DNA of 64,000 nucleotides from Gonatopus flavifemur (lineage: Eukaryota; Arthropoda; Insecta; Hymenoptera; Dryinidae), in NCBI GenBank assembly GCA_018340375.1, contig JAFFJZ010000010.1:5766001-5830000 (forward strand). The letters run 5' to 3'. The notes under the pieces were generated by a model, which saw only the letters and a list, made by a program, of their open reading frames with translations, was not told the origin of the DNA and ran no database searches. The number at the start of each line of letters is the position of its first letter. Position 1 is the first letter of the stretch. Positions 1 through 64,000 of the stretch are shown piece by piece. Position numbers and translations under genes: made by a program.

Positions 1-1119
1 GGATTTGATTTGATTGTCAGAATGGAGAGATCTACAAGAAGAAGTCTCATAATTTTTCATCCATGATATAATTCTCGACAAGAGTATATATAAATTATGT
101 ATACAACCGCTAAGAGTGAATGATTATGCATATTGAATTATAGTAGATGATATATATTCAAAATAAGATAGTATCATCCCTGAGAAAAACAAAACCTGTA
201 TTCACAGTGAAATCAGAAATGCACGAACTGCTATTATCCCGGAAGTGGTTCGGAGGACCATTGTGAAAGGCCTTACAGGACATCATCTATTCACTACTTT
301 CGGAAATGCGCTTGAGTTTGTGACGATAATTTTGAATAACTATTGACTGGAAACTCGTGCTGTTAGATCTTTAAATTTTGTTTTATTTGTTCTCCAAGAT
401 CATATCTCATACGTGATTGGAATGGTTTCGATGTTCTCTGCTGTGTCATGAACATACGAACGACGTATTCGATACAAATGAAAAAACAAAGAAGAAGGAA
501 TAGAAATGAATATCGAATATTGAGAAAAAATGATAAAGTCGGTACACTGTATTTTGTTATTTTTAGAATTCTGTGATTTCTTATATCAATGCGTCGTCCA
601 TGTTTTTAACTTTGAAACATCTGGGAACTTTGTTTTTCATGCACAGGAGGAAATAAAATCACTTATTTTTAGATATCAAGGACTTGGTTCTTGAACCGTG
701 GAATATTTATCACTCGGGGAAATCCTGCATCTCTTTCGTCCGAGACTTCATGTTTTTTTTATTTGTCGTAGATCTGTGAATTGGAATTATGAATGCATAT
801 TCTATTTATTCGTCGCATTTTATATTATTTTTTCATTTTCTAACCCAAACGAACACAAAAGACATCTTTTGAATATTTGAAAGATATCTTGCAAAAAGGT
901 CCCGAAGATGACTTTTAGAAATCTAAAAGATATCTTACGCGACAAATTTCGACGAGTTCAAATGTGGGAGATACGTTTTAATATTGCTGAGGTTTACTCA
1001 GAAAAATAGTTCACTTGAATATAAAGCTATCCAATAAAATTTTACTCGATTTAAGTAAATTTTATTTGAAATGAATGGAAGTTTATTTGGATGGGATGAA
1101 TTTTTTATTCGAAATCATA
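1..1119. other. AT-rich non-coding stretch
   Basis: No gene is recognisable here. Around 855-940 there are several degenerate copies of the word AGATATCTT, the same word that dominates 2457-2600, so part of this stretch is probably an old repeat. The rest shows no structure I can support. Confidence 0.4.
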
Positions 1120-1396
1120 GTACTCTCTAAATCTGGAAGAGTGAAAAATCACTGGTTTCACTCCACTAAGTCTCAAAAGTGAGCCAATCCGCTTCGAGTG
1201 GGATTTTCACTCGTTTCGAGTGGACTCCCACTCTTTCAGACTGGAAAATTCACTCTAGAATCGAAGTGGCTGTGAGTTTATAACATCAAACTTTAGATTA
1301 TCACTCTAAAAGAGTGGAAATTTCACTCGAAATTTCGATGGACTCACTTTTGGCTGGCTAAAGAGTGAAATACTACTCTAACAATTTTAGAGAATA
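1120..1396. repeat. Foldback element rich in GAGTG/CACTC
   Basis: The two ends are imperfect inverted copies (left TACTCTCTAAA, right read backwards TATTCTCTAAA). The inside is packed with short GAGTG and CACTC words, often next to AAA or TTT. Inner parts also pair, for example the words around CAAAAGTGAGCCA and TGGACTCACTTTTGG. This looks like a degenerate non-autonomous foldback transposon. No coding capacity is visible and no target duplication could be fixed. Confidence 0.5.
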
Positions 1397-1649
1397 GGTT
1401 CATATTTAAGTAGGAATTTAGTTGATTCAAACAAAGTTTAGTCGATCCAAATAAATCCAAATACAAATTTCCCTCGGTGTAACAAAACACTCCGTTGTTG
1501 AAGACACCAAATTTTGCGATACATTCCAATCCCGAGGAGTTATTTTGAAACAATGAATAACGATGATTTATCAGATTTTGTGAGTTTGAATCTTCAGTTT
1601 GTTTCTATAAACGATTCGAACTTCGAGAACATAAGTTTTAGACGTATAG

Positions 1650-1915
1650 TGTTTCGATTTCGTCTCATCTCGTTGAGACTGACTAGGTCTCGATCTCGAT
1701 TTAGTCTCGGAATTTATAACCTCGTCTCGGTCTCGCTCTGTCTCGGAAAATCAGAGATCGTCTCGGTTTCTACACTACATCAGACGTTTCGCGGGAATTC
1801 TCGGTATCGTCGAGACTCTCGGCTTGACAGGTATTGTGTCGGTCTCGAAAAATAATTGTTCATCTCGTCTTGTATCGGGGTCGATACCCAGACCAGTCTT
1901 GGTCTCCTCCGAAAC
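1650..1915. repeat. Degenerate TCTCG/CGAGA short-word repeat
   Basis: About fifteen copies of TCTCG or GTCTCG occur within roughly 260 bases with irregular spacing. The same word forms the arms of the hAT-like MITE at 4272-4431, so this may be an older relative of it. The 113-codon ORF crossing the stretch is made of the repeat and is not accepted as a gene. Confidence 0.55.
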
Positions 1916-2131
1916 ACTTTTTAGACGTCCCAGTGAGCAATATGTGATCATCCAGAGCTCTTGAAGATCTCCCAAATATGTGTGAGAGGTCAGATAGACC
2001 TTTCAGAAAGTTAACATAAAGATATCAAAATGTTATCAGATGCCATCAGATATTATCCAAACGAACTCTTTAAGAGGATTTTTTCCTGAGATCTCAGAAA
2101 AATGATACCATTCAGATCCGATGGGGTATTC

Positions 2132-2441
2132 TCTTATGAATAAACCCGATATCAGGATGTCATCGTTAAATCATCAGCTGTATCAATACTATCCAAAATC
2201 TATCGTTTGGTTTCATTATCAGACAAGTCCGATAAAAATACGAGATCTACGATGATTATCCAATGTAAACCCGATATTGAGAAATCATCGGCTAGCTGAT
2301 CGGTTTTATATCGAATAATTATCGTAGATTTCATATTTTTATCGGACTTGTTTGATAATGGAACCAAACGATATATTTTGGATAGCATCGATACAGCTGA
2401 TGATTCAACGATGAAATTCCGATATCGGGTTTTTCCATAAG
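2132..2441. mobile_element. Long inverted-repeat foldback element
   Basis: The left arm (from CTTATGAATAAACCCGATAT) and the right arm read backwards (from CTTATGGAAAAACCCGATAT) match over about 125 bases with few differences. The arms cover nearly the whole element and leave a short centre near 2285-2295. They share long words such as TCATCAGCTGTATC and CAAGTCCGATAAAAATA. There is no coding sequence. It is best read as a foldback or MITE-type non-autonomous DNA transposon. Confidence 0.75.
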
Positions 2442-2456
2442 GGTTTGATCAAGTCT

Positions 2457-2600
2457 TAAAAATGTCTTGTACATATCTTTTAGATATCTCAAAGATATCT
2501 TTCCGACATGCCCTGAAGATATCTTTGAGATATCTTGTCGATATGTCTTAAGGATGTCATTCAGAAGATATTCCCAAGATATCTCGAAGATGTTCATGTT
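2457..2600. repeat. AGATATCTT-word repeat
   Basis: The palindromic word AAGATATCTT and close variants recur several times within 140 bases. Small ORFs on both strands here are by-products of the palindromes. The same word occurs near 855-940. Confidence 0.5.
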
Positions 2601-2852
2601 TATTGGGAAGTTTGGTTACACAATGCATATTGTTAATACAAGGGGAGAAAATGGCTGAATGGCTATTTTTCAACTGAACATAGCCACTTATTTAGCTGTA
2701 ACAGCGAGAACTGTAGCGGCCACAGTAAAAATATCGCATCTCAATTTTTCTGCTATTCAAATGCCAACCACAAGACCTGTGCTGTAGCAGCTGCGAATCC
2801 TTGCTGTAACTGTTAATAAGATGAACCCGAGTAGAAATTGATATTGGGTGTT

Positions 2853-3790
2853 CGATCAGGACCAGATCTGGAAAGCCTCATTTCAAATCGGGTCCTAATA
2901 TGCACGGAAAAAAAGATGATGTTGGATTTACAATGTTTCGTTCGATCACCATAGAAATATTAGGGGTTTCTATGGTGATCGAACGGAATGTTGTAAATCC
3001 AACATCATCTTTTTTTCCGTGTGGAAAGTACTAAGGGATCAGAGGCTGAATGTAACGCACTGTTGCATCAGGGCCCGATGTGGCAAACCATATCTGGCCC
3101 ATACATGGCTTACCGGATGTGGACCATACATGGCATGCCATAAGAGTGCCAAGTGCTGTCATTTCAAAATGTTGGAAAACAATATTTTTTGGAATTTGAA
3201 ATTTGGACCTCGTACCGCGATAGATAAAGCACTGAAGAATTATATTTTCATGAATTCAGTTCGGAGTAATCTGAGCGAGAGAATATTTACTCCACCGGTA
3301 CACTAGTATCCTTGAAGACTCTAAGGTTTTCCAGATCTAATCTCAATTGAATGCTCAATACAAATATCTGCATAGTCTATGATGAATGTGCGCATAGCTA
3401 TCGACAAAAAGGATCAAAATTCAATTGCAAATTGACCAAAACTCAGCCAACCAACCCACTCTTGACAAATAGCACTACTTGACGAAGAATCAGTCACCTG
3501 ACTAAACTGTGATTTCCCAGCTCATCGAATAATCGAACACTGCATCAGAGTGATTTTCATCAGGAACGGATGATAGGGCGTGCCAAATTACAAACCCATC
3601 AGGCCCCGATCTGATCAGCCTTATACGACATGGCAGGGCATGTCAAATTACAAACCCATCAGGACCAGATCTAGCCAATTCTATTCAGGCGTGCCAAATG
3701 AGGGCCTCACTGAGGTCAGATCTGGGGTGTCAAAATAAGGTGTGCCCTATTACTACCTGATTGGGCCCATATCGAACATGAGGCCGTCCA
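2853..3790. repeat. Dispersed CATCAGG-CCAGATCT repeat block
   Basis: Short related phrases recur at irregular spacing: ATCAGGACCAGATCT near 2855 and 3660, CATCAGGCCCCGATCTGAT near 3598, and GTGCCAAATTACAAACCCATCAGG in two consecutive units near 3580-3660. The GC content is higher than in the surroundings. The 95-codon ORF at 3019-3306 lies inside it and is repeat-derived. The hairpin element at 2903-3021 interrupts the block. Confidence 0.5.
2903..3021. mobile_element. Near-perfect hairpin MITE, CACGGA ends
   Basis: Two 55-base arms (2903-2957 and 2967-3021) are inverted copies with only three differences, around a 9-base loop. The ends are CACGGAAAAAAAG and CTTTTTTTCCGTG. The base pair TG lies directly outside both ends, consistent with a 2-bp target duplication. 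In RNA the three differences would all be G:U pairs, so a transcript would form an unbroken 55-bp duplex. It is probably a young MITE. The termini resemble those of 47930-48197. Confidence 0.8.
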
Positions 3791-4119
3791 TACAATTTTT
3801 CTGCTCGGGAACTATTCGAGTATATTCTGATTAATGATTCGCTTAAATATCATTTAAAATTTTTGTAGAAGTTTCTTGATAGAAGAATGTACATTCTTGC
3901 TGCGGGTGTGGTGCGGACGATGTGATATGGGCGCGGATCTGGTGCGTCAATGTTGCGGGAGATTTGATCTTGAACCAAGAATCTCACGAATTTATGAATC
4001 TATTGCAGGAGTGTTCTCACACCACATATTTTGGAATGATGTCTGATGTCACTCAGAGCCTCTAAAATACGTCAATTTGAATCTTTGGAATTCTATACGA
4101 GCGCAATGAGAGAGATCTG

Positions 4120-4248
4120 CCCTAGCAGAAATCACTCTAGTAATTCTCTAGGCCTTGCGAGGCCTCACCAGGCCCTTGTGAGGGACTTGCAAGGTCTCGT
4201 GAGGCCTTGTAATCGCCTAGAGAATAACTAGAGTGATTTCTACTAGGG
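4120..4248. mobile_element. Hairpin MITE, CCCTAG ends
   Basis: Inverted arms of about 34 bases (CCCTAGCAGAAATCACTC on the left, GAGTGATTTCTACTAGGG on the right) flank a GC-richer centre built from AGGCC and GGCCT words. There is no coding capacity. The superfamily is not clear because no target duplication stands out. Confidence 0.7.
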
Positions 4249-4271
4249 TGTTTTGTTCTCTCTGTTATGTG

Positions 4272-4431
4272 CAGTGATGCCACGAGACGAGAAATGAGCT
4301 TGTTCTCGTCTCGTCTCGAAATTTCGACATTTTTTCTTCACAATATCGTTTTTCTTTCCTTCAAACTAAGTTTTATTTCTCGTCAACTCATTCTCATCTC
4401 GTCTCGTCTCGAATTTCTCGCGGCATCACTA
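4272..4431. mobile_element. hAT-like MITE with 8-bp duplication
   Basis: The left end is CAGTGATGCCACGAGA and the right end read backwards is AGTGATGCCGCGAGA. Directly outside are GTTATGTG (4264-4271) and GTTGTGTG (4432-4439), an 8-base duplication with one difference. An 8-bp duplication with CAGTG-type ends fits the hAT superfamily. The arms are filled with CTCGT and TCTCG words. It is 160 bp long and non-coding. Confidence 0.65.
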
Positions 4432-4439
4432 GTTGTGTG

Positions 4440-6272
4440 GGTTACCAACGTGCATATAGGTGCAGGGCTGGAACAGATTTGTTGCAGGCGTTTTCATTTT
4501 GACTTGGAGAATGTTGTTTTGGAGTCTGAAGTCGTGTTTGCATTTGATACTCGGTTTATGATTCAATGCATAATACGTTGTTGCATTGTGTTCACGTACT
4601 TGACTTTCAGTTGGAAAGTTTGAATTGTTATCTGGTTCATATGCGAAAACAAAGTACGGTGAGGTTTACGGTAGCACTGCTGCGAACTGAAACCCATAAG
4701 CCTGTTGTCGAATCTATGATGCGCTATGTTTAAAAAGTAGTATTGCGGTGGATTCAACGTTATAGCGCTGCGATAATCGACTGCATGAATACCGTTACAC
4801 AAGAAACCCTATATTGTTTGAATACAACATCGCATCATTCTGAATTGACAAACCGAAACGTCCATAAAGAATTCTTCGCGAAACGAGGACAATTCATTAA
4901 AGATTCCGCATAGACTTTTCACGTTGCGCGAGTTACATAAAGTATGAAATTAAGTGCCCCAAAATTTCTAATCCGGAACAATAATCTGTGGTACTTCTTC
5001 ATCGTTGCTGATATCAGCTTCGGAATGTTACGTCGAATAATTTGAATTCAATAACAAAACAGTATCCTTTGCGGTCAATACCTGCGGTAAAATTCTACTC
5101 GAAGAAGATTAGATTGGTTATTGCCAGTCCAAGTTATGCAAAAGCTTATTGTGAAACTTTCTCCACTCTTCGCAAAGTTTTTAAACGAACGCGTGAATGA
5201 ACAAAATCGATGGACATTGCATCTAAAGAGAAATCCAACACCTCGTACGATAGTACATGTATATCCAATGATCCACGTGCCACATTACGGGTGACACGCC
5301 CAGTGCGTGGCTCATTTCATGCATGCACGCACGCGTGCAGGTACTCACATGCGTTCCACGCGAACCAAGATTTATGCCATTGGCCAACGAAGTACAGTAC
5401 TCGTTTATCGAACTCACGTGTGAAAGCGCACGCGCAATAGACTATTCAATTCTCAAATATATATACGTCGTGTATGTGTCCTATGTATCCGAAGTGTATC
5501 TCTTCAATCGAAATATAAATTATAAATATCGTCTGAATCATACGACACAGCAGGGCGAAGAGGTTTGAATCTTGAATTTCAAATGTAAGAGTTCGATGAC
5601 CCTCGCACGATCTTATATTGTATTCTCTCCGAGAATGGGATATCGATAACACCTCTTCAATACATTTGACGGTAGAAGGTCTATCAAAGAAGAAAAAAAA
5701 AGAACACTTTGCGAATTGTTGTTCGCAAGTCGAGTAACATCGATTGTTCGGAATACATTCGACGGGAATGTGACTATGATTATGAAGTTGACATTTCGAA
5801 TCTATCCAAGGTCTTGAAAAAGCTTTACAACATATTCCCAACGTCTTTATATACTTTAATGTCGGGGCACTATGGATTTATTTTTATCCTCCGTACGAAA
5901 GTATTTTATGAGGATTCTATGAATGTCTCGTAAATATTCCAAGAGGGTGGATGTTAGGCGATTTCAAAGATCATGTGATTATTCGCAGAACAAATGTTAT
6001 GAATTGTTAGTATTTCATGTACACGATCGGGAGGTTGGTATTAAATATAATGAATGTTATGAAATATCAATGTTAGTGGTTGAATTTATACCCTTATAAC
6101 TTCATTTTTTTAATTTTGCACGTTCAATGTAAGCGCGATGTATATAAATTTTATGTTCAATGTGAAATTTATATACATTGCAAATACATGAAAAATGTAC
6201 AAAAGGGTAATCTCTCGAAGAATGACTCTACTCCAGTGAACATCAAAGGCGAAGAATGTTGCATGAAACATA
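4440..6272. other. Repeat-poor stretch, no gene recognised
   Basis: No coding gene is supported; ORFs up to 131 codons overlap on both strands and look like chance. The part at 5260-5440 is GC-richer, with repeated CACGTG, GTGCG and GCATGC words and purine-pyrimidine alternation (near 5320-5340), which could be a regulatory patch. Confidence 0.3.
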
Positions 6273-7149
6273 CCCCAGATAACACAATAATTCGTGAGCC
6301 GTTTCAAAAGAGTTGTTGAATTAAATTCTAGAAGAATTATTTTTCCGAACTCTTGACGAGTTCTCAAAGAGTTTTTTGAATTCTGAAAGAATTATTCGAC
6401 AGCTCTATACTAAATCCCCTTGGGTGTTTTATAAGAGTATTGAAAGAACACTTTGAGATGACTTGAAGGACTCCTTAATGCTTGTTAGAACTCTTATGAA
6501 GCTCTGTTTCTGCTAAAGAAAAACTTCCTACGAATTCAATGTAGGTACATGTTGAATCCCCGTAGATTTCTATGATTGCGAGCAAGCGTTTTTAGTAAGA
6601 ATGATTATAAGTGATGATGGTTGGTGCGAGTCCATCAAATAAAGAAATATAAGTAATGAGTGATATTGAATGAGAACAAAAAACTAATGATATATATTTT
6701 GTTTTTCACTCGTGTCAATTACAAACATTTTGACATTTGTCGATACTAAAAATTTAAATGATTGATTTGGTATGATCAATTTTATAGGTTATATTTTTAA
6801 AAAATGCCTGAACTTCAATATACTCTGTTAATCGAATGATCGTTCGATAAATAAAAGCTTGATGAACGTAGAAGATCAGATGAATCAATCATTGAATAAT
6901 CATCCATATACACATAATATGTTAGAATGATTTTTATGTTTGATAAACACATGAGTTCCGTGAGAGTTCTTTCATAATCATTCATGTCAAGAGTTCACAA
7001 CGACTTCTGTCAATTAATGAACCGAGCTCGTCAAGAGTTATATCAACAGGACATTAACGACTTCGATTACTTTAGAATTCTTGATGAATGCTTTTTACAA
7101 ATGCCGAGTTCTTCAGGAACTCTTCAAGAAATTCTTGTGTTATCTGGGG
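6273..7149. mobile_element. TA-flanked inverted-repeat element, CCCCAGATAACAC ends
   Basis: The ends are CCCCAGATAACACAA and TTGTGTTATCTGGGG, with TA outside each (6271-6272 and 7150-7151). The inside carries many scattered AAGAGTTC and GAACTCTT words on both strands. The 103-codon ORF beginning at 6984 runs across the right end and out into flanking DNA, so it is not a plausible gene. This is likely a non-autonomous Tc1/mariner-type or other TA-targeting element. Confidence 0.65.
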
Positions 7150-7381
7150 TACTATACACAGTGAAAAATTTGGAGCACTCCCGTCAGAAGTTTGTGTTCC
7201 AGGAGGTTCGCACAAAGTTTATGTTAATATCAAACACACAAAGTGTTGTTTTTTTCAACGAAAAAGGATGTGCAATTAACAGTGAATACCTTTGATTCGA
7301 GATTTCTATGGATTTATTCAACATTCGACCCCTGAGGATGCAACCCGCTTTCATTGGTTAGAAAAAAAACATGGCTATACC

Positions 7382-7610
7382 TATACAGCGCAAAAGTTCC
7401 CGCAAAGAGCTCTCGTTATGACAGTGAACATGAATTCATTATGAATAGTTTGAATTCAAAATGAACTCTTGATGAATAACTCAATCTCCAGGAAGAATTC
7501 ATATCACGAATTCATAAAGAACTATTCAGACATTCAACATGTATACATTCTAAATTCATTTTTACTGTCATAACGGGGACTAAAGTTTTTGTGAGTGCTG
7601 TCTCGCTATA
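7382..7610. mobile_element. Foldback element with GTTATGACAGT arms
   Basis: The left arm (TATACAGCG, then GTTATGACAGTGAACATGAATTCA) and right arm (TTCATTTTTACTGTCATAAC, then CGCTATA) are inverted relatives. The centre repeats GAATTCAT-type words. It is non-coding. The boundaries are approximate. Confidence 0.5.
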
Positions 7611-7637
7611 CGTTAGAAAGAAAGATGTTGAACAACC

Positions 7638-7949
7638 CTTAAGTTTGCTTCCCTGGTGAAAGGGAAGCGTGTAATAGAAAGTGTTATGGACGTAGTTGGA
7701 AAGTATTTGGAACGTGGATTTAAGCGTATACCGAGCGTCAAGTGGAACATTAAGAGTGGTTCGAAAGTATATTTGAAGTGTGTGAAGCGTATTGGAAGTA
7801 ACACCAATTTCATAGAAACCGGGCTTTACACTCGGAAGCGTAATCGAAGAGTGGATAGGAAGTATGTAAGAAGTATTAGAAACGTAATCTGAGACATTCT
7901 TACGCTTCCGTTACTCTTTATGACACGCTTCCCTTCCACCAGGTTTAAG
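7638..7949. mobile_element. Inverted-repeat element with GAAGCGT sub-repeats
   Basis: The ends are inverted relatives: CTTAAGTTTGCTTCCCTGGTG on the left against CTTAAACCTGGTGGAAGG read from the right, then a shared GGAAGCGTGT. The inside holds a run of degenerate 11-13-base units of the form GGAAGTGTATTAG or GAAGCGTAATAG. The 78-codon ORF here is made of these units and is rejected as a gene. A weaker relative may lie at 15240-15400. Confidence 0.55.
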
Positions 7950-9904
7950 AAAGTCTATTTCTTTCCATTTTTGATCATTTTCTCCAAATAAATTGCATAA
8001 AAAAGTTATTGCTATCACAATGTAATGAGCTACTCCATAGAAATGAGATCCACCTCTATTTCAAACAATACTCATGGAATCTTCTAACGCGTTACTTGAG
8101 AAACCATGGTCTCCAAATCGATCTTCGTAGTATCTCAAACATTACTTGATGAATTAGAGTAGATGAAATTTACCACAGCTTGCGCTTGAATGCACGGATT
8201 CAATTTTGATTATCATAATTCAATGAAATTTGGTAATAATAATGGCTCTTTACGTTGGAAACGAGTTTACGAAATGATTTCGCGTTTTGCAGACGTATTT
8301 CCCATTAACATTCAAATTGAAAATAATTGATTGAATGGCGTGAATTGAATGCTGCAGCATACACTTTTGATAGAAGTACATAAAAATTTTCAATGTATAG
8401 AAACTTTCATCAAAATTCAGTGAAATTTATCTTGAAATGTGAAATAAAGTGCCTGCAAGGAATAAAAACAAATTTCTCTGAATTTTCTGAAAGAGAATAC
8501 GAATCTTCAAGGTTGAATTTACGTCTATTAGACGGAAAACTCACGTTCATGGGATGTTCAATGGACCAAATATTCGAACGTTGAATATACCTCTATTTTT
8601 GAGATTTTTTAACCTTTTTTTTTAATCTTAATAATCATTTTCTCTATAGTCTGACAAGAAATTCTTTGAATTCTTCGAGTCCGCCATTTTCTTATAAATC
8701 ATTAGATACTCATTTTATGCCCTCAACCATTTACTGAAGTTTGAAATACTGTAATTTCTTTATTCGAAAGGAAAATATAAAAGATTCATCTTTGTTGTCC
8801 ATTCATATTCGTAAGGAATAATGTTGAAGTATTGAAAAATTGTGTGTATGTTATTTTTCTTATAGTTCAAAAGTCGTTAAAGAATGTTACATTAGAAAGT
8901 TAATTTTTGTTTCCATCCCAGGACATATTAGGTGAAATCTAATGGATGGGATTCGTTTATTTTCACACAGATAGATATGAATAGGCATTGTAATATATAA
9001 ATATGGCTTAGAAATTAAAGGAATTGGAATATTGATTACATATAATATTCAATACACATATGAACTCATAGATTTTTTCCGATTTTAGGGACGATTGAAT
9101 CAATGAAAAATTGATTCAATGATTCAATTAATTAATTTGGTAATTGAACCCGTAATTGATGTTGTTTCAGGAAAATGCATGCAAGCACGCCTCTTGCCGG
9201 ATTTCCTGAATAACTCACCTATAAAACATTGTTTCGTAACGTTTGATGTAAAATAAGCGAGTTGGAAGTAATTTTTTTCATAAAGCAGCTACGGATGATC
9301 TATCAATTATCAAAAAATTCTACAAAATGTTGGAACAGTCCTTGGAATACTTCGAATCATGTCGGGACAATGTTCACTGGTAGTTTCAAGAGCTAAATGT
9401 ATCCAATAAGGTGACATATTCTGCATTTAGCGGATCAACGGTATAAATTTTTATTAAAAAATGGCTTAAATATGAATAATTGATTCGTGCGCGCCCTTGA
9501 TTTGATGTTCAAGTGGGCATAAAAAGTCACCTGATTATGCAGGTTTAATTGGAATTCTCGGATACATTGTTTGGGTATTGAATTATGAAAATTTGGTTTT
9601 ATTTATAAAAGAACAAAAAATTGAAAAATGAACCCGTGAACCATGCAAACTTTGAGAGAATAGGTTCGCAGATATCTCATAAAAATTTCGTCAAGTTTTA
9701 CACAAAATTGCAGAAGTTATGAAACATTTTATAATGAACAACTTTTTCGCTTTGCGCACCACCTAAAAATCATCTGATTTGCTTTTTTTTGGGCTCAATC
9801 TTATTCTTAGACTCCATAGAAAGTTTTTCATCCCGGCACTCATTGAAATTCGAAAATCATGTTTTTTTGAATCACCCTAAACTATATATCCATGGTTCAA
9901 AGCT
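7950..9904. other. AT-rich non-coding stretch
   Basis: No gene is recognised. The base composition is strongly AT-rich with homopolymer runs. I see no clear inverted repeats other than small GATTCAAT palindromes near 9090-9130. Confidence 0.35.
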
Positions 9905-10425
9905 TCTTCTCTGTATTTGATGGGATCAGCGAGGTGTAATTTATTATAAACTGCTCTAACCGAATGAGACTATCATTCCGGGGGTTCGCTATCGATTTCA
10001 ATTGATGCATTTGAGTCGAGCCCTAAAAGAAAAACAGCCGCTATACGAGAAGAGACACGACAAAGTGATTTTGTTACATGACAACGCCCGGCCTCGTGTT
10101 GCAAAACCAGTGAAAACCTACCTGCGAACGCTTCGATGGGAAGTTCTACTCCACCCACCGTATTCACCTGGCATAGCCCCTTCCGATTTTCACCAATTCC
10201 GTTCGATAGTACATGATTTAGCTGACCAGCGTTTTCATTCTTACGAAGAAGCTAAAAAATGGGTGGATTCTGGGATAGTCTCAAAAGACATGTCGTCTTT
10301 CCACCGCGAAATTCTGGTCTGTAGTGATGGGCAATACTTTGAATGAAACGTTTTTTTCCTTTATATTTTAAATAAAGTTTTTATTTTGTAAAAAAAACAG
10401 CGAGAACTTATTCAAGGTCCTAATA
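9905..10425 (+). pseudogene. Mariner transposase relic (C-terminal half)
   Basis: Translated pieces match the C-terminal half of a mariner transposase. They are a region like CIWWDQ-GVIYYKLL-PNET at about 9905-9985, then a block with LLHDNARP and HPPYSPGIAPSD, and finally the typical ending SDGQYFE. The two visible catalytic aspartates (in HDNARP and PSD) are 34 residues apart, the D34D spacing of mariners. In-frame stops interrupt the upstream part, and a deletion removes the segment before SDGQYFE. The N-terminal DNA-binding half is missing. A poly-A-like 3' region and an AAACAGCGAGAACTTA end follow at about 10390-10425. It is a dead fossil copy; the subfamily looks close to the irritans group, which is my inference from memory. 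Confidence 0.9.
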
Positions 10426-11971
10426 CATAAAATCTCGTTCAGTCAATTCAAAATCTTGATATCTTCCTTGAGTGAACGAGTTTTCATCTATTCATCCACA
10501 GAAAGGGTTTCTTATTGCAACAAGCATTTCATTATTATGAGAAAATTTTTTTCTTAACATAGGAACAATCCTAATTTTTCTTCTGATAAGACAGAAACTC
10601 TCTCGCTTCAAGTAAAATTTGATGATCTTGGCGTTAGAATATTGAATCTTGGATCATGAAAAATAATCTTGAGATCACCATAAGCATTTTTCAAATAAGA
10701 CTCACAGATTTTCTTGAGACAGGGAAGTTTTTATTGAAGGTAATGAAATCTTTCTCACCCAGTAAACATTTTGTATCTTGCGATATATTTTAGACAGGCT
10801 TTATAAATGTATAAGACATAACACTTTTAAATGAGTTTCTATGAGAATCTATTTAGATTCAAATAAATCCACATTTTCCATTCTCCAAATCTAGCAAGAT
10901 TTCATCAGATCTACGTTGATTGAAATTATTTTTTCTCGAGATCATATAATATTCATAATGGTTTCTCAGATTCACTTGGTCTTCAGTGCATACAGGGGTT
11001 TACGAGCCCTTAAGAAACTCAAGTGTAACGTTAAAAACATACTACATAACATATATTTTCAAATGAAGTCAGTTTCATATGTTGATTTATTATTTTGACA
11101 TCCTTCGCATTCTCTTTTCACACTCGCTCGATTTTGCATCGGATTGTCATGCTAGACATTCTATTATATTCATTACGGTACATGTATTGCGTTGGCAACA
11201 CATAACTTGGTCACCAAGTAGATTTGAAGTTTATCTTCCCATAGTTAAGAGTGCTTGAAAATTAGAATGACAAAATCGAAACGTCTTGTTTAAATAGTGC
11301 ATATGAGGCATGTTGACTTTTCTCAGCAGTTCGTTAGCTGGCGGGTATACGCTATCTAGCGTGAGATTCGTTTCTCAGTTGAAATAGCCTAGGTACATAT
11401 TTTGGTGGCGTATGAACTTCGAAGCGAAGATCTTTGTTTCTACTTATTAGTACATGGTTAACTACTTTGTCTATTCAATATATCTGAGTTGTCGGAATGC
11501 CAATGGATGTTATTCGATATCGTTCGAAAAGAGTTGTGAAAAGAGTTAGGGGTATCTATCCAATGAGGAAACAATTATTTGTTAACTGTTATCAAATTCC
11601 GTGAAAAGATGTTGCACGAATTTGATGAATTCTTTTTCTAATGTTTCATGACATGCTCAAGAATTTATTTTTCTATCGAGTTTGTGTGGTAATGATTATA
11701 ATTGAATCCGTCTTAGGGATCCGATTTAACCGAAATTCAATGAGAAATAACCGCTGATTTTTGGTTACATCCTTCGAGTGACATAAAAGATTTTGACAAT
11801 ATTCTCACAAGGTGTGTGAAATGTTTTACATGAGATATTCTGACAAAGAGTGTAGGATGTTCGCCAATATTTATAGCAGATTCTGTGCACTATGTGTAAG
11901 AAGTTTACTTTCCATATAGAATTGATTCCAATTGCTTCATTGAGAGCACAAATACTATACCCCCGAACGTG
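10426..11971. other. AT-rich non-coding stretch
   Basis: I see no gene or clear repeat. A small perfect hairpin (ACGCT-ATCT-AGCGT) lies near 11348-11361. ORFs are at most about 70 codons. Confidence 0.3.
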
Positions 11972-12042
11972 CACTGTTAGAAAAATCTGTCTTAAACTTC
12001 ATCATAGTATTGTTAGGTTTAAAATAGATTTTTCTAACAGTG
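11972..12042. mobile_element. 71-bp miniature element, CACTGTTAG ends
   Basis: The ends CACTGTTAGAAAAATCT and AGATTTTTCTAACAGTG are perfect inverted copies, and pairing continues toward a short loop. TG lies outside each end, consistent with a 2-bp duplication. This is one of several CACTG-ended MITEs in the window. Confidence 0.7.
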
Positions 12043-12634
12043 TGCTGAACCCCGAGTGAATTTAAAAAAACATTATAAATTTATAAAAATTACATATTCA
12101 AATGAATATGAAAATTGATTACTTTTGAACAGAAATAATTTGGTCAAAAATCCAATTTTTTGGGACAAGAATTTCAATGAATATGCTATGAAAAGAAGAC
12201 AAATAAATTATTCATTCAGCAATTTTTCTGAATATTAACATTATTTTTCACGTGTATCATCATAACTTCATAAGAAATTATCCAATTTGCAAAAATAGAG
12301 ATTAATCTTGTAAAATGATGTACACTGAGAGAACGAATTTCTGGGAACAATAAAATATTTAGTTGAATAGTGACCATAAAATACTTAATTGATTTGAATA
12401 AACGTTCATTGACTCAATTGAATAACTTTTTCTATTGATGAAATATTTCATAGCAAATTATGTATTCGTTTGATTGAATAAATATTTAATCGAGTAGTAG
12501 TAATAGTCTGACGGAGGAGATTTGTTTCTTAAACCTGAGGAAATTAGAATACTTCAAACTTGAGTATACAATTTGAGAAACAAATGATTTTCAATCATTT
12601 ATACAAAATTGAAAAAATCTCTCATTACACTGTA

Positions 12635-12792
12635 AACTCACAGAAATGATTTCTTAAAATGCGAAAATTTTTTTCGTCGCTGGGACAAAAATCATGTTTT
12701 TCTTTGAGCCTAGAAAATTTTACTTGAGTAAAGAAAATTTCTTTTAAAATCAAAACGAACTTTTCTTGATTCGAGTAAAATTTCTGTGAGTG
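12635..12792. mobile_element. CACTCACAG-type MITE, TA-flanked
   Basis: The left end AACTCACAGAAAT and the right end ATTTCTGTGAGTG are inverted copies, with TA directly outside both. It is 158 bp long, the same size class as 15527-15686 and 52236-52393. It is non-coding and A/T-rich, with GAAAATTT words in both arms. Confidence 0.5.
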
Positions 12793-13104
12793 TAGAAAAA
12801 ATAATTGATAAGATTATAAATAAGAATGATAAAAAACATACTCTGAAAGTAACAAATATTCGCATTAAATAAATCTTTATTTATCCTCTATCCAATAAAG
12901 ATTTATTTGAATAGATGGAATATAAACTTGAATTTAAAACTCGTTTATTCAACTCAAATATTTGTTGAATGAAAGACAAACAAATATTTATTTTATTTTG
13001 TTTTTTAACGTAGTTTTGAAGAACAAACGCGTTCAAAGTTTATGGTAGCTACAACTTACGGGTGGTCTCTTATTTCAGCTTCGTACTATACACCCTCTCT
13101 TATA

Positions 13105-13332
13105 CACTGTAAAAAATATTCGTGAATTTTCAAGCCGAAAAGTATGGTGAAAAACTTACAGATTGGTAAATTTCCAAATCGTTTGGAAACTCACAAATTT
13201 TCTGTAAATTTCCAAACAATTTTCGTGATTTCCCAGAACAGATTTGTCAATTGACGAAAATTATTTGTAAACTTGCCAAAAAATGTTAGGTAGGAAACTT
13301 CCACGCCTTTGTTTGCAAGTTTTTTCACAGTG
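13105..13332 (+). mobile_element. CACTGT-ended MITE, copy 1 of a two-copy family
   Basis: The ends CACTGTAAAAAA and TTTTTTCACAGTG are inverted, and TA lies outside each (13103-13104 and 13333-13334). About 190 bases from AAGTATGGTGAAAAACTTAC onward reappear, inverted, at 51797-51987, including GATTTGTCAATTGAC and GTTTGGAAACTCACAAAT. The 83-codon minus-strand ORF at 13191-13442 runs out of the element and is not a gene. Confidence 0.8.
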
Positions 13333-13559
13333 TATATTTTTTGAATGATCTGCATGGTGTTTTTGAAAATCGATGTTTTTAAGAATTTCAGAAACATACG
13401 GCTCTTGAAGAAACTCCATGATTGGGCAAATCGTTTTAGCACTTTATTTCAAGATGATTTGATAAAATCATCCATGAATTAATTTGTTAGCTCTTTCGTA
13501 TTATCAACATGGTTCAATGTTAAAAAATACTATTGGCGCAATGTTGAACCAATCTGGAC

Positions 13560-13958
13560 AAACATTGAAGAAGTTCATCACGGCAGGCTTGGCTCAGTAC
13601 TAAAATGAAAAGTCCAATATAGCAATTATTGAATTTTATTATTTTTCCTGTGGGAATTATTATTGTGCGTTTGGAATAATACTTCAAAACTGTATCCATT
13701 CCAACTCAACCAAACGCTCAACCTAATTTTAACACCACCTGAAATTCTAATCCTACTCAACCCTGACCACAACCTTTTATCCCAATGTGATAAACAGATA
13801 GATAGATATTTATTGACTACTAGAATTGATATGTGGGATTGAACGGGAGACGTAACAATCATACAAAAAATGTACAAATTTAAAGTACCTACATTACACA
13901 ATTGCAACATCCATACTATAATCATTACATAATGAATATTATATTAATTTATTATTCA
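13560..13958 (-). other. Possible retrotransposon tail, otherwise unassigned
   Basis: Read on the minus strand, 13790-13820 gives GTCAATAAATATCTATCTAT followed by a (ATCT)-like run. This arrangement is often seen at 3' ends of non-LTR retrotransposons. No reverse transcriptase segment is visible next to it, so the call is weak. The 99-codon minus-strand ORF here shows no recognisable domain. Confidence 0.2.
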
Positions 13959-13962
13959 TTCA

Positions 13963-14639
13963 GGGGTGAAATACAATTAGAACGACAAACAAAGACGTTT
14001 TTCATGATTTTTTTTCACCTAGAAGTTTATATTTGAATAGAGTAAGCGCTTGTAGGGTTCTTAATATACTATTCAGGTATATCAAGGTGATTTTTTTTCC
14101 CCAAAAAATGGCGACCGTACACAGGGTTCAAGTGACACCTAGTCCGAAGACGGCGGGGGTTCTGCTGACCGTAATTTTCATCTGAAAAAAAAGACCAAAA
14201 GAAATTACCTTCAGTACACTTATAATCCGCAGTTGAACCCAAAAGAAAATGGAAAAAAAATATAAAATTTGTAATTTGGCAGAGCGAAAATGGGCAAAAA
14301 TCGATAATTCACCCCTTTTTTCAAGTCATTTTTGCAAAATTACCTAATTTTTTTGTTTTAACTAGGAGCTAATATAATACCGAAGATGTCCCCAAAACCT
14401 AATCTCGATCGGATCATTAATTTTTTACTTATCACCCCCGCCAACTCGGAAAAACAGGTTTCAAGAAAAACGCATTTAAAGTTTTCGTTGAAAAAAACAA
14501 AAAACAAAAATACCTCAATATACTTCAATAACGTATGATCAACACTGCAAAATTCTGTTCAAATCAAATACAAGCTACTAGGTGAAAAAAAATCATGAAA
14601 AATGCCTTTGTTTTTGCCGTTCCAATTGTATTTCCACCC
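13963..14639. mobile_element. TTAA-flanked element, GGGGTGAAATAC ends
   Basis: About 60 bases at the left end (GGGGTGAAATACAATTAGAA and on to TTTTTTTTCACCTAG) are inverted at the right end. A TTAA lies outside the right end and a decayed TTCA outside the left, so a TTAA target is likely. The 677-bp inside is non-coding. The terminus resembles that of the TTAA element at 19804-20616 (GGGGTTATATAC), which suggests a common superfamily (Kolobok- or piggyBac-like). Confidence 0.75.
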
Positions 14640-15239
14640 TTAATTATTATATCAATTATTATAATCGTTATCATTGAATAATTCGGTCATTATTATCATA
14701 TTCTCATAGTAATATAAGGGTAGTATTGTGATATCATACATCACATAATATCAAACATTTCCTATACATTAGAAGCATGAAAAAATGTCGACTACAACCG
14801 CTTTTGATTTCTGATGATTTAGTTTTCTCAGCATCGCTAATCAAAATCTAGAAGAATAGGACTTTTATTTGATGACATTCTTCTTCCTAATTAACTGGTA
14901 GATTTGTGCTATGAGGAACAACATGAATGTTCCCATTAATAATGATTTACGACGCTTCTAAGAACCTATATCAGCTTATTAATGCTAGTGGACGCCCGTT
15001 ATTGAGGGTACAATAGGACTTGGGAAGTAGCCAAATCTTCAACGTAAGTTCCACAATATTTCTGGAATATATTCCTTTACACAGCAATTTCACATCAATC
15101 GAAGGATTATTATACGAAATGGCCTCGCATGGAATGGGTTACGTCCGTTAAAATAAAAACTTAATCAATGCATAATATTTTGTAGATTTCGCAAATATCG
15201 CTCTAAAAGAGATTGTAAATGTGATTGGCTTAGCCCTTC

Positions 15240-15400
15240 TCCTTGGTGAAAATCCAAAAGTGAAGGGAAAGCGAGTATTGAAATGAATAAAACGTGAAAA
15301 TGTTATAATTTTCTCCTAAATCACGCCTAGATGACTCTTTGGTACGCTTAGATGTCGCGTTTTCGTTGCACTTCAATGCTTCATTTTCACCAGAGTTGTT
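15240..15400. repeat. Weak inverted repeat with TGGTGAAAAT arms
   Basis: CTTGGTGAAAATCCAAAAGTGAAG on the left faces CTTCATTTTCACCAG on the right. GTGAAGGGAAAGCG-type words recall the element at 7638-7949. Boundaries and family are uncertain. Confidence 0.3.
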
Positions 15401-15526
15401 GGAGCCAATTCTAATGCATGGAAGACCAGCGTTAGCGTGAATTTATCTTCAATGAACCATAAGAACGCCAAGACTTATATTCTTTGGAAGGAGGACATTT
15501 CAAAATTGAATGTTAGATGTCTTCCA

Positions 15527-15686
15527 CACTGAAAAAAGTTTGGTGCTTAATCTGTCATTTCAATGACGCGCAGCGTAAAATTTCAATTACGTTCAACATC
15601 TGAGCCAGATTTGGCGCAGGAGCCGCATCAAATCGATCGCTGCGCCTCATTAAAATGACAGGTTAAGCACCAAACTTTTTTCAGTG
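15527..15686. mobile_element. CACTGAAAAAAGTTTGGTGC MITE, copy 1
   Basis: The ends CACTGAAAAAAGTTTGGTGC and GCACCAAACTTTTTTCAGTG are perfect inverted copies, and pairing continues imperfectly to about 48 bases per arm. The 2 bp outside are CA on both sides. A second, more diverged copy lies at 37192-37338 and is flanked by TA. It is 160 bp long and non-coding. CACTG ends with a relaxed 2-bp duplication would suit the CMC/EnSpm group, but that is inference. Confidence 0.8.
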
Positions 15687-16991
15687 CAGACATCAGGAAA
15701 ATATCCACTTTGATTAAATTACCAAACAACTACCTCCCATGCTATCCAATTGCCAGGTTAGCGTGAATGCCCAAAGAACGCAATCTTGAGAAACTAACCG
15801 AGTCATATTCATGAAAAATGATCCAAAGACAGCCATCACAAGGACCCGATTACTGGTTGATCATCTTCATTATTTTTACAATTTCCAGGCATAATTACTG
15901 CCCAAGATCTAGTCTAGTTTCTGCACATAAGAGCTGGTCAGAGAATAACCAGTTGAGCGTTACATTATCGTTTGAAAAAAACAGTCATCATCGTGTGCCA
16001 ATTTCGGCGCAAAACCCACAAAAAATAGCTGCTTCTTAGCTAACGACGGTTGACATTTTCACAAAAATTTATCATCTACTTTTTATAGACCTTTATATGG
16101 TTTATTCGCGACAACCAGCATACAATGAAAGAAAAAAAATACTAAAAAGTAATATTCTGATGAAGAATATCCTTAACAACCCGAATTTCTTTCGGTTGAA
16201 TATGAATATCGATGTGATACCAACAAATCAATTCGTTATATCGAGTTTATAGATTTGGAGAGAAAAAACGCAATCCTTAGAATTAGCATAGCCATAAATC
16301 GAAGAGAACGATAGAATTTTCTTTAGCAATTAAAATATCCTCATAAATTGAAATAGACTTCCAGCAAGTGTGATTCACGTTGGAATAAAAGGCTGACCGA
16401 TCGTTTAGGTCAGCGAACTCGAAAACCAGAAGAAAGCAGCTCCGCCTTCATTCAAAGAAGATGCTCAATGATATTCAGACTTTTTCCGGTCGGTTGCGGT
16501 TTTTTCACACGCGCGAGTGTGCTCCTCTCACCCTTATACATGCGTCGATACTTGGATACATAAGTACTACTATACAGGGACCTAATGGATTCAAATTTAT
16601 TCTCTCCGTTGCTTTGCGCGCGACGCTTCATTAGCACGGTACGTACGCACGCGGCGGTGAGTTTAACTGCTGCTTCTTCCTCCTCTTTCTCCTTCTTCAA
16701 ACCATTCGGCGATAATTTAATTATTACGTTAGATTTGCTAATTCGACGCGCCGAGGGCGGTGTTGCATCGTAAGAGTTTTTCCCCCCGGTGGTATAGGCA
16801 CAAGGAGAGAGGACGGACAAAGTGAGTCCAAGAGGTGACTTGGCCTCTCTGTATAATTTCGTCCCATTCAATTCTCAGTTTACTTCTCATTTTATTTCAT
16901 GGAATGAAAACGGGTCTTGAATGTCGAAGGAATATGTGAATGTTTTGCATGCTACATAATTTCGGAAGATCTTGTTAGCCGGATGCCTCAA

Positions 16992-17165
16992 ATGAATATG
17001 ACAACAATCAAAGACATTCTTGCTCTCAAGATCATCCTTTTCGTCTTTTTATGTTTTCTGAACACAGGATGTGATATTTCGAAGATTTTTGCATCATGCG
17101 GGGAGATAAATGTGAATAAACAAATGAATAAATTCTTGCTGGTTCTTCTCATCTTCAACCGCTGA
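16992..17165 (+). CDS. Possible small secreted or membrane peptide
   Basis: A 57-codon reading starts at ATGAATATGACA. After a short basic start it has a hydrophobic run (about residues 8-19) followed by a Cys, resembling a signal peptide or membrane anchor. A second short hydrophobic run lies at the C terminus. I recognise no family and no promoter, and cannot see splice sites that would extend it. The hydrophobic run could also come from T-rich DNA by chance. The start was chosen at the ATG nearest the hydrophobic stretch; an in-frame ATG at 16917 is also possible. Confidence 0.15.
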   Translation: MNMTTIKDILALKIILFVFLCFLNTGCDISKIFASCGEINVNKQMNKFLLVLLIFNR

Positions 17166-17889
17166 TGATTAGACATTTCGTCACCTAGCATTACAATTTC
17201 ATCCCATTACAGTGTGTTTTAGAATGTTAGAAGTTAATTCATGTTGAACCGTTGAGTGTTAATCATTCCAACACTTAGCTCGGAAGATCCACACGCACAA
17301 TGATGTTCGAAGCTATCAATACCAACTAGTCGACCTATAATTCTCTCCTCATCCTCGTTCATGAAGTCATGGAATAAGGCGAGTATAATCGATACGTAGG
17401 AGATACGGGCTGACATGAAACTGAACGAGACATCGCAGTCGTGTGATGAGAGACCCGTCGTTTATTATACACACAAACACACATATATGTATATCATTCC
17501 CATTCACGCGACCAGGGATCGTGTCTTCGTATAAAAGTTCAAGATTGCAAAATTGAATCCGCATCTCAACGAGATGTGCGTGGTAGGTAGGTGCCAGGAC
17601 CGACACGTTCAATCGAACATCGGCATCGATATCAAAATCCTCGTATCGTAACCAACGAACGATCGTTAATTAAACGTCGAACATGTAGTTCCATTCATTT
17701 CAAATCTATTTACTTGTATCGATTCGTACCGGTGAGGTAAGAAGATGGATACGTCATAATCTTGGCTCAACTTGGATAGCAGCGATACCAAATCTGAAAT
17801 TCAACAAAGCCTTTCCCGTTCCAACGTAGGAGATTTTAAAATTCGAATGAAAGTAATAGCAGTTTCCCAGGCAACAATTATATTAGTCG

Positions 17890-17904
17890 TAGGTACCTCA
17901 CGTG
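17890..17904 (+). promoter_or_regulatory. Shared word TAGGTACCTCACGTG, copy 1
   Basis: The 15 bases are identical to 54057-54071, and the match extends to 19 of 21 with the following bases. It contains a CACGTG E-box. Both copies lie in repeat-poor islands. A chance match of this length in 64 kb is not excluded. Confidence 0.3.
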
Positions 17905-19803
17905 CGGTGTACAATTTTCTACAACCGTGTAGAAAATGTAACCTTAGGAGCGGGTATCGTGTAGACAAGATTTTCATTCGGCATATATTGCAATAGCGTT
18001 GAAATAAGCCAAGTTATAACTCGAGTTCACCCAAAGCTGATGATTGATGGGTACCAGTAGTTCCATTCGACGTAAGATTTTTATAATACAATCGTAGGTG
18101 GCAATTACACGACACCGTGTATCGAGCGTGAGGGAGTAGAGTACGGTACGTACTCGTACGTACACTCGTACTTGCTTCTAATTAGCACATTCTGTGGCTG
18201 TGTGATTTCCCAATACCCGATAGACGTACCAATAGAAACATATTTCAATATGTGACTTTATAGGTTGCAGAATCTTACCGAGCATTGAATGCGATTTCAC
18301 AAATGGAGAGACAGACGGGGAGAAAGAATGAAGAGGCAGGAGAAGAAATTTCACCAAAAGTCTCATAAACGGTAGCCATTCGTAACGACAATGTTATAAA
18401 ACTCCATCTCTAAAGATGGATCAGGAATAATGAGGATTTATAGTGAAGATAGATCGAGGCAATCTCAATTCACTTTTATATTCACTCGGTCGAACAACCA
18501 ATCGGATCGTCAGTCAAAAGAGAAGTCTGTTCAGAAGAGGTGAAAGAGACAGCCCACGCAACCTCGACTCGAGACAAGGGGCGAACTCACGCACATCTAC
18601 AAACACGTACCCGTGCTTCAGAGAACACCGATGATGCATATTACGGAATGATTTCTCAAACAACGATGAATCTCTCGATCATTATCGATGATCGATACAA
18701 TATTGTTTTGATTGAAATTTATCAGCAATAATGTATAATTGAGGACCATTTCGAATTAAATACGAGTGGGATTTCGTAATTGAACATGGGTTTGTTTTGT
18801 GTTATAACATGGAACCAGCGTCATTTACATTCAATCGTCGAACAAAGAGATTGTTGTGCGAATATATTATGTCACGCGAAGAGGAGCGAAGGCGATAAAT
18901 GTGAGACTCGTTCTATGACGATTAATGAATTATTTGATACTTATGTAACATGAAAGGTATCCGCGTTAAAGAGGAAAAGGAGACAGGTGATAGAAGGATA
19001 CCTCATGTTGAATACATTGGAACTAGTAAAGCGTAAGTATGGGAAAATTACGGATCTCACCAATGAGAGGCTGTGTCAGCATCCACAGTTTTTCAATAAT
19101 AGCGATTTCAAGCCTAATAATTGCATAAATTTTCCCAAAATCTGAATCAATATCGATCATGTGATCCTGCAAACAGGATTACAGCATAGATTCAATATGG
19201 GGTTGCAAGAACCCTGTGCAGTATGGCATATTTCCAATTTCCTATCAGAGAAAGATTTATTCCCTACTGCGGGGGAACAATTTCTACTTGTTTTCAATTT
19301 TCAGGTCCTATTCTAACAGTGATGAGATCAATTTGGGCCACCAAAAGAATTGAGAGACCAATATTGTGGTTTAGGGAAGTATTTAACGAGATCCAGAAGA
19401 GTTTGCCCACCTAAGACATCACAGTCTTTGTTTTATATTGATATTCTGTGTTGACTATATCACCAATGTAGACGCAATGATATAATTATATAACAGATGT
19501 AATGTAACATGCTTGAGTGTGAAATTACTCGCAACCAACTTGTTGCAGCAACGTTCTCGTTACAAAAACTATGATGTGTTAGGTGGGTGTCTGGCGAACG
19601 TGAGTTAGATAATGAGAAGATTATAGAAACTTTTAATTAAAATAACTGTTTGGTCACATAAATATATCTATGCTATATCCCGTACAGCACAACTACCGAT
19701 CCTCCACCTAGAACTTCAGTGGAATGGAGGTGGAGAATTGGTGGAGAAATGGGAGCCGTGAAAATAAGGAAGAAATCAGGGAAAATTCATGTTGGTGGAT
19801 TAA

Positions 19804-20616
19804 GGGGTTATATACAGTTAGAAGGCCGAAAAAAGCGATTTTTCCAGGATTTTTTCTGAGGAAACTTTTAAATTTATTGATCTAAAAATTCGTACACATA
19901 TTATGGTATCTTTTAACTGTATTTGAAGACTTAGTATTAGTAAAAATATTTATTTGGAAAGGAGCTACAGCTGATCTCCGGAAGCTCCTTTCGAAAAAGA
20001 CGTTTTGCGGTGACCACTATATCTGTGAACTGGATCCTCTGTAATTAAAAAATGAAGTGATGTTAAATCTAGTAATTAATCGAAGGAATAAGCAAAATAG
20101 ATTTTGTTGACAAAATGGCGGTTTCTCAACAAAAAAATCGATTTTTGACCAAAATTTCGGCCTTGAATTGTTTATAAAAAAAAAATATTTATCGGTGAGG
20201 AAAAATCTTCGAGTAATTACTAAAAAATATATTTAAGAAGCTCGTGTTAAAATTTGAGACCAATCGGTTGAGCCGTTTTCGAGTAATGTTGGTCACCGAT
20301 TTTGGAAACACAGTTTGGAGAACAACGCATTCAAAGTTTCAAAAGCACTTGACATAGAGTTAAAAAATTTTCAAAATCTTCGTGTAACTTGGACAATAAT
20401 TGCCAAATTGACTTGAAATTTTCTGTGTGTGTACTTAAATGTATGTACATTACGAAAATGAAATGAAAAAAAATCGATTTTTTGAAAATTTTAACTGTAT
20501 CCCACATAGCACAAATGTCTCAGTAATATCTCCAGAATATTCTGGAGACATTGCAATATTGTCAGAATATTCTGGAGATATTACTGAGACATTTGTGCCA
20601 TATGGGATATAACACC
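19804..20616. mobile_element. TTAA-flanked element, GGGGTTATATACAGTT end
   Basis: TTAA lies directly outside both ends (19800-19803 and 20617-20620). The left end is GGGGTTATATACAGTT. The right end is split by the hairpin element at 20500-20607; removing it and one TA gives AACTGTATATAACACC, an inverted match to the left end with one difference. The inside is non-coding. It is nested in the larger element at 19678-21396. The superfamily is Kolobok- or piggyBac-like by target site only. Confidence 0.8.
20500..20607. mobile_element. 108-bp hairpin MITE with TA duplication
   Basis: The arms (TCCCACATAGCACAAATGTC and its inverted partner) pair almost perfectly around a short centre and include repeated AGAATATTCT palindromes. 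TA at 20498-20499 and 20608-20609 is the duplication. This is confirmed because deleting the element plus one TA restores the terminal repeat of the host TTAA element. A diverged relative begins at 58954. Confidence 0.9.
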
Positions 20617-21739
20617 TTAATACATTCAGATTTGGTTATGTAAATGCACTATAATAAATTTTATTGAAAATACAGAGATCCAGGTATGCTTTGACAAAAT
20701 ACCATGCTTGGCGCCGCACTTGAATCAATGTTAGTCAACATCGGGCGTAGCTTGATTGCTAACATTGGCACCAAACTAGATTCATGTCTGGGATGATAGC
20801 AATGTTCAATACTTGGCATCCGAGCTTGGTTCGATATTAAAATTCAATATTGTTTCTATGCTTGCAATCGATATTGTTGCCATTATTTATATACAATCCT
20901 AGTTTGAGCTGAGGTTGATTGAACATTCACATTTGAGTAATTGACCACAAACTTGGTGACAGGTTCGAGTCAATACTAGTCTCATAGGGTGTAGCCTAAT
21001 TACCAACAATGTTATTCAGTTAGGTCAAAGTTTAGGATAATAATAACGTTCTCTGCTGAGCATTCAGCTTTCATATATATCGGGAATCCAACACGGCAAA
21101 ATATACTTGGTCCTAGCATTGGTGTTCAAGACTCTGTCAACGCTTAGTCAGCTATGGCGGGCCGCACATCGGCCAAGGCTAGGCTAACCAGACTTGGCAT
21201 ACCAAGCTTGACGCCGATCATGGTGCAATTGTCAATCTTGCGATTACGAGCCTGGGAAGCGGACATTTCTCCGTCGCCTCTCCGTTGCCTCAACGGAGAC
21301 TCTCCCTGATTTCTCCCTCATTTCCACGGCTCCCATTTCTCCACCTCCATTCCACTAAAGTCCTAGGTGGAGGAATCGTGGTTGTGCTGTACGGGATATT
21401 TATACTTATAGTTCTGTTGAATATTATAAGTTAGGATTTCTTCTTCTCCTTTTGGAGTTGAGCTCTATAAATGGATTGTATTTCAAATTAAAATGTGATT
21501 ATTTTTTTTGTTTCTTTGGTGTTATGGGATTTATTCCCCTTGAGAAGATAAAATAAATCAATGAAGAGATAAATGTTCGGTAAATTGTTCTAGTTCGTCG
21601 CTATTAAGGGATTATTCCGATCAAATTTGCTTTCCGATTTTTTTTATTGACTGAAAAGATGCCAAAATATCTCTAGAATCAAAATCTGCAACGCCCAGGT
21701 ACACGAAGGAAAATAAAAATCCAGGTCGAAAATATGGTA

Positions 21740-22050
21740 ATCTATAATAAAAAATCTCAAAATTTGACAATATCCCTTCAATTTGTAATCAAAATGAAAC
21801 GGTTCATATTCTCCTTGAATTTTACTTGGAATAGAATGAAAAATTATCAATACTTGACAAGCGATAGAAAAAAAAAGTACGAACTTTGCAAAAATCGCGC
21901 ATGAAATTTTATTATTTACTTCGTAAAATTTCATGCGCGATTTTCGGAAAGTTCGTACTTTTTTTTCTATAGTTCAAGCATTGATGGAAATGTGAACCGT
22001 TCTATCTTTATCAAAAATTCAAGAAATATCCTCAGATTTTGACAAATATT
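21740..22050. repeat. Long foldback centred near 21916
   Basis: The inner arms (about 21851-21912 and 21922-21980) match closely, sharing AAGTACGAACTTT and AATCGCGCATGAAATTTTA. The outer arms, with AACGGTTCA on the left facing TGAACCGTT on the right, are more diverged. The centre is only about 10 bases. This looks like an old foldback element or an inverted duplication. There is no coding capacity. Confidence 0.65.
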
Positions 22051-22692
22051 CCTAAAATTTTTCGAAGGAACTTTGATCTCCCAAATCCACAATTCTCAAA
22101 ATCAGCCGGGATTAAAACCCAATGAATATTCGATTGACAAATATCATCAAATTTCCAATCATTCTCCCCTTCGAAAGTGACTGAAATTATTTCTGCACGC
22201 ACAAAAATTCATATCAAAATCATCGACATTGACTCGTATCAATACACAAAAGAATCTCCCGGTAAAGGGCAGGTAAGACGTTAGTGTATGAATTTGATGA
22301 TTTTTACAACCCATATAAAGTAATACATTTGTATTATCATCGATGGTTGTAATCAAATCACATGATATGCACTTCTCATACCGTGTTATTCAGTGTATTT
22401 CATTCCGGAGTTATTCTATAATCAACATATTCCTCGCTGATTCTGTATTGACGAGGAGTACAAGCGGTAAAAGCGAAGCTGGTACGAGAAGAATTTCTCA
22501 TCCTCAAAGAAGAGAAGTCAATCTCCCAAGATTAAATTCAAATGAAAACTTATCTCTCATCATATTCTATGATCATTGAATTTAATATAATTTCAAAAAG
22601 AATATATAATATAACATTTCCTTCTCATGATGAATCCCGTACACACGAATACTTTGCGAATCAATTGAGAAAATCTAATCTACGTTAGTTAA

Positions 22693-22710
22693 GTATCGAC
22701 GCCAAGTACA
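22693..22710 (+). promoter_or_regulatory. 18-bp word copy A
   Basis: The sequence is GTATCGACGCCAAGTACA, with the exact 13-base core GACGCCAAGTACA. The flanks are unlike those of the other copies. Confidence 0.7.
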
Positions 22711-23392
22711 CGACAAGGAATATAAAATGTAAAACATAGTCCCTCGCATCTAGATAGATAGATATAATTGTGCGTGTAGTGTGCATCCGTTGACTAGAAA
22801 AGTCCAGAGTTGCGAAAAAAAATGAGCGCACGTGAAACGGTGAGCGTTGCGCTATGTGTACTGTCGTTTCGCGAACATGAGTACACGAGTACAGAGCTAT
22901 CGTCATCGAGTCACGGAAGGAGGGCGTTACATACACGCATGTGCGAGATTGTGTCACGGATGTCATAATCTTGCGTAATTGTAAGCCCAATAGCAAAGAA
23001 TGAATTGAAGGTGATTGTAGTTGTAAGCACTTGTAATGCTGTACGCATGCAGGTGCCACACGGCCACGAATCCACCTCGGTCATACGCCTGACGATTTGC
23101 TTTGGTTCGATCCATTGAATTGTGTCACTGTGAAACAATTGATGCTACATATATTTATAGTTGGGAAACAGAGGAGTTCGATCGCTGAAGCGTTTCACCC
23201 TGTAACGCGTGATGCAATAACAATGATAATGATGATAATAACAGTGCTCGCACCAGTTCTTTTTAGATCACTTTTACTATTATTTTTGTTTCAGGAGATG
23301 CGATACATTAAACTTCACCGACGATCTGAAATTCATGTGAGTTTAGTTTCGAATACTTCTTTCGAATAAGATACTACAAATATTTGAAATCG

Positions 23393-23410
23393 ATATCGAC
23401 GCCAAGTACA
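23393..23410 (+). promoter_or_regulatory. 18-bp word copy B
   Basis: The sequence is ATATCGACGCCAAGTACA with the exact core. It lies 700 bases after copy A in the same orientation. Confidence 0.7.
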
Positions 23411-24737
23411 AAAATCTACTCTCGAATGCACATTCAGTACAAATCGTGAATAATTTGCTTAGATATCTTCATTAATTTACGCGAACTACTTCGCATGAGT
23501 TACTCGATTTGTCCTTGAGAACAATTGGAAAGTGAATTGAAGGGACAATACGATTACGACAAACCAGAAAAGATGAATGAAATATATCATGAGTGAAATT
23601 TCAACACACGAAAACATTTCGATCAATGATATTTTCTATTATTTCCGTTCTACACGCACTCCACAAACTTTCACGAAATCCCATCATCTTCCGAGACCAG
23701 AAATTAAGCGAATTCCATCCTACATTGATATTCCTCAGCAAATCATTCGCATACTAGGACATAATTTATATAAAAATCATGAAGAGGTTGGATTTAACGT
23801 CCACGTGAACCGGTTCGATTTTATAGTCTTGCGAATTTGAAAGCATTTTCGTAAGATCGATTGAGAGAAGGTCCTTCCTATGTGAATCCAATGTAAATCG
23901 AGGCCAGTAATCAAAGAATCCGACAACGACTCACGTGACAAATACAACTCCAATATTTATCTGAGGCATAAATATAAGGAGACACTAAACTTTTATTGCT
24001 TTGGAAATCTTCCACAACCTTCTAATTTATAGTAATAATATTCTATTTTATACTCCTCTAAGATTCCATTTGTGCTCGAGAACACTGAGGGGAATTCTTA
24101 TCCGTGATCCAATGGGATTACCAGAGATTTGTTCTGCTCCTATGCATCGAAGATACTTGAAAACTGTATGTTGTGTTCAGTTGTTATACCCACCTCTACC
24201 ACGCGTTCAAATCACTCGAGTGCAGATTCTCTTAAGTGTGCGAACTGATAATTTCACTGGATTTTACAGATGTTTCCGATATTATATCTGTTGAATTATC
24301 TCCACTCGCAGAGCAGCGAGCAGGAAAAAAGTGTAATGTTAATCGAAAGGTGAGTCGAGGATTGGAAAGTCGAATCGCGATATCATGGGAGTTGGGATCT
24401 GTTTCAGTATTTAGTAAAAGAAAAAAAAACTATTTGAACCACGTCGGTCCAATTAAATTGATTTTCGAATACGATATTTTGTGGATGGCGTGAGAGGGAA
24501 ATAAACAGCGAAAGCCCGTCGATGTGGTGGTACAAACCCATCGTTAGGCCACAAACGAAAGAATATGATTTCGTTTTCATGTTCCAGGGGCGGCTGAAGT
24601 GACAAGCATAACAATGAGACTATAGCAACTTCAAGACCGGAAACGAGGGGGGCGCACGCGTATCCGGTAATGCGGTGCGCGTTCTTTCTTACTCTTTTTT
24701 CTTCTTCCATGTTTTTACAAGGTATTCTATCGATCGG

Positions 24738-24768
24738 TATAAATTGTCGCGACAACATCCGGTCAGTT
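24738..24768 (+). promoter_or_regulatory. Core promoter candidate (TATA plus initiator)
   Basis: TATAAA at 24738-24743 is followed by TCAGTT at 24763-24768, which fits the insect initiator consensus. The initiator A would be 27 bases after the first T of the TATA box, slightly closer than the usual 30-31. The pairing is suggestive because an ATG with a signal-like start follows about 50 bases later. Confidence 0.35.
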
Positions 24769-24814
24769 CGGTATTTTTCTTTTTTGAAGTTTATCCGAAT
24801 ATCTTTTTAGAGAT

Positions 24815-24943
24815 ATGAAGATACTTCTTGCGGTGTGTATTGAACGTAAGAAAAATTTTGTACTTAACCTGGATATGGTTTCTCATGAACTCGTTCTTGG
24901 ACCCAAGATCTCCACATCGGTACTTTGCAGTCCAGAGAAATGA
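24815..24943 (+). CDS. Tiny ORF or first exon, MKILLAVCIE start
   Basis: A 42-codon ORF begins 50 bases after the candidate initiator. Its first residues (MKILLAVCIE) look like the start of an insect secreted protein. A good donor (GTAAGA) follows at 24846, immediately after the tenth codon plus one base. The arrangement could therefore be a short first coding exon, with the rest of the gene further on. I could not identify a matching second exon. Read straight through, the ORF continues as a short, mostly polar peptide ending in PEK. The family is unknown. Confidence 0.25.
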   Translation: MKILLAVCIERKKNFVLNLDMVSHELVLGPKISTSVLCSPEK

Positions 24944-25332
24944 AAACAAGGAGGATTCTTATCTTCGTTCCGTTGTTGAAATATTTTTTTCACCAAATTC
25001 GAGCATAAATTCATTACTATATTAGGTGTGTACAGTTTCTTCACGTTTCACTGTGAAAACGTAAACGTGTCCGAATGGAGAGTGATATGATCTGATATGT
25101 GTATCTGCGGACATCGTATGAAAAATCTGCGATTCGTCTATACGGAGTGTTTATAAACAACGAAATCCCGTTAATTTGAACTATAGACATACTCCAAGGA
25201 GATGAAGTTCACTAATCCACCTACGTATCTATTACCGGTGATGAGAGGAATCTTGTTTTTTTGAGAGAGATTTCAATTGCTGAGTTCCATTAGTAACCCA
25301 CAAAGCATTCTAAAACAGTTCGAGAAGTTTCA

Positions 25333-25350
25333 TGTACTTGGCGTCGAGAT
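25333..25350 (-). promoter_or_regulatory. 18-bp word copy C
   Basis: On the minus strand it reads ATCTCGACGCCAAGTACA with the exact core. Confidence 0.7.
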
Positions 25351-26050
25351 CCTACCTAGAATCAACGATTGAATTTCAATTGAGAAATCGTAAGGAACGA
25401 TCTTTGACAAAATTTATAAGAACTCCCGTTATCTTCCATTGTTCGATATTATTTTTTTCATCACGATCGACGGTATCCCAAACAAGAGAACGTGCTCACA
25501 ATGTGACAACTCAATTTCATCTACTTCGCAAACGGAGGGACTCTGACAAACTGTTTCTACGAAAAGTGATTTTTAACCAATAGTTCTAGATATCTTTTCC
25601 ATCTCTTGGGACAAGGAATCCAGCAGATCTCGAGGTTTCGGATTATTTTTGAAAGTAGCTCACGTATTATTCTTTTTAGCGAGTGACAGGGTGACGGAGA
25701 GACCGATACAGTTGGAATAGAATATGTTCTTCGTGTTACGTGTTACGTGTCGGATGAAGATGAGGAGGAATGAAAATATGGGAGAAACAAAAGGCTCTTT
25801 CAATGCAGAAACGATTCTAAACGAGGAGAAGAGGTCACCTTATCTACGAAATCGTGCTTTCACGTCCCGCAATCTCGCGTAAAAATCTCTTATTCTTATT
25901 CGTGGAGCAACAGGTGCGCTACCTGTGTTCGTCAATGTGTTTGTGGCTTTGAATCGATATATGTGTGTACAAAACGATACCTCACCTCGGCTTAGAGGGT
26001 CCCGGGCTCGCTATCTGATTCCTAATAACTCTGCAAACTCTGGGCGCAGT

Positions 26051-26080
26051 TGCAGTCGTAGGCGCGCGCCTACCGCTGCA
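26051..26080. promoter_or_regulatory. GC-rich 30-bp palindrome
   Basis: GTAGGCGCGCGCCTAC (26058-26073) is a perfect 16-base palindrome. With its flanks TGCAG and CTGCA it extends to 30 bases with two mismatched pairs. It stands in the most GC-rich patch of an otherwise AT-rich island. It could be a site for a dimeric protein. Confidence 0.4.
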
Positions 26081-26813
26081 GTTCACGTTAACGCGCAAGC
26101 GCAAGGGACAAGATTTATTCGGCAACCGCTGTCGAGTATCACTGATGGAATGAACTAACGGAAAGTATACAACAAGAGATTTCAGATATATACATACACG
26201 CGAACACATAATATACCTTGGGCAAATTTTTTTTTAGATCTTGGAATCTGTACGTCGTCTCGCGCATATCGTGGTTCCCAGTTACCTACGGTCAAACCAC
26301 GTCATTGTATTCATGCGCATGTACTTTTTCACTTGCTATAATGGTCAAGATTCATTCACTCTACGTTCAATATTTTATAATGAGCGGCATCTCGTTCAGC
26401 ATCTTTGGATTTAGCGATGAAAAATAATTCACCCTCGAGCAGAATGAATGTATAAGGTGAAAATAGGATATTACCTGAAAAGAATCGATGAGAAATATCC
26501 ACACGCTTATTCGATAAAAGTTTGAAGTTCAAGAACTATTCCTCCGAAATTCCGATATAATAAAAAAGCATTCGCTGAAAAATCACACGATTAATTGGCA
26601 AATAAATATCGAGACTTTCAACTCATTGAAAATCTTGTGAAATTAAAGGAGCGGGTGGATAAAAATATTCATGATCAATATAAATCACATCAAAATATTA
26701 TTATAGATTACGATTTCGTAATGTTGATTCGTATTTTCTGCATAAGATGGAAATAAATTCCTCGTCCGCATAAATTCGATTTCGATCAAGAAGACGAAGA
26801 GGAAGGATGAGAC

Positions 26814-26838
26814 GAAGAAGAAGAAGAAGAAGAAGAAG
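26814..26838. repeat. (GAA)n microsatellite
   Basis: Eight uninterrupted AAG/GAA units, preceded by further imperfect GAA-rich sequence. Confidence 0.9.
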
Positions 26839-28599
26839 TCGTGTAATTTCTTTTCTAAATGTCCATCGGTATGATGCAAGGATTTCATTCATAACCTTTC
26901 CACCCCAGAATATCGTTCTCCGTACCAATCAATTTGAGAAATGATTCAAATCAACGGTGATGAAGAGATGGGATATGGAATAATATTTCATTCCTCCGAC
27001 GTATTCTGGAGATGATTTTTTTCCTTGTATTTGCATTGCAGATTATACGCGGCACACACGTACTATAATTGATTATTCGATTTCAACTTGACAAATATTA
27101 CCAATACTTCGCTCGAAAAGAATTTTGTGAAACGAATTTTGAAATTCAGTGAGAGATTTATTTATTTGAATGAACGAGAGGATACTCCTTGCTCAATTAT
27201 AAAATATGGATAAACAGATCGTTAGATGAATCGAGTGCATTACAGAATCAGGAAGATTGCGACAAGCGTTTCCCTGGTCTCGTTTCCGTCCTTTGGTATC
27301 ATGTCGGTGCAACATTGTGACGGCAGCGGTAGCAGGAACACCAGCAACAACACGGATCAATGCGAACGAGTTGCACGGTTCCACTAACCGCTTGGCACGC
27401 GATCATAGCGTATAGGGGATAGTGTAACTCTGTCGGTCTTCTCACATTGGCAATCGATTGGCAGCGGTGGCGGTAGGGGCTATTACGACAGTGGTACTAT
27501 TTGCTGCATGGTAATGTCAGTAATCGGCCTGCATGCCGGTGTTTCGTGGAATCTGAGTAAAACTTCCAAGAACTTCAGCCAAAGAGAAGACGGACTACTA
27601 AGGTCTGATAAGCATTGGCGTGCGAAGAAGAGATTTTCACAGCGTTTATAGGAAATTCATCGATCTCGAATGGATGATACTTATTAGAATGATAATAGTA
27701 TCTTAAGCATACGTACAGCGTTCTCAGTGGCCATAACAGAGTAAATTACATTTCGAAATCTTGAACTCCGTGCTGTTCGACTCGACTCGTTCATTGTTAG
27801 CGAACAACCTTACGTCTCCATACTGTGGGAGCACGTTTCGAACATAATGTAGTCAACAAAGCGGGTCAACATTGGAACTGAAACTATTGGTTTCAACCAA
27901 TAATTTCTTTGCTCTTTGCTACATTGCATTATTGCGAGGAATAATCATACATTTGTCCGAAGTATTCAGCATTGGCATACTTGCAGGTTGTTTTCGAGGG
28001 CGAATATCTCGCAAATGATGAATGTATGGAGTTGAAATACACAAATCACACTCGGAGACAGAGTTCTCAGGTTTTTATGAGTCGTGGAATAATATAGCAA
28101 CTTACAAGACTGCTGTGGTAGGAAATGTTATAAGACTTTCGATGGGATTCCATAATAATGCGCAGTCAAGTGATGATGATTGTTCGAGATAATGATATAC
28201 GGAGATGAATAACGTTCCATCTATCAAAACTGAAAAATTCTGAGGAATTGAAATATTACACTATTCAACGAGTCAAGGAGTTCTGGTCATCCCTCTGACA
28301 GAAGAGCAGGAGAAATTCAATTTCCCAACAATTCAATAATTCGTAACTGAGAGAACATTCAGGATGTGAAGAAATGTATTTGATTTCCGGCAGACTTGAA
28401 TTTGATATTTCCACCCTTGGGAACGTGCGGTCTTTGTGAGGACTTTTTCAACATCGTATGATAATGAGAGATGTGGAGTTGTGGTGATGAGAAATGCGTT
28501 AGTTTGATCGTGAAACAATCAAAAGTTGCGTGTGCTCTTAACAGGAATATTCTTGGATTCAGTTCTATTTGGGTTTTGATACGAGTAAGGGACATAAGC

Positions 28600-29130
28600 T
28601 TGATTGGACAATTGTATAATCCCGACTTGAAATGATCATCGGGTTAACCTGACATGTAAAGAGGACCTAACAAGGTCATCCGGAATAAGCTATGCCTGCT
28701 AAAATCCTAAACAGGATTATATGTGGATGCCCCAAGTAGAGATAAGCTCATTTGATCCTAACTACCCAATCAGAAGAGTTCGGATGATGCCAATGTTGAC
28801 AACAGGTGCAGTACAGTGCCAGTATTGGGTCTTCAACACTTGGCCAACACATACAGGATCAGTATTGGATACATAGAAATACAGTATTTTGCCTGTATTG
28901 ATAAATCAATACTGAGAGCTTAATTCCGGCCAGGCAGTACATAGTATTAGTACTCAATTCCCAGTACAGAAGAGGGTTATCATCCCAGACAGTAGTGCAG
29001 TACTGCGCCTGTTGTGAATTTCTGTTTGGGTAGGATTCCCTTAAATTATCCTACAAAGTTGGAATAGGTTTCCCTCGCTGTGATCTCATCAGGACTTTAG
29101 TAGGTCATCCTGAGATTATGAACATATTAT
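28600..29130. repeat. Repeat block with CAGTACTG/GCCAGTATTG words
   Basis: The words GCAGTAC, CCAGTATTGG and CAGTATT recur on both strands between about 28790 and 29010. They are bordered by phrases such as CTCATCAGGAC (near 29087) that return at about 31498. The block may be the left part of an older repeat whose right part lies after the mariner relic (31260-31625). It is non-coding. Confidence 0.4.
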
Positions 29131-29868
29131 ATATTTCGATAAATTATAGTTCAATAAAGTGAATACAAAAATGCCTTGATTTTAGATTATATACTCTGTG
29201 ATCAAATGAATTTTTTTTCAAATTAACAAAACATTTGTAAACAAGAGCATATTTCAAGTTTAATATCCCACTTAAAAAGTCCATAGTCCATGACACATAG
29301 ATGGCGTGATTAGAATTTCTTCGATATGATTTTCATTTAGTACTAACCTTCAAACGATACGTGTGTAATTTAGACAGCATGTTGACTATTGATTGCTTTT
29401 TGATGGAACAAATACAGTGGAAACCAAACAATGACTTGATAAACATTATCCGAACTCTGCTCCACCGAGACAAATGATAGAGAAGTGTATTGCTGAATTT
29501 AAACGTGGTCGTACCAGCACCAACGATGCAGAGCGCAGTGGACGCCCGAATGAGATTGTTATTTCAAAAAACATGACAATGGATGAACCATGGCTTCACC
29601 ATTACACACGAGGATCCGAAAGACAGTCAGCTGAAGGGACAGCAGTCGACGAATCGAATTCTAAGCGAGCAAAGACGCAACAGTCGGCCGAAAAGGCGAT
29701 GGCGTTCGTATTTTGGGATGCGAAGGGAATAATATCCATCGACTATCTTCAAAAAAGAACCACCATCAACAGTGACTATTACTGTGCACTTCTGGATCGA
29801 TTGAAGACTGAAATCGCAAAGAAGCAGCCACATTTGCGACAGAAAAGAGTGTTGTTTCACCAAGGCAA

Positions 29869-30960
29869 CACTGTGAAAAAAACTGGAAATTTACTGTGCA
29901 CCTGGACTGGAAATTTCCAGTGTTAGTACTGGAATATGGATATTCCAGTACATGTATATAGATTTTGTCGGTACGGTACTGAAAATTTACCAAGCATAAC
30001 TGAAAATTCAGTCCTTGTACTAGAATTTTTAAGTTTGAGATTGTTTACTGAAATTTTGCCATGATTTCGCGAAAATTTTACTGGCTCATAATACAATTTT
30101 ACAGTTCTTGTGCATCAGGAAAAGTATCCCCTCAATAAGGACTTGGAAAGAATTTGGAATTTAGAGGAAAAAACCTAATCGTTGATATACTGGAATTATA
30201 CAGGTGTTGAACTGCAATTTTCAGGTTGTGTGATGGAATCTTCCTGTTAGCATTAGTTGCAATTAAATTAAACAGGTTTTGAACTGCGATTTTCAGGTCG
30301 TGTGATGAAATTTTCCAGTTGCTATGCAACAGAATTTTTCAGTTATGTTGGAATTGAATCACTGTTGCATTGAAATCTTCCACTTCTATTGGACTTCGTC
30401 ATTTCTGACAGGAAAAATTCCAAGTCTTTATATTAAATATTTCCTGATTGAGATTTTGAATGATAACTCTAATTGTAGCAAACAAGATTGATATATGAGG
30501 TTTTTCAAAGACTTATCCCTTTGTGTATTCTAAATATGAAGTAACCCAAGCTGGCCTTCCAGCATGTCGCGCATGTAGCTCCTCATTTAGGTCTAGGGTT
30601 TCAGTTGGTAGGCAGGTAGGAAAGTGTAGGTTCAAATCCCGTGAGGTAGATATGACTTCCTGTCCATCCATATGAATGATCAAGTTTCTCAATCATCTTG
30701 AAACACAAGAACCGTGCAAAATCACTTCGGGTGAACAATTTTTTTTTAATCTTCATTTATATTTTCAGCATTAATTTTCCAATACATGTCCTGGAAAAGT
30801 CCAGTTCGTGTCCTGAAAATTTCCAGTTTTGATGCCGAAATTCCATAACATTTGTACTGAATTTTTGCAGTACAAATGAGCTAAAATTTTCCGGTATATG
30901 TACAGGTCAATTGCTTCCAGTACATGTACTGGAATTTTCCGATAAAATTCTTCCACAGTG
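29869..30960. mobile_element. 1.09-kb insertion inside the mariner relic
   Basis: The boundaries follow from the interrupted transposase frame. The ends are CACTGTG and CACAGTG, and AA is duplicated outside (29867-29868 and 30961-30962). The inside is filled with degenerate palindromic words of the type ACTGGAAATTTTCCAGT, and includes a tRNA-like segment at 30555-30660. There is no coding capacity. CACTG ends with a 2-bp duplication place it with the other CACTG elements of the window. Confidence 0.75.
30555..30660 (+). repeat. tRNA-derived (SINE-like) relic 1
   Basis: TAGCTC, then CAGTTGGTAGGC, then GGTTCAAATCCC occur in the order of tRNA promoter boxes A and B. About 20 bases are inserted in box A and there is no proper tRNA fold. 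A similar arrangement is at 31690-31790. It is likely a relic of a tRNA-derived SINE carried within the insertion at 29869-30960. Confidence 0.45.
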
Positions 30961-31689
30961 AATGCACCGTGTCACAAATCGATTGAAACGATGTAAAAAT
31001 TGGATGAATTGGGCTTCGAATTGCTTACCCACCCACCGTATTCTCCAGATTTAGCCCCCAGCGACTTTTTCCCTGTTCTCAGATCTCAAGAGAATCCTTA
31101 AGTAATTGCTGGAAAGAAATTCAAGTCCAACGATGAAGTAATCGCTGAAACTGAGGCCTACTAGCATATGAAGAGAAATCGTACTATAAAAGTCGTATCG
31201 AAAAGTTGGAAAATCGCCCTCGAAGGCAACTATGTTGAATAATAAAATCGAGTTTTGTCAAACTTTTGTTCCTTTCTCACTTATCCTACGGACATATCGA
31301 ATGACCTGGTGAGGATTAAGTTAGATTCTTTTACGCCAAATATAACATTTTTGGGTTGCGGATTTTCTGTTCACATCCTAATTTCGAGTTATTCTGGCGG
31401 TTTTGGTATGGGATTCCTCATCCTAATTGGTCTCCCCTGATCAGACCTCTATAATAGTGATTCGTGAGATGATTTGTCAGATTCTGACGAAGTTGCCTCA
31501 TCAGGACCTGGGATGGATCAAGGTTTACTTGATCTAGTCCATGGGGTGAATTTCTAGTCGGGATAGGATAAAAACCCGGAAATTCATATAATAATGAAGT
31601 TCTGAGCCAAAGTTGGAGGGATCATCCGATATGTCAAGTAATCAGCAAGTACATATTCATATATTCTCTCAAGTTGGAAGTTCATCATC

Positions 31690-31790
31690 TCGCGATCCAG
31701 CTCATCGGTTAGGATTCAGGTTTTAGATGAGAGTGTAGGTACAGGCATAGGTTTCAAACCCTGTTAGGTAGGATACAGTTTTTGCTATGA
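31690..31790 (+). repeat. tRNA-derived (SINE-like) relic 2
   Basis: CAGCTCATCGGTTAGG, then GAGTGTAGG, then ATAGGTTTCAAACCCTGTTAGG mirrors the layout of the relic at 30555-30660, including the bases after box B (TGTTAGGTAGGATA against CGTGAGGTAGATA). It is more degraded. The following bases also drift apart. Confidence 0.4.
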
Positions 31791-31949
31791 TTATCTTGAT
31801 TAGTTCTTTGAAATTTTTCGTCTCTTCCAATAAATTTCCCTCCACCCAATGATACTATTTGAGCACTGGCCAGGTTGAAATGCCAGTACCGCGCCTGGTG
31901 CTGTATTGACAAACCCATTATTTCTCGTAATGATCCAGAGTTCCACCAT

Positions 31950-32208
31950 GGCAGGCTTGCGTCAAATATTGGTACCGACGTAGGGGTAAATGTTATACAG
32001 GCTCTCATGTAAAATGATGTTATAATTTTAACTTCTTGGCAGTACCGTCAAAACAACTGGTTCCGTATTGTAAGTTGCGAGTTTGCATGGATTGTAAATT
32101 CTGGGAACAGTGCTCAGCCAGGGCAGGCTCACATCAACTATTGGTACCAACATGGTTAAATGATGTTATCATTTCGATTCCTTTGCCAGTACCGTCAGTT
32201 CAACCAGC
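31950..32208 (+). repeat. Two diverged direct repeat units
   Basis: GGCAGGCTTGCGTCAAATATTGG, then CAGTACCGTCAAAACAAC in unit 1 (about 31950-32060) matches GGCAGGCTCACATCAACTATTGG, then CAGTACCGTCAGTTCAAC in unit 2 (about 32122-32208). Both have GATGTTAT-type words in between. A single related word (GGCAGGCTTGGCTCAGTAC) occurs near 13582. The unit type is unassigned. Confidence 0.5.
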
Positions 32209-32396
32209 CTCTCAATGGCCGCTCTAGATTTGCCAACAATGACAACTCTGGCAACAGTACTCATGGTTGAGTTTTTGATCCATATGCGACAAGAATATTT
32301 CATATACCAACCAAAATCATATGGATCATGAAGAGATTATACATGCAATCACATAAATGTCATATATGGTCCATAAATCATTCATTCTCACCAGAG

Positions 32397-33045
32397 TATA
32401 TAAAAAGAAGCTGATTCGAATTCTCCCTAATTTGCGCATTGTACTCACGTAGGCTCATTAAGAAGTGTCAATTAACATTCACACCTCGCGTATTGGACTC
32501 ATCCGGAGATCAGATGCACATCAGCAACAATTTAAACAACTTTCCTCGACAAATGGGCATAGAATCTTCATAATTCCGCATAAGTTTGAAATTTCTGGTT
32601 TTCAAGCACGAATTGAGGATCGACGAGGATTTCTTCACCCGTTTCCAAACGCTGTATTACTTCCTGAAGAATTGTTTCCTTGAAAAACCTTTCATCGCAT
32701 GCGTCATTCTTTATGCATAACAATCAGATTTCTTTTTGCGGAAAAAATATCTCTTGCGGTAAAAAGATCTTTCTTGAAAGTACGAATAGCTGTAAATTCA
32801 TTCTAAGATAGGTCATTTGAACTCTCTTACGTTATTACATTTCGCTGAAATACCACAATCGATGCAACTTGTAATGCCAATTACTTTCCCATGTATGATT
32901 TCATTGGAAACGTATTTAATATTCAGAGCGTGTCAAAGATGTTGGTGTTTCGGGTATATGATATCTTTCAGCGCAACATATATGTATATATACGTTTTCT
33001 CTCTCAATGGACATCCAAATCTTTCGTCATCTAAATAAAGTTCTT
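32397..33045 (+). other. Possible short transcription unit
   Basis: A good TATA-like TATATAAA at 32397-32404 and an AATAAA at 33034-33039 bracket about 640 bases. A 72-codon ORF with a GTG start (32465-32683) lies inside, but its product is unknown and GTG is not a usual start in animals. The pairing of the two signals may be chance in AT-rich DNA. Confidence 0.15.
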
Positions 33046-36000
33046 TTTATTCAAAAACAATAATATCAAAGGTATATTCCATTCTCAGAGATGACGAAAT
33101 AAACTCATCTCGGCGGTACGGAATCACCTATATAGTTATTGACTTATAACGAGCGCATTTCTTTCATTTCAGTACACATATCGTAAATTCCATCCCCCTT
33201 TACCTCAGCAAATTACATTTTAAGCGCATCAATTTCAATTAACATTAAGACGAGAGCACCTAATGATACCGATGTCTTTGCGGTACGCAAGTGCCCATCA
33301 AGACCACCTGTCATTATTACTAGAAAATATACGTTAGTTTTTGCATCGATATTCTCTTGTGGAAATACAAGTGAGAGCTTATACAATAACTCACCAAGTT
33401 GTCTACGGACACGATAGACGAGAGGATCCAGTAAAATGCAGAGGCTACCAGTTCCACCTCGATATGAAATCTGTTTCACACGATACGTCCGACCTGTGGG
33501 GCTGCTCCATTTACAAGAATATCTCAAGAACGTATCCATAAGCTTGCCCGTATTACCCGTAGAAATTGGTTCTAGCGAACTCAGGGGTCATGAAAAGAAA
33601 AGATGATCCAACCGTGGTGTGTAGATCGCGTGCTGGACCGACTACTCATCCACACTGCCGTATTAAACATAAGTGCCACTTATAACCCGTGCCCGATACT
33701 TGCAGGCCGCGAGCGTCTTTTCTTCTTCTTCATCTTCTTCTTCGTTTACTCATCGGACTCTTCTTGGTCTCAGATTAGCTGCTGCTGATCCTTCTCGTTC
33801 CGCTGCCGTCATCTTTTAGCCTTTCGCTTGCTTACACTCGCGTTAAAGCACGAGAAAGATTCATGAGAAAGAAGATGCCACAATGCTGTTTGTAAAAGTG
33901 CGTACCCTTCGGACGTTTCGACCTGAGTGAACTAAGTAAGATTCATTTTCTGTGAAATAGACACGGGAGTACCGAAGGCACGCGAGAATGCAATCGGTGC
34001 AATGGTGACTTATACTCGGTGTCTTGAAATTTATCTTGGGGGTTTTGGAATAGCCGCATTTTCAGCAAAAACTTGGAAACATGGATTCAAATGTGATTTG
34101 ATGAAACACCGTCGTGTTATTCTTTTGAACGTTACGTTTACGGAAACCTATAATCAAAGTTACGAGCACTCCGATACCTTTCAATAAAAAGTAACATAGC
34201 GTGTGATTATCCTTTTCTTCGGTACTTTGTGTAATCCAAGAATGAAAGTAAAACTCAGCAGGGTCGTGATTTTTGACGTTTTTAATCGTAAATCAATCTA
34301 AAATTCACCCTAAATTGATTCAAGTGGGGAGTGTTCCTTCTCTTGGAGGATCGTAAAATTCAGATCTCAAATGATATACTCGATCCACGTCCGTGAGGAA
34401 TATCATTTTATATGTATTTTGACTACTGCATATGATAGCAAGGGTATATTATTAGAGAGTCTACTCTCACAACAACGTATCCAGAGCACGTCCAGACCAC
34501 GCAGAACTTATTGTAATGTAACCACGGTCGTCGAGGCATTCCGATATTTCCCTTCGTTTAATGCGAACGTTATGTTGCGGACGAGAAGAGACTATGGCAA
34601 AAGGTGGGAAGAAAAATGGATGAATCTCGTGTTGTTCCACGATAGTCACTGGTATTATTTTGATGAATTCGTATGAAGTATTTATTCGTCAAATGGTACT
34701 AAGAATACTGAATAGCGCTTTGGTATAAATCCCAGTGGGAAAATAAGAGGTTTTATGGTCTCTCGTGAACGTGGTGTACAATAATATGAATCCTGTGACC
34801 AACTTGATTCAATTTCAGTCTCTTTTCCTTGAACTTTCGAGCGAATCTCATTGGATTCTGAACATGACTTTTTATCACTATATCTAATTTGAAAAGAACA
34901 ACAAGTGAAAGAGTTCCAATGACATCAATTCTTAATAATGAATTACGTGTCGGAACTGGTGATTTATGTTTCTTTATGTTTCTTTGAAAAAAATCTGATT
35001 AGAGCTTATCCGTCTAATATCCTCACATTGCACTTCGATTGTGATTGATGTCTTCGGGTCACGCGATCTGTAATCGAACTTGTATACCCGTACAAGGATA
35101 GTCTCAGAATTCGCGCACGAGATGAAGAAGACTGAGAGAGGGAGTACTATGGAAAACATTCCTTTTTCCGTTGATAGTTCGATCCTTTAATCGATGCTAC
35201 TCATTATCGGAATAAGTATTGTCCTCATCAAAGGTTGTTCAATGTTGAGGCAATTTCTTCACGTTTGTCTTTTCAGTCCAATACATCTACCGCGTTTCTT
35301 GATCAATTAAGAATCCAAACCTTCTTCGGTATCCACTATCCCGAGTAATCTTTAAACAACATTCGAATCGATGAAACGCGCCGCTTTGTATGTAAATTAC
35401 TCAACTCCGCCATTTGACATATCAATTATTCTAAATTCAAATAGTAGGGGATAACCCTGATTCTCTTCTTCTAGGTAGATTTCAAATCCGATTTCATTGA
35501 AACATCTCGTTCTTCACGGCCGATATGAAGTTCCAAACACCGCTAATTCATATCTTTTATTCAATCATATAATTTCACTCTTCTCTCCGATACAATCTTA
35601 ATACTTGCAGAGTTTTGAAATTCAAAAGTGTTCTGTTCACGAGCTGCGCAGATATGAATGATGAGGCAAACCTATTCGAATTCTCAAAGTATAGCTATAT
35701 TCCAAGTTCCAAGCGATAATCTCGACGATCTTCTTAGGAGTCGATCGCGGCACGTCCGATCATCTTTTCTCGTCCCACTTGTCGGGCGTATAATTTACGT
35801 GCTCATATGCATAGAGGTACATACGTGATGTACACATCTCTATACCTTCGCGTACCGCTGAGCAATGTACAAAAGTGACCTGTGGAATAGATCTGTACAA
35901 TTATCTGTATTAATGTCGGCGAGTCAGCTCTAATTGCCTTGTGTAATTCTCATAATCGTAAATACACGCGTCAAAAGGTGTTGAAACCAAGCACGCCTCA

Positions 36001-36216
36001 AGGAGCACCGGCCAATAAATAAATCACGTAAAGCGCTACGCAAGATACATAATCTAATTCTGAGAGATCCGACTGTGGAGGTACCAATCGAGGCTCTCTC
36101 GTAAGGGATATGAACTCCATCTGGAAGTCTTCGAAGTCCACATCATTTTCTATCTCATCTTCTCTCCGCTTGCATTCAACCTCGCGATAAAAACACGATT
36201 ATATCCAAGTACATGA

Positions 36217-36256
36217 ATATATATATATATATATGCATATATACAGCTATATATTT
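36217..36256. repeat. (TA)n microsatellite, interrupted
   Basis: A TATATA run with a few breaks (TGCA, CAGC). Confidence 0.85.
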
Positions 36257-37070
36257 GTAATTATGTATGGTAAGCTATCATAAATGAATCTCAACATTTC
36301 AGAGTTCAAGGTGATGCCTGTACAAATGCTCACTTGTTCACGTAAGGTACTTGAAATGGCATCGAGGCGTCTTACCTACATTATATATCGACCTTCTTTT
36401 GTCCACGATGAATCGATTTCCACCGATGTGAAAGGTTCAGAAGAGTTAATAACCATACAAGTAATGTTCAGCGAGTCGTAATCAATCTAAGAATTTTTAT
36501 AAATCGAGTTGTATTTTATCACGTTACGTGCAATAATATACAATCAAGAAGGTGAGAATAATTGTACAATTATTTCTTTATTGAATTCATTTCTCGGATA
36601 TGAGTTTATCAATCTATGGTCTCATGTTTTTCAAATAAGAATATCAATCGAAGAATTCAAAGTCAAACGATTTCTTATTGATGAAGGGCAACTTGTTTGT
36701 CAGTATGAAATATATATGAGTCTATCTATATCTATCGTTGATAGAATCTGATATAATCGACTAGGGGTCTGAATTCCTATTTTCTACTTCGAAGATTCTC
36801 TCACTCGATCGACGAGATTATACTTTTGAAAACCTTCTATAATGCGGTCTTGCTATTATCAAAGTATCCACAAAAGTAATCACTCTAAAGAGAAAAGCAT
36901 AACGAATTTCAATCATTTTGATTTCAGACTGTGTATATACAGTTAGATCCAAGACCATCATCGTAGAGATATTTTAATTCTCAATGACGTTTGGAGTGAA
37001 ACGTATAGAATATATCATACCTACTTCTTTCTGAATCCTCACTCCGTGTCGTATGTTTTAATGCGATTAC

Positions 37071-37088
37071 ATCTCGACGCCAAGTACA
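37071..37088 (+). promoter_or_regulatory. 18-bp word copy D
   Basis: The sequence is ATCTCGACGCCAAGTACA with the exact core. It lies about 100 bases left of a MITE but outside it. Confidence 0.7.
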
Positions 37089-37191
37089 TCTTCTCAAATC
37101 ATTTTTGAGAAGATTCGAGCTTCAGAAGAAACGAGTGGAATTTTGCAAACACTTTCTTCATAAATTGTTTCATGAATATGAATTTAAAGTA

Positions 37192-37338
37192 CAACCAAAA
37201 AAGTTTGGTGCGGCTCCTACGTCAAATTGAAATTTTACGTACTTGCGCGCAACTCTTGCCGCAAGTACCAAATCGTACAAACCCTGCGCCTCGTGACAGA
37301 TGACAAGTGACAAATTAAGCACCAAACTTCTCTCAGTG
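37192..37338 (-). mobile_element. CACTG MITE, copy 2 of the 15527 family
   Basis: The right end CACTGAGAGAAGTTTGGTGC (minus strand) and left end CAACCAAAAAAGTTTGGTGC match the 15527-15686 element. Inner words are also shared, such as CTGCGCCTC, GACAG and AAATTGAAATTTTACG. It is flanked by TA on both sides, unlike copy 1 (CA). The left terminus is mutated. Confidence 0.75.
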
Positions 37339-37794
37339 TAGATTCATTTCATTTTTACATCTAATTTCTGTAAGTTACACTAAATTAGGGACACGAAATT
37401 TGATTTCCCATTTAAAAAACTTGCATTTGTTGAACGATTGGTTCTTGTATTCTTGTGGAGACACCAACAGAAGTCTGCAAGTGCATCGCTTGCTCCCATA
37501 TTTACCTTTTCTCAATGATTAATTGTATCCTAGCTTATAATAGACATATGCAGCATTAATTATATTCTTTCATGATCACTTGATAAATTGTGATTGCGGG
37601 AGAAATTTTTTTTCTCAGATCGGAAAAAGCCAAGTCTCCTTTTCTTTGAGACTGAGGGTGAATAAAGAAACCAGATAATTGAATAAAAAAATGTCTTCTT
37701 CAATTTTTGCATCACTTAGCGTGGAAAACGCTTAATAATAATAATATATAACTTGCTTTCTGTGGTATACTTGTACTTGCATCATATCATTACA

Positions 37795-37962
37795 GATGGG
37801 GTACGTCCCTTCCACGTAGAATTTAGGAGAAAAATCCGTGGATGACTCGATGCAGAAGCGAGGTTTCTACGTTGCCTTCGCGCTGCTTCTGCATCCAGCC
37901 ATTATTCTTCCACGGATTTTCCTCCTAAACCCTGCGTGAAGGCGATGTACTATACCTCATCG
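37795..37962. mobile_element. Hairpin MITE with TTTAGGAGAAAAATCCGTGG arms
   Basis: Arms of about 60 bases pair with few differences, with words CCGTGGA, GATGCAGAAGC and TTTAGGAG on the left and their inverted partners on the right. It spans about 150-168 bases and is non-coding. Exact ends and target duplication are unclear. Confidence 0.7.
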
Positions 37963-40900
37963 GTCACTAATCGAAGTATCGGTGAATGCTTCAGAGTTGA
38001 AAATATCTTACGTTTATTTTTATTTTTGAGGTTCCTAGAGTGACTAAAAATATTTCTATGAATTGTATATCATGATTTTGCGAACCTCTCTCTCATCAGG
38101 AAGTAGTCTATCTTGTTTCTAATCTCCACTTTCACTTCAACCACTTCGTTCAAGACGTCGCACGACATTCTGACGTATCACAATGATTTTTGATGTAAAT
38201 TGATTCAAATTGCTACCTCCTCTCTCCTGCACCGGAGTCTATCGAAAGACTCTAGTGGATAGATACGTCACGGTTATCAAGATCATATAGAATTTATGTA
38301 CCCCATCTCAAGAATAGGAGAGATACACTTGAGAATTTCACAATCTTTTGTCACCATGGTTAACAATATCATTGTAATTCCACAATCAGCACATCCATAT
38401 GCAAATGAGTATCGAATATTAGGTTACCTACCGGATCGTCTAACCGATTCAAATCATTCATAAATTGTTTTGACACACCTTCAATGTTCTAGCACGGTTC
38501 TTTATTCAAATATATGCTAGAAAATATTTTGGCGAAAGTTTTGCGTAGAGTTTTTATCGTGTTCCATGTCGCCATATCGCCGATGATGAATCACCATACA
38601 AATTATGATTAGCACGTAACCGTAACCGATACCCCACAGTCGCAAACATGTCGTCAAGAAGGCATCTACCATCAACTAAACGATCTTGGGTCACGCATTT
38701 GAAAAGCACCACAGTTTTATCTGGTTTGCCGATCTCGAGTTGCCAACAACCCAGTGATCATCATCACCGACTTCTGACGGAAACTAGAACCATCATGAGA
38801 ATGAGTTCTATGAAATGTATCATCGGTAAATCTGCTCTCTCTCTCTCTCTGCTCTTCGATTCCTCCTCTTGGTTACTTGAATTTCACAATCTTCATTCAT
38901 TCTGCATCTTAAAACTTGAATATCACGAAATTGATTTACGATCGTGTTGTATAAATTCATTTAGAATGATGATTTATGTATTCATATTCAAGCTGATTTT
39001 TATTCCATGTATATGTATATGTATATAGCAGTTCATAAACTCGTGTGATAAAAACAGAACGGATGGAAACGCGTATGAAAATATTCCTTTGATTCAATGA
39101 GAATGAATTGAAGTACTGTGAAGTTCATAAACTTCTTATCTCAGATGTAAATCATACCTTTCGGAATGATCATTATGAAAATAGGAGAGAAAAATTCACA
39201 CTGGAGGGTGACAGGGGAATAATGGAAATTCAATTGATAGATTATCGGATGAGAAAGTTTTGAATAAATTAAGAAAATAATGGAAGAAGATATAACAGGA
39301 AGAAGAAATAAGTTAATGGCATGTACGTTAGACACAAGAGAATGTTGAAGACCATAATAAGAGGTAAGATGGAGGAAAATTGTACAGGTAAGCCAAGGTT
39401 ACAATATAATAAGGATATCGAGAAGAACATATATGATGTCATAGTTAAGGAAAAATAAAATGATTGGCGTATCGGAAAGCAAAGGAAAGAAAACAACAGC
39501 AAGTGCTTGGTATCAATATACGGTAACATTGCATTGTTATGGATTCCCAATTTTCCTTGTTTTCTCTTCTCAAATGATCCAAGAAATTCTAGTGGGTTAG
39601 TTTTTCAACACTTAAGAGCGTCAATAATTTGAATAAAATGATTTTCAAAAGTTACTACATGATTCAAATACTCAAATTTGCATTCAATAATTGCATTTGT
39701 GGAAAAGAAAAGAGCAGCAAATTTTATCTGAATTTTATAAATCCGTGTTCAGCAAGGTTTTTCTTTCAGCATAAATGCGATTGAGGCATCTTCCACATTG
39801 TTTTTTCCTCCGTGATTTTCAAATCAACTCAGCGTTCCATAACTCTTTGAACTGATAAACAATCAGGAAGTTGTGCGAAAAATCCAAGTAGTCGAGGAAC
39901 ATAACAGTAATCCTACGACTTTAATGTTACAAATTTATTATTACACTTTAGGGCAAATCATAAGTTGCAAGCTTGTATAGTTTCTGTAACGTTAAACTTC
40001 ACACTTCAACGTTACAATCATAGTATTCCTACAATACTTAACGGATATCTAGCACCACATCTCCTGAAACTTTGGGATTCAGCTATGGAACTTCGTTGTA
40101 TTATTTTACAGATCAAAATCAAATTGAAGATTCGATAGTGGTATTCGCATTTTGCGGATATCGTTGCGATTTTGTATCTGCTTGTCAGTAATGTTGTGAA
40201 TTCAATATCACGGGATGTAAGTGAATCACAGTATCATCATGATATTAAATAAACTCCACTTTGCCGTATCGTATCCGTTATGTTACAAACAGGTAAATAT
40301 ATAAATCGTAGCAATTTCGTCGCTTCGATAACCGCGTGTTTCCACGGCTGTAAAAATATAACAAACACAACCTATTGTTATCCTAGTGGTTTACTAGATT
40401 TTTTATCCGTGATGGTATCGTAAATTACAAGCATTTGTTATCCATTTGATAAAAGGATTCCAACAGCTCGCAGGTAATTTTGATTTATGACTGATATGAT
40501 GATTTCAATTCCCATTTCATCGAAATTCCGTATTCATTTAACCACCGACCGACGTTGAAAACTCGGAAAATGTGTTTTTAGACCATAGACGTACTTGGCG
40601 CGTGATGTACTTGGCGTCGAGATGCTACATATCGCACTCCTCTTTTGACATTCCACTCCCACGATAATCTTAACGAATAATACCATACAAAATCGAATAG
40701 AACTATATTTTCTGAAAATCCACAAAGCCCCGATCGTGAGAATTACTCCAGATTGCCTGCACAAGGTAATCATAATACCTTGAAGAAGATAATGAAGGAT
40801 ATACGTATGTATGTGTACATATCACTAACATAATACTGGATATCTAGAATGAGGAACACTCCGAGAGCTGTTACACTCAGATCGCTAACAAAGTGAGGAT

Positions 40901-43529
40901 CAAATAATAACATGTTACGGATCGCACGTTACTTCGAAGATAGATGGCGCTCGATGTGAGTGAATAATTTGATAATGGTGGCACGGCTTGGGTTGGCGCG
41001 AGCGCGCATCTGCGGCGTCGAGAGCCAAGAACAACGTATCTCATATACGCCTGCAATGACGATGACGATGAGAGAGATGCGGATCAACAGACCTCTGCGC
41101 CCCCACGCATCACACCATCTCATAATCGTCGAGGAAAAGGGAAGATGATCTTCGATCGCTGCTCGAGATCTAGCACTCGACTCGACTTCATGGCGCTTCT
41201 CACCTTTTGCCTTCTTCTTCTCTTCTTCTCTCTTCCGTTCCTCTCGAGATCACAAAGCAAGATCAGCCAGTAAAGTTCTCTTCGTGATATGTACCTATCC
41301 GCATGCCGATGAACGAGGTTATACGTCCACTTGTATCGTGTTGTATCGAGCTACACTCTACAAAGTGCCTTTTCTTTGAAAGAAGGTGGAAGAGGGGCAT
41401 ACCCATAGATTCCCTTCATTTTGATCATTTTTATAGACTGCTTTAATGGTGGATGATTGTCCATATCCAGGCGAAAATGAGCCAAGTTCAAGCGTTGGTA
41501 CATGTACTCTCGTACCATCCGTACATTCTTCTACCCTAGGTGAGAAATGTATCTCGGGTTTGCGAAAGTATTCTTCTTCTTCTTTCTCTCTGAATCCACG
41601 GTATCTGCCACACGTTTATTCGATTCCAGTGTTTCTCGTGTTCCGAACAACGCTTATAATCGTCTGTAAGAATCAAGAATTATCTCCATCAAATCGACGG
41701 ACATCGACAACGCGAATACATTAACGAACAATGATATTTCATTACAGAAAATGAGAAAATAAATATCTAAAGAACATGAATTTAGATATAGCGAGGGATT
41801 ATTGATAGAACAACAGCAGCGAGGTAGCGAGGCAGCAACATTTCTATCGCACAAAACCTCAGAAAAGAATCAATCTCGAATGATCCTCAAACACATTTAT
41901 TTGTGTTTTCCATTACACTTCCATTCTCCTCAAGGACTTGACGGGAGGAGGACCTAAGCGACTGCTGTATTACTCACAGGGGAAAGGCTTGAAAATTACA
42001 GCTTGTTAGTAATCGTGATCAAACTTGATCAAGTCTTGATGCTTCAAATGAAATTTGAAGTCAGGTATAGGAAATCATTTCCTCATTGCTTCCTTTGATT
42101 ACAAGACGGGAGATAACTTTGATCGCTGGTTTCACTTACATTGACCCTACTGGAATTATACTACACACTTTTCCCTGTATTCTTTTTATAAGTCAAAGAT
42201 TGACTCGTGGATGTATGGAAGGGCTCCTTCATTCTTTGCATGCATACCGGAGCAGAGAAATTTCTTCGCCGCCACCTACCAACTCGCAAAGCGTGGAGCA
42301 AAGTAATGGGAAAAGGATACTACTTGTTTCTCACGAAGGACTACTACCTACTGCTCGTGCACAAGTCAGCGGTGCGAGATGTAGCGAACGGGGCCAGCTA
42401 CAGCGGCCGAGAATATAGGGCTCGTCAAAATTAAATCTAATTCGTCTGAAGAATTTTCCAAGATATTCAGAGTTGATCAAACGAATACTCCAGAATCGTA
42501 AGTTAATGTGATAATTGGGATTCGTTGATACTGTAAAAGTCGATTTGCCATGACTGCAATGGTAAATAGTGTAATAATAACTATGATTTCCGTAACCTTT
42601 TCATGGTATTTTTTGTTTCTCATTTAATTATCGCATATTGCGGTATTATCGAACGATCTTCATGAATCACGTAGTATTATTAGAAATATTATTAGTCTTG
42701 AACCATGAGTACATGCATAACGTTCGAGCTTCAGTCCATGCTATTTGAAATCATGATATAATCAACGTAACTATCAGCGGCTGTTACAAAGGCAAGCAAG
42801 GTGATAGGGCGATTGCCTCTTCTTCTTGAGGGCGTTGGAATATTCTCAGATATATGGATTCATATATGCTTTCGATACATGAATTTGAAGGAGTAAGAAT
42901 ATTACTTGGAGTTGAAAATATGTACTTCTTCTTCTTCTTTTTTAGATTATAATGTAATGGACGAAACAATAATTTGATTGAAGTCTCTTTTATACTCATC
43001 ACAGAATCATGAAAAATTCTTTGAGTTTGACAAATTCATTTTGTATCTCTCGTAGCTGTCAGCGAATGGATTTCACTTCTGACCAACAGCTGTATCTCAT
43101 GAAATTTCAGGCATAGTTGGAAGAAATCATTCTGTTTTTACCAAAATCAAAAGTTCAAGTGCTTCGATCGAATAAGACTGTAGTGAAACTGTAGTTCAAT
43201 CTTTTCTAGACGATTCGGAAATGTTTTTTCTTTTCATTTTATGATTAAGAAGTTGGAGCTTTCACGAATTTTGAAGTGAGTTCATCTGTGGCCATAGTTT
43301 CTGACTTTATTCCTACATTGTAATATGTCTTCAGTAGGGTCGACCTAGATCAATCTTGACCTAGATTGCAGTTTAACCTTGCTGCGACGTTGTCAGGCAA
43401 ACTTGTCAGAACATTGACATAAGCTTCTTAGTTGACACACGCCAAGGGTACAAGCTTCCAAAACCAATAACGAGTCAAAAACCATTGAATGACAAGCTTG
43501 ACCAGCTTGTGACAAGCTTAAATGTTGTC
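37963..43529. other. Repeat-poor island, no gene recognised
   Basis: ORFs up to 126 codons overlap on both strands and show no known domain. The ORF at 38648 starts ATGTCGTCAAGAAG after a possible acceptor (CCACAG) and reaches a possible donor (GTAAAT at 38826), but nothing supports it further. There is a CT microsatellite near 38834-38850. The stretch 39150-39560 is purine-rich. Confidence 0.35.
40591..40623 (-). promoter_or_regulatory. 18-bp word copy E, tandem with a partial copy
   Basis: On the minus strand 40606-40623 reads ATCTCGACGCCAAGTACA with the exact core. Immediately next to it, 40591-40600 holds a second, shortened copy (CGCCAAGTAC) in the same orientation. Confidence 0.7.
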
Positions 43530-43658
43530 TTCTCTAGATCCGAATCAGTGAAAAGTACTGAGGATTAGTGAATTGATTCAACCAGTGGCAGACTTAGCAC
43601 TGATTCACCAGTGGTTTCACTGATTCTCAGTACTTTTCACTGATTTGAATTTAGAGAA
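43530..43658. mobile_element. Hairpin element with AATCAGTGAAAAGTACTGAG arms
   Basis: Arms of about 42 bases (TTCTCTAGATCCGAATCAGTG on the left and its inverted relative ending ATTTAGAGAA) surround a centre with GATTCACCAGTGG words. It is non-coding. Confidence 0.65.
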
Positions 43659-43995
43659 TCTGGGAAATCGCATGTTGTTCAAATTAAATTAAATGTTCTC
43701 CCTAAGGGTGTGCGGGTACCCGATTAAATTCAGATAATTCAAATAGTATTTGATTCTGCCTGCCACTGAATTGAGCAGTGAGCAAACTTTTTCTTCTCAA
43801 GATTGTTGTCTATACACGTGGAAGAGTTATTCTCCCTCCACTCGAATTTGGAAATATGAGAGAAGGATAATATTGATATGAAATTCATATTGTTACAGAG
43901 ATTTTATTGTGGTTGTTACATTGGAACATGGAAATGAAACATTTGATGATAAATATATCATGAAACTTTCCGCAAACTCACCAATACTCCCTAAG

Positions 43996-44976
43996 TAGGG
44001 GAAAGTGATCTAACTCGGACTATGTTCTAAGTCGGACCCCCTTATGTTTCTTGAAGACTTTAAACTCAATCAGTTTGCCCGATGCATCCCTAGATACATT
44101 ATTTGGTACTGATCATTTGTCCGCAAATTGACGAATATCAATTCATATTACGATGTTTTTTACAAACAATGATGTGTTTTCAGCACTGTTGCGAAAAATT
44201 TTCTATCTTCGAAAAATCCGTGCAAAGACCTGACTGTTTTGTCCATTTCGAGGCAATTTTTATTCCAGTTTCTTTATGAATTTTTTCGACAGGATTAGGA
44301 CGATATTAGCATCAGTCTGAATCCTCTCTATCTATTCCACGATTACGTCTCTTTTTAAACAATGATATGAGTTATCGACGCTAGAATCCCTAAGTCAAAC
44401 ACGCCAGTATTCATCGGATTCAGAATAATTTTTCTCAACAGTTTTTCCTTGTTGAATGTCAGTTTCCTCTCTATTCCGACGATGATGTAGAGTAGAGTTG
44501 CCTTGGTTGGACCATCGCCTTGGATGGACCACCACCTTTTATTGCCAAAGGAAAAAACTTAGATTTCTTCTGATCATACAGCGATAATGTCACATTAATG
44601 AACATTATCACTTTATGATTAGAAGGAATCTAAGTTTTTTCCTTTGGCAATAAAAGGTGGTGGTTCATCAGTGCTGTCTATGAATCATTGAAGAAAAAAC
44701 CACACGCATACTTTCAAAAGTTCGAAATTTGCAATAAACAGCTCAAAAAATGGGCAGTCCGAGTTGGAACAGGGAGTGGTCCGAGTTGGAACCATTGTTT
44801 CTATTCAGACGATTTATCACCGTTTCTTATTCCCAGCTACAACTCAGAAACGATAAGAGAAATTTGAGGAACTGAAAAATCTTACCAACGGCATATAATA
44901 CAAACCGATTGGTCAATATTGGAGAGTTGAATGCAATAAAAAGAAAAGGGGGTCCGAGTTAGGCCACTCTCCCCTA
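43996..44976. mobile_element. Inverted-repeat element, TAGGGGAAAGTG ends
   Basis: The left end TAGGGGAAAGTGATCTAACT and right end read backwards TAGGGGAGAGTGGCCTAACT match. The word AACTCGGAC and its variants occur repeatedly near both ends (44011, 44027, 44756, 44777, 44951), like sub-terminal transposase binding repeats. It is non-coding and contains a nested hairpin (44523-44669). The first bases resemble those of 45441-47084. Confidence 0.75.
44523..44669. mobile_element. Hairpin MITE nested in 43996-44976
   Basis: Arms of nearly 70 bases pair closely (GATGGACCACCACCTTTTAT on the left and its inverted partner ending GGTGGTTCATC), sharing GCCAAAGGAAAAAACTTAGATT. The loop is only a few bases. 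It is non-coding. Confidence 0.8.
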
Positions 44977-45128
44977 ACACAGAACATTCTGAGAACATTC
45001 TCACAACATCCGTGAAATGTAATGTATCGAATATTCTCATAAAGAGCGTACAAGCTTCGTAAATATTCACAGAAGATTCCGTAATATTTGTTCCGAGTAT
45101 TCTATAGGAACATTGGTACAATGCATAT

Positions 45129-45355
45129 GGTTAATCGTTTTCTCGGTTAATCGATCGATTCCTGTGAATTAATCGGTGCATCGAGTTATACGTGGATTTT
45201 AGGGAATCATTTTCACCGTTCATCGATCACCAATTGATCAATTGAACGATAAATTGTCAAAACCATTAATCGGAACTACCGATTAATCGATTAATGGAAA
45301 AAAATATTAAACGGAATCCAACGATTAATCGTTTTATCCGATTAATCGATTAACC
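45129..45355. repeat. Cluster of GATTAATCG words
   Basis: At least seven TAATCG-type words, several as GATTAATCGATTAA, lie within 230 bases. The two outer parts are inverted relatives (GGTTAATCGTTTT on the left; ATCGATTAACC on the right). This may be a foldback element. TAAT-CGATTA pairs could also serve as homeodomain-type sites. Confidence 0.5.
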
Positions 45356-45440
45356 GTACAGCCCTAATATTAAAGACACCTCCTTATATTCCTCACTCAG
45401 ACCTAGGTTGTTCGAGCAGTTTGATCGCCACTTCATTTTG

Positions 45441-47084
45441 TAGGGGAGACCGGGGAGTTATTTATTTCTAAAATCCGATATCTAGGGACCACTGTCAATT
45501 GTTTTTCTCGTCCAGATATCACTTTCCAATTGACATTTGTTAATATCGACACGCATGCATAGTCTCTCCAAATAAAGATCTGATTGCGGTTAGAAAAACT
45601 TTTTTAGAGCGTTCGTTTTTCTGGTATCTTCAATTAGTTTTCCAAGCTATTCACAAAGGTGAATGTATACAGAGTATGCCTTGGAAAACAGGCTTTCCAC
45701 ACGTAGAAGAATTTTTGCATAAATATTTGATGTAGCCATGATGCAGTAACCATTTTGAAAATATAGGAATTGGGGTGTTGCGAGACGACATTTTCGGGGG
45801 GTTGTGAGACAAGGCATATTATACAGCTGTCGATTTAAAATCGTGCTTTACATTTTTGTGGATATTTCGAACGTTTCATGCAATTTCAATGTTCGTCTTT
45901 TGTGAGCTGAGTGTTTCTCAAGATTTTTCTATGATTTCTTGTAATTTCTTTAACCGTTAGCTGCCACACTGGGGTGTATCGCACCCCAGGCCCTCAACGA
46001 AGTGTAGTTTGAGGTGCCTTAATGGAAAAAATCATGCTCCTGGCAGCATCTTCCAACAATTGAATCTAGCCACTTGCTTACTAGGCACATAGCATGTGTT
46101 CTGAAGCGCCAGTTTGGCTCCATTTTTATTTTACCAATAAGAAATTGATCAAGTTTCAAGAAATGAGAAAATTGATTTCTTCAAAAAATTTCAACTATCA
46201 TACGTCGGGATTATTACCTTTTCTCGAGAACTCCGTTTTGGGGCTATTTTTTATCAGATAAATGTATCTCAAAAATACTTAGGTGTAATCATTCAATGAA
46301 AAATTGAGATTTCTAGAATTTTTTGGTAAAATAACCCGTTTTTTTTGGTTATTGAAATATCTATAATTTTATTTCATAATCACCTTGGAAATTCATCTAA
46401 TATTTGTACACTATATTATTGAAAAAGGTCTTAAGATGTATTGAAAAAATTTGCAAGTCAAAATATTGAGTGGAAAATTCATATCGCCCATTTCTTTGGC
46501 TGGGGTGCGTTACAACCCAGTGTGGCAGCTATTTAACGGCGAATAAGTGTGGCAGCTAACGGTTAATCATGCCACGTCATGAGTTACATTTTAAAGCTGA
46601 AAATGGCCAACATAGATCCCGCAACCGCTTCATACGGAACATCAATTTAGGAGCAGACTATTACACTTGCATCCATTACGAGTCGGAATAATTGAGCTTT
46701 TTTTGGATTTTTTTTTCAAACTCTTCACATTTTTCTTATACAAATAATTTCTCCTTTTATTTTTTCAACTGAAAGGAAGAGACATCCACTTATTTTGCCA
46801 TATTTTATGTTTTGAATAAAGAGGTTTCAGTAAAATACGCCACCCTCTTTCATTGAAAGGTTTGTCTCACAACCCCCCGATGCTTTGGAAAATGCTGGTA
46901 TCGCGTCTTTTTGAAAAACCGTCATGATTCCCCAACCATTTAGAATTCTCTCAACTCCTTCAGCCAGAAGTTGTATTAGGAGTTGTATCAAAGATTAAAA
47001 CCGCTCAAATGTAAAAAAACATTATTTTTATAGTATTTTTGCCACAAAAACAAAACCCGTCTCACAACTCCCCAGTCTCCCTCA
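45441..47084. mobile_element. Inverted-repeat element, TAGGGGAGACCGGGGAGTTA ends
   Basis: The left end matches the right end read backwards (TGAGGGAGACTGGGGAGTTG). Sub-terminal inverted words recur: TTTCGGGGGGTTGTGAGACAA near 45793 faces TTTGTCTCACAACCCCCCGA near 46860. It is interrupted by the piggyBac-like element at 45954-46562. No transposase reading is visible in the rest. Confidence 0.7.
45954..46562. mobile_element. piggyBac-like non-autonomous element
   Basis: TTAA lies outside both ends (45950-45953 and 46563-46566). The ends CCGTTAGCTGCCACACT and AGTGTGGCAGCTAACGG are perfect inverted copies and resemble the known piggyBac pattern CCYT...GCCA. A second inner copy of GTGTGGCAGCT lies about 30 bases inside the right end, followed inward by the inverted words ACTGGGGTG / CACCCCAG. 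It is 609 bp and non-coding, so it would depend on a transposase elsewhere. Confidence 0.85.
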
Positions 47085-47929
47085 CTTTTTCATTTTGATT
47101 TTGTTCATCAAAAAGTCTTGTGCTGCTTTTTCACTCTGTTATCCAACAATAAGCATCAGAGTATTTTAGTATCAAAGATGCTCAGAGTGAACAAAGACAA
47201 TCATGAGTGAGAGAAAGATCAGAATACAGTATTGAACAGCATGAAAAGATTGTCGAACAGTTTGTGTGAATTTAGGAACTTTGAGATTGAAAATTGTCTT
47301 GGGATTCTATTACAATTAAAATTGGATTTATAGATGTGATTTGGTTATCTTTATAAGGTCAGAGGTGATGAAAACTGCGAGTGGTAGTTGAAAATGTTGA
47401 ACTCAAACCACTTCATTGAATTCGGTTAGCCTGAATGAATTTGGAGAACACAGAACCCGTTCAGTACATTCACTTTCTTTAATACATTTCTTCATTTCAT
47501 ACTGATAAAAAATCACTGTCATACAAAAATTGCAGTGATTATGTCATTGTTATTCGATACAAGAATTTTGCATTTCATAACTAACTTCGACATTGATACA
47601 CTTATTTTAAGTGATCATTCGCGTTTGGTATTATGGGGCAAAGGCGAGACTCCCTTGCACGCTCTTTTAATTTTATTGCGGATGAAACATTTCAAAATAA
47701 CATGTTTAGAAAGTTTTTGGAACATGAAACATTTCTGGGACGTTTCAGAGATGTTATGTTGAAGTATTTCATTCGAAACGTTAGAAATACAAGAGATTAG
47801 CTATCTCTAGGATGTTCCAGCAATATTTCGCAAAATGTCCTCAAGTGGACAACTGGAGATCGAATCAAGATATTTCCACAAACCATCAAAACTTTTCTAC
47901 AAATAGAGGGAGGACCTGTGATGCCGATA

Positions 47930-48197
47930 CACGGAGAAAAAGGAATTCGCTGTGGCAGCGAAATCTACTTTTGCTGGGTTCCTTTTGCCAGAGCAGAAAA
48001 ATTTGTTTGCTATTCTGTATATAATACTGAAAATTTGCTGGCGGAGCAAACATTTTTTGCTGTGACAGCTGAAAAAATTGCTGTCGTAGCTAACACGATC
48101 GCTGTTATAGCAAATTTTTCGCTAGGTCAGCAAAAAATTTTGCTATTCTATATATAATACCTCGATTTGCTGCGTCAGCAAATTTTTTCTCTCCGTG
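47930..48197. mobile_element. TA-flanked MITE, CACGGAGAAAAA ends
   Basis: The ends CACGGAGAAAAA and TTTTTTCTCTCCGTG are inverted, with TA outside each. Inside, a unit of about 90 bases including GCTATTCTGTATATAATAC and TTTGCTG is repeated directly with changes. Small ORFs across it are repeat-derived. The termini resemble the hairpin at 2903-3021. Confidence 0.75.
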
Positions 48198-51100
48198 TAA
48201 TGGAAATAATATAACGACGCTAAAAATGTGATTTTCACCACCTTACAGATATTTTCACGATACAAAGGAAGAGAAAGAAAAAACAATAAAAAATTACTAC
48301 AGAGTTCACGGCTTGTAACTTTAAAAAGAGAGATAAAGGGGAGAAGGAAAGATTGTTATTGGAAGAATGCTTGAAGGGAATTGTACAATCGAAGAGAAAA
48401 TAAAGAGAAGAAGAGAGAATTATTTAATGGGTAAAAGGACAAAGGAGAAGTATGGTTGCAAGAGCGTGAGGGGCGGTAATGAAGAAAAAGGTGACACGTA
48501 TCGGCACGAGGGAGAAAGATATCCCCCAGCACTGAGAGTGCTGAAACACAACACGCAACTGAAGTCAAGGAAAACAGTATATATGTGATAATATGAAATA
48601 AATTTTTGGTTTTATATAAGGTGTGATAGGAAGAGCGATTCCTAAGCGTTACTAACGATATCTATCGAATCTTAGTTGATAGTCACAAAGCGTGCGCGAA
48701 ATGGTGGCTTGAACTGGCGAGTGTCCGGTCGTTTGTAAAATTTGATCACGTAATGCTTTAACGCTTTACATTGAATAGAGCGCGTGTTCTGTGTAGAATC
48801 AAATAGAAGATAGAAGTTAGGGCAGTGCCTTACGTCGTCGTTGCATGTGCGTTTACGCTCATGTGTATGCATACACGAACATGAGATGCAGTTGTCGAAT
48901 CATCGGACAAACCACCTTTGAGAATAATATATTCTGAATAGCAGTTTATGAACCTTGGTGTCAAAGATATTTACGAACAGATAGAACATAGCTGAATTTC
49001 CTTATTGGATAAGTGAAACGTTGAGCTTGCATAATAAATTCAAGTCAAACGGTTCACATTTTACCTGCAAACACAAGATTATGGTATAGTTTCCCTATAG
49101 AGTCATTTGGAAAAATAAAGAATACAGAGGAAAAAGGAATTGAAAGATGTGTTTATGCGCTGCATCTGCGGGAGAAACAAAACACATTGATATGCATTCG
49201 AATGTACTGCTGGCATGTACAGGTGCAATGATTTGCTCGCATCTGAGGTTTCGTGTGCAGATTTTTCTCAGAGCGGATGATGATTGCACCTGTGCATGCA
49301 TTATCTCTGTTCATTTTGATTTCAAGTGACCTTGTGAGAACCGAGAACTCTCGTAATGCACGATTTACAGGGAATGAGCTTCGACATATTCGCGTTTTTT
49401 TATAAGAAATATTTGTTTTATATGGAGGAAACGATTCGATTCGAGGAATTGTTGTCCTTGAATGTGATGACAAAGTGAAATGATGGACCACGATAAGTTG
49501 ACATAATGATTTTTATGAACATTATAATAATACATGGAGGTTCAAGGATGTGTTCAATATTACAGCATTGTGAGAGTTTCTTTGTGATATTTATCGAAGA
49601 TACAAAAGATTTATCGAGCAGCGAAAGGAAACGGACGTTGGAGAGACAAGTGAAAAGGTACAGAAGAAGAATAACAAGAGAAAAAAGTAAAGAGAGTATA
49701 TAATTGTGAGAAGAGTGTTAGTGAATTCTCAGATAGGGCATAAATTGATATGCATTCGGCATTCAACATGTCGGTCGGATAAAAGACCTAAAGCCCTCAG
49801 AGACAATGCCACGTCGTCGACTACAAACTCCTCGTGTATCCGGTGCGTTTTCGAGGAAGCTTTCCGTCGTGCCGTGACACATATTAATTGATCTCCCCGG
49901 GCACAGTTTGATACCTTTGTTTTGTCGATGTTCGATGAAACAAGGATGACGATCCTCCAAGGTATTCGGCAATCATCCTTTCGTCATGATGTTCATAAAA
50001 TTTGGATTTCGAAATGTAATAAACCACCATGGAGACCATCGTAAGATTCTAAATTTCGTATGATATTATATTGATTTATTTGCACTCGTTAAAAATTCGA
50101 CATTTTGTAGCGAATTCAGTGAAGTACAGTGGAGTACGGTGCGAATTTTGTGGGAATGAAATGACGTATTTGGAATGACCCCAAGGGTTGAAATGATTCC
50201 GCCTCCAGACGAATTTGGTTTGATGTAGAACAAGTTTGTACAAGCGAGCGAGGGGGTTTGCGTGTTGTAATAATAACAAAATAATCACAGGTCCCAAATA
50301 ACATACATACTGTACGCATATCTTATTCTCCTTCACCTCCACGTCATATCTCATCCTCGGTAGTGTGTATAGCTTCATCGGATAGCCATACGTGAGCCTC
50401 CTGACGTTTAATGCCCTTGCATATAAACGTAATAGCTCACCCGCTTGGTATCTCTCCGCGAAACGACGCGTTGTCCGCGCATTTAGATCTCGCAGCTTGA
50501 CCTTTGTTGTGCGAAATAACTTGTGCAAAACTTGCGCATAACAGTATGGCGTAGAGCAGCATACGGTCGCTCAAGTTCGTCACGCAATTAGGTGAAGTGA
50601 TTGATTAACAAATCGCTCGACGAATAATGATAGCCTAGCTCTCGGATGAATCTTCCGTTGGAAAAGGAAGTGGTAAAGCTGTATCATAAAGCGTCATAAG
50701 AGGTATGCGTGGGAGTCATTATGTTTCGCGCAGACCGGGAAACAAATGTATTCTCAGACATTGTGTGGAAGATTTACATGTTCTTCACGTGGCCAATTGT
50801 ATATCATACAGTTTTAATACGGAATGTGTTTCATAAGATGACTGATGGGTTCTGGATGGATTCATCAAAATTCAGACTCTTTTTCTTATATCTTCGGATT
50901 ATTCTGGATGAGTGGAGAATTTCTTTCGAATGGACGAGAATTGTTGAAAAATCATGATATGCACGGTATGTGCATAAAATACGAGAACTTCATTTACGCT
51001 TCTCGGATATCTTCTCATTCATTCATGTATTTTAGAATAACTTCTTCATGCAGGTAAGATCATTTCACAACACATTATTTCATTAGGGAATCTTTGGATT

Positions 51101-51796
51101 TATACGAGTTATAATATCTTATCCGTATCCTTTCACTGTTCTGCAATAAAATTTTTATTATTTCTTTCATTTTATAGGACCTGTTGATTGTATTTTCGAA
51201 GGGAATGAAGGATTTTAGATTATTTTTATTTGAAAAACTTGTAATCGAGGTTACTCGGGTGTTAATACGAGTGAGGTCCTGATTGATGAAAGTAGTATAA
51301 AATTCCATGTACAAATCACGTGGAGTATTGTTGAAAGCAAACTTCAAAATCGCGCTCAAGGTAATCAAATTCTTCGCTGGGTCGTAATTCATAATCAAAT
51401 AAAAGATACATCCAAGGGAGATAATAAAACCATTTCAGTAATGGAGAAATTTTTTTCGAACTTTCTATACTTATCTCCAGAGCAGGTAAAATTGTTATTT
51501 TATTATTGAGTAAGGAGTAATTTATCTCCAGAAGAAACACTTAGTCCACTCTGTCAGATCCTTTTGGATGCTGGTTGATCATGATCGCAACCATAATACG
51601 GTCTTCCTTCTGATTCTAAAGCCCTAGAATTTTGGGATGGAGAAGGGCAGTGGAAGACTCTATTATTTCCCACGTGGAAATTCAATATCTCGCCCACGAT
51701 CTCGCGTGGTCCCGCAAAACAGTCTTGCGAATAGTATCGGTTACGAAACAATCTCTGCGAGACTTTGAATTTCCACGCGGGTCGATGTTGTAAATG
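48198..51796. other. Repeat-poor island
   Basis: No transposon structure is seen. The 150-codon minus-strand ORF at 50076-50528 has no recognisable domain and falls in the size range expected by chance. A purine-rich patch at 48260-48600 ends in AATAAA (near 48598). The miRNA-like hairpin at 49213-49299 lies here. Confidence 0.35.
49213..49299 (+). ncRNA. miRNA-precursor-like hairpin
   Basis: The 87 bases fold into one arm-to-arm hairpin. Bases 49213-49229 pair with 49283-49299 (17 pairs, one G:U). After one mismatch and a small internal loop, further pairs run up to 49247/49267, leaving a 19-base loop. About 30 pairs per 35-base arm with small bulges is typical of a pre-miRNA and unlike the perfect hairpins of the MITEs here. 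The 3' arm contains ATTGCAC, the seed of the miR-92/25 family, but the rest does not match that family. Expression is unproven. The minus strand would fold similarly. Confidence 0.35.
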
Positions 51797-51987
51797 TTTG
51801 GAAGTTTTTTACCTAACATTTTTTGGTAATTTCACAAACATAGTGGGTGAAATTACAGACAATTTTTGTCAATTGACAAATCTTTTCTGAGAAAACACAA
51901 AAATTGTTTGAAAATTTACAGAAGATTTGTGAGTTTCCAAACAATTTGGATATTTACCAATCTGTAAGTTTTTCACCATACTTTTTA
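51797..51987 (-). mobile_element. MITE copy 2 of the 13105-13332 family
   Basis: Inverted relative to copy 1, it shares long words including AAGTATGGTGAAAAACTTAC, CAGATTGGTAAAT and GATTTGTCAATTGAC. Its left terminal part is replaced or missing, so it may be truncated or recombined. Confidence 0.75.
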
Positions 51988-52235
51988 GTATTATTCATTG
52001 ATAATGAGGATGCTGAATAATCGGGAATTTTTAATAACTACCCTGAGAATAATAAGTTTCCAGAATACAAAATTACCATCCGTACCAATTGCCATTGTTT
52101 TGCTTTTGCAGAAATTTTCAATGATGTATCTAAAACAATCTGATATGTTTTCAACTCATAATACTGTTCTAAAAAGTATTTGAAGATTCCCCGAAGGAAA
52201 AAATATGACATGATATTTGTAAAACCTGTATCATA

Positions 52236-52393
52236 CACTGAGAAAAGTGAACTGTAACCATTACCATGCGAAAATGGTAGTTGAATAACAGAATCTCTAA
52301 GTTGATGATGGCGATCACCGAAACCAAATTCGCGAAGTTGTCCCCCAACTACTATTTTTACATGGCAATCATTACATTCCACTTCTCTCAGTG
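52236..52393. mobile_element. CACTGAGA-ended MITE, TA-flanked
   Basis: Arms of about 48 bases are inverted relatives (CACTGAGAAAAGTGAACTG and CACTGAGAGAAGTGGAATG), continuing to GTAGTTG in both. TA lies outside each end. It is 158 bp, the same size class as other CACTG elements. Confidence 0.8.
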
Positions 52394-53390
52394 TACTTTG
52401 ACAAATGAGTAGGAAAATTTATTCTTCTGAATATGTCAAATTAAACTATTATATTCTGGAAGAAAGAAAACTCTGTTCCAAAAATAGAACAGAAGATTAC
52501 ATCAAAATTCAACCCACAATGTTGGAAAAATCCAAGCAACCAAGGAATAGTAAGGGATATCTTCTCTTCTAAAATTTATCTACGAATACTAAAATACATT
52601 TCTAGAAAATTTCCGGATCAACAAGATGACGAGATTCGCATGTGAACTTAGATTCCCACTCGAGCAGCCGAGTCTCTACTCAAGAAATTGATTTCTACTT
52701 CAAGTAATTTAGAGAGTAACTTCGATTGGACCTCAGCTAAACAACTATGAAGTTGTAATATTAGATATTTTCGAAATTCTCGATTTCCCGATGGAGGAAG
52801 TGATGTAAATTATCAAATCTTCAGAATGAGAATAATACAGATTTTAGTACCAACTTGATCGAAACATTGGAAGTAAAAATTCACTCGGTAAACCGCGAAT
52901 GAAATATTATCTGATGTTATCATTCGCAAAGGATTAAGTTACGTTGATTTTGTCAGAAACATTCACTTCCTTCCAAACTTATATCAATTAACGGGAATTT
53001 TATTGCCTGTTCAGGAAGGTCAAAATGTTTTGATAGGAATTTGCGAGAGTATCCTTCAGAGCATAGATTCATTCACCTAGATAACAAAATCCTACCGCAA
53101 AGTATTTGAACTATTCGCAAGCAACTTGGACCGATCTTTGAAAATGTAATTTAAATGTTGACCGAACGAATACCGATATCTAGAATATCCAGTCAAACGA
53201 CAATGGATAATGAGAGGGTTAACAACGAGCTGGTTAAACTCTCATTAAACATCCTTTTCTCCTTTTATTATCATGCTCTATCATCTACGATACGTTTTAT
53301 TCTTTTCGAACTCGGGAACATAATTGCTCTGTAGCAACAAATTCACCCTTCCTTGGCTGTAGAATTTCGAAACACCAGAGACGCAGCATC

Positions 53391-53408
53391 GTATCGACGC
53401 CAAGTACA
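53391..53408 (+). promoter_or_regulatory. 18-bp word copy F
   Basis: The sequence is GTATCGACGCCAAGTACA with the exact core, identical over 18 bases to copy A. Confidence 0.7.
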
Positions 53409-53517
53409 CGATGGCGAAGATTTTTCTCATCAAACGAATGAGGTTTTTTTTCTCTCGAGAATGAATGTTTCAAGGGTTTCCACGTTGATTCCATCATAAG
53501 TGATATTTTTATACGTT

Positions 53518-53531
53518 ACAACTTGGCGTCG
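53518..53531 (-). promoter_or_regulatory. 18-bp word, degraded copy G
   Basis: On the minus strand the core reads GACGCCAAGTTGT, 11 of 13 bases matching. It faces copy F from 110 bases away. Confidence 0.4.
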
Positions 53532-54056
53532 TCAATCTATGAATCTGAAACGGAAGAAGTTGGAAGTACAGGTACATAATAATGATGATGATACTAATAA
53601 TGAAATCGGATCTATTAAATGAATGCGTGAGTGAATGCGATGATTGTATTTGACTGAACATAACGAAACGTATAAGATCCACGCCATGATGCGTTCATAT
53701 AATGCACCAGCTAGCGATTCATTACGACTCATATGTGCAGTCACGTATAATACTTATATGCATATATCTTCTCGAACGCATTTGTATCCTTCCTGCCAGG
53801 TTGGTACAAGGATTAACGTTGACGTCAACATCTTTATAGTAAACCAAATGTATTGAAGTCAGCTTCATGACTGAAGAACTCCGCGAAGTAAAGTTTCGCC
53901 CTATAAAGACTAGAACATCATTACATCTTTGAAATATTCCTATTCGAATGGAGAGGAGTATTGATAATGCTTTTCGATTAATCTTGATTTTTGAATAAAA
54001 AAAACTGAGATTAACATTGAATGACTCCCCGACTTGGACAAATTCAAGATGAGGCA

Positions 54057-54071
54057 TAGGTACCTCACGTG
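54057..54071 (+). promoter_or_regulatory. Shared word TAGGTACCTCACGTG, copy 2
   Basis: Identical to 17890-17904 and similar for six further bases. It contains CACGTG. Confidence 0.3.
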
Positions 54072-56369
54072 GAGTGTGATAGAATTAGAAGTGGATACCC
54101 TCATTTTCGTTGTTGCGGCGATCTTATTAGTCGATGCGAGAACGAGCGTACTAAAACTCACGAATCCCCTGAAAATATATATCCCTACTACGCACATAAA
54201 TAACAGAGATTGAAATCAAGAATGATAATTCAAGAAACAAATAATCGTGAGGTAATAGAGAGCAATCCACTTCCCCTGCTACTCGAATCCAGCGGGGTGG
54301 CGATCGATTTACACTCTTGCCACAGGTAGGTGGATACTCCCTACCGTAGTCGTATTTGTGATTTAAATCATGAATTAAAAAGAGGCACCGGGAGATAACG
54401 TAGAAGGCGTAGAGTGATCGAACGAAAGAAAGGAAGAAAAAATGGAATGAGAACAAACGAAACAAAACGATGAAAACTTTTTCTTCCGTTTCGTTTCGAG
54501 AGATGGTCTCGCAGCTCTCAAACTCGATTCGAACGGACTGCTGTAGCTGCTGGTGGAGCGGCTATCTTCGATCGTGCCAGGGCAACCAATTACGTTTCCT
54601 GAACCGGAAAACGTCGGTGGGTCGGTTCGTCGGTTGGTCGGATGTATTCCACGACCACGAGGCGAGCACTCAGCTTCAAATTATAAATCAGGCGATAACC
54701 CACGGGCGGTCAGTTCTCTTCCTCTTTCTTATGGAACTTACGAAGAAGAAGAAGTCGATCGAAGAAGACTACAACAGTGAGATCGTGAGGGGCTTTTAAG
54801 CTCGTACATCACTAGGTGGGTTACGCCTCCTGTATTTGCTTAGTCGTCTTGGTCAGTTCAGTTGGCAGTGCTCGAGTAGGCGCGGATAAGCCACAGAGAT
54901 GAAACAATTAATAATCACCGCAAGGCCGAGAACCAGGAGAAATCCTCCTTTCGCCCTCATCTGCTTGTATGATATATACGTACATAAACATATACATGTT
55001 TACAGGTATACAATTCAAATGTGGGTTCTATTTGCTGATTACTATCAGTTATTCGGCTCGATCAGGTTCTTCGGTCCTGATCAACAGGATAATTGAATAA
55101 TTTATTGGAAATCAAAGCCCATTTTTCAGGAATATCGATTCAGGGGGAGATTAATTTTATGAAACAAACTCTACGTAGGAATAATGTATACAATTTAAAA
55201 ATCGATTATTGAAAATTTTGATAAAGTTACTTTGCAATCGATATTGTCATTCGATTCATCGGTTTATTGTTATTTCTTGTTCAAGGACATTCGAGCATCG
55301 GAAGAAGCATGTCAAATTTTCCATCAACTTCTTTCATAAAATTACATGATACAAATATAAATTGAATAATAATTGAAAACATGCTTGAGGTTAGACTCTG
55401 AATATAAAATTCAGTTTCCTCATGATCATTTTGAGGGATCAGAAAACGCTGGGTGAAAATGTATTCCAGTGAACTGCAGTATGAATAATTTTGATTAGAG
55501 TTAATCAATCACAAATTTCTGTTAAATAGTATGATCGATAAGAGAGAAAGAAATTCAAAGCTATGTGAAATCTAAATTAATTTACATTCTTCAGTAGTTT
55601 TTGTGGTATTAAAACCAAAAGAGGTTGAAATCATCTTATGGAATATAAAAATCGTTTTTCATTACATTTCTAAAGAACGTTATGTAGATATCTTGATTTT
55701 CAGTGTATAGAGCGATCGTACTACTGTGAGCATTGTTGCATCTCTACAGGCGCTGCATAAAATCAACGAGCACACATCCAGTAGTCACGTTCCGAGTGAT
55801 ATGAAAAGAGCTGTGCCAGACTGGTAACGAATATTCTCCAACGATAACTACGCGAATGAAGATATTATTTCTCCATTAAATTTTCCATCACATTTTTTCT
55901 CGTTATTTTCACATCAGAACTGTTGTTTTTTTTTTGTTCGTCTAATTTCATAATTGAATAAGTATCTATCAAATATAAACTTCATCCCATAATTGCTTTT
56001 GTGTACTTGAAAATGAATTCTGTTTGCCTGTTTTGTATTGCACTTCAACTTCATTCCAGCTTGAGTTGTTCAGGGTTGCGTGCAATCTTTGTTCAGCATC
56101 ATTGATTCAGTGCAATTTCTCATGTACCGTTCGAACGTGATCACGCCCATCTAAAAACTGAACTGATACTTATTTTTCATTGCAATTCTGACAGGGTTTA
56201 TTGATATTCAGCCACCAGAGATACCCGATTGAGATATTTCGAGTAATAAATTTGGTAGGAGGAAGAGTTGTATTTCTAGAATTTGCATCTTCATTGATTT
56301 TAATAGATTCTGATAGATCTTAAGACGGAATGAAACGGATATTGTTGGGGTATTGGAAGATGGAGAATG

Positions 56370-56387
56370 ATCTTGACGCCAAGTACA
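56370..56387 (+). promoter_or_regulatory. 18-bp word copy H
   Basis: The sequence is ATCTTGACGCCAAGTACA. The 13-base core is exact; one flank base differs (T for C). Confidence 0.65.
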
Positions 56388-56994
56388 TGACCAAAAGTCA
56401 TTATCATTCATTTTTTTGCTCCCATATTGGATATGTTGTTATCAATGAATACAAATACGTTTAAAACATGACAAAACGGTCAATAACCATACGTTGTTAA
56501 TATTCTTTCATTGAATCAAAGTCAAAAGTCACGGAAGATCATGTGTTTCTCCACTATGAAATATCGTGCTAAAAACGGTTCCAAAATTGTTCAATTACCT
56601 TATACGGGAATTAACCATTGGTGCGAGCATAGGGCAACATTGATGGAGCTTGGTCCAGCTTTAAAAATCATGCTTGGCGCAATCTCGAAATGATAACAGA
56701 AAGCTAAACTGTTAGAAAAATTCTTGAATTTAATATAAAATACTTTATGAAATATCATATTTCCATATTGAATGTAATAATATTCTTAAATTTGCTTTCA
56801 ATGACGGAATTTCAAAATTTCTTTCTGAAATGTAAGAATTGTTCATCAAATTTCATAAACATATTATTAAAATGGGGAAAAAAATCCCAAGTATTGAGAA
56901 AAAAATTCTCAACATTGAGAATGATATTGTGGAATTCAATATTTTATTATAACATTTAATAAACTGTTTATCTAAATAACTTCATAATATTTTC

Positions 56995-57225
56995 ATGAAG
57001 TTTCAGACAGATTTTTTCAACAGTGCACTCACGCTTCGATTGATCCTGCTAGTATTATCTGACGCTGGTTCTGGCAAGGCAGAAAAATGTTCCAACATTG
57101 AAGGATCATTGGACAATTTGATCAAATGTATCCATATAATATCATTGATAGATTTCACGCACAAATCATATAAACTAATTGGTGATTATTGGCAGTTATT
57201 GAAAGAAACAGATCTTTTTCTTTGA
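56995..57225 (+). CDS. Possible small secreted protein, family unknown
   Basis: A 76-codon reading starts with MKFQTDFF and has a hydrophobic run (LTLRLILLVL, about residues 13-22) followed by DAGSGKA, which fits a signal peptide with a cleavage site near residue 28. The remaining 48 or so residues are polar to amphipathic, probably helical, with two cysteines about 13 apart. I recognise no family. The gene may have more exons: TTTCAG and TTCAACAG in its first bases could act as acceptors. There is no clear promoter or polyadenylation signal, and the surroundings are AT-rich and partly repeated, so it may be chance. Confidence 0.25.
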   Translation: MKFQTDFFNSALTLRLILLVLSDAGSGKAEKCSNIEGSLDNLIKCIHIISLIDFTHKSYKLIGDYWQLLKETDLFL

Positions 57226-58434
57226 TAATATCAACCCTTTGAGAAATATATTATTTTAGGAGCAAATTTTCCTTGAACATTTGTACTAGTACTTTCAAGC
57301 TTGAAAGTTTATCCAGTCGCTGAGTAAGAAGATCATATTAGAAAATTGAAATTTTTATTGCCATACATGTTGGCAGCACTCTTAGGAGATCCTAGGAATA
57401 TTACAATCTTGGGCATATCTTTCAGAACTTCAAATGGTCGTAACTCTGCAAGAAAAAATCGTAGGTGATCGATCAATAGCTCATTTCGAAGAGTAAGAGT
57501 AGTACTGAATGATCCAATTAGAATAAAGAACCAAAAAAATTTTTTGCGCCCTGTATGTAACCTCAAAAATAGCAAAAAAAACGCATTTTTCGAGTATACA
57601 CCCTTGAATATCTCAAAATCCTGACGTGATAGCCCAATTCTGCCTCCGGATTCGGATTCTACGCAGCAAATTACGTCAGGAAATGATCATCAGTTGCAAA
57701 GGAGCGGAAAATTTCATTTTTTTGCAAACCAGTGCAATTATTGGTAGTAGAAAATCCTTTGTTCTGCGTACTGACTTCCAGTTACAGTACTGATAATTTT
57801 GATTGATGATAATTCACCTCCCGATATTCTTAATTGATTACACATGGTACACAAAACAGAAATCATACAAATGATGGAAACAAAATAAACAAAACAAAGG
57901 ATATCAGCAAAAAGTTGTATACTGTTGAAAAAATTTGTGAATTCAATTCACAAAATTTGGAAGCAATTGATACATACATTTGTGTATCAAATTGACCACA
58001 GATTTCAGGGAAATTCAAATCAAATTTGATATTGAAACGATTTCAAGAAGATATTGTGTTTCAATTTCAATAAAAGTGTGGAGAACCTAATACAAGAATA
58101 TGTGTGTTAATTGCTTTCAAACTTTTGTATCAAAATTAATAATACAAATGTTTTAAAATTTGCGGCAGAATTTTTACCAAATTTTGCACAATCAATTTTC
58201 ATGAACATATGACATGAACGAGTTCATAATGACATTCCCAAACATGAGCGGATCAATTTTTTGTTGATATAGCTTGTTGTTTGATATATTGTTTTTATCA
58301 TTTGAATTGCTTCATTTTATTTCATTTTGTATTATTTATAATCGAGAAAAAATATCGGAAGGCGAGTTAGAAGATGAAATTAAGGATAAAAAATTCTAAT
58401 AAATCTTCTTTCACTTCATACGTCCCAAGTGTGT
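57226..58434. other. AT-rich, probably old repeat DNA
   Basis: No gene is recognised. 57340-57660 has the look of a degenerate repeat (GGTCGTAACTCTGCAAG, CTCAAAAATAGC). 57920-58150 carries recurring ATTTGTGTATCAAATT and ATTTGTGAATTCAA words. No ends could be placed. Confidence 0.3.
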
Positions 58435-58830
58435 ATTAACAGCGGGCCCCAATATGGACCCAGGGTGGGATCAAGCTGGACAGACAAATGGGGCCGACCC
58501 TGAGATAATAACATCGTTCCCACCTTGGCTGTATTGCTTTTCCCGAGGATTGGTAACACTATGGGCCCAGCATGAATCCAGACTAAGCAATCAATACTGC
58601 CCCTTCCTTTTTTTTTTAAAATTGGAGGCACTAAAAACACTTTGGCCCATTCTTGGGCCTAGTGTTGAGCCCCATCCCACCTATATAAGCCCAAGACTGG
58701 ACCAAAGTGGGACCAAAATTCATACACGCTGAGGATTATTCATGTACGCACATGCTCGGGATATAAATTCACTCCAATCTTGGCCTAACGCTGGTCCAAA
58801 TTGGGCCATAAGATTCATTATTTCCATTTT
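58435..58830. repeat. TGGGCC/GGCCCA-word repeat block
   Basis: A GC-rich insert in AT-rich DNA. TGGGCC, GGACCA and GGCCCA recur about ten times on both strands. ORFs of 74 and 92 codons on opposite strands are both made of these words and are rejected as genes. The origin is unassigned. Confidence 0.5.
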
Positions 58831-58953
58831 CAACCGATCATAATTGTATGGGAAAGCACAACAGAGCCAGGATTGAGGGCAATACTCGCCTATTTCTTCT
58901 CCTGCATTAAGCATTATTCAAAATGATTAATTATTTTATATCATAAAATGTTA

Positions 58954-59015
58954 TCCCACTCAGCACAAATATTGCAGCAAGATTGTGACAATATCACTGC
59001 AATAATTTGATACCG
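58954..59015. mobile_element. Partial relative of the 20500 hairpin MITE
   Basis: TCCCACTCAGCACAAAT after a TA matches the terminus of 20500-20607. An inner ATTGCAG/CTGCAAT pair follows. The right terminus is not recognisable, so the copy is truncated or strongly diverged. Confidence 0.4.
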
Positions 59016-59682
59016 TTGTAAAATTTCTTTTTTTTTTAATCACATTGGAAAATTACTTGAATATGAAGTAACTAAAACATTTTATTGAATTATTGAATAT
59101 CAGTAATGATTACCAATTATGACATTTATAATAATCATTATTATCACTATTATAATGAGGCAAAATTATCCCATTGAGATTGAGACGAATGTTTTCCCAG
59201 GCTTTTTTTATTTTATCAGGCTTGAACGAATTTTAGAATAATGGTTTCTGGCGTAAATTTTTCTGAACTTTTCATATCCATTATCAAAATTGTCTAGAAA
59301 TCTGATCCGCAAAAGTTATATTCATTTATCACCAAAAAAGTGATCGTTCTTGCACTTGAACAATTTTTTTTTTCCAATTGAAAACGGATGGGAGAAAAAC
59401 CTACTCTAAGGAGTAGGAATTTTGCGTCAATGAACCCAAAGCTTCAAAATTTGTATGATATTATTTTCAAATTCAATATGGTGGATTTATTATATTGATC
59501 TGAAATAAAAAGTTCCACAGGATATTTATTCTTTTGAGCAAAACAGTTTCTTCTTATGACTTTCCCTCTGAATCTTTGTATAACAAGAATTTTCAAGTTG
59601 CAAATTATGAATTTGTCGTTAAATTCATCGAATTCGAGATAGCGGATTCAACCTGGTGGGCAAAAATTCACAGATTCCTTAG

Positions 59683-59699
59683 TTTTTTTTTTTTTTTTT
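59683..59699. repeat. Poly-T tract of 17
   Basis: Seventeen T in a row within AT-rich non-coding DNA (59016-60898) that otherwise shows no supported gene. A 92-codon reading at 59737 has a hydrophobic centre from T-rich DNA and is not accepted. Confidence 0.8.
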
Positions 59700-60898
59700 G
59701 AAAATTCCAATAGGATGTTTGGGTTGACAATTACAAATGTGCTACAATATTTCCGAGAGTTCAGATGTTGAATCTAGTATGGAGATAATATTTCTCAAAA
59801 TTCTTAATTCTTCAGGAGTGAGTACGTTTTTGAAACGTGGTCATATTTTACCGTTATCCGGTTCTCATCGCTTAGAGATAAACGCAGAAGATGAAGCACT
59901 TTTTGTGTTCTTCTTTCTTTTTCTTTTTGGAAATTTTCAGTTTTGGAAAGACATCAGTTGTGGACTCGACTGGTTAATAGTTATTCAATTGATTTGGATT
60001 TCATTTATCTCGTAAGGAAATATACTACGAGGTATACTCCATATTTGCATTGGGGGATTGAATCGAATCAATGAAAGATTTTCTAAGGATGATAGATAAT
60101 TTCCTCAAAAGTCAATCCAAGTCCTGCTGTGTTGTTTTTCCAAATGAATTCGATCGATTTTTAACAACTTGAATCATGTCTTTCCCATCAATATTAGATA
60201 CTCAAGGCAGGAAATATAAAATTCATTCATGGCTCCAAGAATCTCTCATTATTTTCTTATTTATGTACAATAAATCTCATTCCAGATCTTTCATTCCATG
60301 TGTTTTTTAATTGCATATAAAGCATGTCATACCATAATCGCCGAATTGAATTATAAAATCAAACAAACCAAACCCGTTCCCAAACCAGAAATATTTCTCA
60401 ACATTCCATTCAACTTCATTGCTTTTTGTTATAATACAACATCGCGTTGTTGATTAATACCCGACAAGAAAAATCCCTGAATATCAAAACAAATAGTCCA
60501 CATTGACTATTCAAATCTCATGATTTTAAAGCTGAAAACCTATCGATGGATGAAGAAATCTTCTTATAAAATTCTTAAAAATATTCTAAAAAAATTTCAC
60601 AATAAATAGAGAAACTCATAACTCGTTGTAAGATTCGAATCTCCTTTGTCTCTGACGAGAATATCTCATTTTAATATACATGCGCAATATGGATTAGTCG
60701 AAACTTTCTTCGTGTTCCGCGTTGGCACACAAAGCGGATGATGATCAGGACTTGGAAAAAAACACAAATACACCGAGCCCTTAGGCTATCATCTAACGAT
60801 GATTATGGATGTAACATTCCCACCTAATGTTTTAGAACGACTTTGAATTTTCGAACCGGTCCTGTTTGTTAGCCATCATTTTTTTTTTTCCGTTCCAG

Positions 60899-60958
60899 AC
60901 CTTCGAGATTACAAAACTATACCATTTAAGTGGAACAGACGTGATCAAGGTCATTATG
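60899..60958 (+). CDS. Possible 60-nt internal exon
   Basis: A strong acceptor (a T11 tract, then CCGTTCCAG) precedes, and a good donor (GTATGT) follows, an open segment of exactly 20 codons. In one frame it reads from TFEITKLYH to DVIKVIM. The length is a multiple of three. I recognise no protein and no partner exons nearby. Such pairs of splice-like signals also occur by chance in 64 kb. Confidence 0.2.
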
Positions 60959-63900
60959 GTATGTATTTCGTTCAACGAAGCTGTAAGAAGAAAAGTATTT
61001 CTTTATCTCGGAATGAAAATCTCCAAACGAAAATCTCTCTTCGATATCAATGTTTCAAAGTTGCAGTTGAATTAGATTTCCAAAGCGACTACTTTCCAAT
61101 TAATAACATCAAAATACCGTTGGATTTCGATACGCTCACTCATTTGAAAGCCATAGATTCGTTTAGAAAAAACCGGCTGTACATCTCAAACGGTTCATCT
61201 AATGGAACAATTCCTAGAGAACGTAATAAATCAAAATATCCATATTGAGTAATAAATTAGAGTATTTGTTACTTACCGCTCATTATTACAGTGGCGTAAG
61301 AGTGGGAAAAAAGACCCCTTTGATTGAAGTGGCGATGATGAATGATGTGAAGATTTAAATTAAAGTGGTCCGAGGTCTCACTCGTTCAATCTCACAAAGG
61401 CTCTGAGAACAAGAAGAAGAAGCGTATTACCTGTGGAGAATATTACACAGAAGGCCATAAAACCTTGGTCATTGCTAAGATGGAAGTGCATTGTCATAAC
61501 AGGTACTAGAAGTGTCTTCTTCCCATTTCCAGGCACGCTTCAACTTGGATAATAATATCATTGCAAGTGCGTTTGAACGTCGGAGGTTCTATAATAGCAA
61601 TGCATTCATACGTTCTCAATACAATTTCTTCTGGCGTAATCGGAATCCAAAGTTACCAGACTAACAACTTACCCTGCGGCCAATCTTATACCTTTGCTAC
61701 TCCGATCGCTTAGTAACATGATTGCCCTGCCACTGCCGTGGTAGTAAACATATTTACCCAACGGTAGTCAAGTATATCACTAAAAAATAATGGGGAGGGG
61801 GTGATGTTTGAAGGTGAACCGAAGGGGTTCACGAACCTTTCATCGTAGAAGAAACCTACTCCTTCATATTTCATTCATTCTCAAATTTCGACTACTGTAC
61901 TAACACTGTAACTGCATATTTTATAATATATTGTATTGATCAATTAACAGCCCTGTAAAACCTATACATCGTCAATTTGCTGAGTTTATAAGATTATTAA
62001 TATTAATACTCCGTATATCATATAATATCCTCTACGAACATTGATTGCTGGTATCTTAATGGGTCGCTAATGGTTCATCAATGCCCATGGTGGATTATAG
62101 CCCTTAGAAATGCGTGCAATCGTGTTTTCTGGAGGATTAATGTTATCGAGTTCATTAATATTATTAATAATCCTCGCGGAGACGTTCACCTATGCGCATA
62201 ACTTATCAAGAAGCGTGATCAATTAGCTCCGCCTCTCGTGAATGTAAATTCCAATAGGCCGAAGATCGGAGGTTCGATTCGAGTTGTTTAAAAACGCTAT
62301 TTCCCATCGCTCTATTTATTCCCACCAACCTCCCTCAAGATTTGACGATTACAAGGACGTATGAAAAATTCTGTTGAAAGTTCAAAGATCTCTTCCGAGT
62401 GAATCAATCCAACACACCGACGAAAGTATTGTTCTATCGGAAAGATCGTTCGCATCAACAAAGTATCTGACTGATGATCAGACAAGTGCGCGTCGAGATA
62501 ATAATATAGTCGGGGATCGACGGTCCGCAAGGGAACTCTTCCTTCGCATTACCGTCTTGAGTCCCATGACGAGTTTTAATTTTAGTTTTGTTCTATCCAT
62601 CATTATTGTTCTCCCTCATCCATTATTTGTTCGAAACTGTTTTATTCCTTTCGAAGCGAATCGAGTAATTTTCTCAAAACACGTGAATTAAAATTAAACG
62701 CAGTGTCGTTATTTCTTACGTCCACGATATCTCGCTTGTTGTCCGCGTAAGAAGAGGACAACACCGGTCAATGGTCTTTTATTCTAATGTGCTTATGGAC
62801 AAGGAAGCTGAACTGCAACACGTATCCAAAGACGTACGTAATGTAATGAGCGAGAAAAATCCACATGAATCATATAATACCATTTTATACGCAGTAATAC
62901 GCACAGACACACGCTCGTAGGTGATGATCTTCAATTCTTGTAATCATTGTCAAATTGTTTTATCATTTTCACAAAGCATATTAGTCTTTCAAATTACGTG
63001 AAAATTCTCAATGGAACGACAAACGATTCACCATTATATTCCATCATCCTAATCTCCAAAGTAGCGTTGTTGTTGTTGTTGTTGTGTTTTTCTTTTTAAC
63101 TCAAATTATTCAATTATCGCAATCGTGAGGTTAGATTTCATCCTTTTTGTTCATTTCGTATTCCTTCGTTGATTGACGACCTTGTCGGTGCATTACGCAA
63201 TTATTGTACTTGAAAAAAAGAAACAAACACTGTTGTGAGCTCGATATCATCGAACAGAAAAATGTCACCAAAATGCATTTATTTATTTCATCGGTTAATG
63301 GACGTACGCAGTCTGGGAAGTTGTCGTTTTACAAGTTGCTACCTTTTGCAGGCACGCATTACATTACGAAACACGCCACTGTTGATTTATTTGATGTATA
63401 AAGCCTGATTACTTGAATTCTTTAAAAAGCTCGCAACAAATTATATACTGCAACTTTCTATCGCCCACGGGAGTACATGAGAAGAATACATAAATATTTA
63501 CTTTTACGGTATTCGGTATTACTTCGACGATATTTAAACCTATTTAGGAGATGTTGTTGCTCCAGGGTTGCTAGCTAGTGCATTTATTTTGAAAAAAACT
63601 TATACAAATCCTTCAAAACAGTGTTCCTTGTATATTGGAATTGAATTATCCAGAAGATGATTTACGAATCAATCTTCCCGCAGTGCGTTAATAATTTAGG
63701 TGAAAGTATCAGAATCTCAATTTGACATCAAACAAATTCAATTCGATCAACATCCTTGGAGTGAAAAATGATTTGAGGAGAGGTATTTTTATGAAACCAC
63801 GTTTCAATGATTCACAAAGTGATTGATATTATGGTAGAAAAGAATGACCAATTCATTCGAATAAATGATACGAAATTATGAAACAGATCAGAAGACGATT

Positions 63901-64000
63901 AAAAACAATTGCCGAAAAATTAATTTCATGCTCTTCAGTCAGAATTTTAATCAATCAATGTTCGATCGAGGATGATACATTCAATTTCTCAGTTGTCACT
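60959..64000. other. Repeat-poor DNA, no gene recognised
   Basis: ORFs up to 105 codons have no known domain. It contains a (TTG)n run at 63066-63085 and GC-richer patches near 61660-61740 and 62210-62530. No transposon ends or RNA genes could be supported. Confidence 0.35.
63066..63085. repeat. (TTG)n microsatellite
   Basis: About six uninterrupted GTT/TTG units. Confidence 0.85.

Follow-up and report, generated by a model that had tools for sequence, protein, structure and literature searches.

A long word shared by a dispersed mobile repeat and a cluster of putative protein-binding sites in Gonatopus flavifemur

How does one 13-base word come to stand intact seven times, on both strands and in unrelated flanks, within a window of 64,000 nucleotides (the whole stretch of DNA analysed here)? 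The initial annotation took it for the long binding site of an insulator-type protein, and held that it was no fragment of a repeat element. The two halves of that proposal fare differently once the word is followed through the genome.

Seven sites in the window

The core, GACGCCAAGTACA, occurs exactly at 22698, 23398, 37076, 53396 and 56375 on the plus strand and at 25333 and 40606 on the minus strand, reproducing every position first proposed. All 91 of the 91 core bases are intact at these seven sites, and no copy with one or two mismatches was found in the 64-kb window; 100 dinucleotide shuffles gave on average 0.75 matches at two mismatches or fewer (largest 4). The five bases 5' of the core, described as nearly fixed, conform to RTMTY in 7/7 cases. 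The sites, with bit scores from the motif profile described below, are as follows.

22688..22716 (+): isolated site 1; 18-mer 22693-22710, GTATC + core; 30.0 bits
23388..23416 (+): isolated site 2; 18-mer 23393-23410, ATATC + core; 26.7 bits; non-significant when only the flank is scored (P 0.068)
25327..25355 (-): isolated site 3; 18-mer 25333-25350, ATCTC + core; 38.3 bits, the best match in the window
37066..37094 (+): isolated site 4; 18-mer 37071-37088, ATCTC + core; 26.7 bits; flank alone P 0.068
40590..40602 (-): degraded tandem copy; 3 core mismatches; 3 bp from site 5; not recovered at <=2 mismatches
40600..40628 (-): isolated site 5; 18-mer 40606-40623, ATCTC + core; 30.7 bits
53386..53414 (+): site 6, probably a decayed transposon end; 18-mer 53391-53408, GTATC + core; 12/18 repeat-end positions match
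56365..56393 (+): isolated site 7; 18-mer 56370-56387, ATCTT + core; 29.5 bits

Two degraded copies had also been proposed, and both are present with three core mismatches each; the tandem copy (~40590-40602, minus strand) is absent from both profile score lists, and the other, at 53518 (-), scores 5.5 and 12.0 bits, inside the simulated backgrounds. As to the claim that flanks fail to align beyond 18 bases, comparison of 1500 bp on either side of each site gave no alignment past about 19-35 bp (further alignments arise only where the compared stretches themselves overlap), but the word proved longer than 18.

A mobile repeat with the word near its end

The excess of the word over a control extends to the whole 636-Mb genome, with 730 exact 13-mers against one for the reversed 13-mer. 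We examined 77 of these sites, the first 77 of 100 listed places in contig order; since only exact 13-mers were collected, the sample favours intact cores. At 43 of the 77 the word sits where a dispersed mobile repeat has its fixed end, and the repeat runs on into a hairpin, so the statement that the word is not a repeat-element fragment fails in general. The remaining 34 sites are isolated, among them six of the seven in the window; the longer shared consensus of a transposon is found in the repeat class and not at these six.

The word is subterminal in this repeat and is found with at least two body families. Two repeat loci, L048 and L058, bear a second, inverted copy of it, and our description of the repeat, with its short inverted subterminal repeat and its hairpin confined to one end, is based on these two loci; L058 contains a nested foldback element. 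The other end of the repeat is ragged. Exact hairpins number 660 in the genome. A search of 42 sites for target-site duplications (one without an end call, six reaching the edge of the fetched stretch) gave seven with 5-6-bp matches and none longer, a count made without a shuffled control. The helitron-type gene domain PF14214 has at least 151 matches in the genome; of the 18 on contigs C1-C57, none has an exact hairpin within 15 kb. An Rfam search of four repeat loci returned eight matches, all under the gathering score.

The isolated class was defined by 10 or fewer of 18 repeat letters at -23..-6, a boundary that itself strips shared letters on the left; the extent of the common motif is therefore biased on its left side and unbiased on its right. 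Across the 34 isolated sites, 12 flanking columns exceed chance, all between -10 and +17, and the shared word is about 29 bp long, with limits near -10 and +17 relative to the core (consensus rTAGCRTMTCGACGCCAAGTACAYGAAAA, the 13-bp core inside). Beyond this short motif the flanks are unrelated, in the window as among the 34. A profile built from 21 isolated sites outside the domain described below gives the seven window sites 26.7-38.3 bits and the next match 12.0, with top scores of 9.6-16.2 bits in four simulated sequences; when only flank letters are scored, 12 of the 14 domain sites have P<=0.015, the two others being two of the seven window sites (P 0.068).

These features of the repeat lend themselves to a reading, in our view rather unlikely, that makes the window sites the ends of several low-copy or extinct mobile families sharing only the subterminal word, a nest without host function. 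The multiple body families and the inverted second copies at L048 and L058 are consistent with it, as is the finding in PMC4067079 that Helentron families less than 70% identical sometimes share near-identical subterminal repeats. In the window, 23398/25333 and 37076/40606 face each other as element ends do, and 53396 resembles such an end closely enough (12/18 positions) that it is probably a decayed one with its core intact; it is the exception among the seven in that its likeness to the repeat extends past the word, although neither repeat-profile search listed it. Isolated site 3 still has two pieces of the repeat end, GGTAG and TGAAA. Over all seven flanks at -23..-6, 50 of 126 letters match the repeat (31 expected by composition); the six isolated window sites show a slight excess at -23..-11 (23/78 against 19), and the isolated class as a whole a larger one (141/442, 108 expected, z 3.7), which indicates that some isolated sites are decayed repeat ends.

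Against such family ends, a search for a hairpin upstream of isolated sites was negative (mean score 4.24; shuffled 4.26), and the profile search found no clear body match at the six, the weak match at 22698 (E 0.006) spanning the word and 27 bp beyond. The 201 bp around 37076, the sole flank tested, are single copy in the genome. Old ends, moreover, should seldom keep 13 of 13 bases. The further claim that all copies lie in repeat-poor islands was measured against repeats common to 68 fetched loci: none lies within 3 kb of 37076, and the nearest are 636 bp from 22698, 1336 bp from 23398 and 325 bp from 56375; at 25333, 40606 and 53396 the nearest shared-repeat match is the word itself.

Core survival bears on a second alternative, in which the sites are neutral leftovers, decayed repeat ends whose cores are intact by luck and which were selected through the exact-word search. 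Where the hairpin is intact, 18 of 45 repeat copies keep the 13-mer (neutral prediction 0.26-0.39), so that within repeat copies it survives about as neutrality predicts; the window's seven sites, by comparison, have 91/91 core bases next to flanks that share 50/126 letters with the repeat at -23..-6. With 660 exact hairpins in existence many more decayed ends are likely, the sample was ascertained on exact cores, and some isolated sites elsewhere are probably repeat ends. At the observed flank identity, however, a relic carries an intact 13-mer with a chance of 6e-6 to 6e-5; a very large number of relics would thus be needed in the window, which contains no copy at one or two mismatches. We consider this alternative highly improbable; the survival figures, compared within a single genome, favour constraint above neutral decay.

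A cluster in one domain

The window is the densest point of a domain of about 0.94 Mb that holds 14 exact cores, most of them within the ~29-bp motif; the window's seven 13-mers compare with 0.07 expected. That the word might gather at particular loci was confirmed for the isolated type, with clustering beyond chance within about 0.35 Mb: 6 of 36 places with a repeat-avoiding pattern (which still contain a few repeat ends shifted by indel) fall in 0.34 Mb here, and of the nine RTATY variants five lie within 0.36 Mb, P values for the cluster being post hoc. Exact repeat hairpins are absent from the domain, which is weak evidence because only about one was expected. Around isolated sites at 26 loci, 78 kb contain seven near-miss cores (0.84 expected, P 2.8e-5), some of which may be decayed repeat ends; the window, unlike these loci, has no near miss at one or two mismatches. 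Fifteen viral contigs carry one copy of the word each, which we regard as chance.

Within the window, Rfam at the gathering threshold and a tRNA scan returned nothing, and Pfam on 30 six-frame stretches returned only a mariner Transposase_1. A homeobox cluster was ruled out as the identity of the domain because none of 95 homeobox matches lies on contig C2, which carries the domain, and a run of them lies on C13. The orientation of neighbouring sites was considered and set aside, as was a resemblance of the word to the start of U1 RNA.

The best explanation, to which we give slightly less than even odds (about 0.48), is that selection has maintained a homotypic cluster of long putative protein-binding sites within a single domain, some of it perhaps seeded by transposon ends. 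A sequence-specific, probably multi-finger, DNA-binding protein would recognise the ~29-bp motif; some sites, 53396 being the best case, would derive from transposon ends; cores in the domain would be retained by selection; and the cluster would serve the domain as a regulatory or architectural platform of insulator, tether or recruitment sites. Since most window copies show no clear trace of an element, they may be preserved docking sites, and constraint on their cores is what we infer from one genome. The original proposal of a long insulator-type binding site thus keeps its unrelated flanks on both strands, all-or-none core, clustering, single-copy flank at 37076 and a word now extended to ~29 bp, and loses its independence from transposons; an insulator role would be one possible function.

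A more specific and unlikely version is host takeover of a transposon-end word, whereby a protein binding the ~29-bp end, possibly derived from the mobile element itself, would hold one domain through about 14 preserved sites, with hundreds of element copies elsewhere left to decay. If the binding-site reading is right, a long word would be found in one genome both at element ends and, retained, in a single domain, a direct handle on the origin of insulator-like or recruitment networks. The cluster supplies exact coordinates that can be tested, and the decaying element copies serve as its internal control.

Comparison with known systems

CTCF, a multi-finger protein, has a long motif used in both orientations, a likeness to the long putative site here; the known CTCF motif differs from the word in its letters. 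The chance that the sites are instead this insect's form of a known insulator site, Su(Hw) being nearest in form, appears very small. Su(Hw) sites are many and degenerate, whereas the sites here are rare and near-invariant, and the core letters of the Drosophila site agree only in part. The likeness to Su(Hw) and the gypsy insulator lies in a long compound site of similar total length, reiterated and borne by a mobile element, the other strand of our word having AT-rich, central and GC-rich parts; according to PMC5825117 and PMC5094011, the Su(Hw) site is a compound of ~26 nt whose modules are AT-rich, central and CG-rich, the gypsy mobile element carries it in reiterated form, and Su(Hw) is older than insects.

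The ISX element of Drosophila, as described in PMC4384637, supplied a new X chromosome with dispersed sites that the dosage compensation complex binds. There, as here, a dispersed mobile element bears a binding word and sites gather in one part of the genome, but ISX sites lie inside element insertions, whereas six of the seven window sites are without a clear element. This parallel and the peaked cluster on one contig speak for another use of a long word, in meiotic pairing or dosage-type recruitment, or in recognition by a transposon-derived host protein; such a use seems highly unlikely.

The repeat itself appears to differ from Helentron/HINE elements of the DINE-1 type in the 0/18 helitron-type genes near exact hairpins and in its ragged other end, and most of the window sites cannot be recognised as elements. 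It may resemble them in the short inverted subterminal repeat and one-end hairpin of L048 and L058, in target-site matches no longer than 5-6 bp among the sites searched, and in a terminal word shared by copies with diverged bodies.

Core sites in the window

All seven exact copies of the 13-bp core were recovered where the initial annotation had placed them, at 22698+, 23398+, 25333-, 37076+, 40606-, 53396+ and 56375+, each preceded by the five near-fixed bases it had described (RTMTY, 7/7), and the 64-kb window contained none at one or two mismatches. Match scores are all-or-none, with seven matches of at least 29.9 bits against 13.2 for the next best and 9.9-13.6 for the top scores in six simulated sequences. 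The initial annotation's description of unaligned flanks also held: over ±1500 bases, apart from stretches overlapping each other inside the window, alignment extends only ~19-35 bases around the word, and the 201 bases around 37076, the one window flank tested, are single copy in the genome. The window has a CpG o/e of 1.11, no host genes by six-frame Pfam scan, and the following features, the two mariner-type pieces differing from each other in sequence.

9960-10343, + strand: broken piece of a mariner-type transposase (Pfam Transposase_1)
29435-29923, + strand: broken piece of a mariner-type transposase (Pfam Transposase_1)
2133-2441, 44523-44669, 20498-20609: MITE-like short-loop inverted repeats (arms 56-143 nt, 87-93% complementarity)

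Elsewhere in the genome, contig C13 carries a series of homeobox matches resembling a Hox cluster; taken with the CpG ratio and the mariner pieces, this suggests an insect.

Two classes of site and a dispersed repeat

Across the assembly searched (636 Mb, 402 contigs; window at C2:5,766,001-5,830,000), the 13-mer occurs at 730 places against one for its reversed control, and RTMTY plus 13-mer at no more than one mismatch at 1161 against three. The sites examined were the first 77 of 100 listed places out of the 730, comprising 70 within 68 loci retrieved from C1-C16 and the seven window sites; 23 later listed and 630 unlisted places lie outside this sample. Judged on the 18 positions left of RTMTY, with a boundary of our choosing, 43 of the 77 fit a longer consensus beginning at -23, in which a hairpin (GAGACGC-GGTA-GCGTCTC) stands immediately upstream of the core, and 34 do not. 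The earlier view that the word is no repeat fragment fails as a general claim; the 34 isolated sites, six of the window sites among them, lack the longer consensus. Of the window sites, 53396 falls in the repeat class (12/18 positions matching; background P about 1e-4, one trial) and is absent from the matches of the repeat profile search.

The copies of the repeat have the same fixed left end, and their related bodies, of at least two families extending past 1.4 kb, finish raggedly on the opposite side. Among 42 sites checked, seven have possible target-site duplications of 5-6 bp, none has a longer one, and seven were not judgeable; in three copies, the initial 1.5 kb held no reading frame inside the element above ~110 aa. 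A second, inverted word copy without hairpin is present in two fetched loci, L048 and L058, the latter within a nested element.

L058:2176-3006: foldback-like element (204-nt arms, 96% complementarity), arms bearing two versions of the CCAAGYACA word

The repeat's architecture resembles that given for Helentron/HINE in PMC4067079, but of 18 helitron-type matches on contigs C1-C57 none lay less than 15 kb from an exact hairpin, so the repeat is no more than a candidate member of that class. Six PF14214 helitron-type matches with identical scores (190.5 bits) and long open frames, on C32, C99, C106 and C175, suggest recent helitron copies in the genome.

Clustering and retention of the cores

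The word clusters: 14 exact 13-mers span C2:5,282,718-6,219,657, with nine packed into 5,720,661-5,822,375, against 1.1 expected from the genome average for this whole 0.94-Mb domain. Two patterns that avoid the repeat agree, by post hoc expectations: one has 6 of its 36 genomic places inside the domain (about 0.02 expected), the 36 still including a few repeat ends shifted by indel, and the other, RTATY, has 5 of 9 there (about 0.005 expected). The sole other pair within 50 kb among the 36 (C323:17.4756/17.4770) has flanking letters in common. Of the 660 exact hairpins in the genome the domain contains none, against an expectation of about one; recognisable repeat ends are not abundant there, and the zero count itself says little.

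In the 34 isolated sites, whose definition strips common letters on the left side and not the right, 12 flanking columns depart from composition, every one within -10 to +17, and none of the remaining columns from -40 to +44 does. A profile trained on 21 isolated sites outside the domain ranks the seven window sites first, at 26.7-38.3 bits, with 12.0 for the next match and 9.6-16.2 for the best scores in simulated sequences. Flank letters by themselves reach P<=0.015 at 12 of the 14 domain sites; the two exceptions, 23398 and 37076, are both at 0.068. Only 22698 counts among window sites as a repeat-profile match, a weak one (E 0.006) spanning the word and 27 bases past it; 23398 has E 0.53. 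No upstream hairpin was found at isolated sites, and repeat letters at -23 to -11 are retained in 141/442 cases (108 expected; 23/78 against 19 in six window sites), so the class split is not clean. Near-miss cores, absent from the window at one to two mismatches, number seven in 78 kb near 26 isolated loci against 0.84 expected, and some could be decayed repeat ends. At one isolated site, in L052, 0.5 Mb from the window, two cores lie head-to-head as an inverted pair (~1478-1513: TGTACTTGGCGTC, 10 bases, AACGCCAAGTACA).

Were the window cores neutral relics of the repeat, their survival would be hard to account for. Exact hairpins bear the exact 13-mer in 18/45 cases (0.40, 95% range 0.26-0.56), counted where the hairpin and 13-mer lists overlap; the reverse ratio predicts 0.39 (base of 43 repeat-class sites) or 0.26 (all 77), so the word shows no clear sign of being specially protected within the repeat. 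In the window, the cores are intact at 91/91 positions, and the 18 positions next to each agree with the repeat in 50/126 cases against 31 expected by composition. For a relic decayed to this flank level, the probability of still having its 13-mer intact would be 6e-6 to 6e-5, so the window cores need a reason other than neutral survival; most simply, selection on a putative binding site would have kept them. The contrast of neutral decay in repeat copies with retention in the window is supported but not proven, coming from one genome, exact-core ascertainment, a non-random site sample and an analyst-set class boundary.

A candidate platform of binding sites

The sites' existence, length, clustering and link to the repeat are established; that they form a homotypic cluster of long candidate protein-binding sites, perhaps partly derived from transposon ends, serving one domain as its regulatory or architectural platform, has in our estimate slightly under an even chance (about 0.48). 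This figure allows for the weakness of the argument from hairpin absence and for the 12/18 match at 53396 being the only window trace of descent. Transposon ends may have seeded part of the cluster, a putative protein would bind the long sites, selection would keep them in the domain, and the cluster might act in an insulator-like manner. By analogy, ISX (PMC4384637) and Su(Hw)/gypsy (PMC5825117, PMC5094011) come nearest among known systems.
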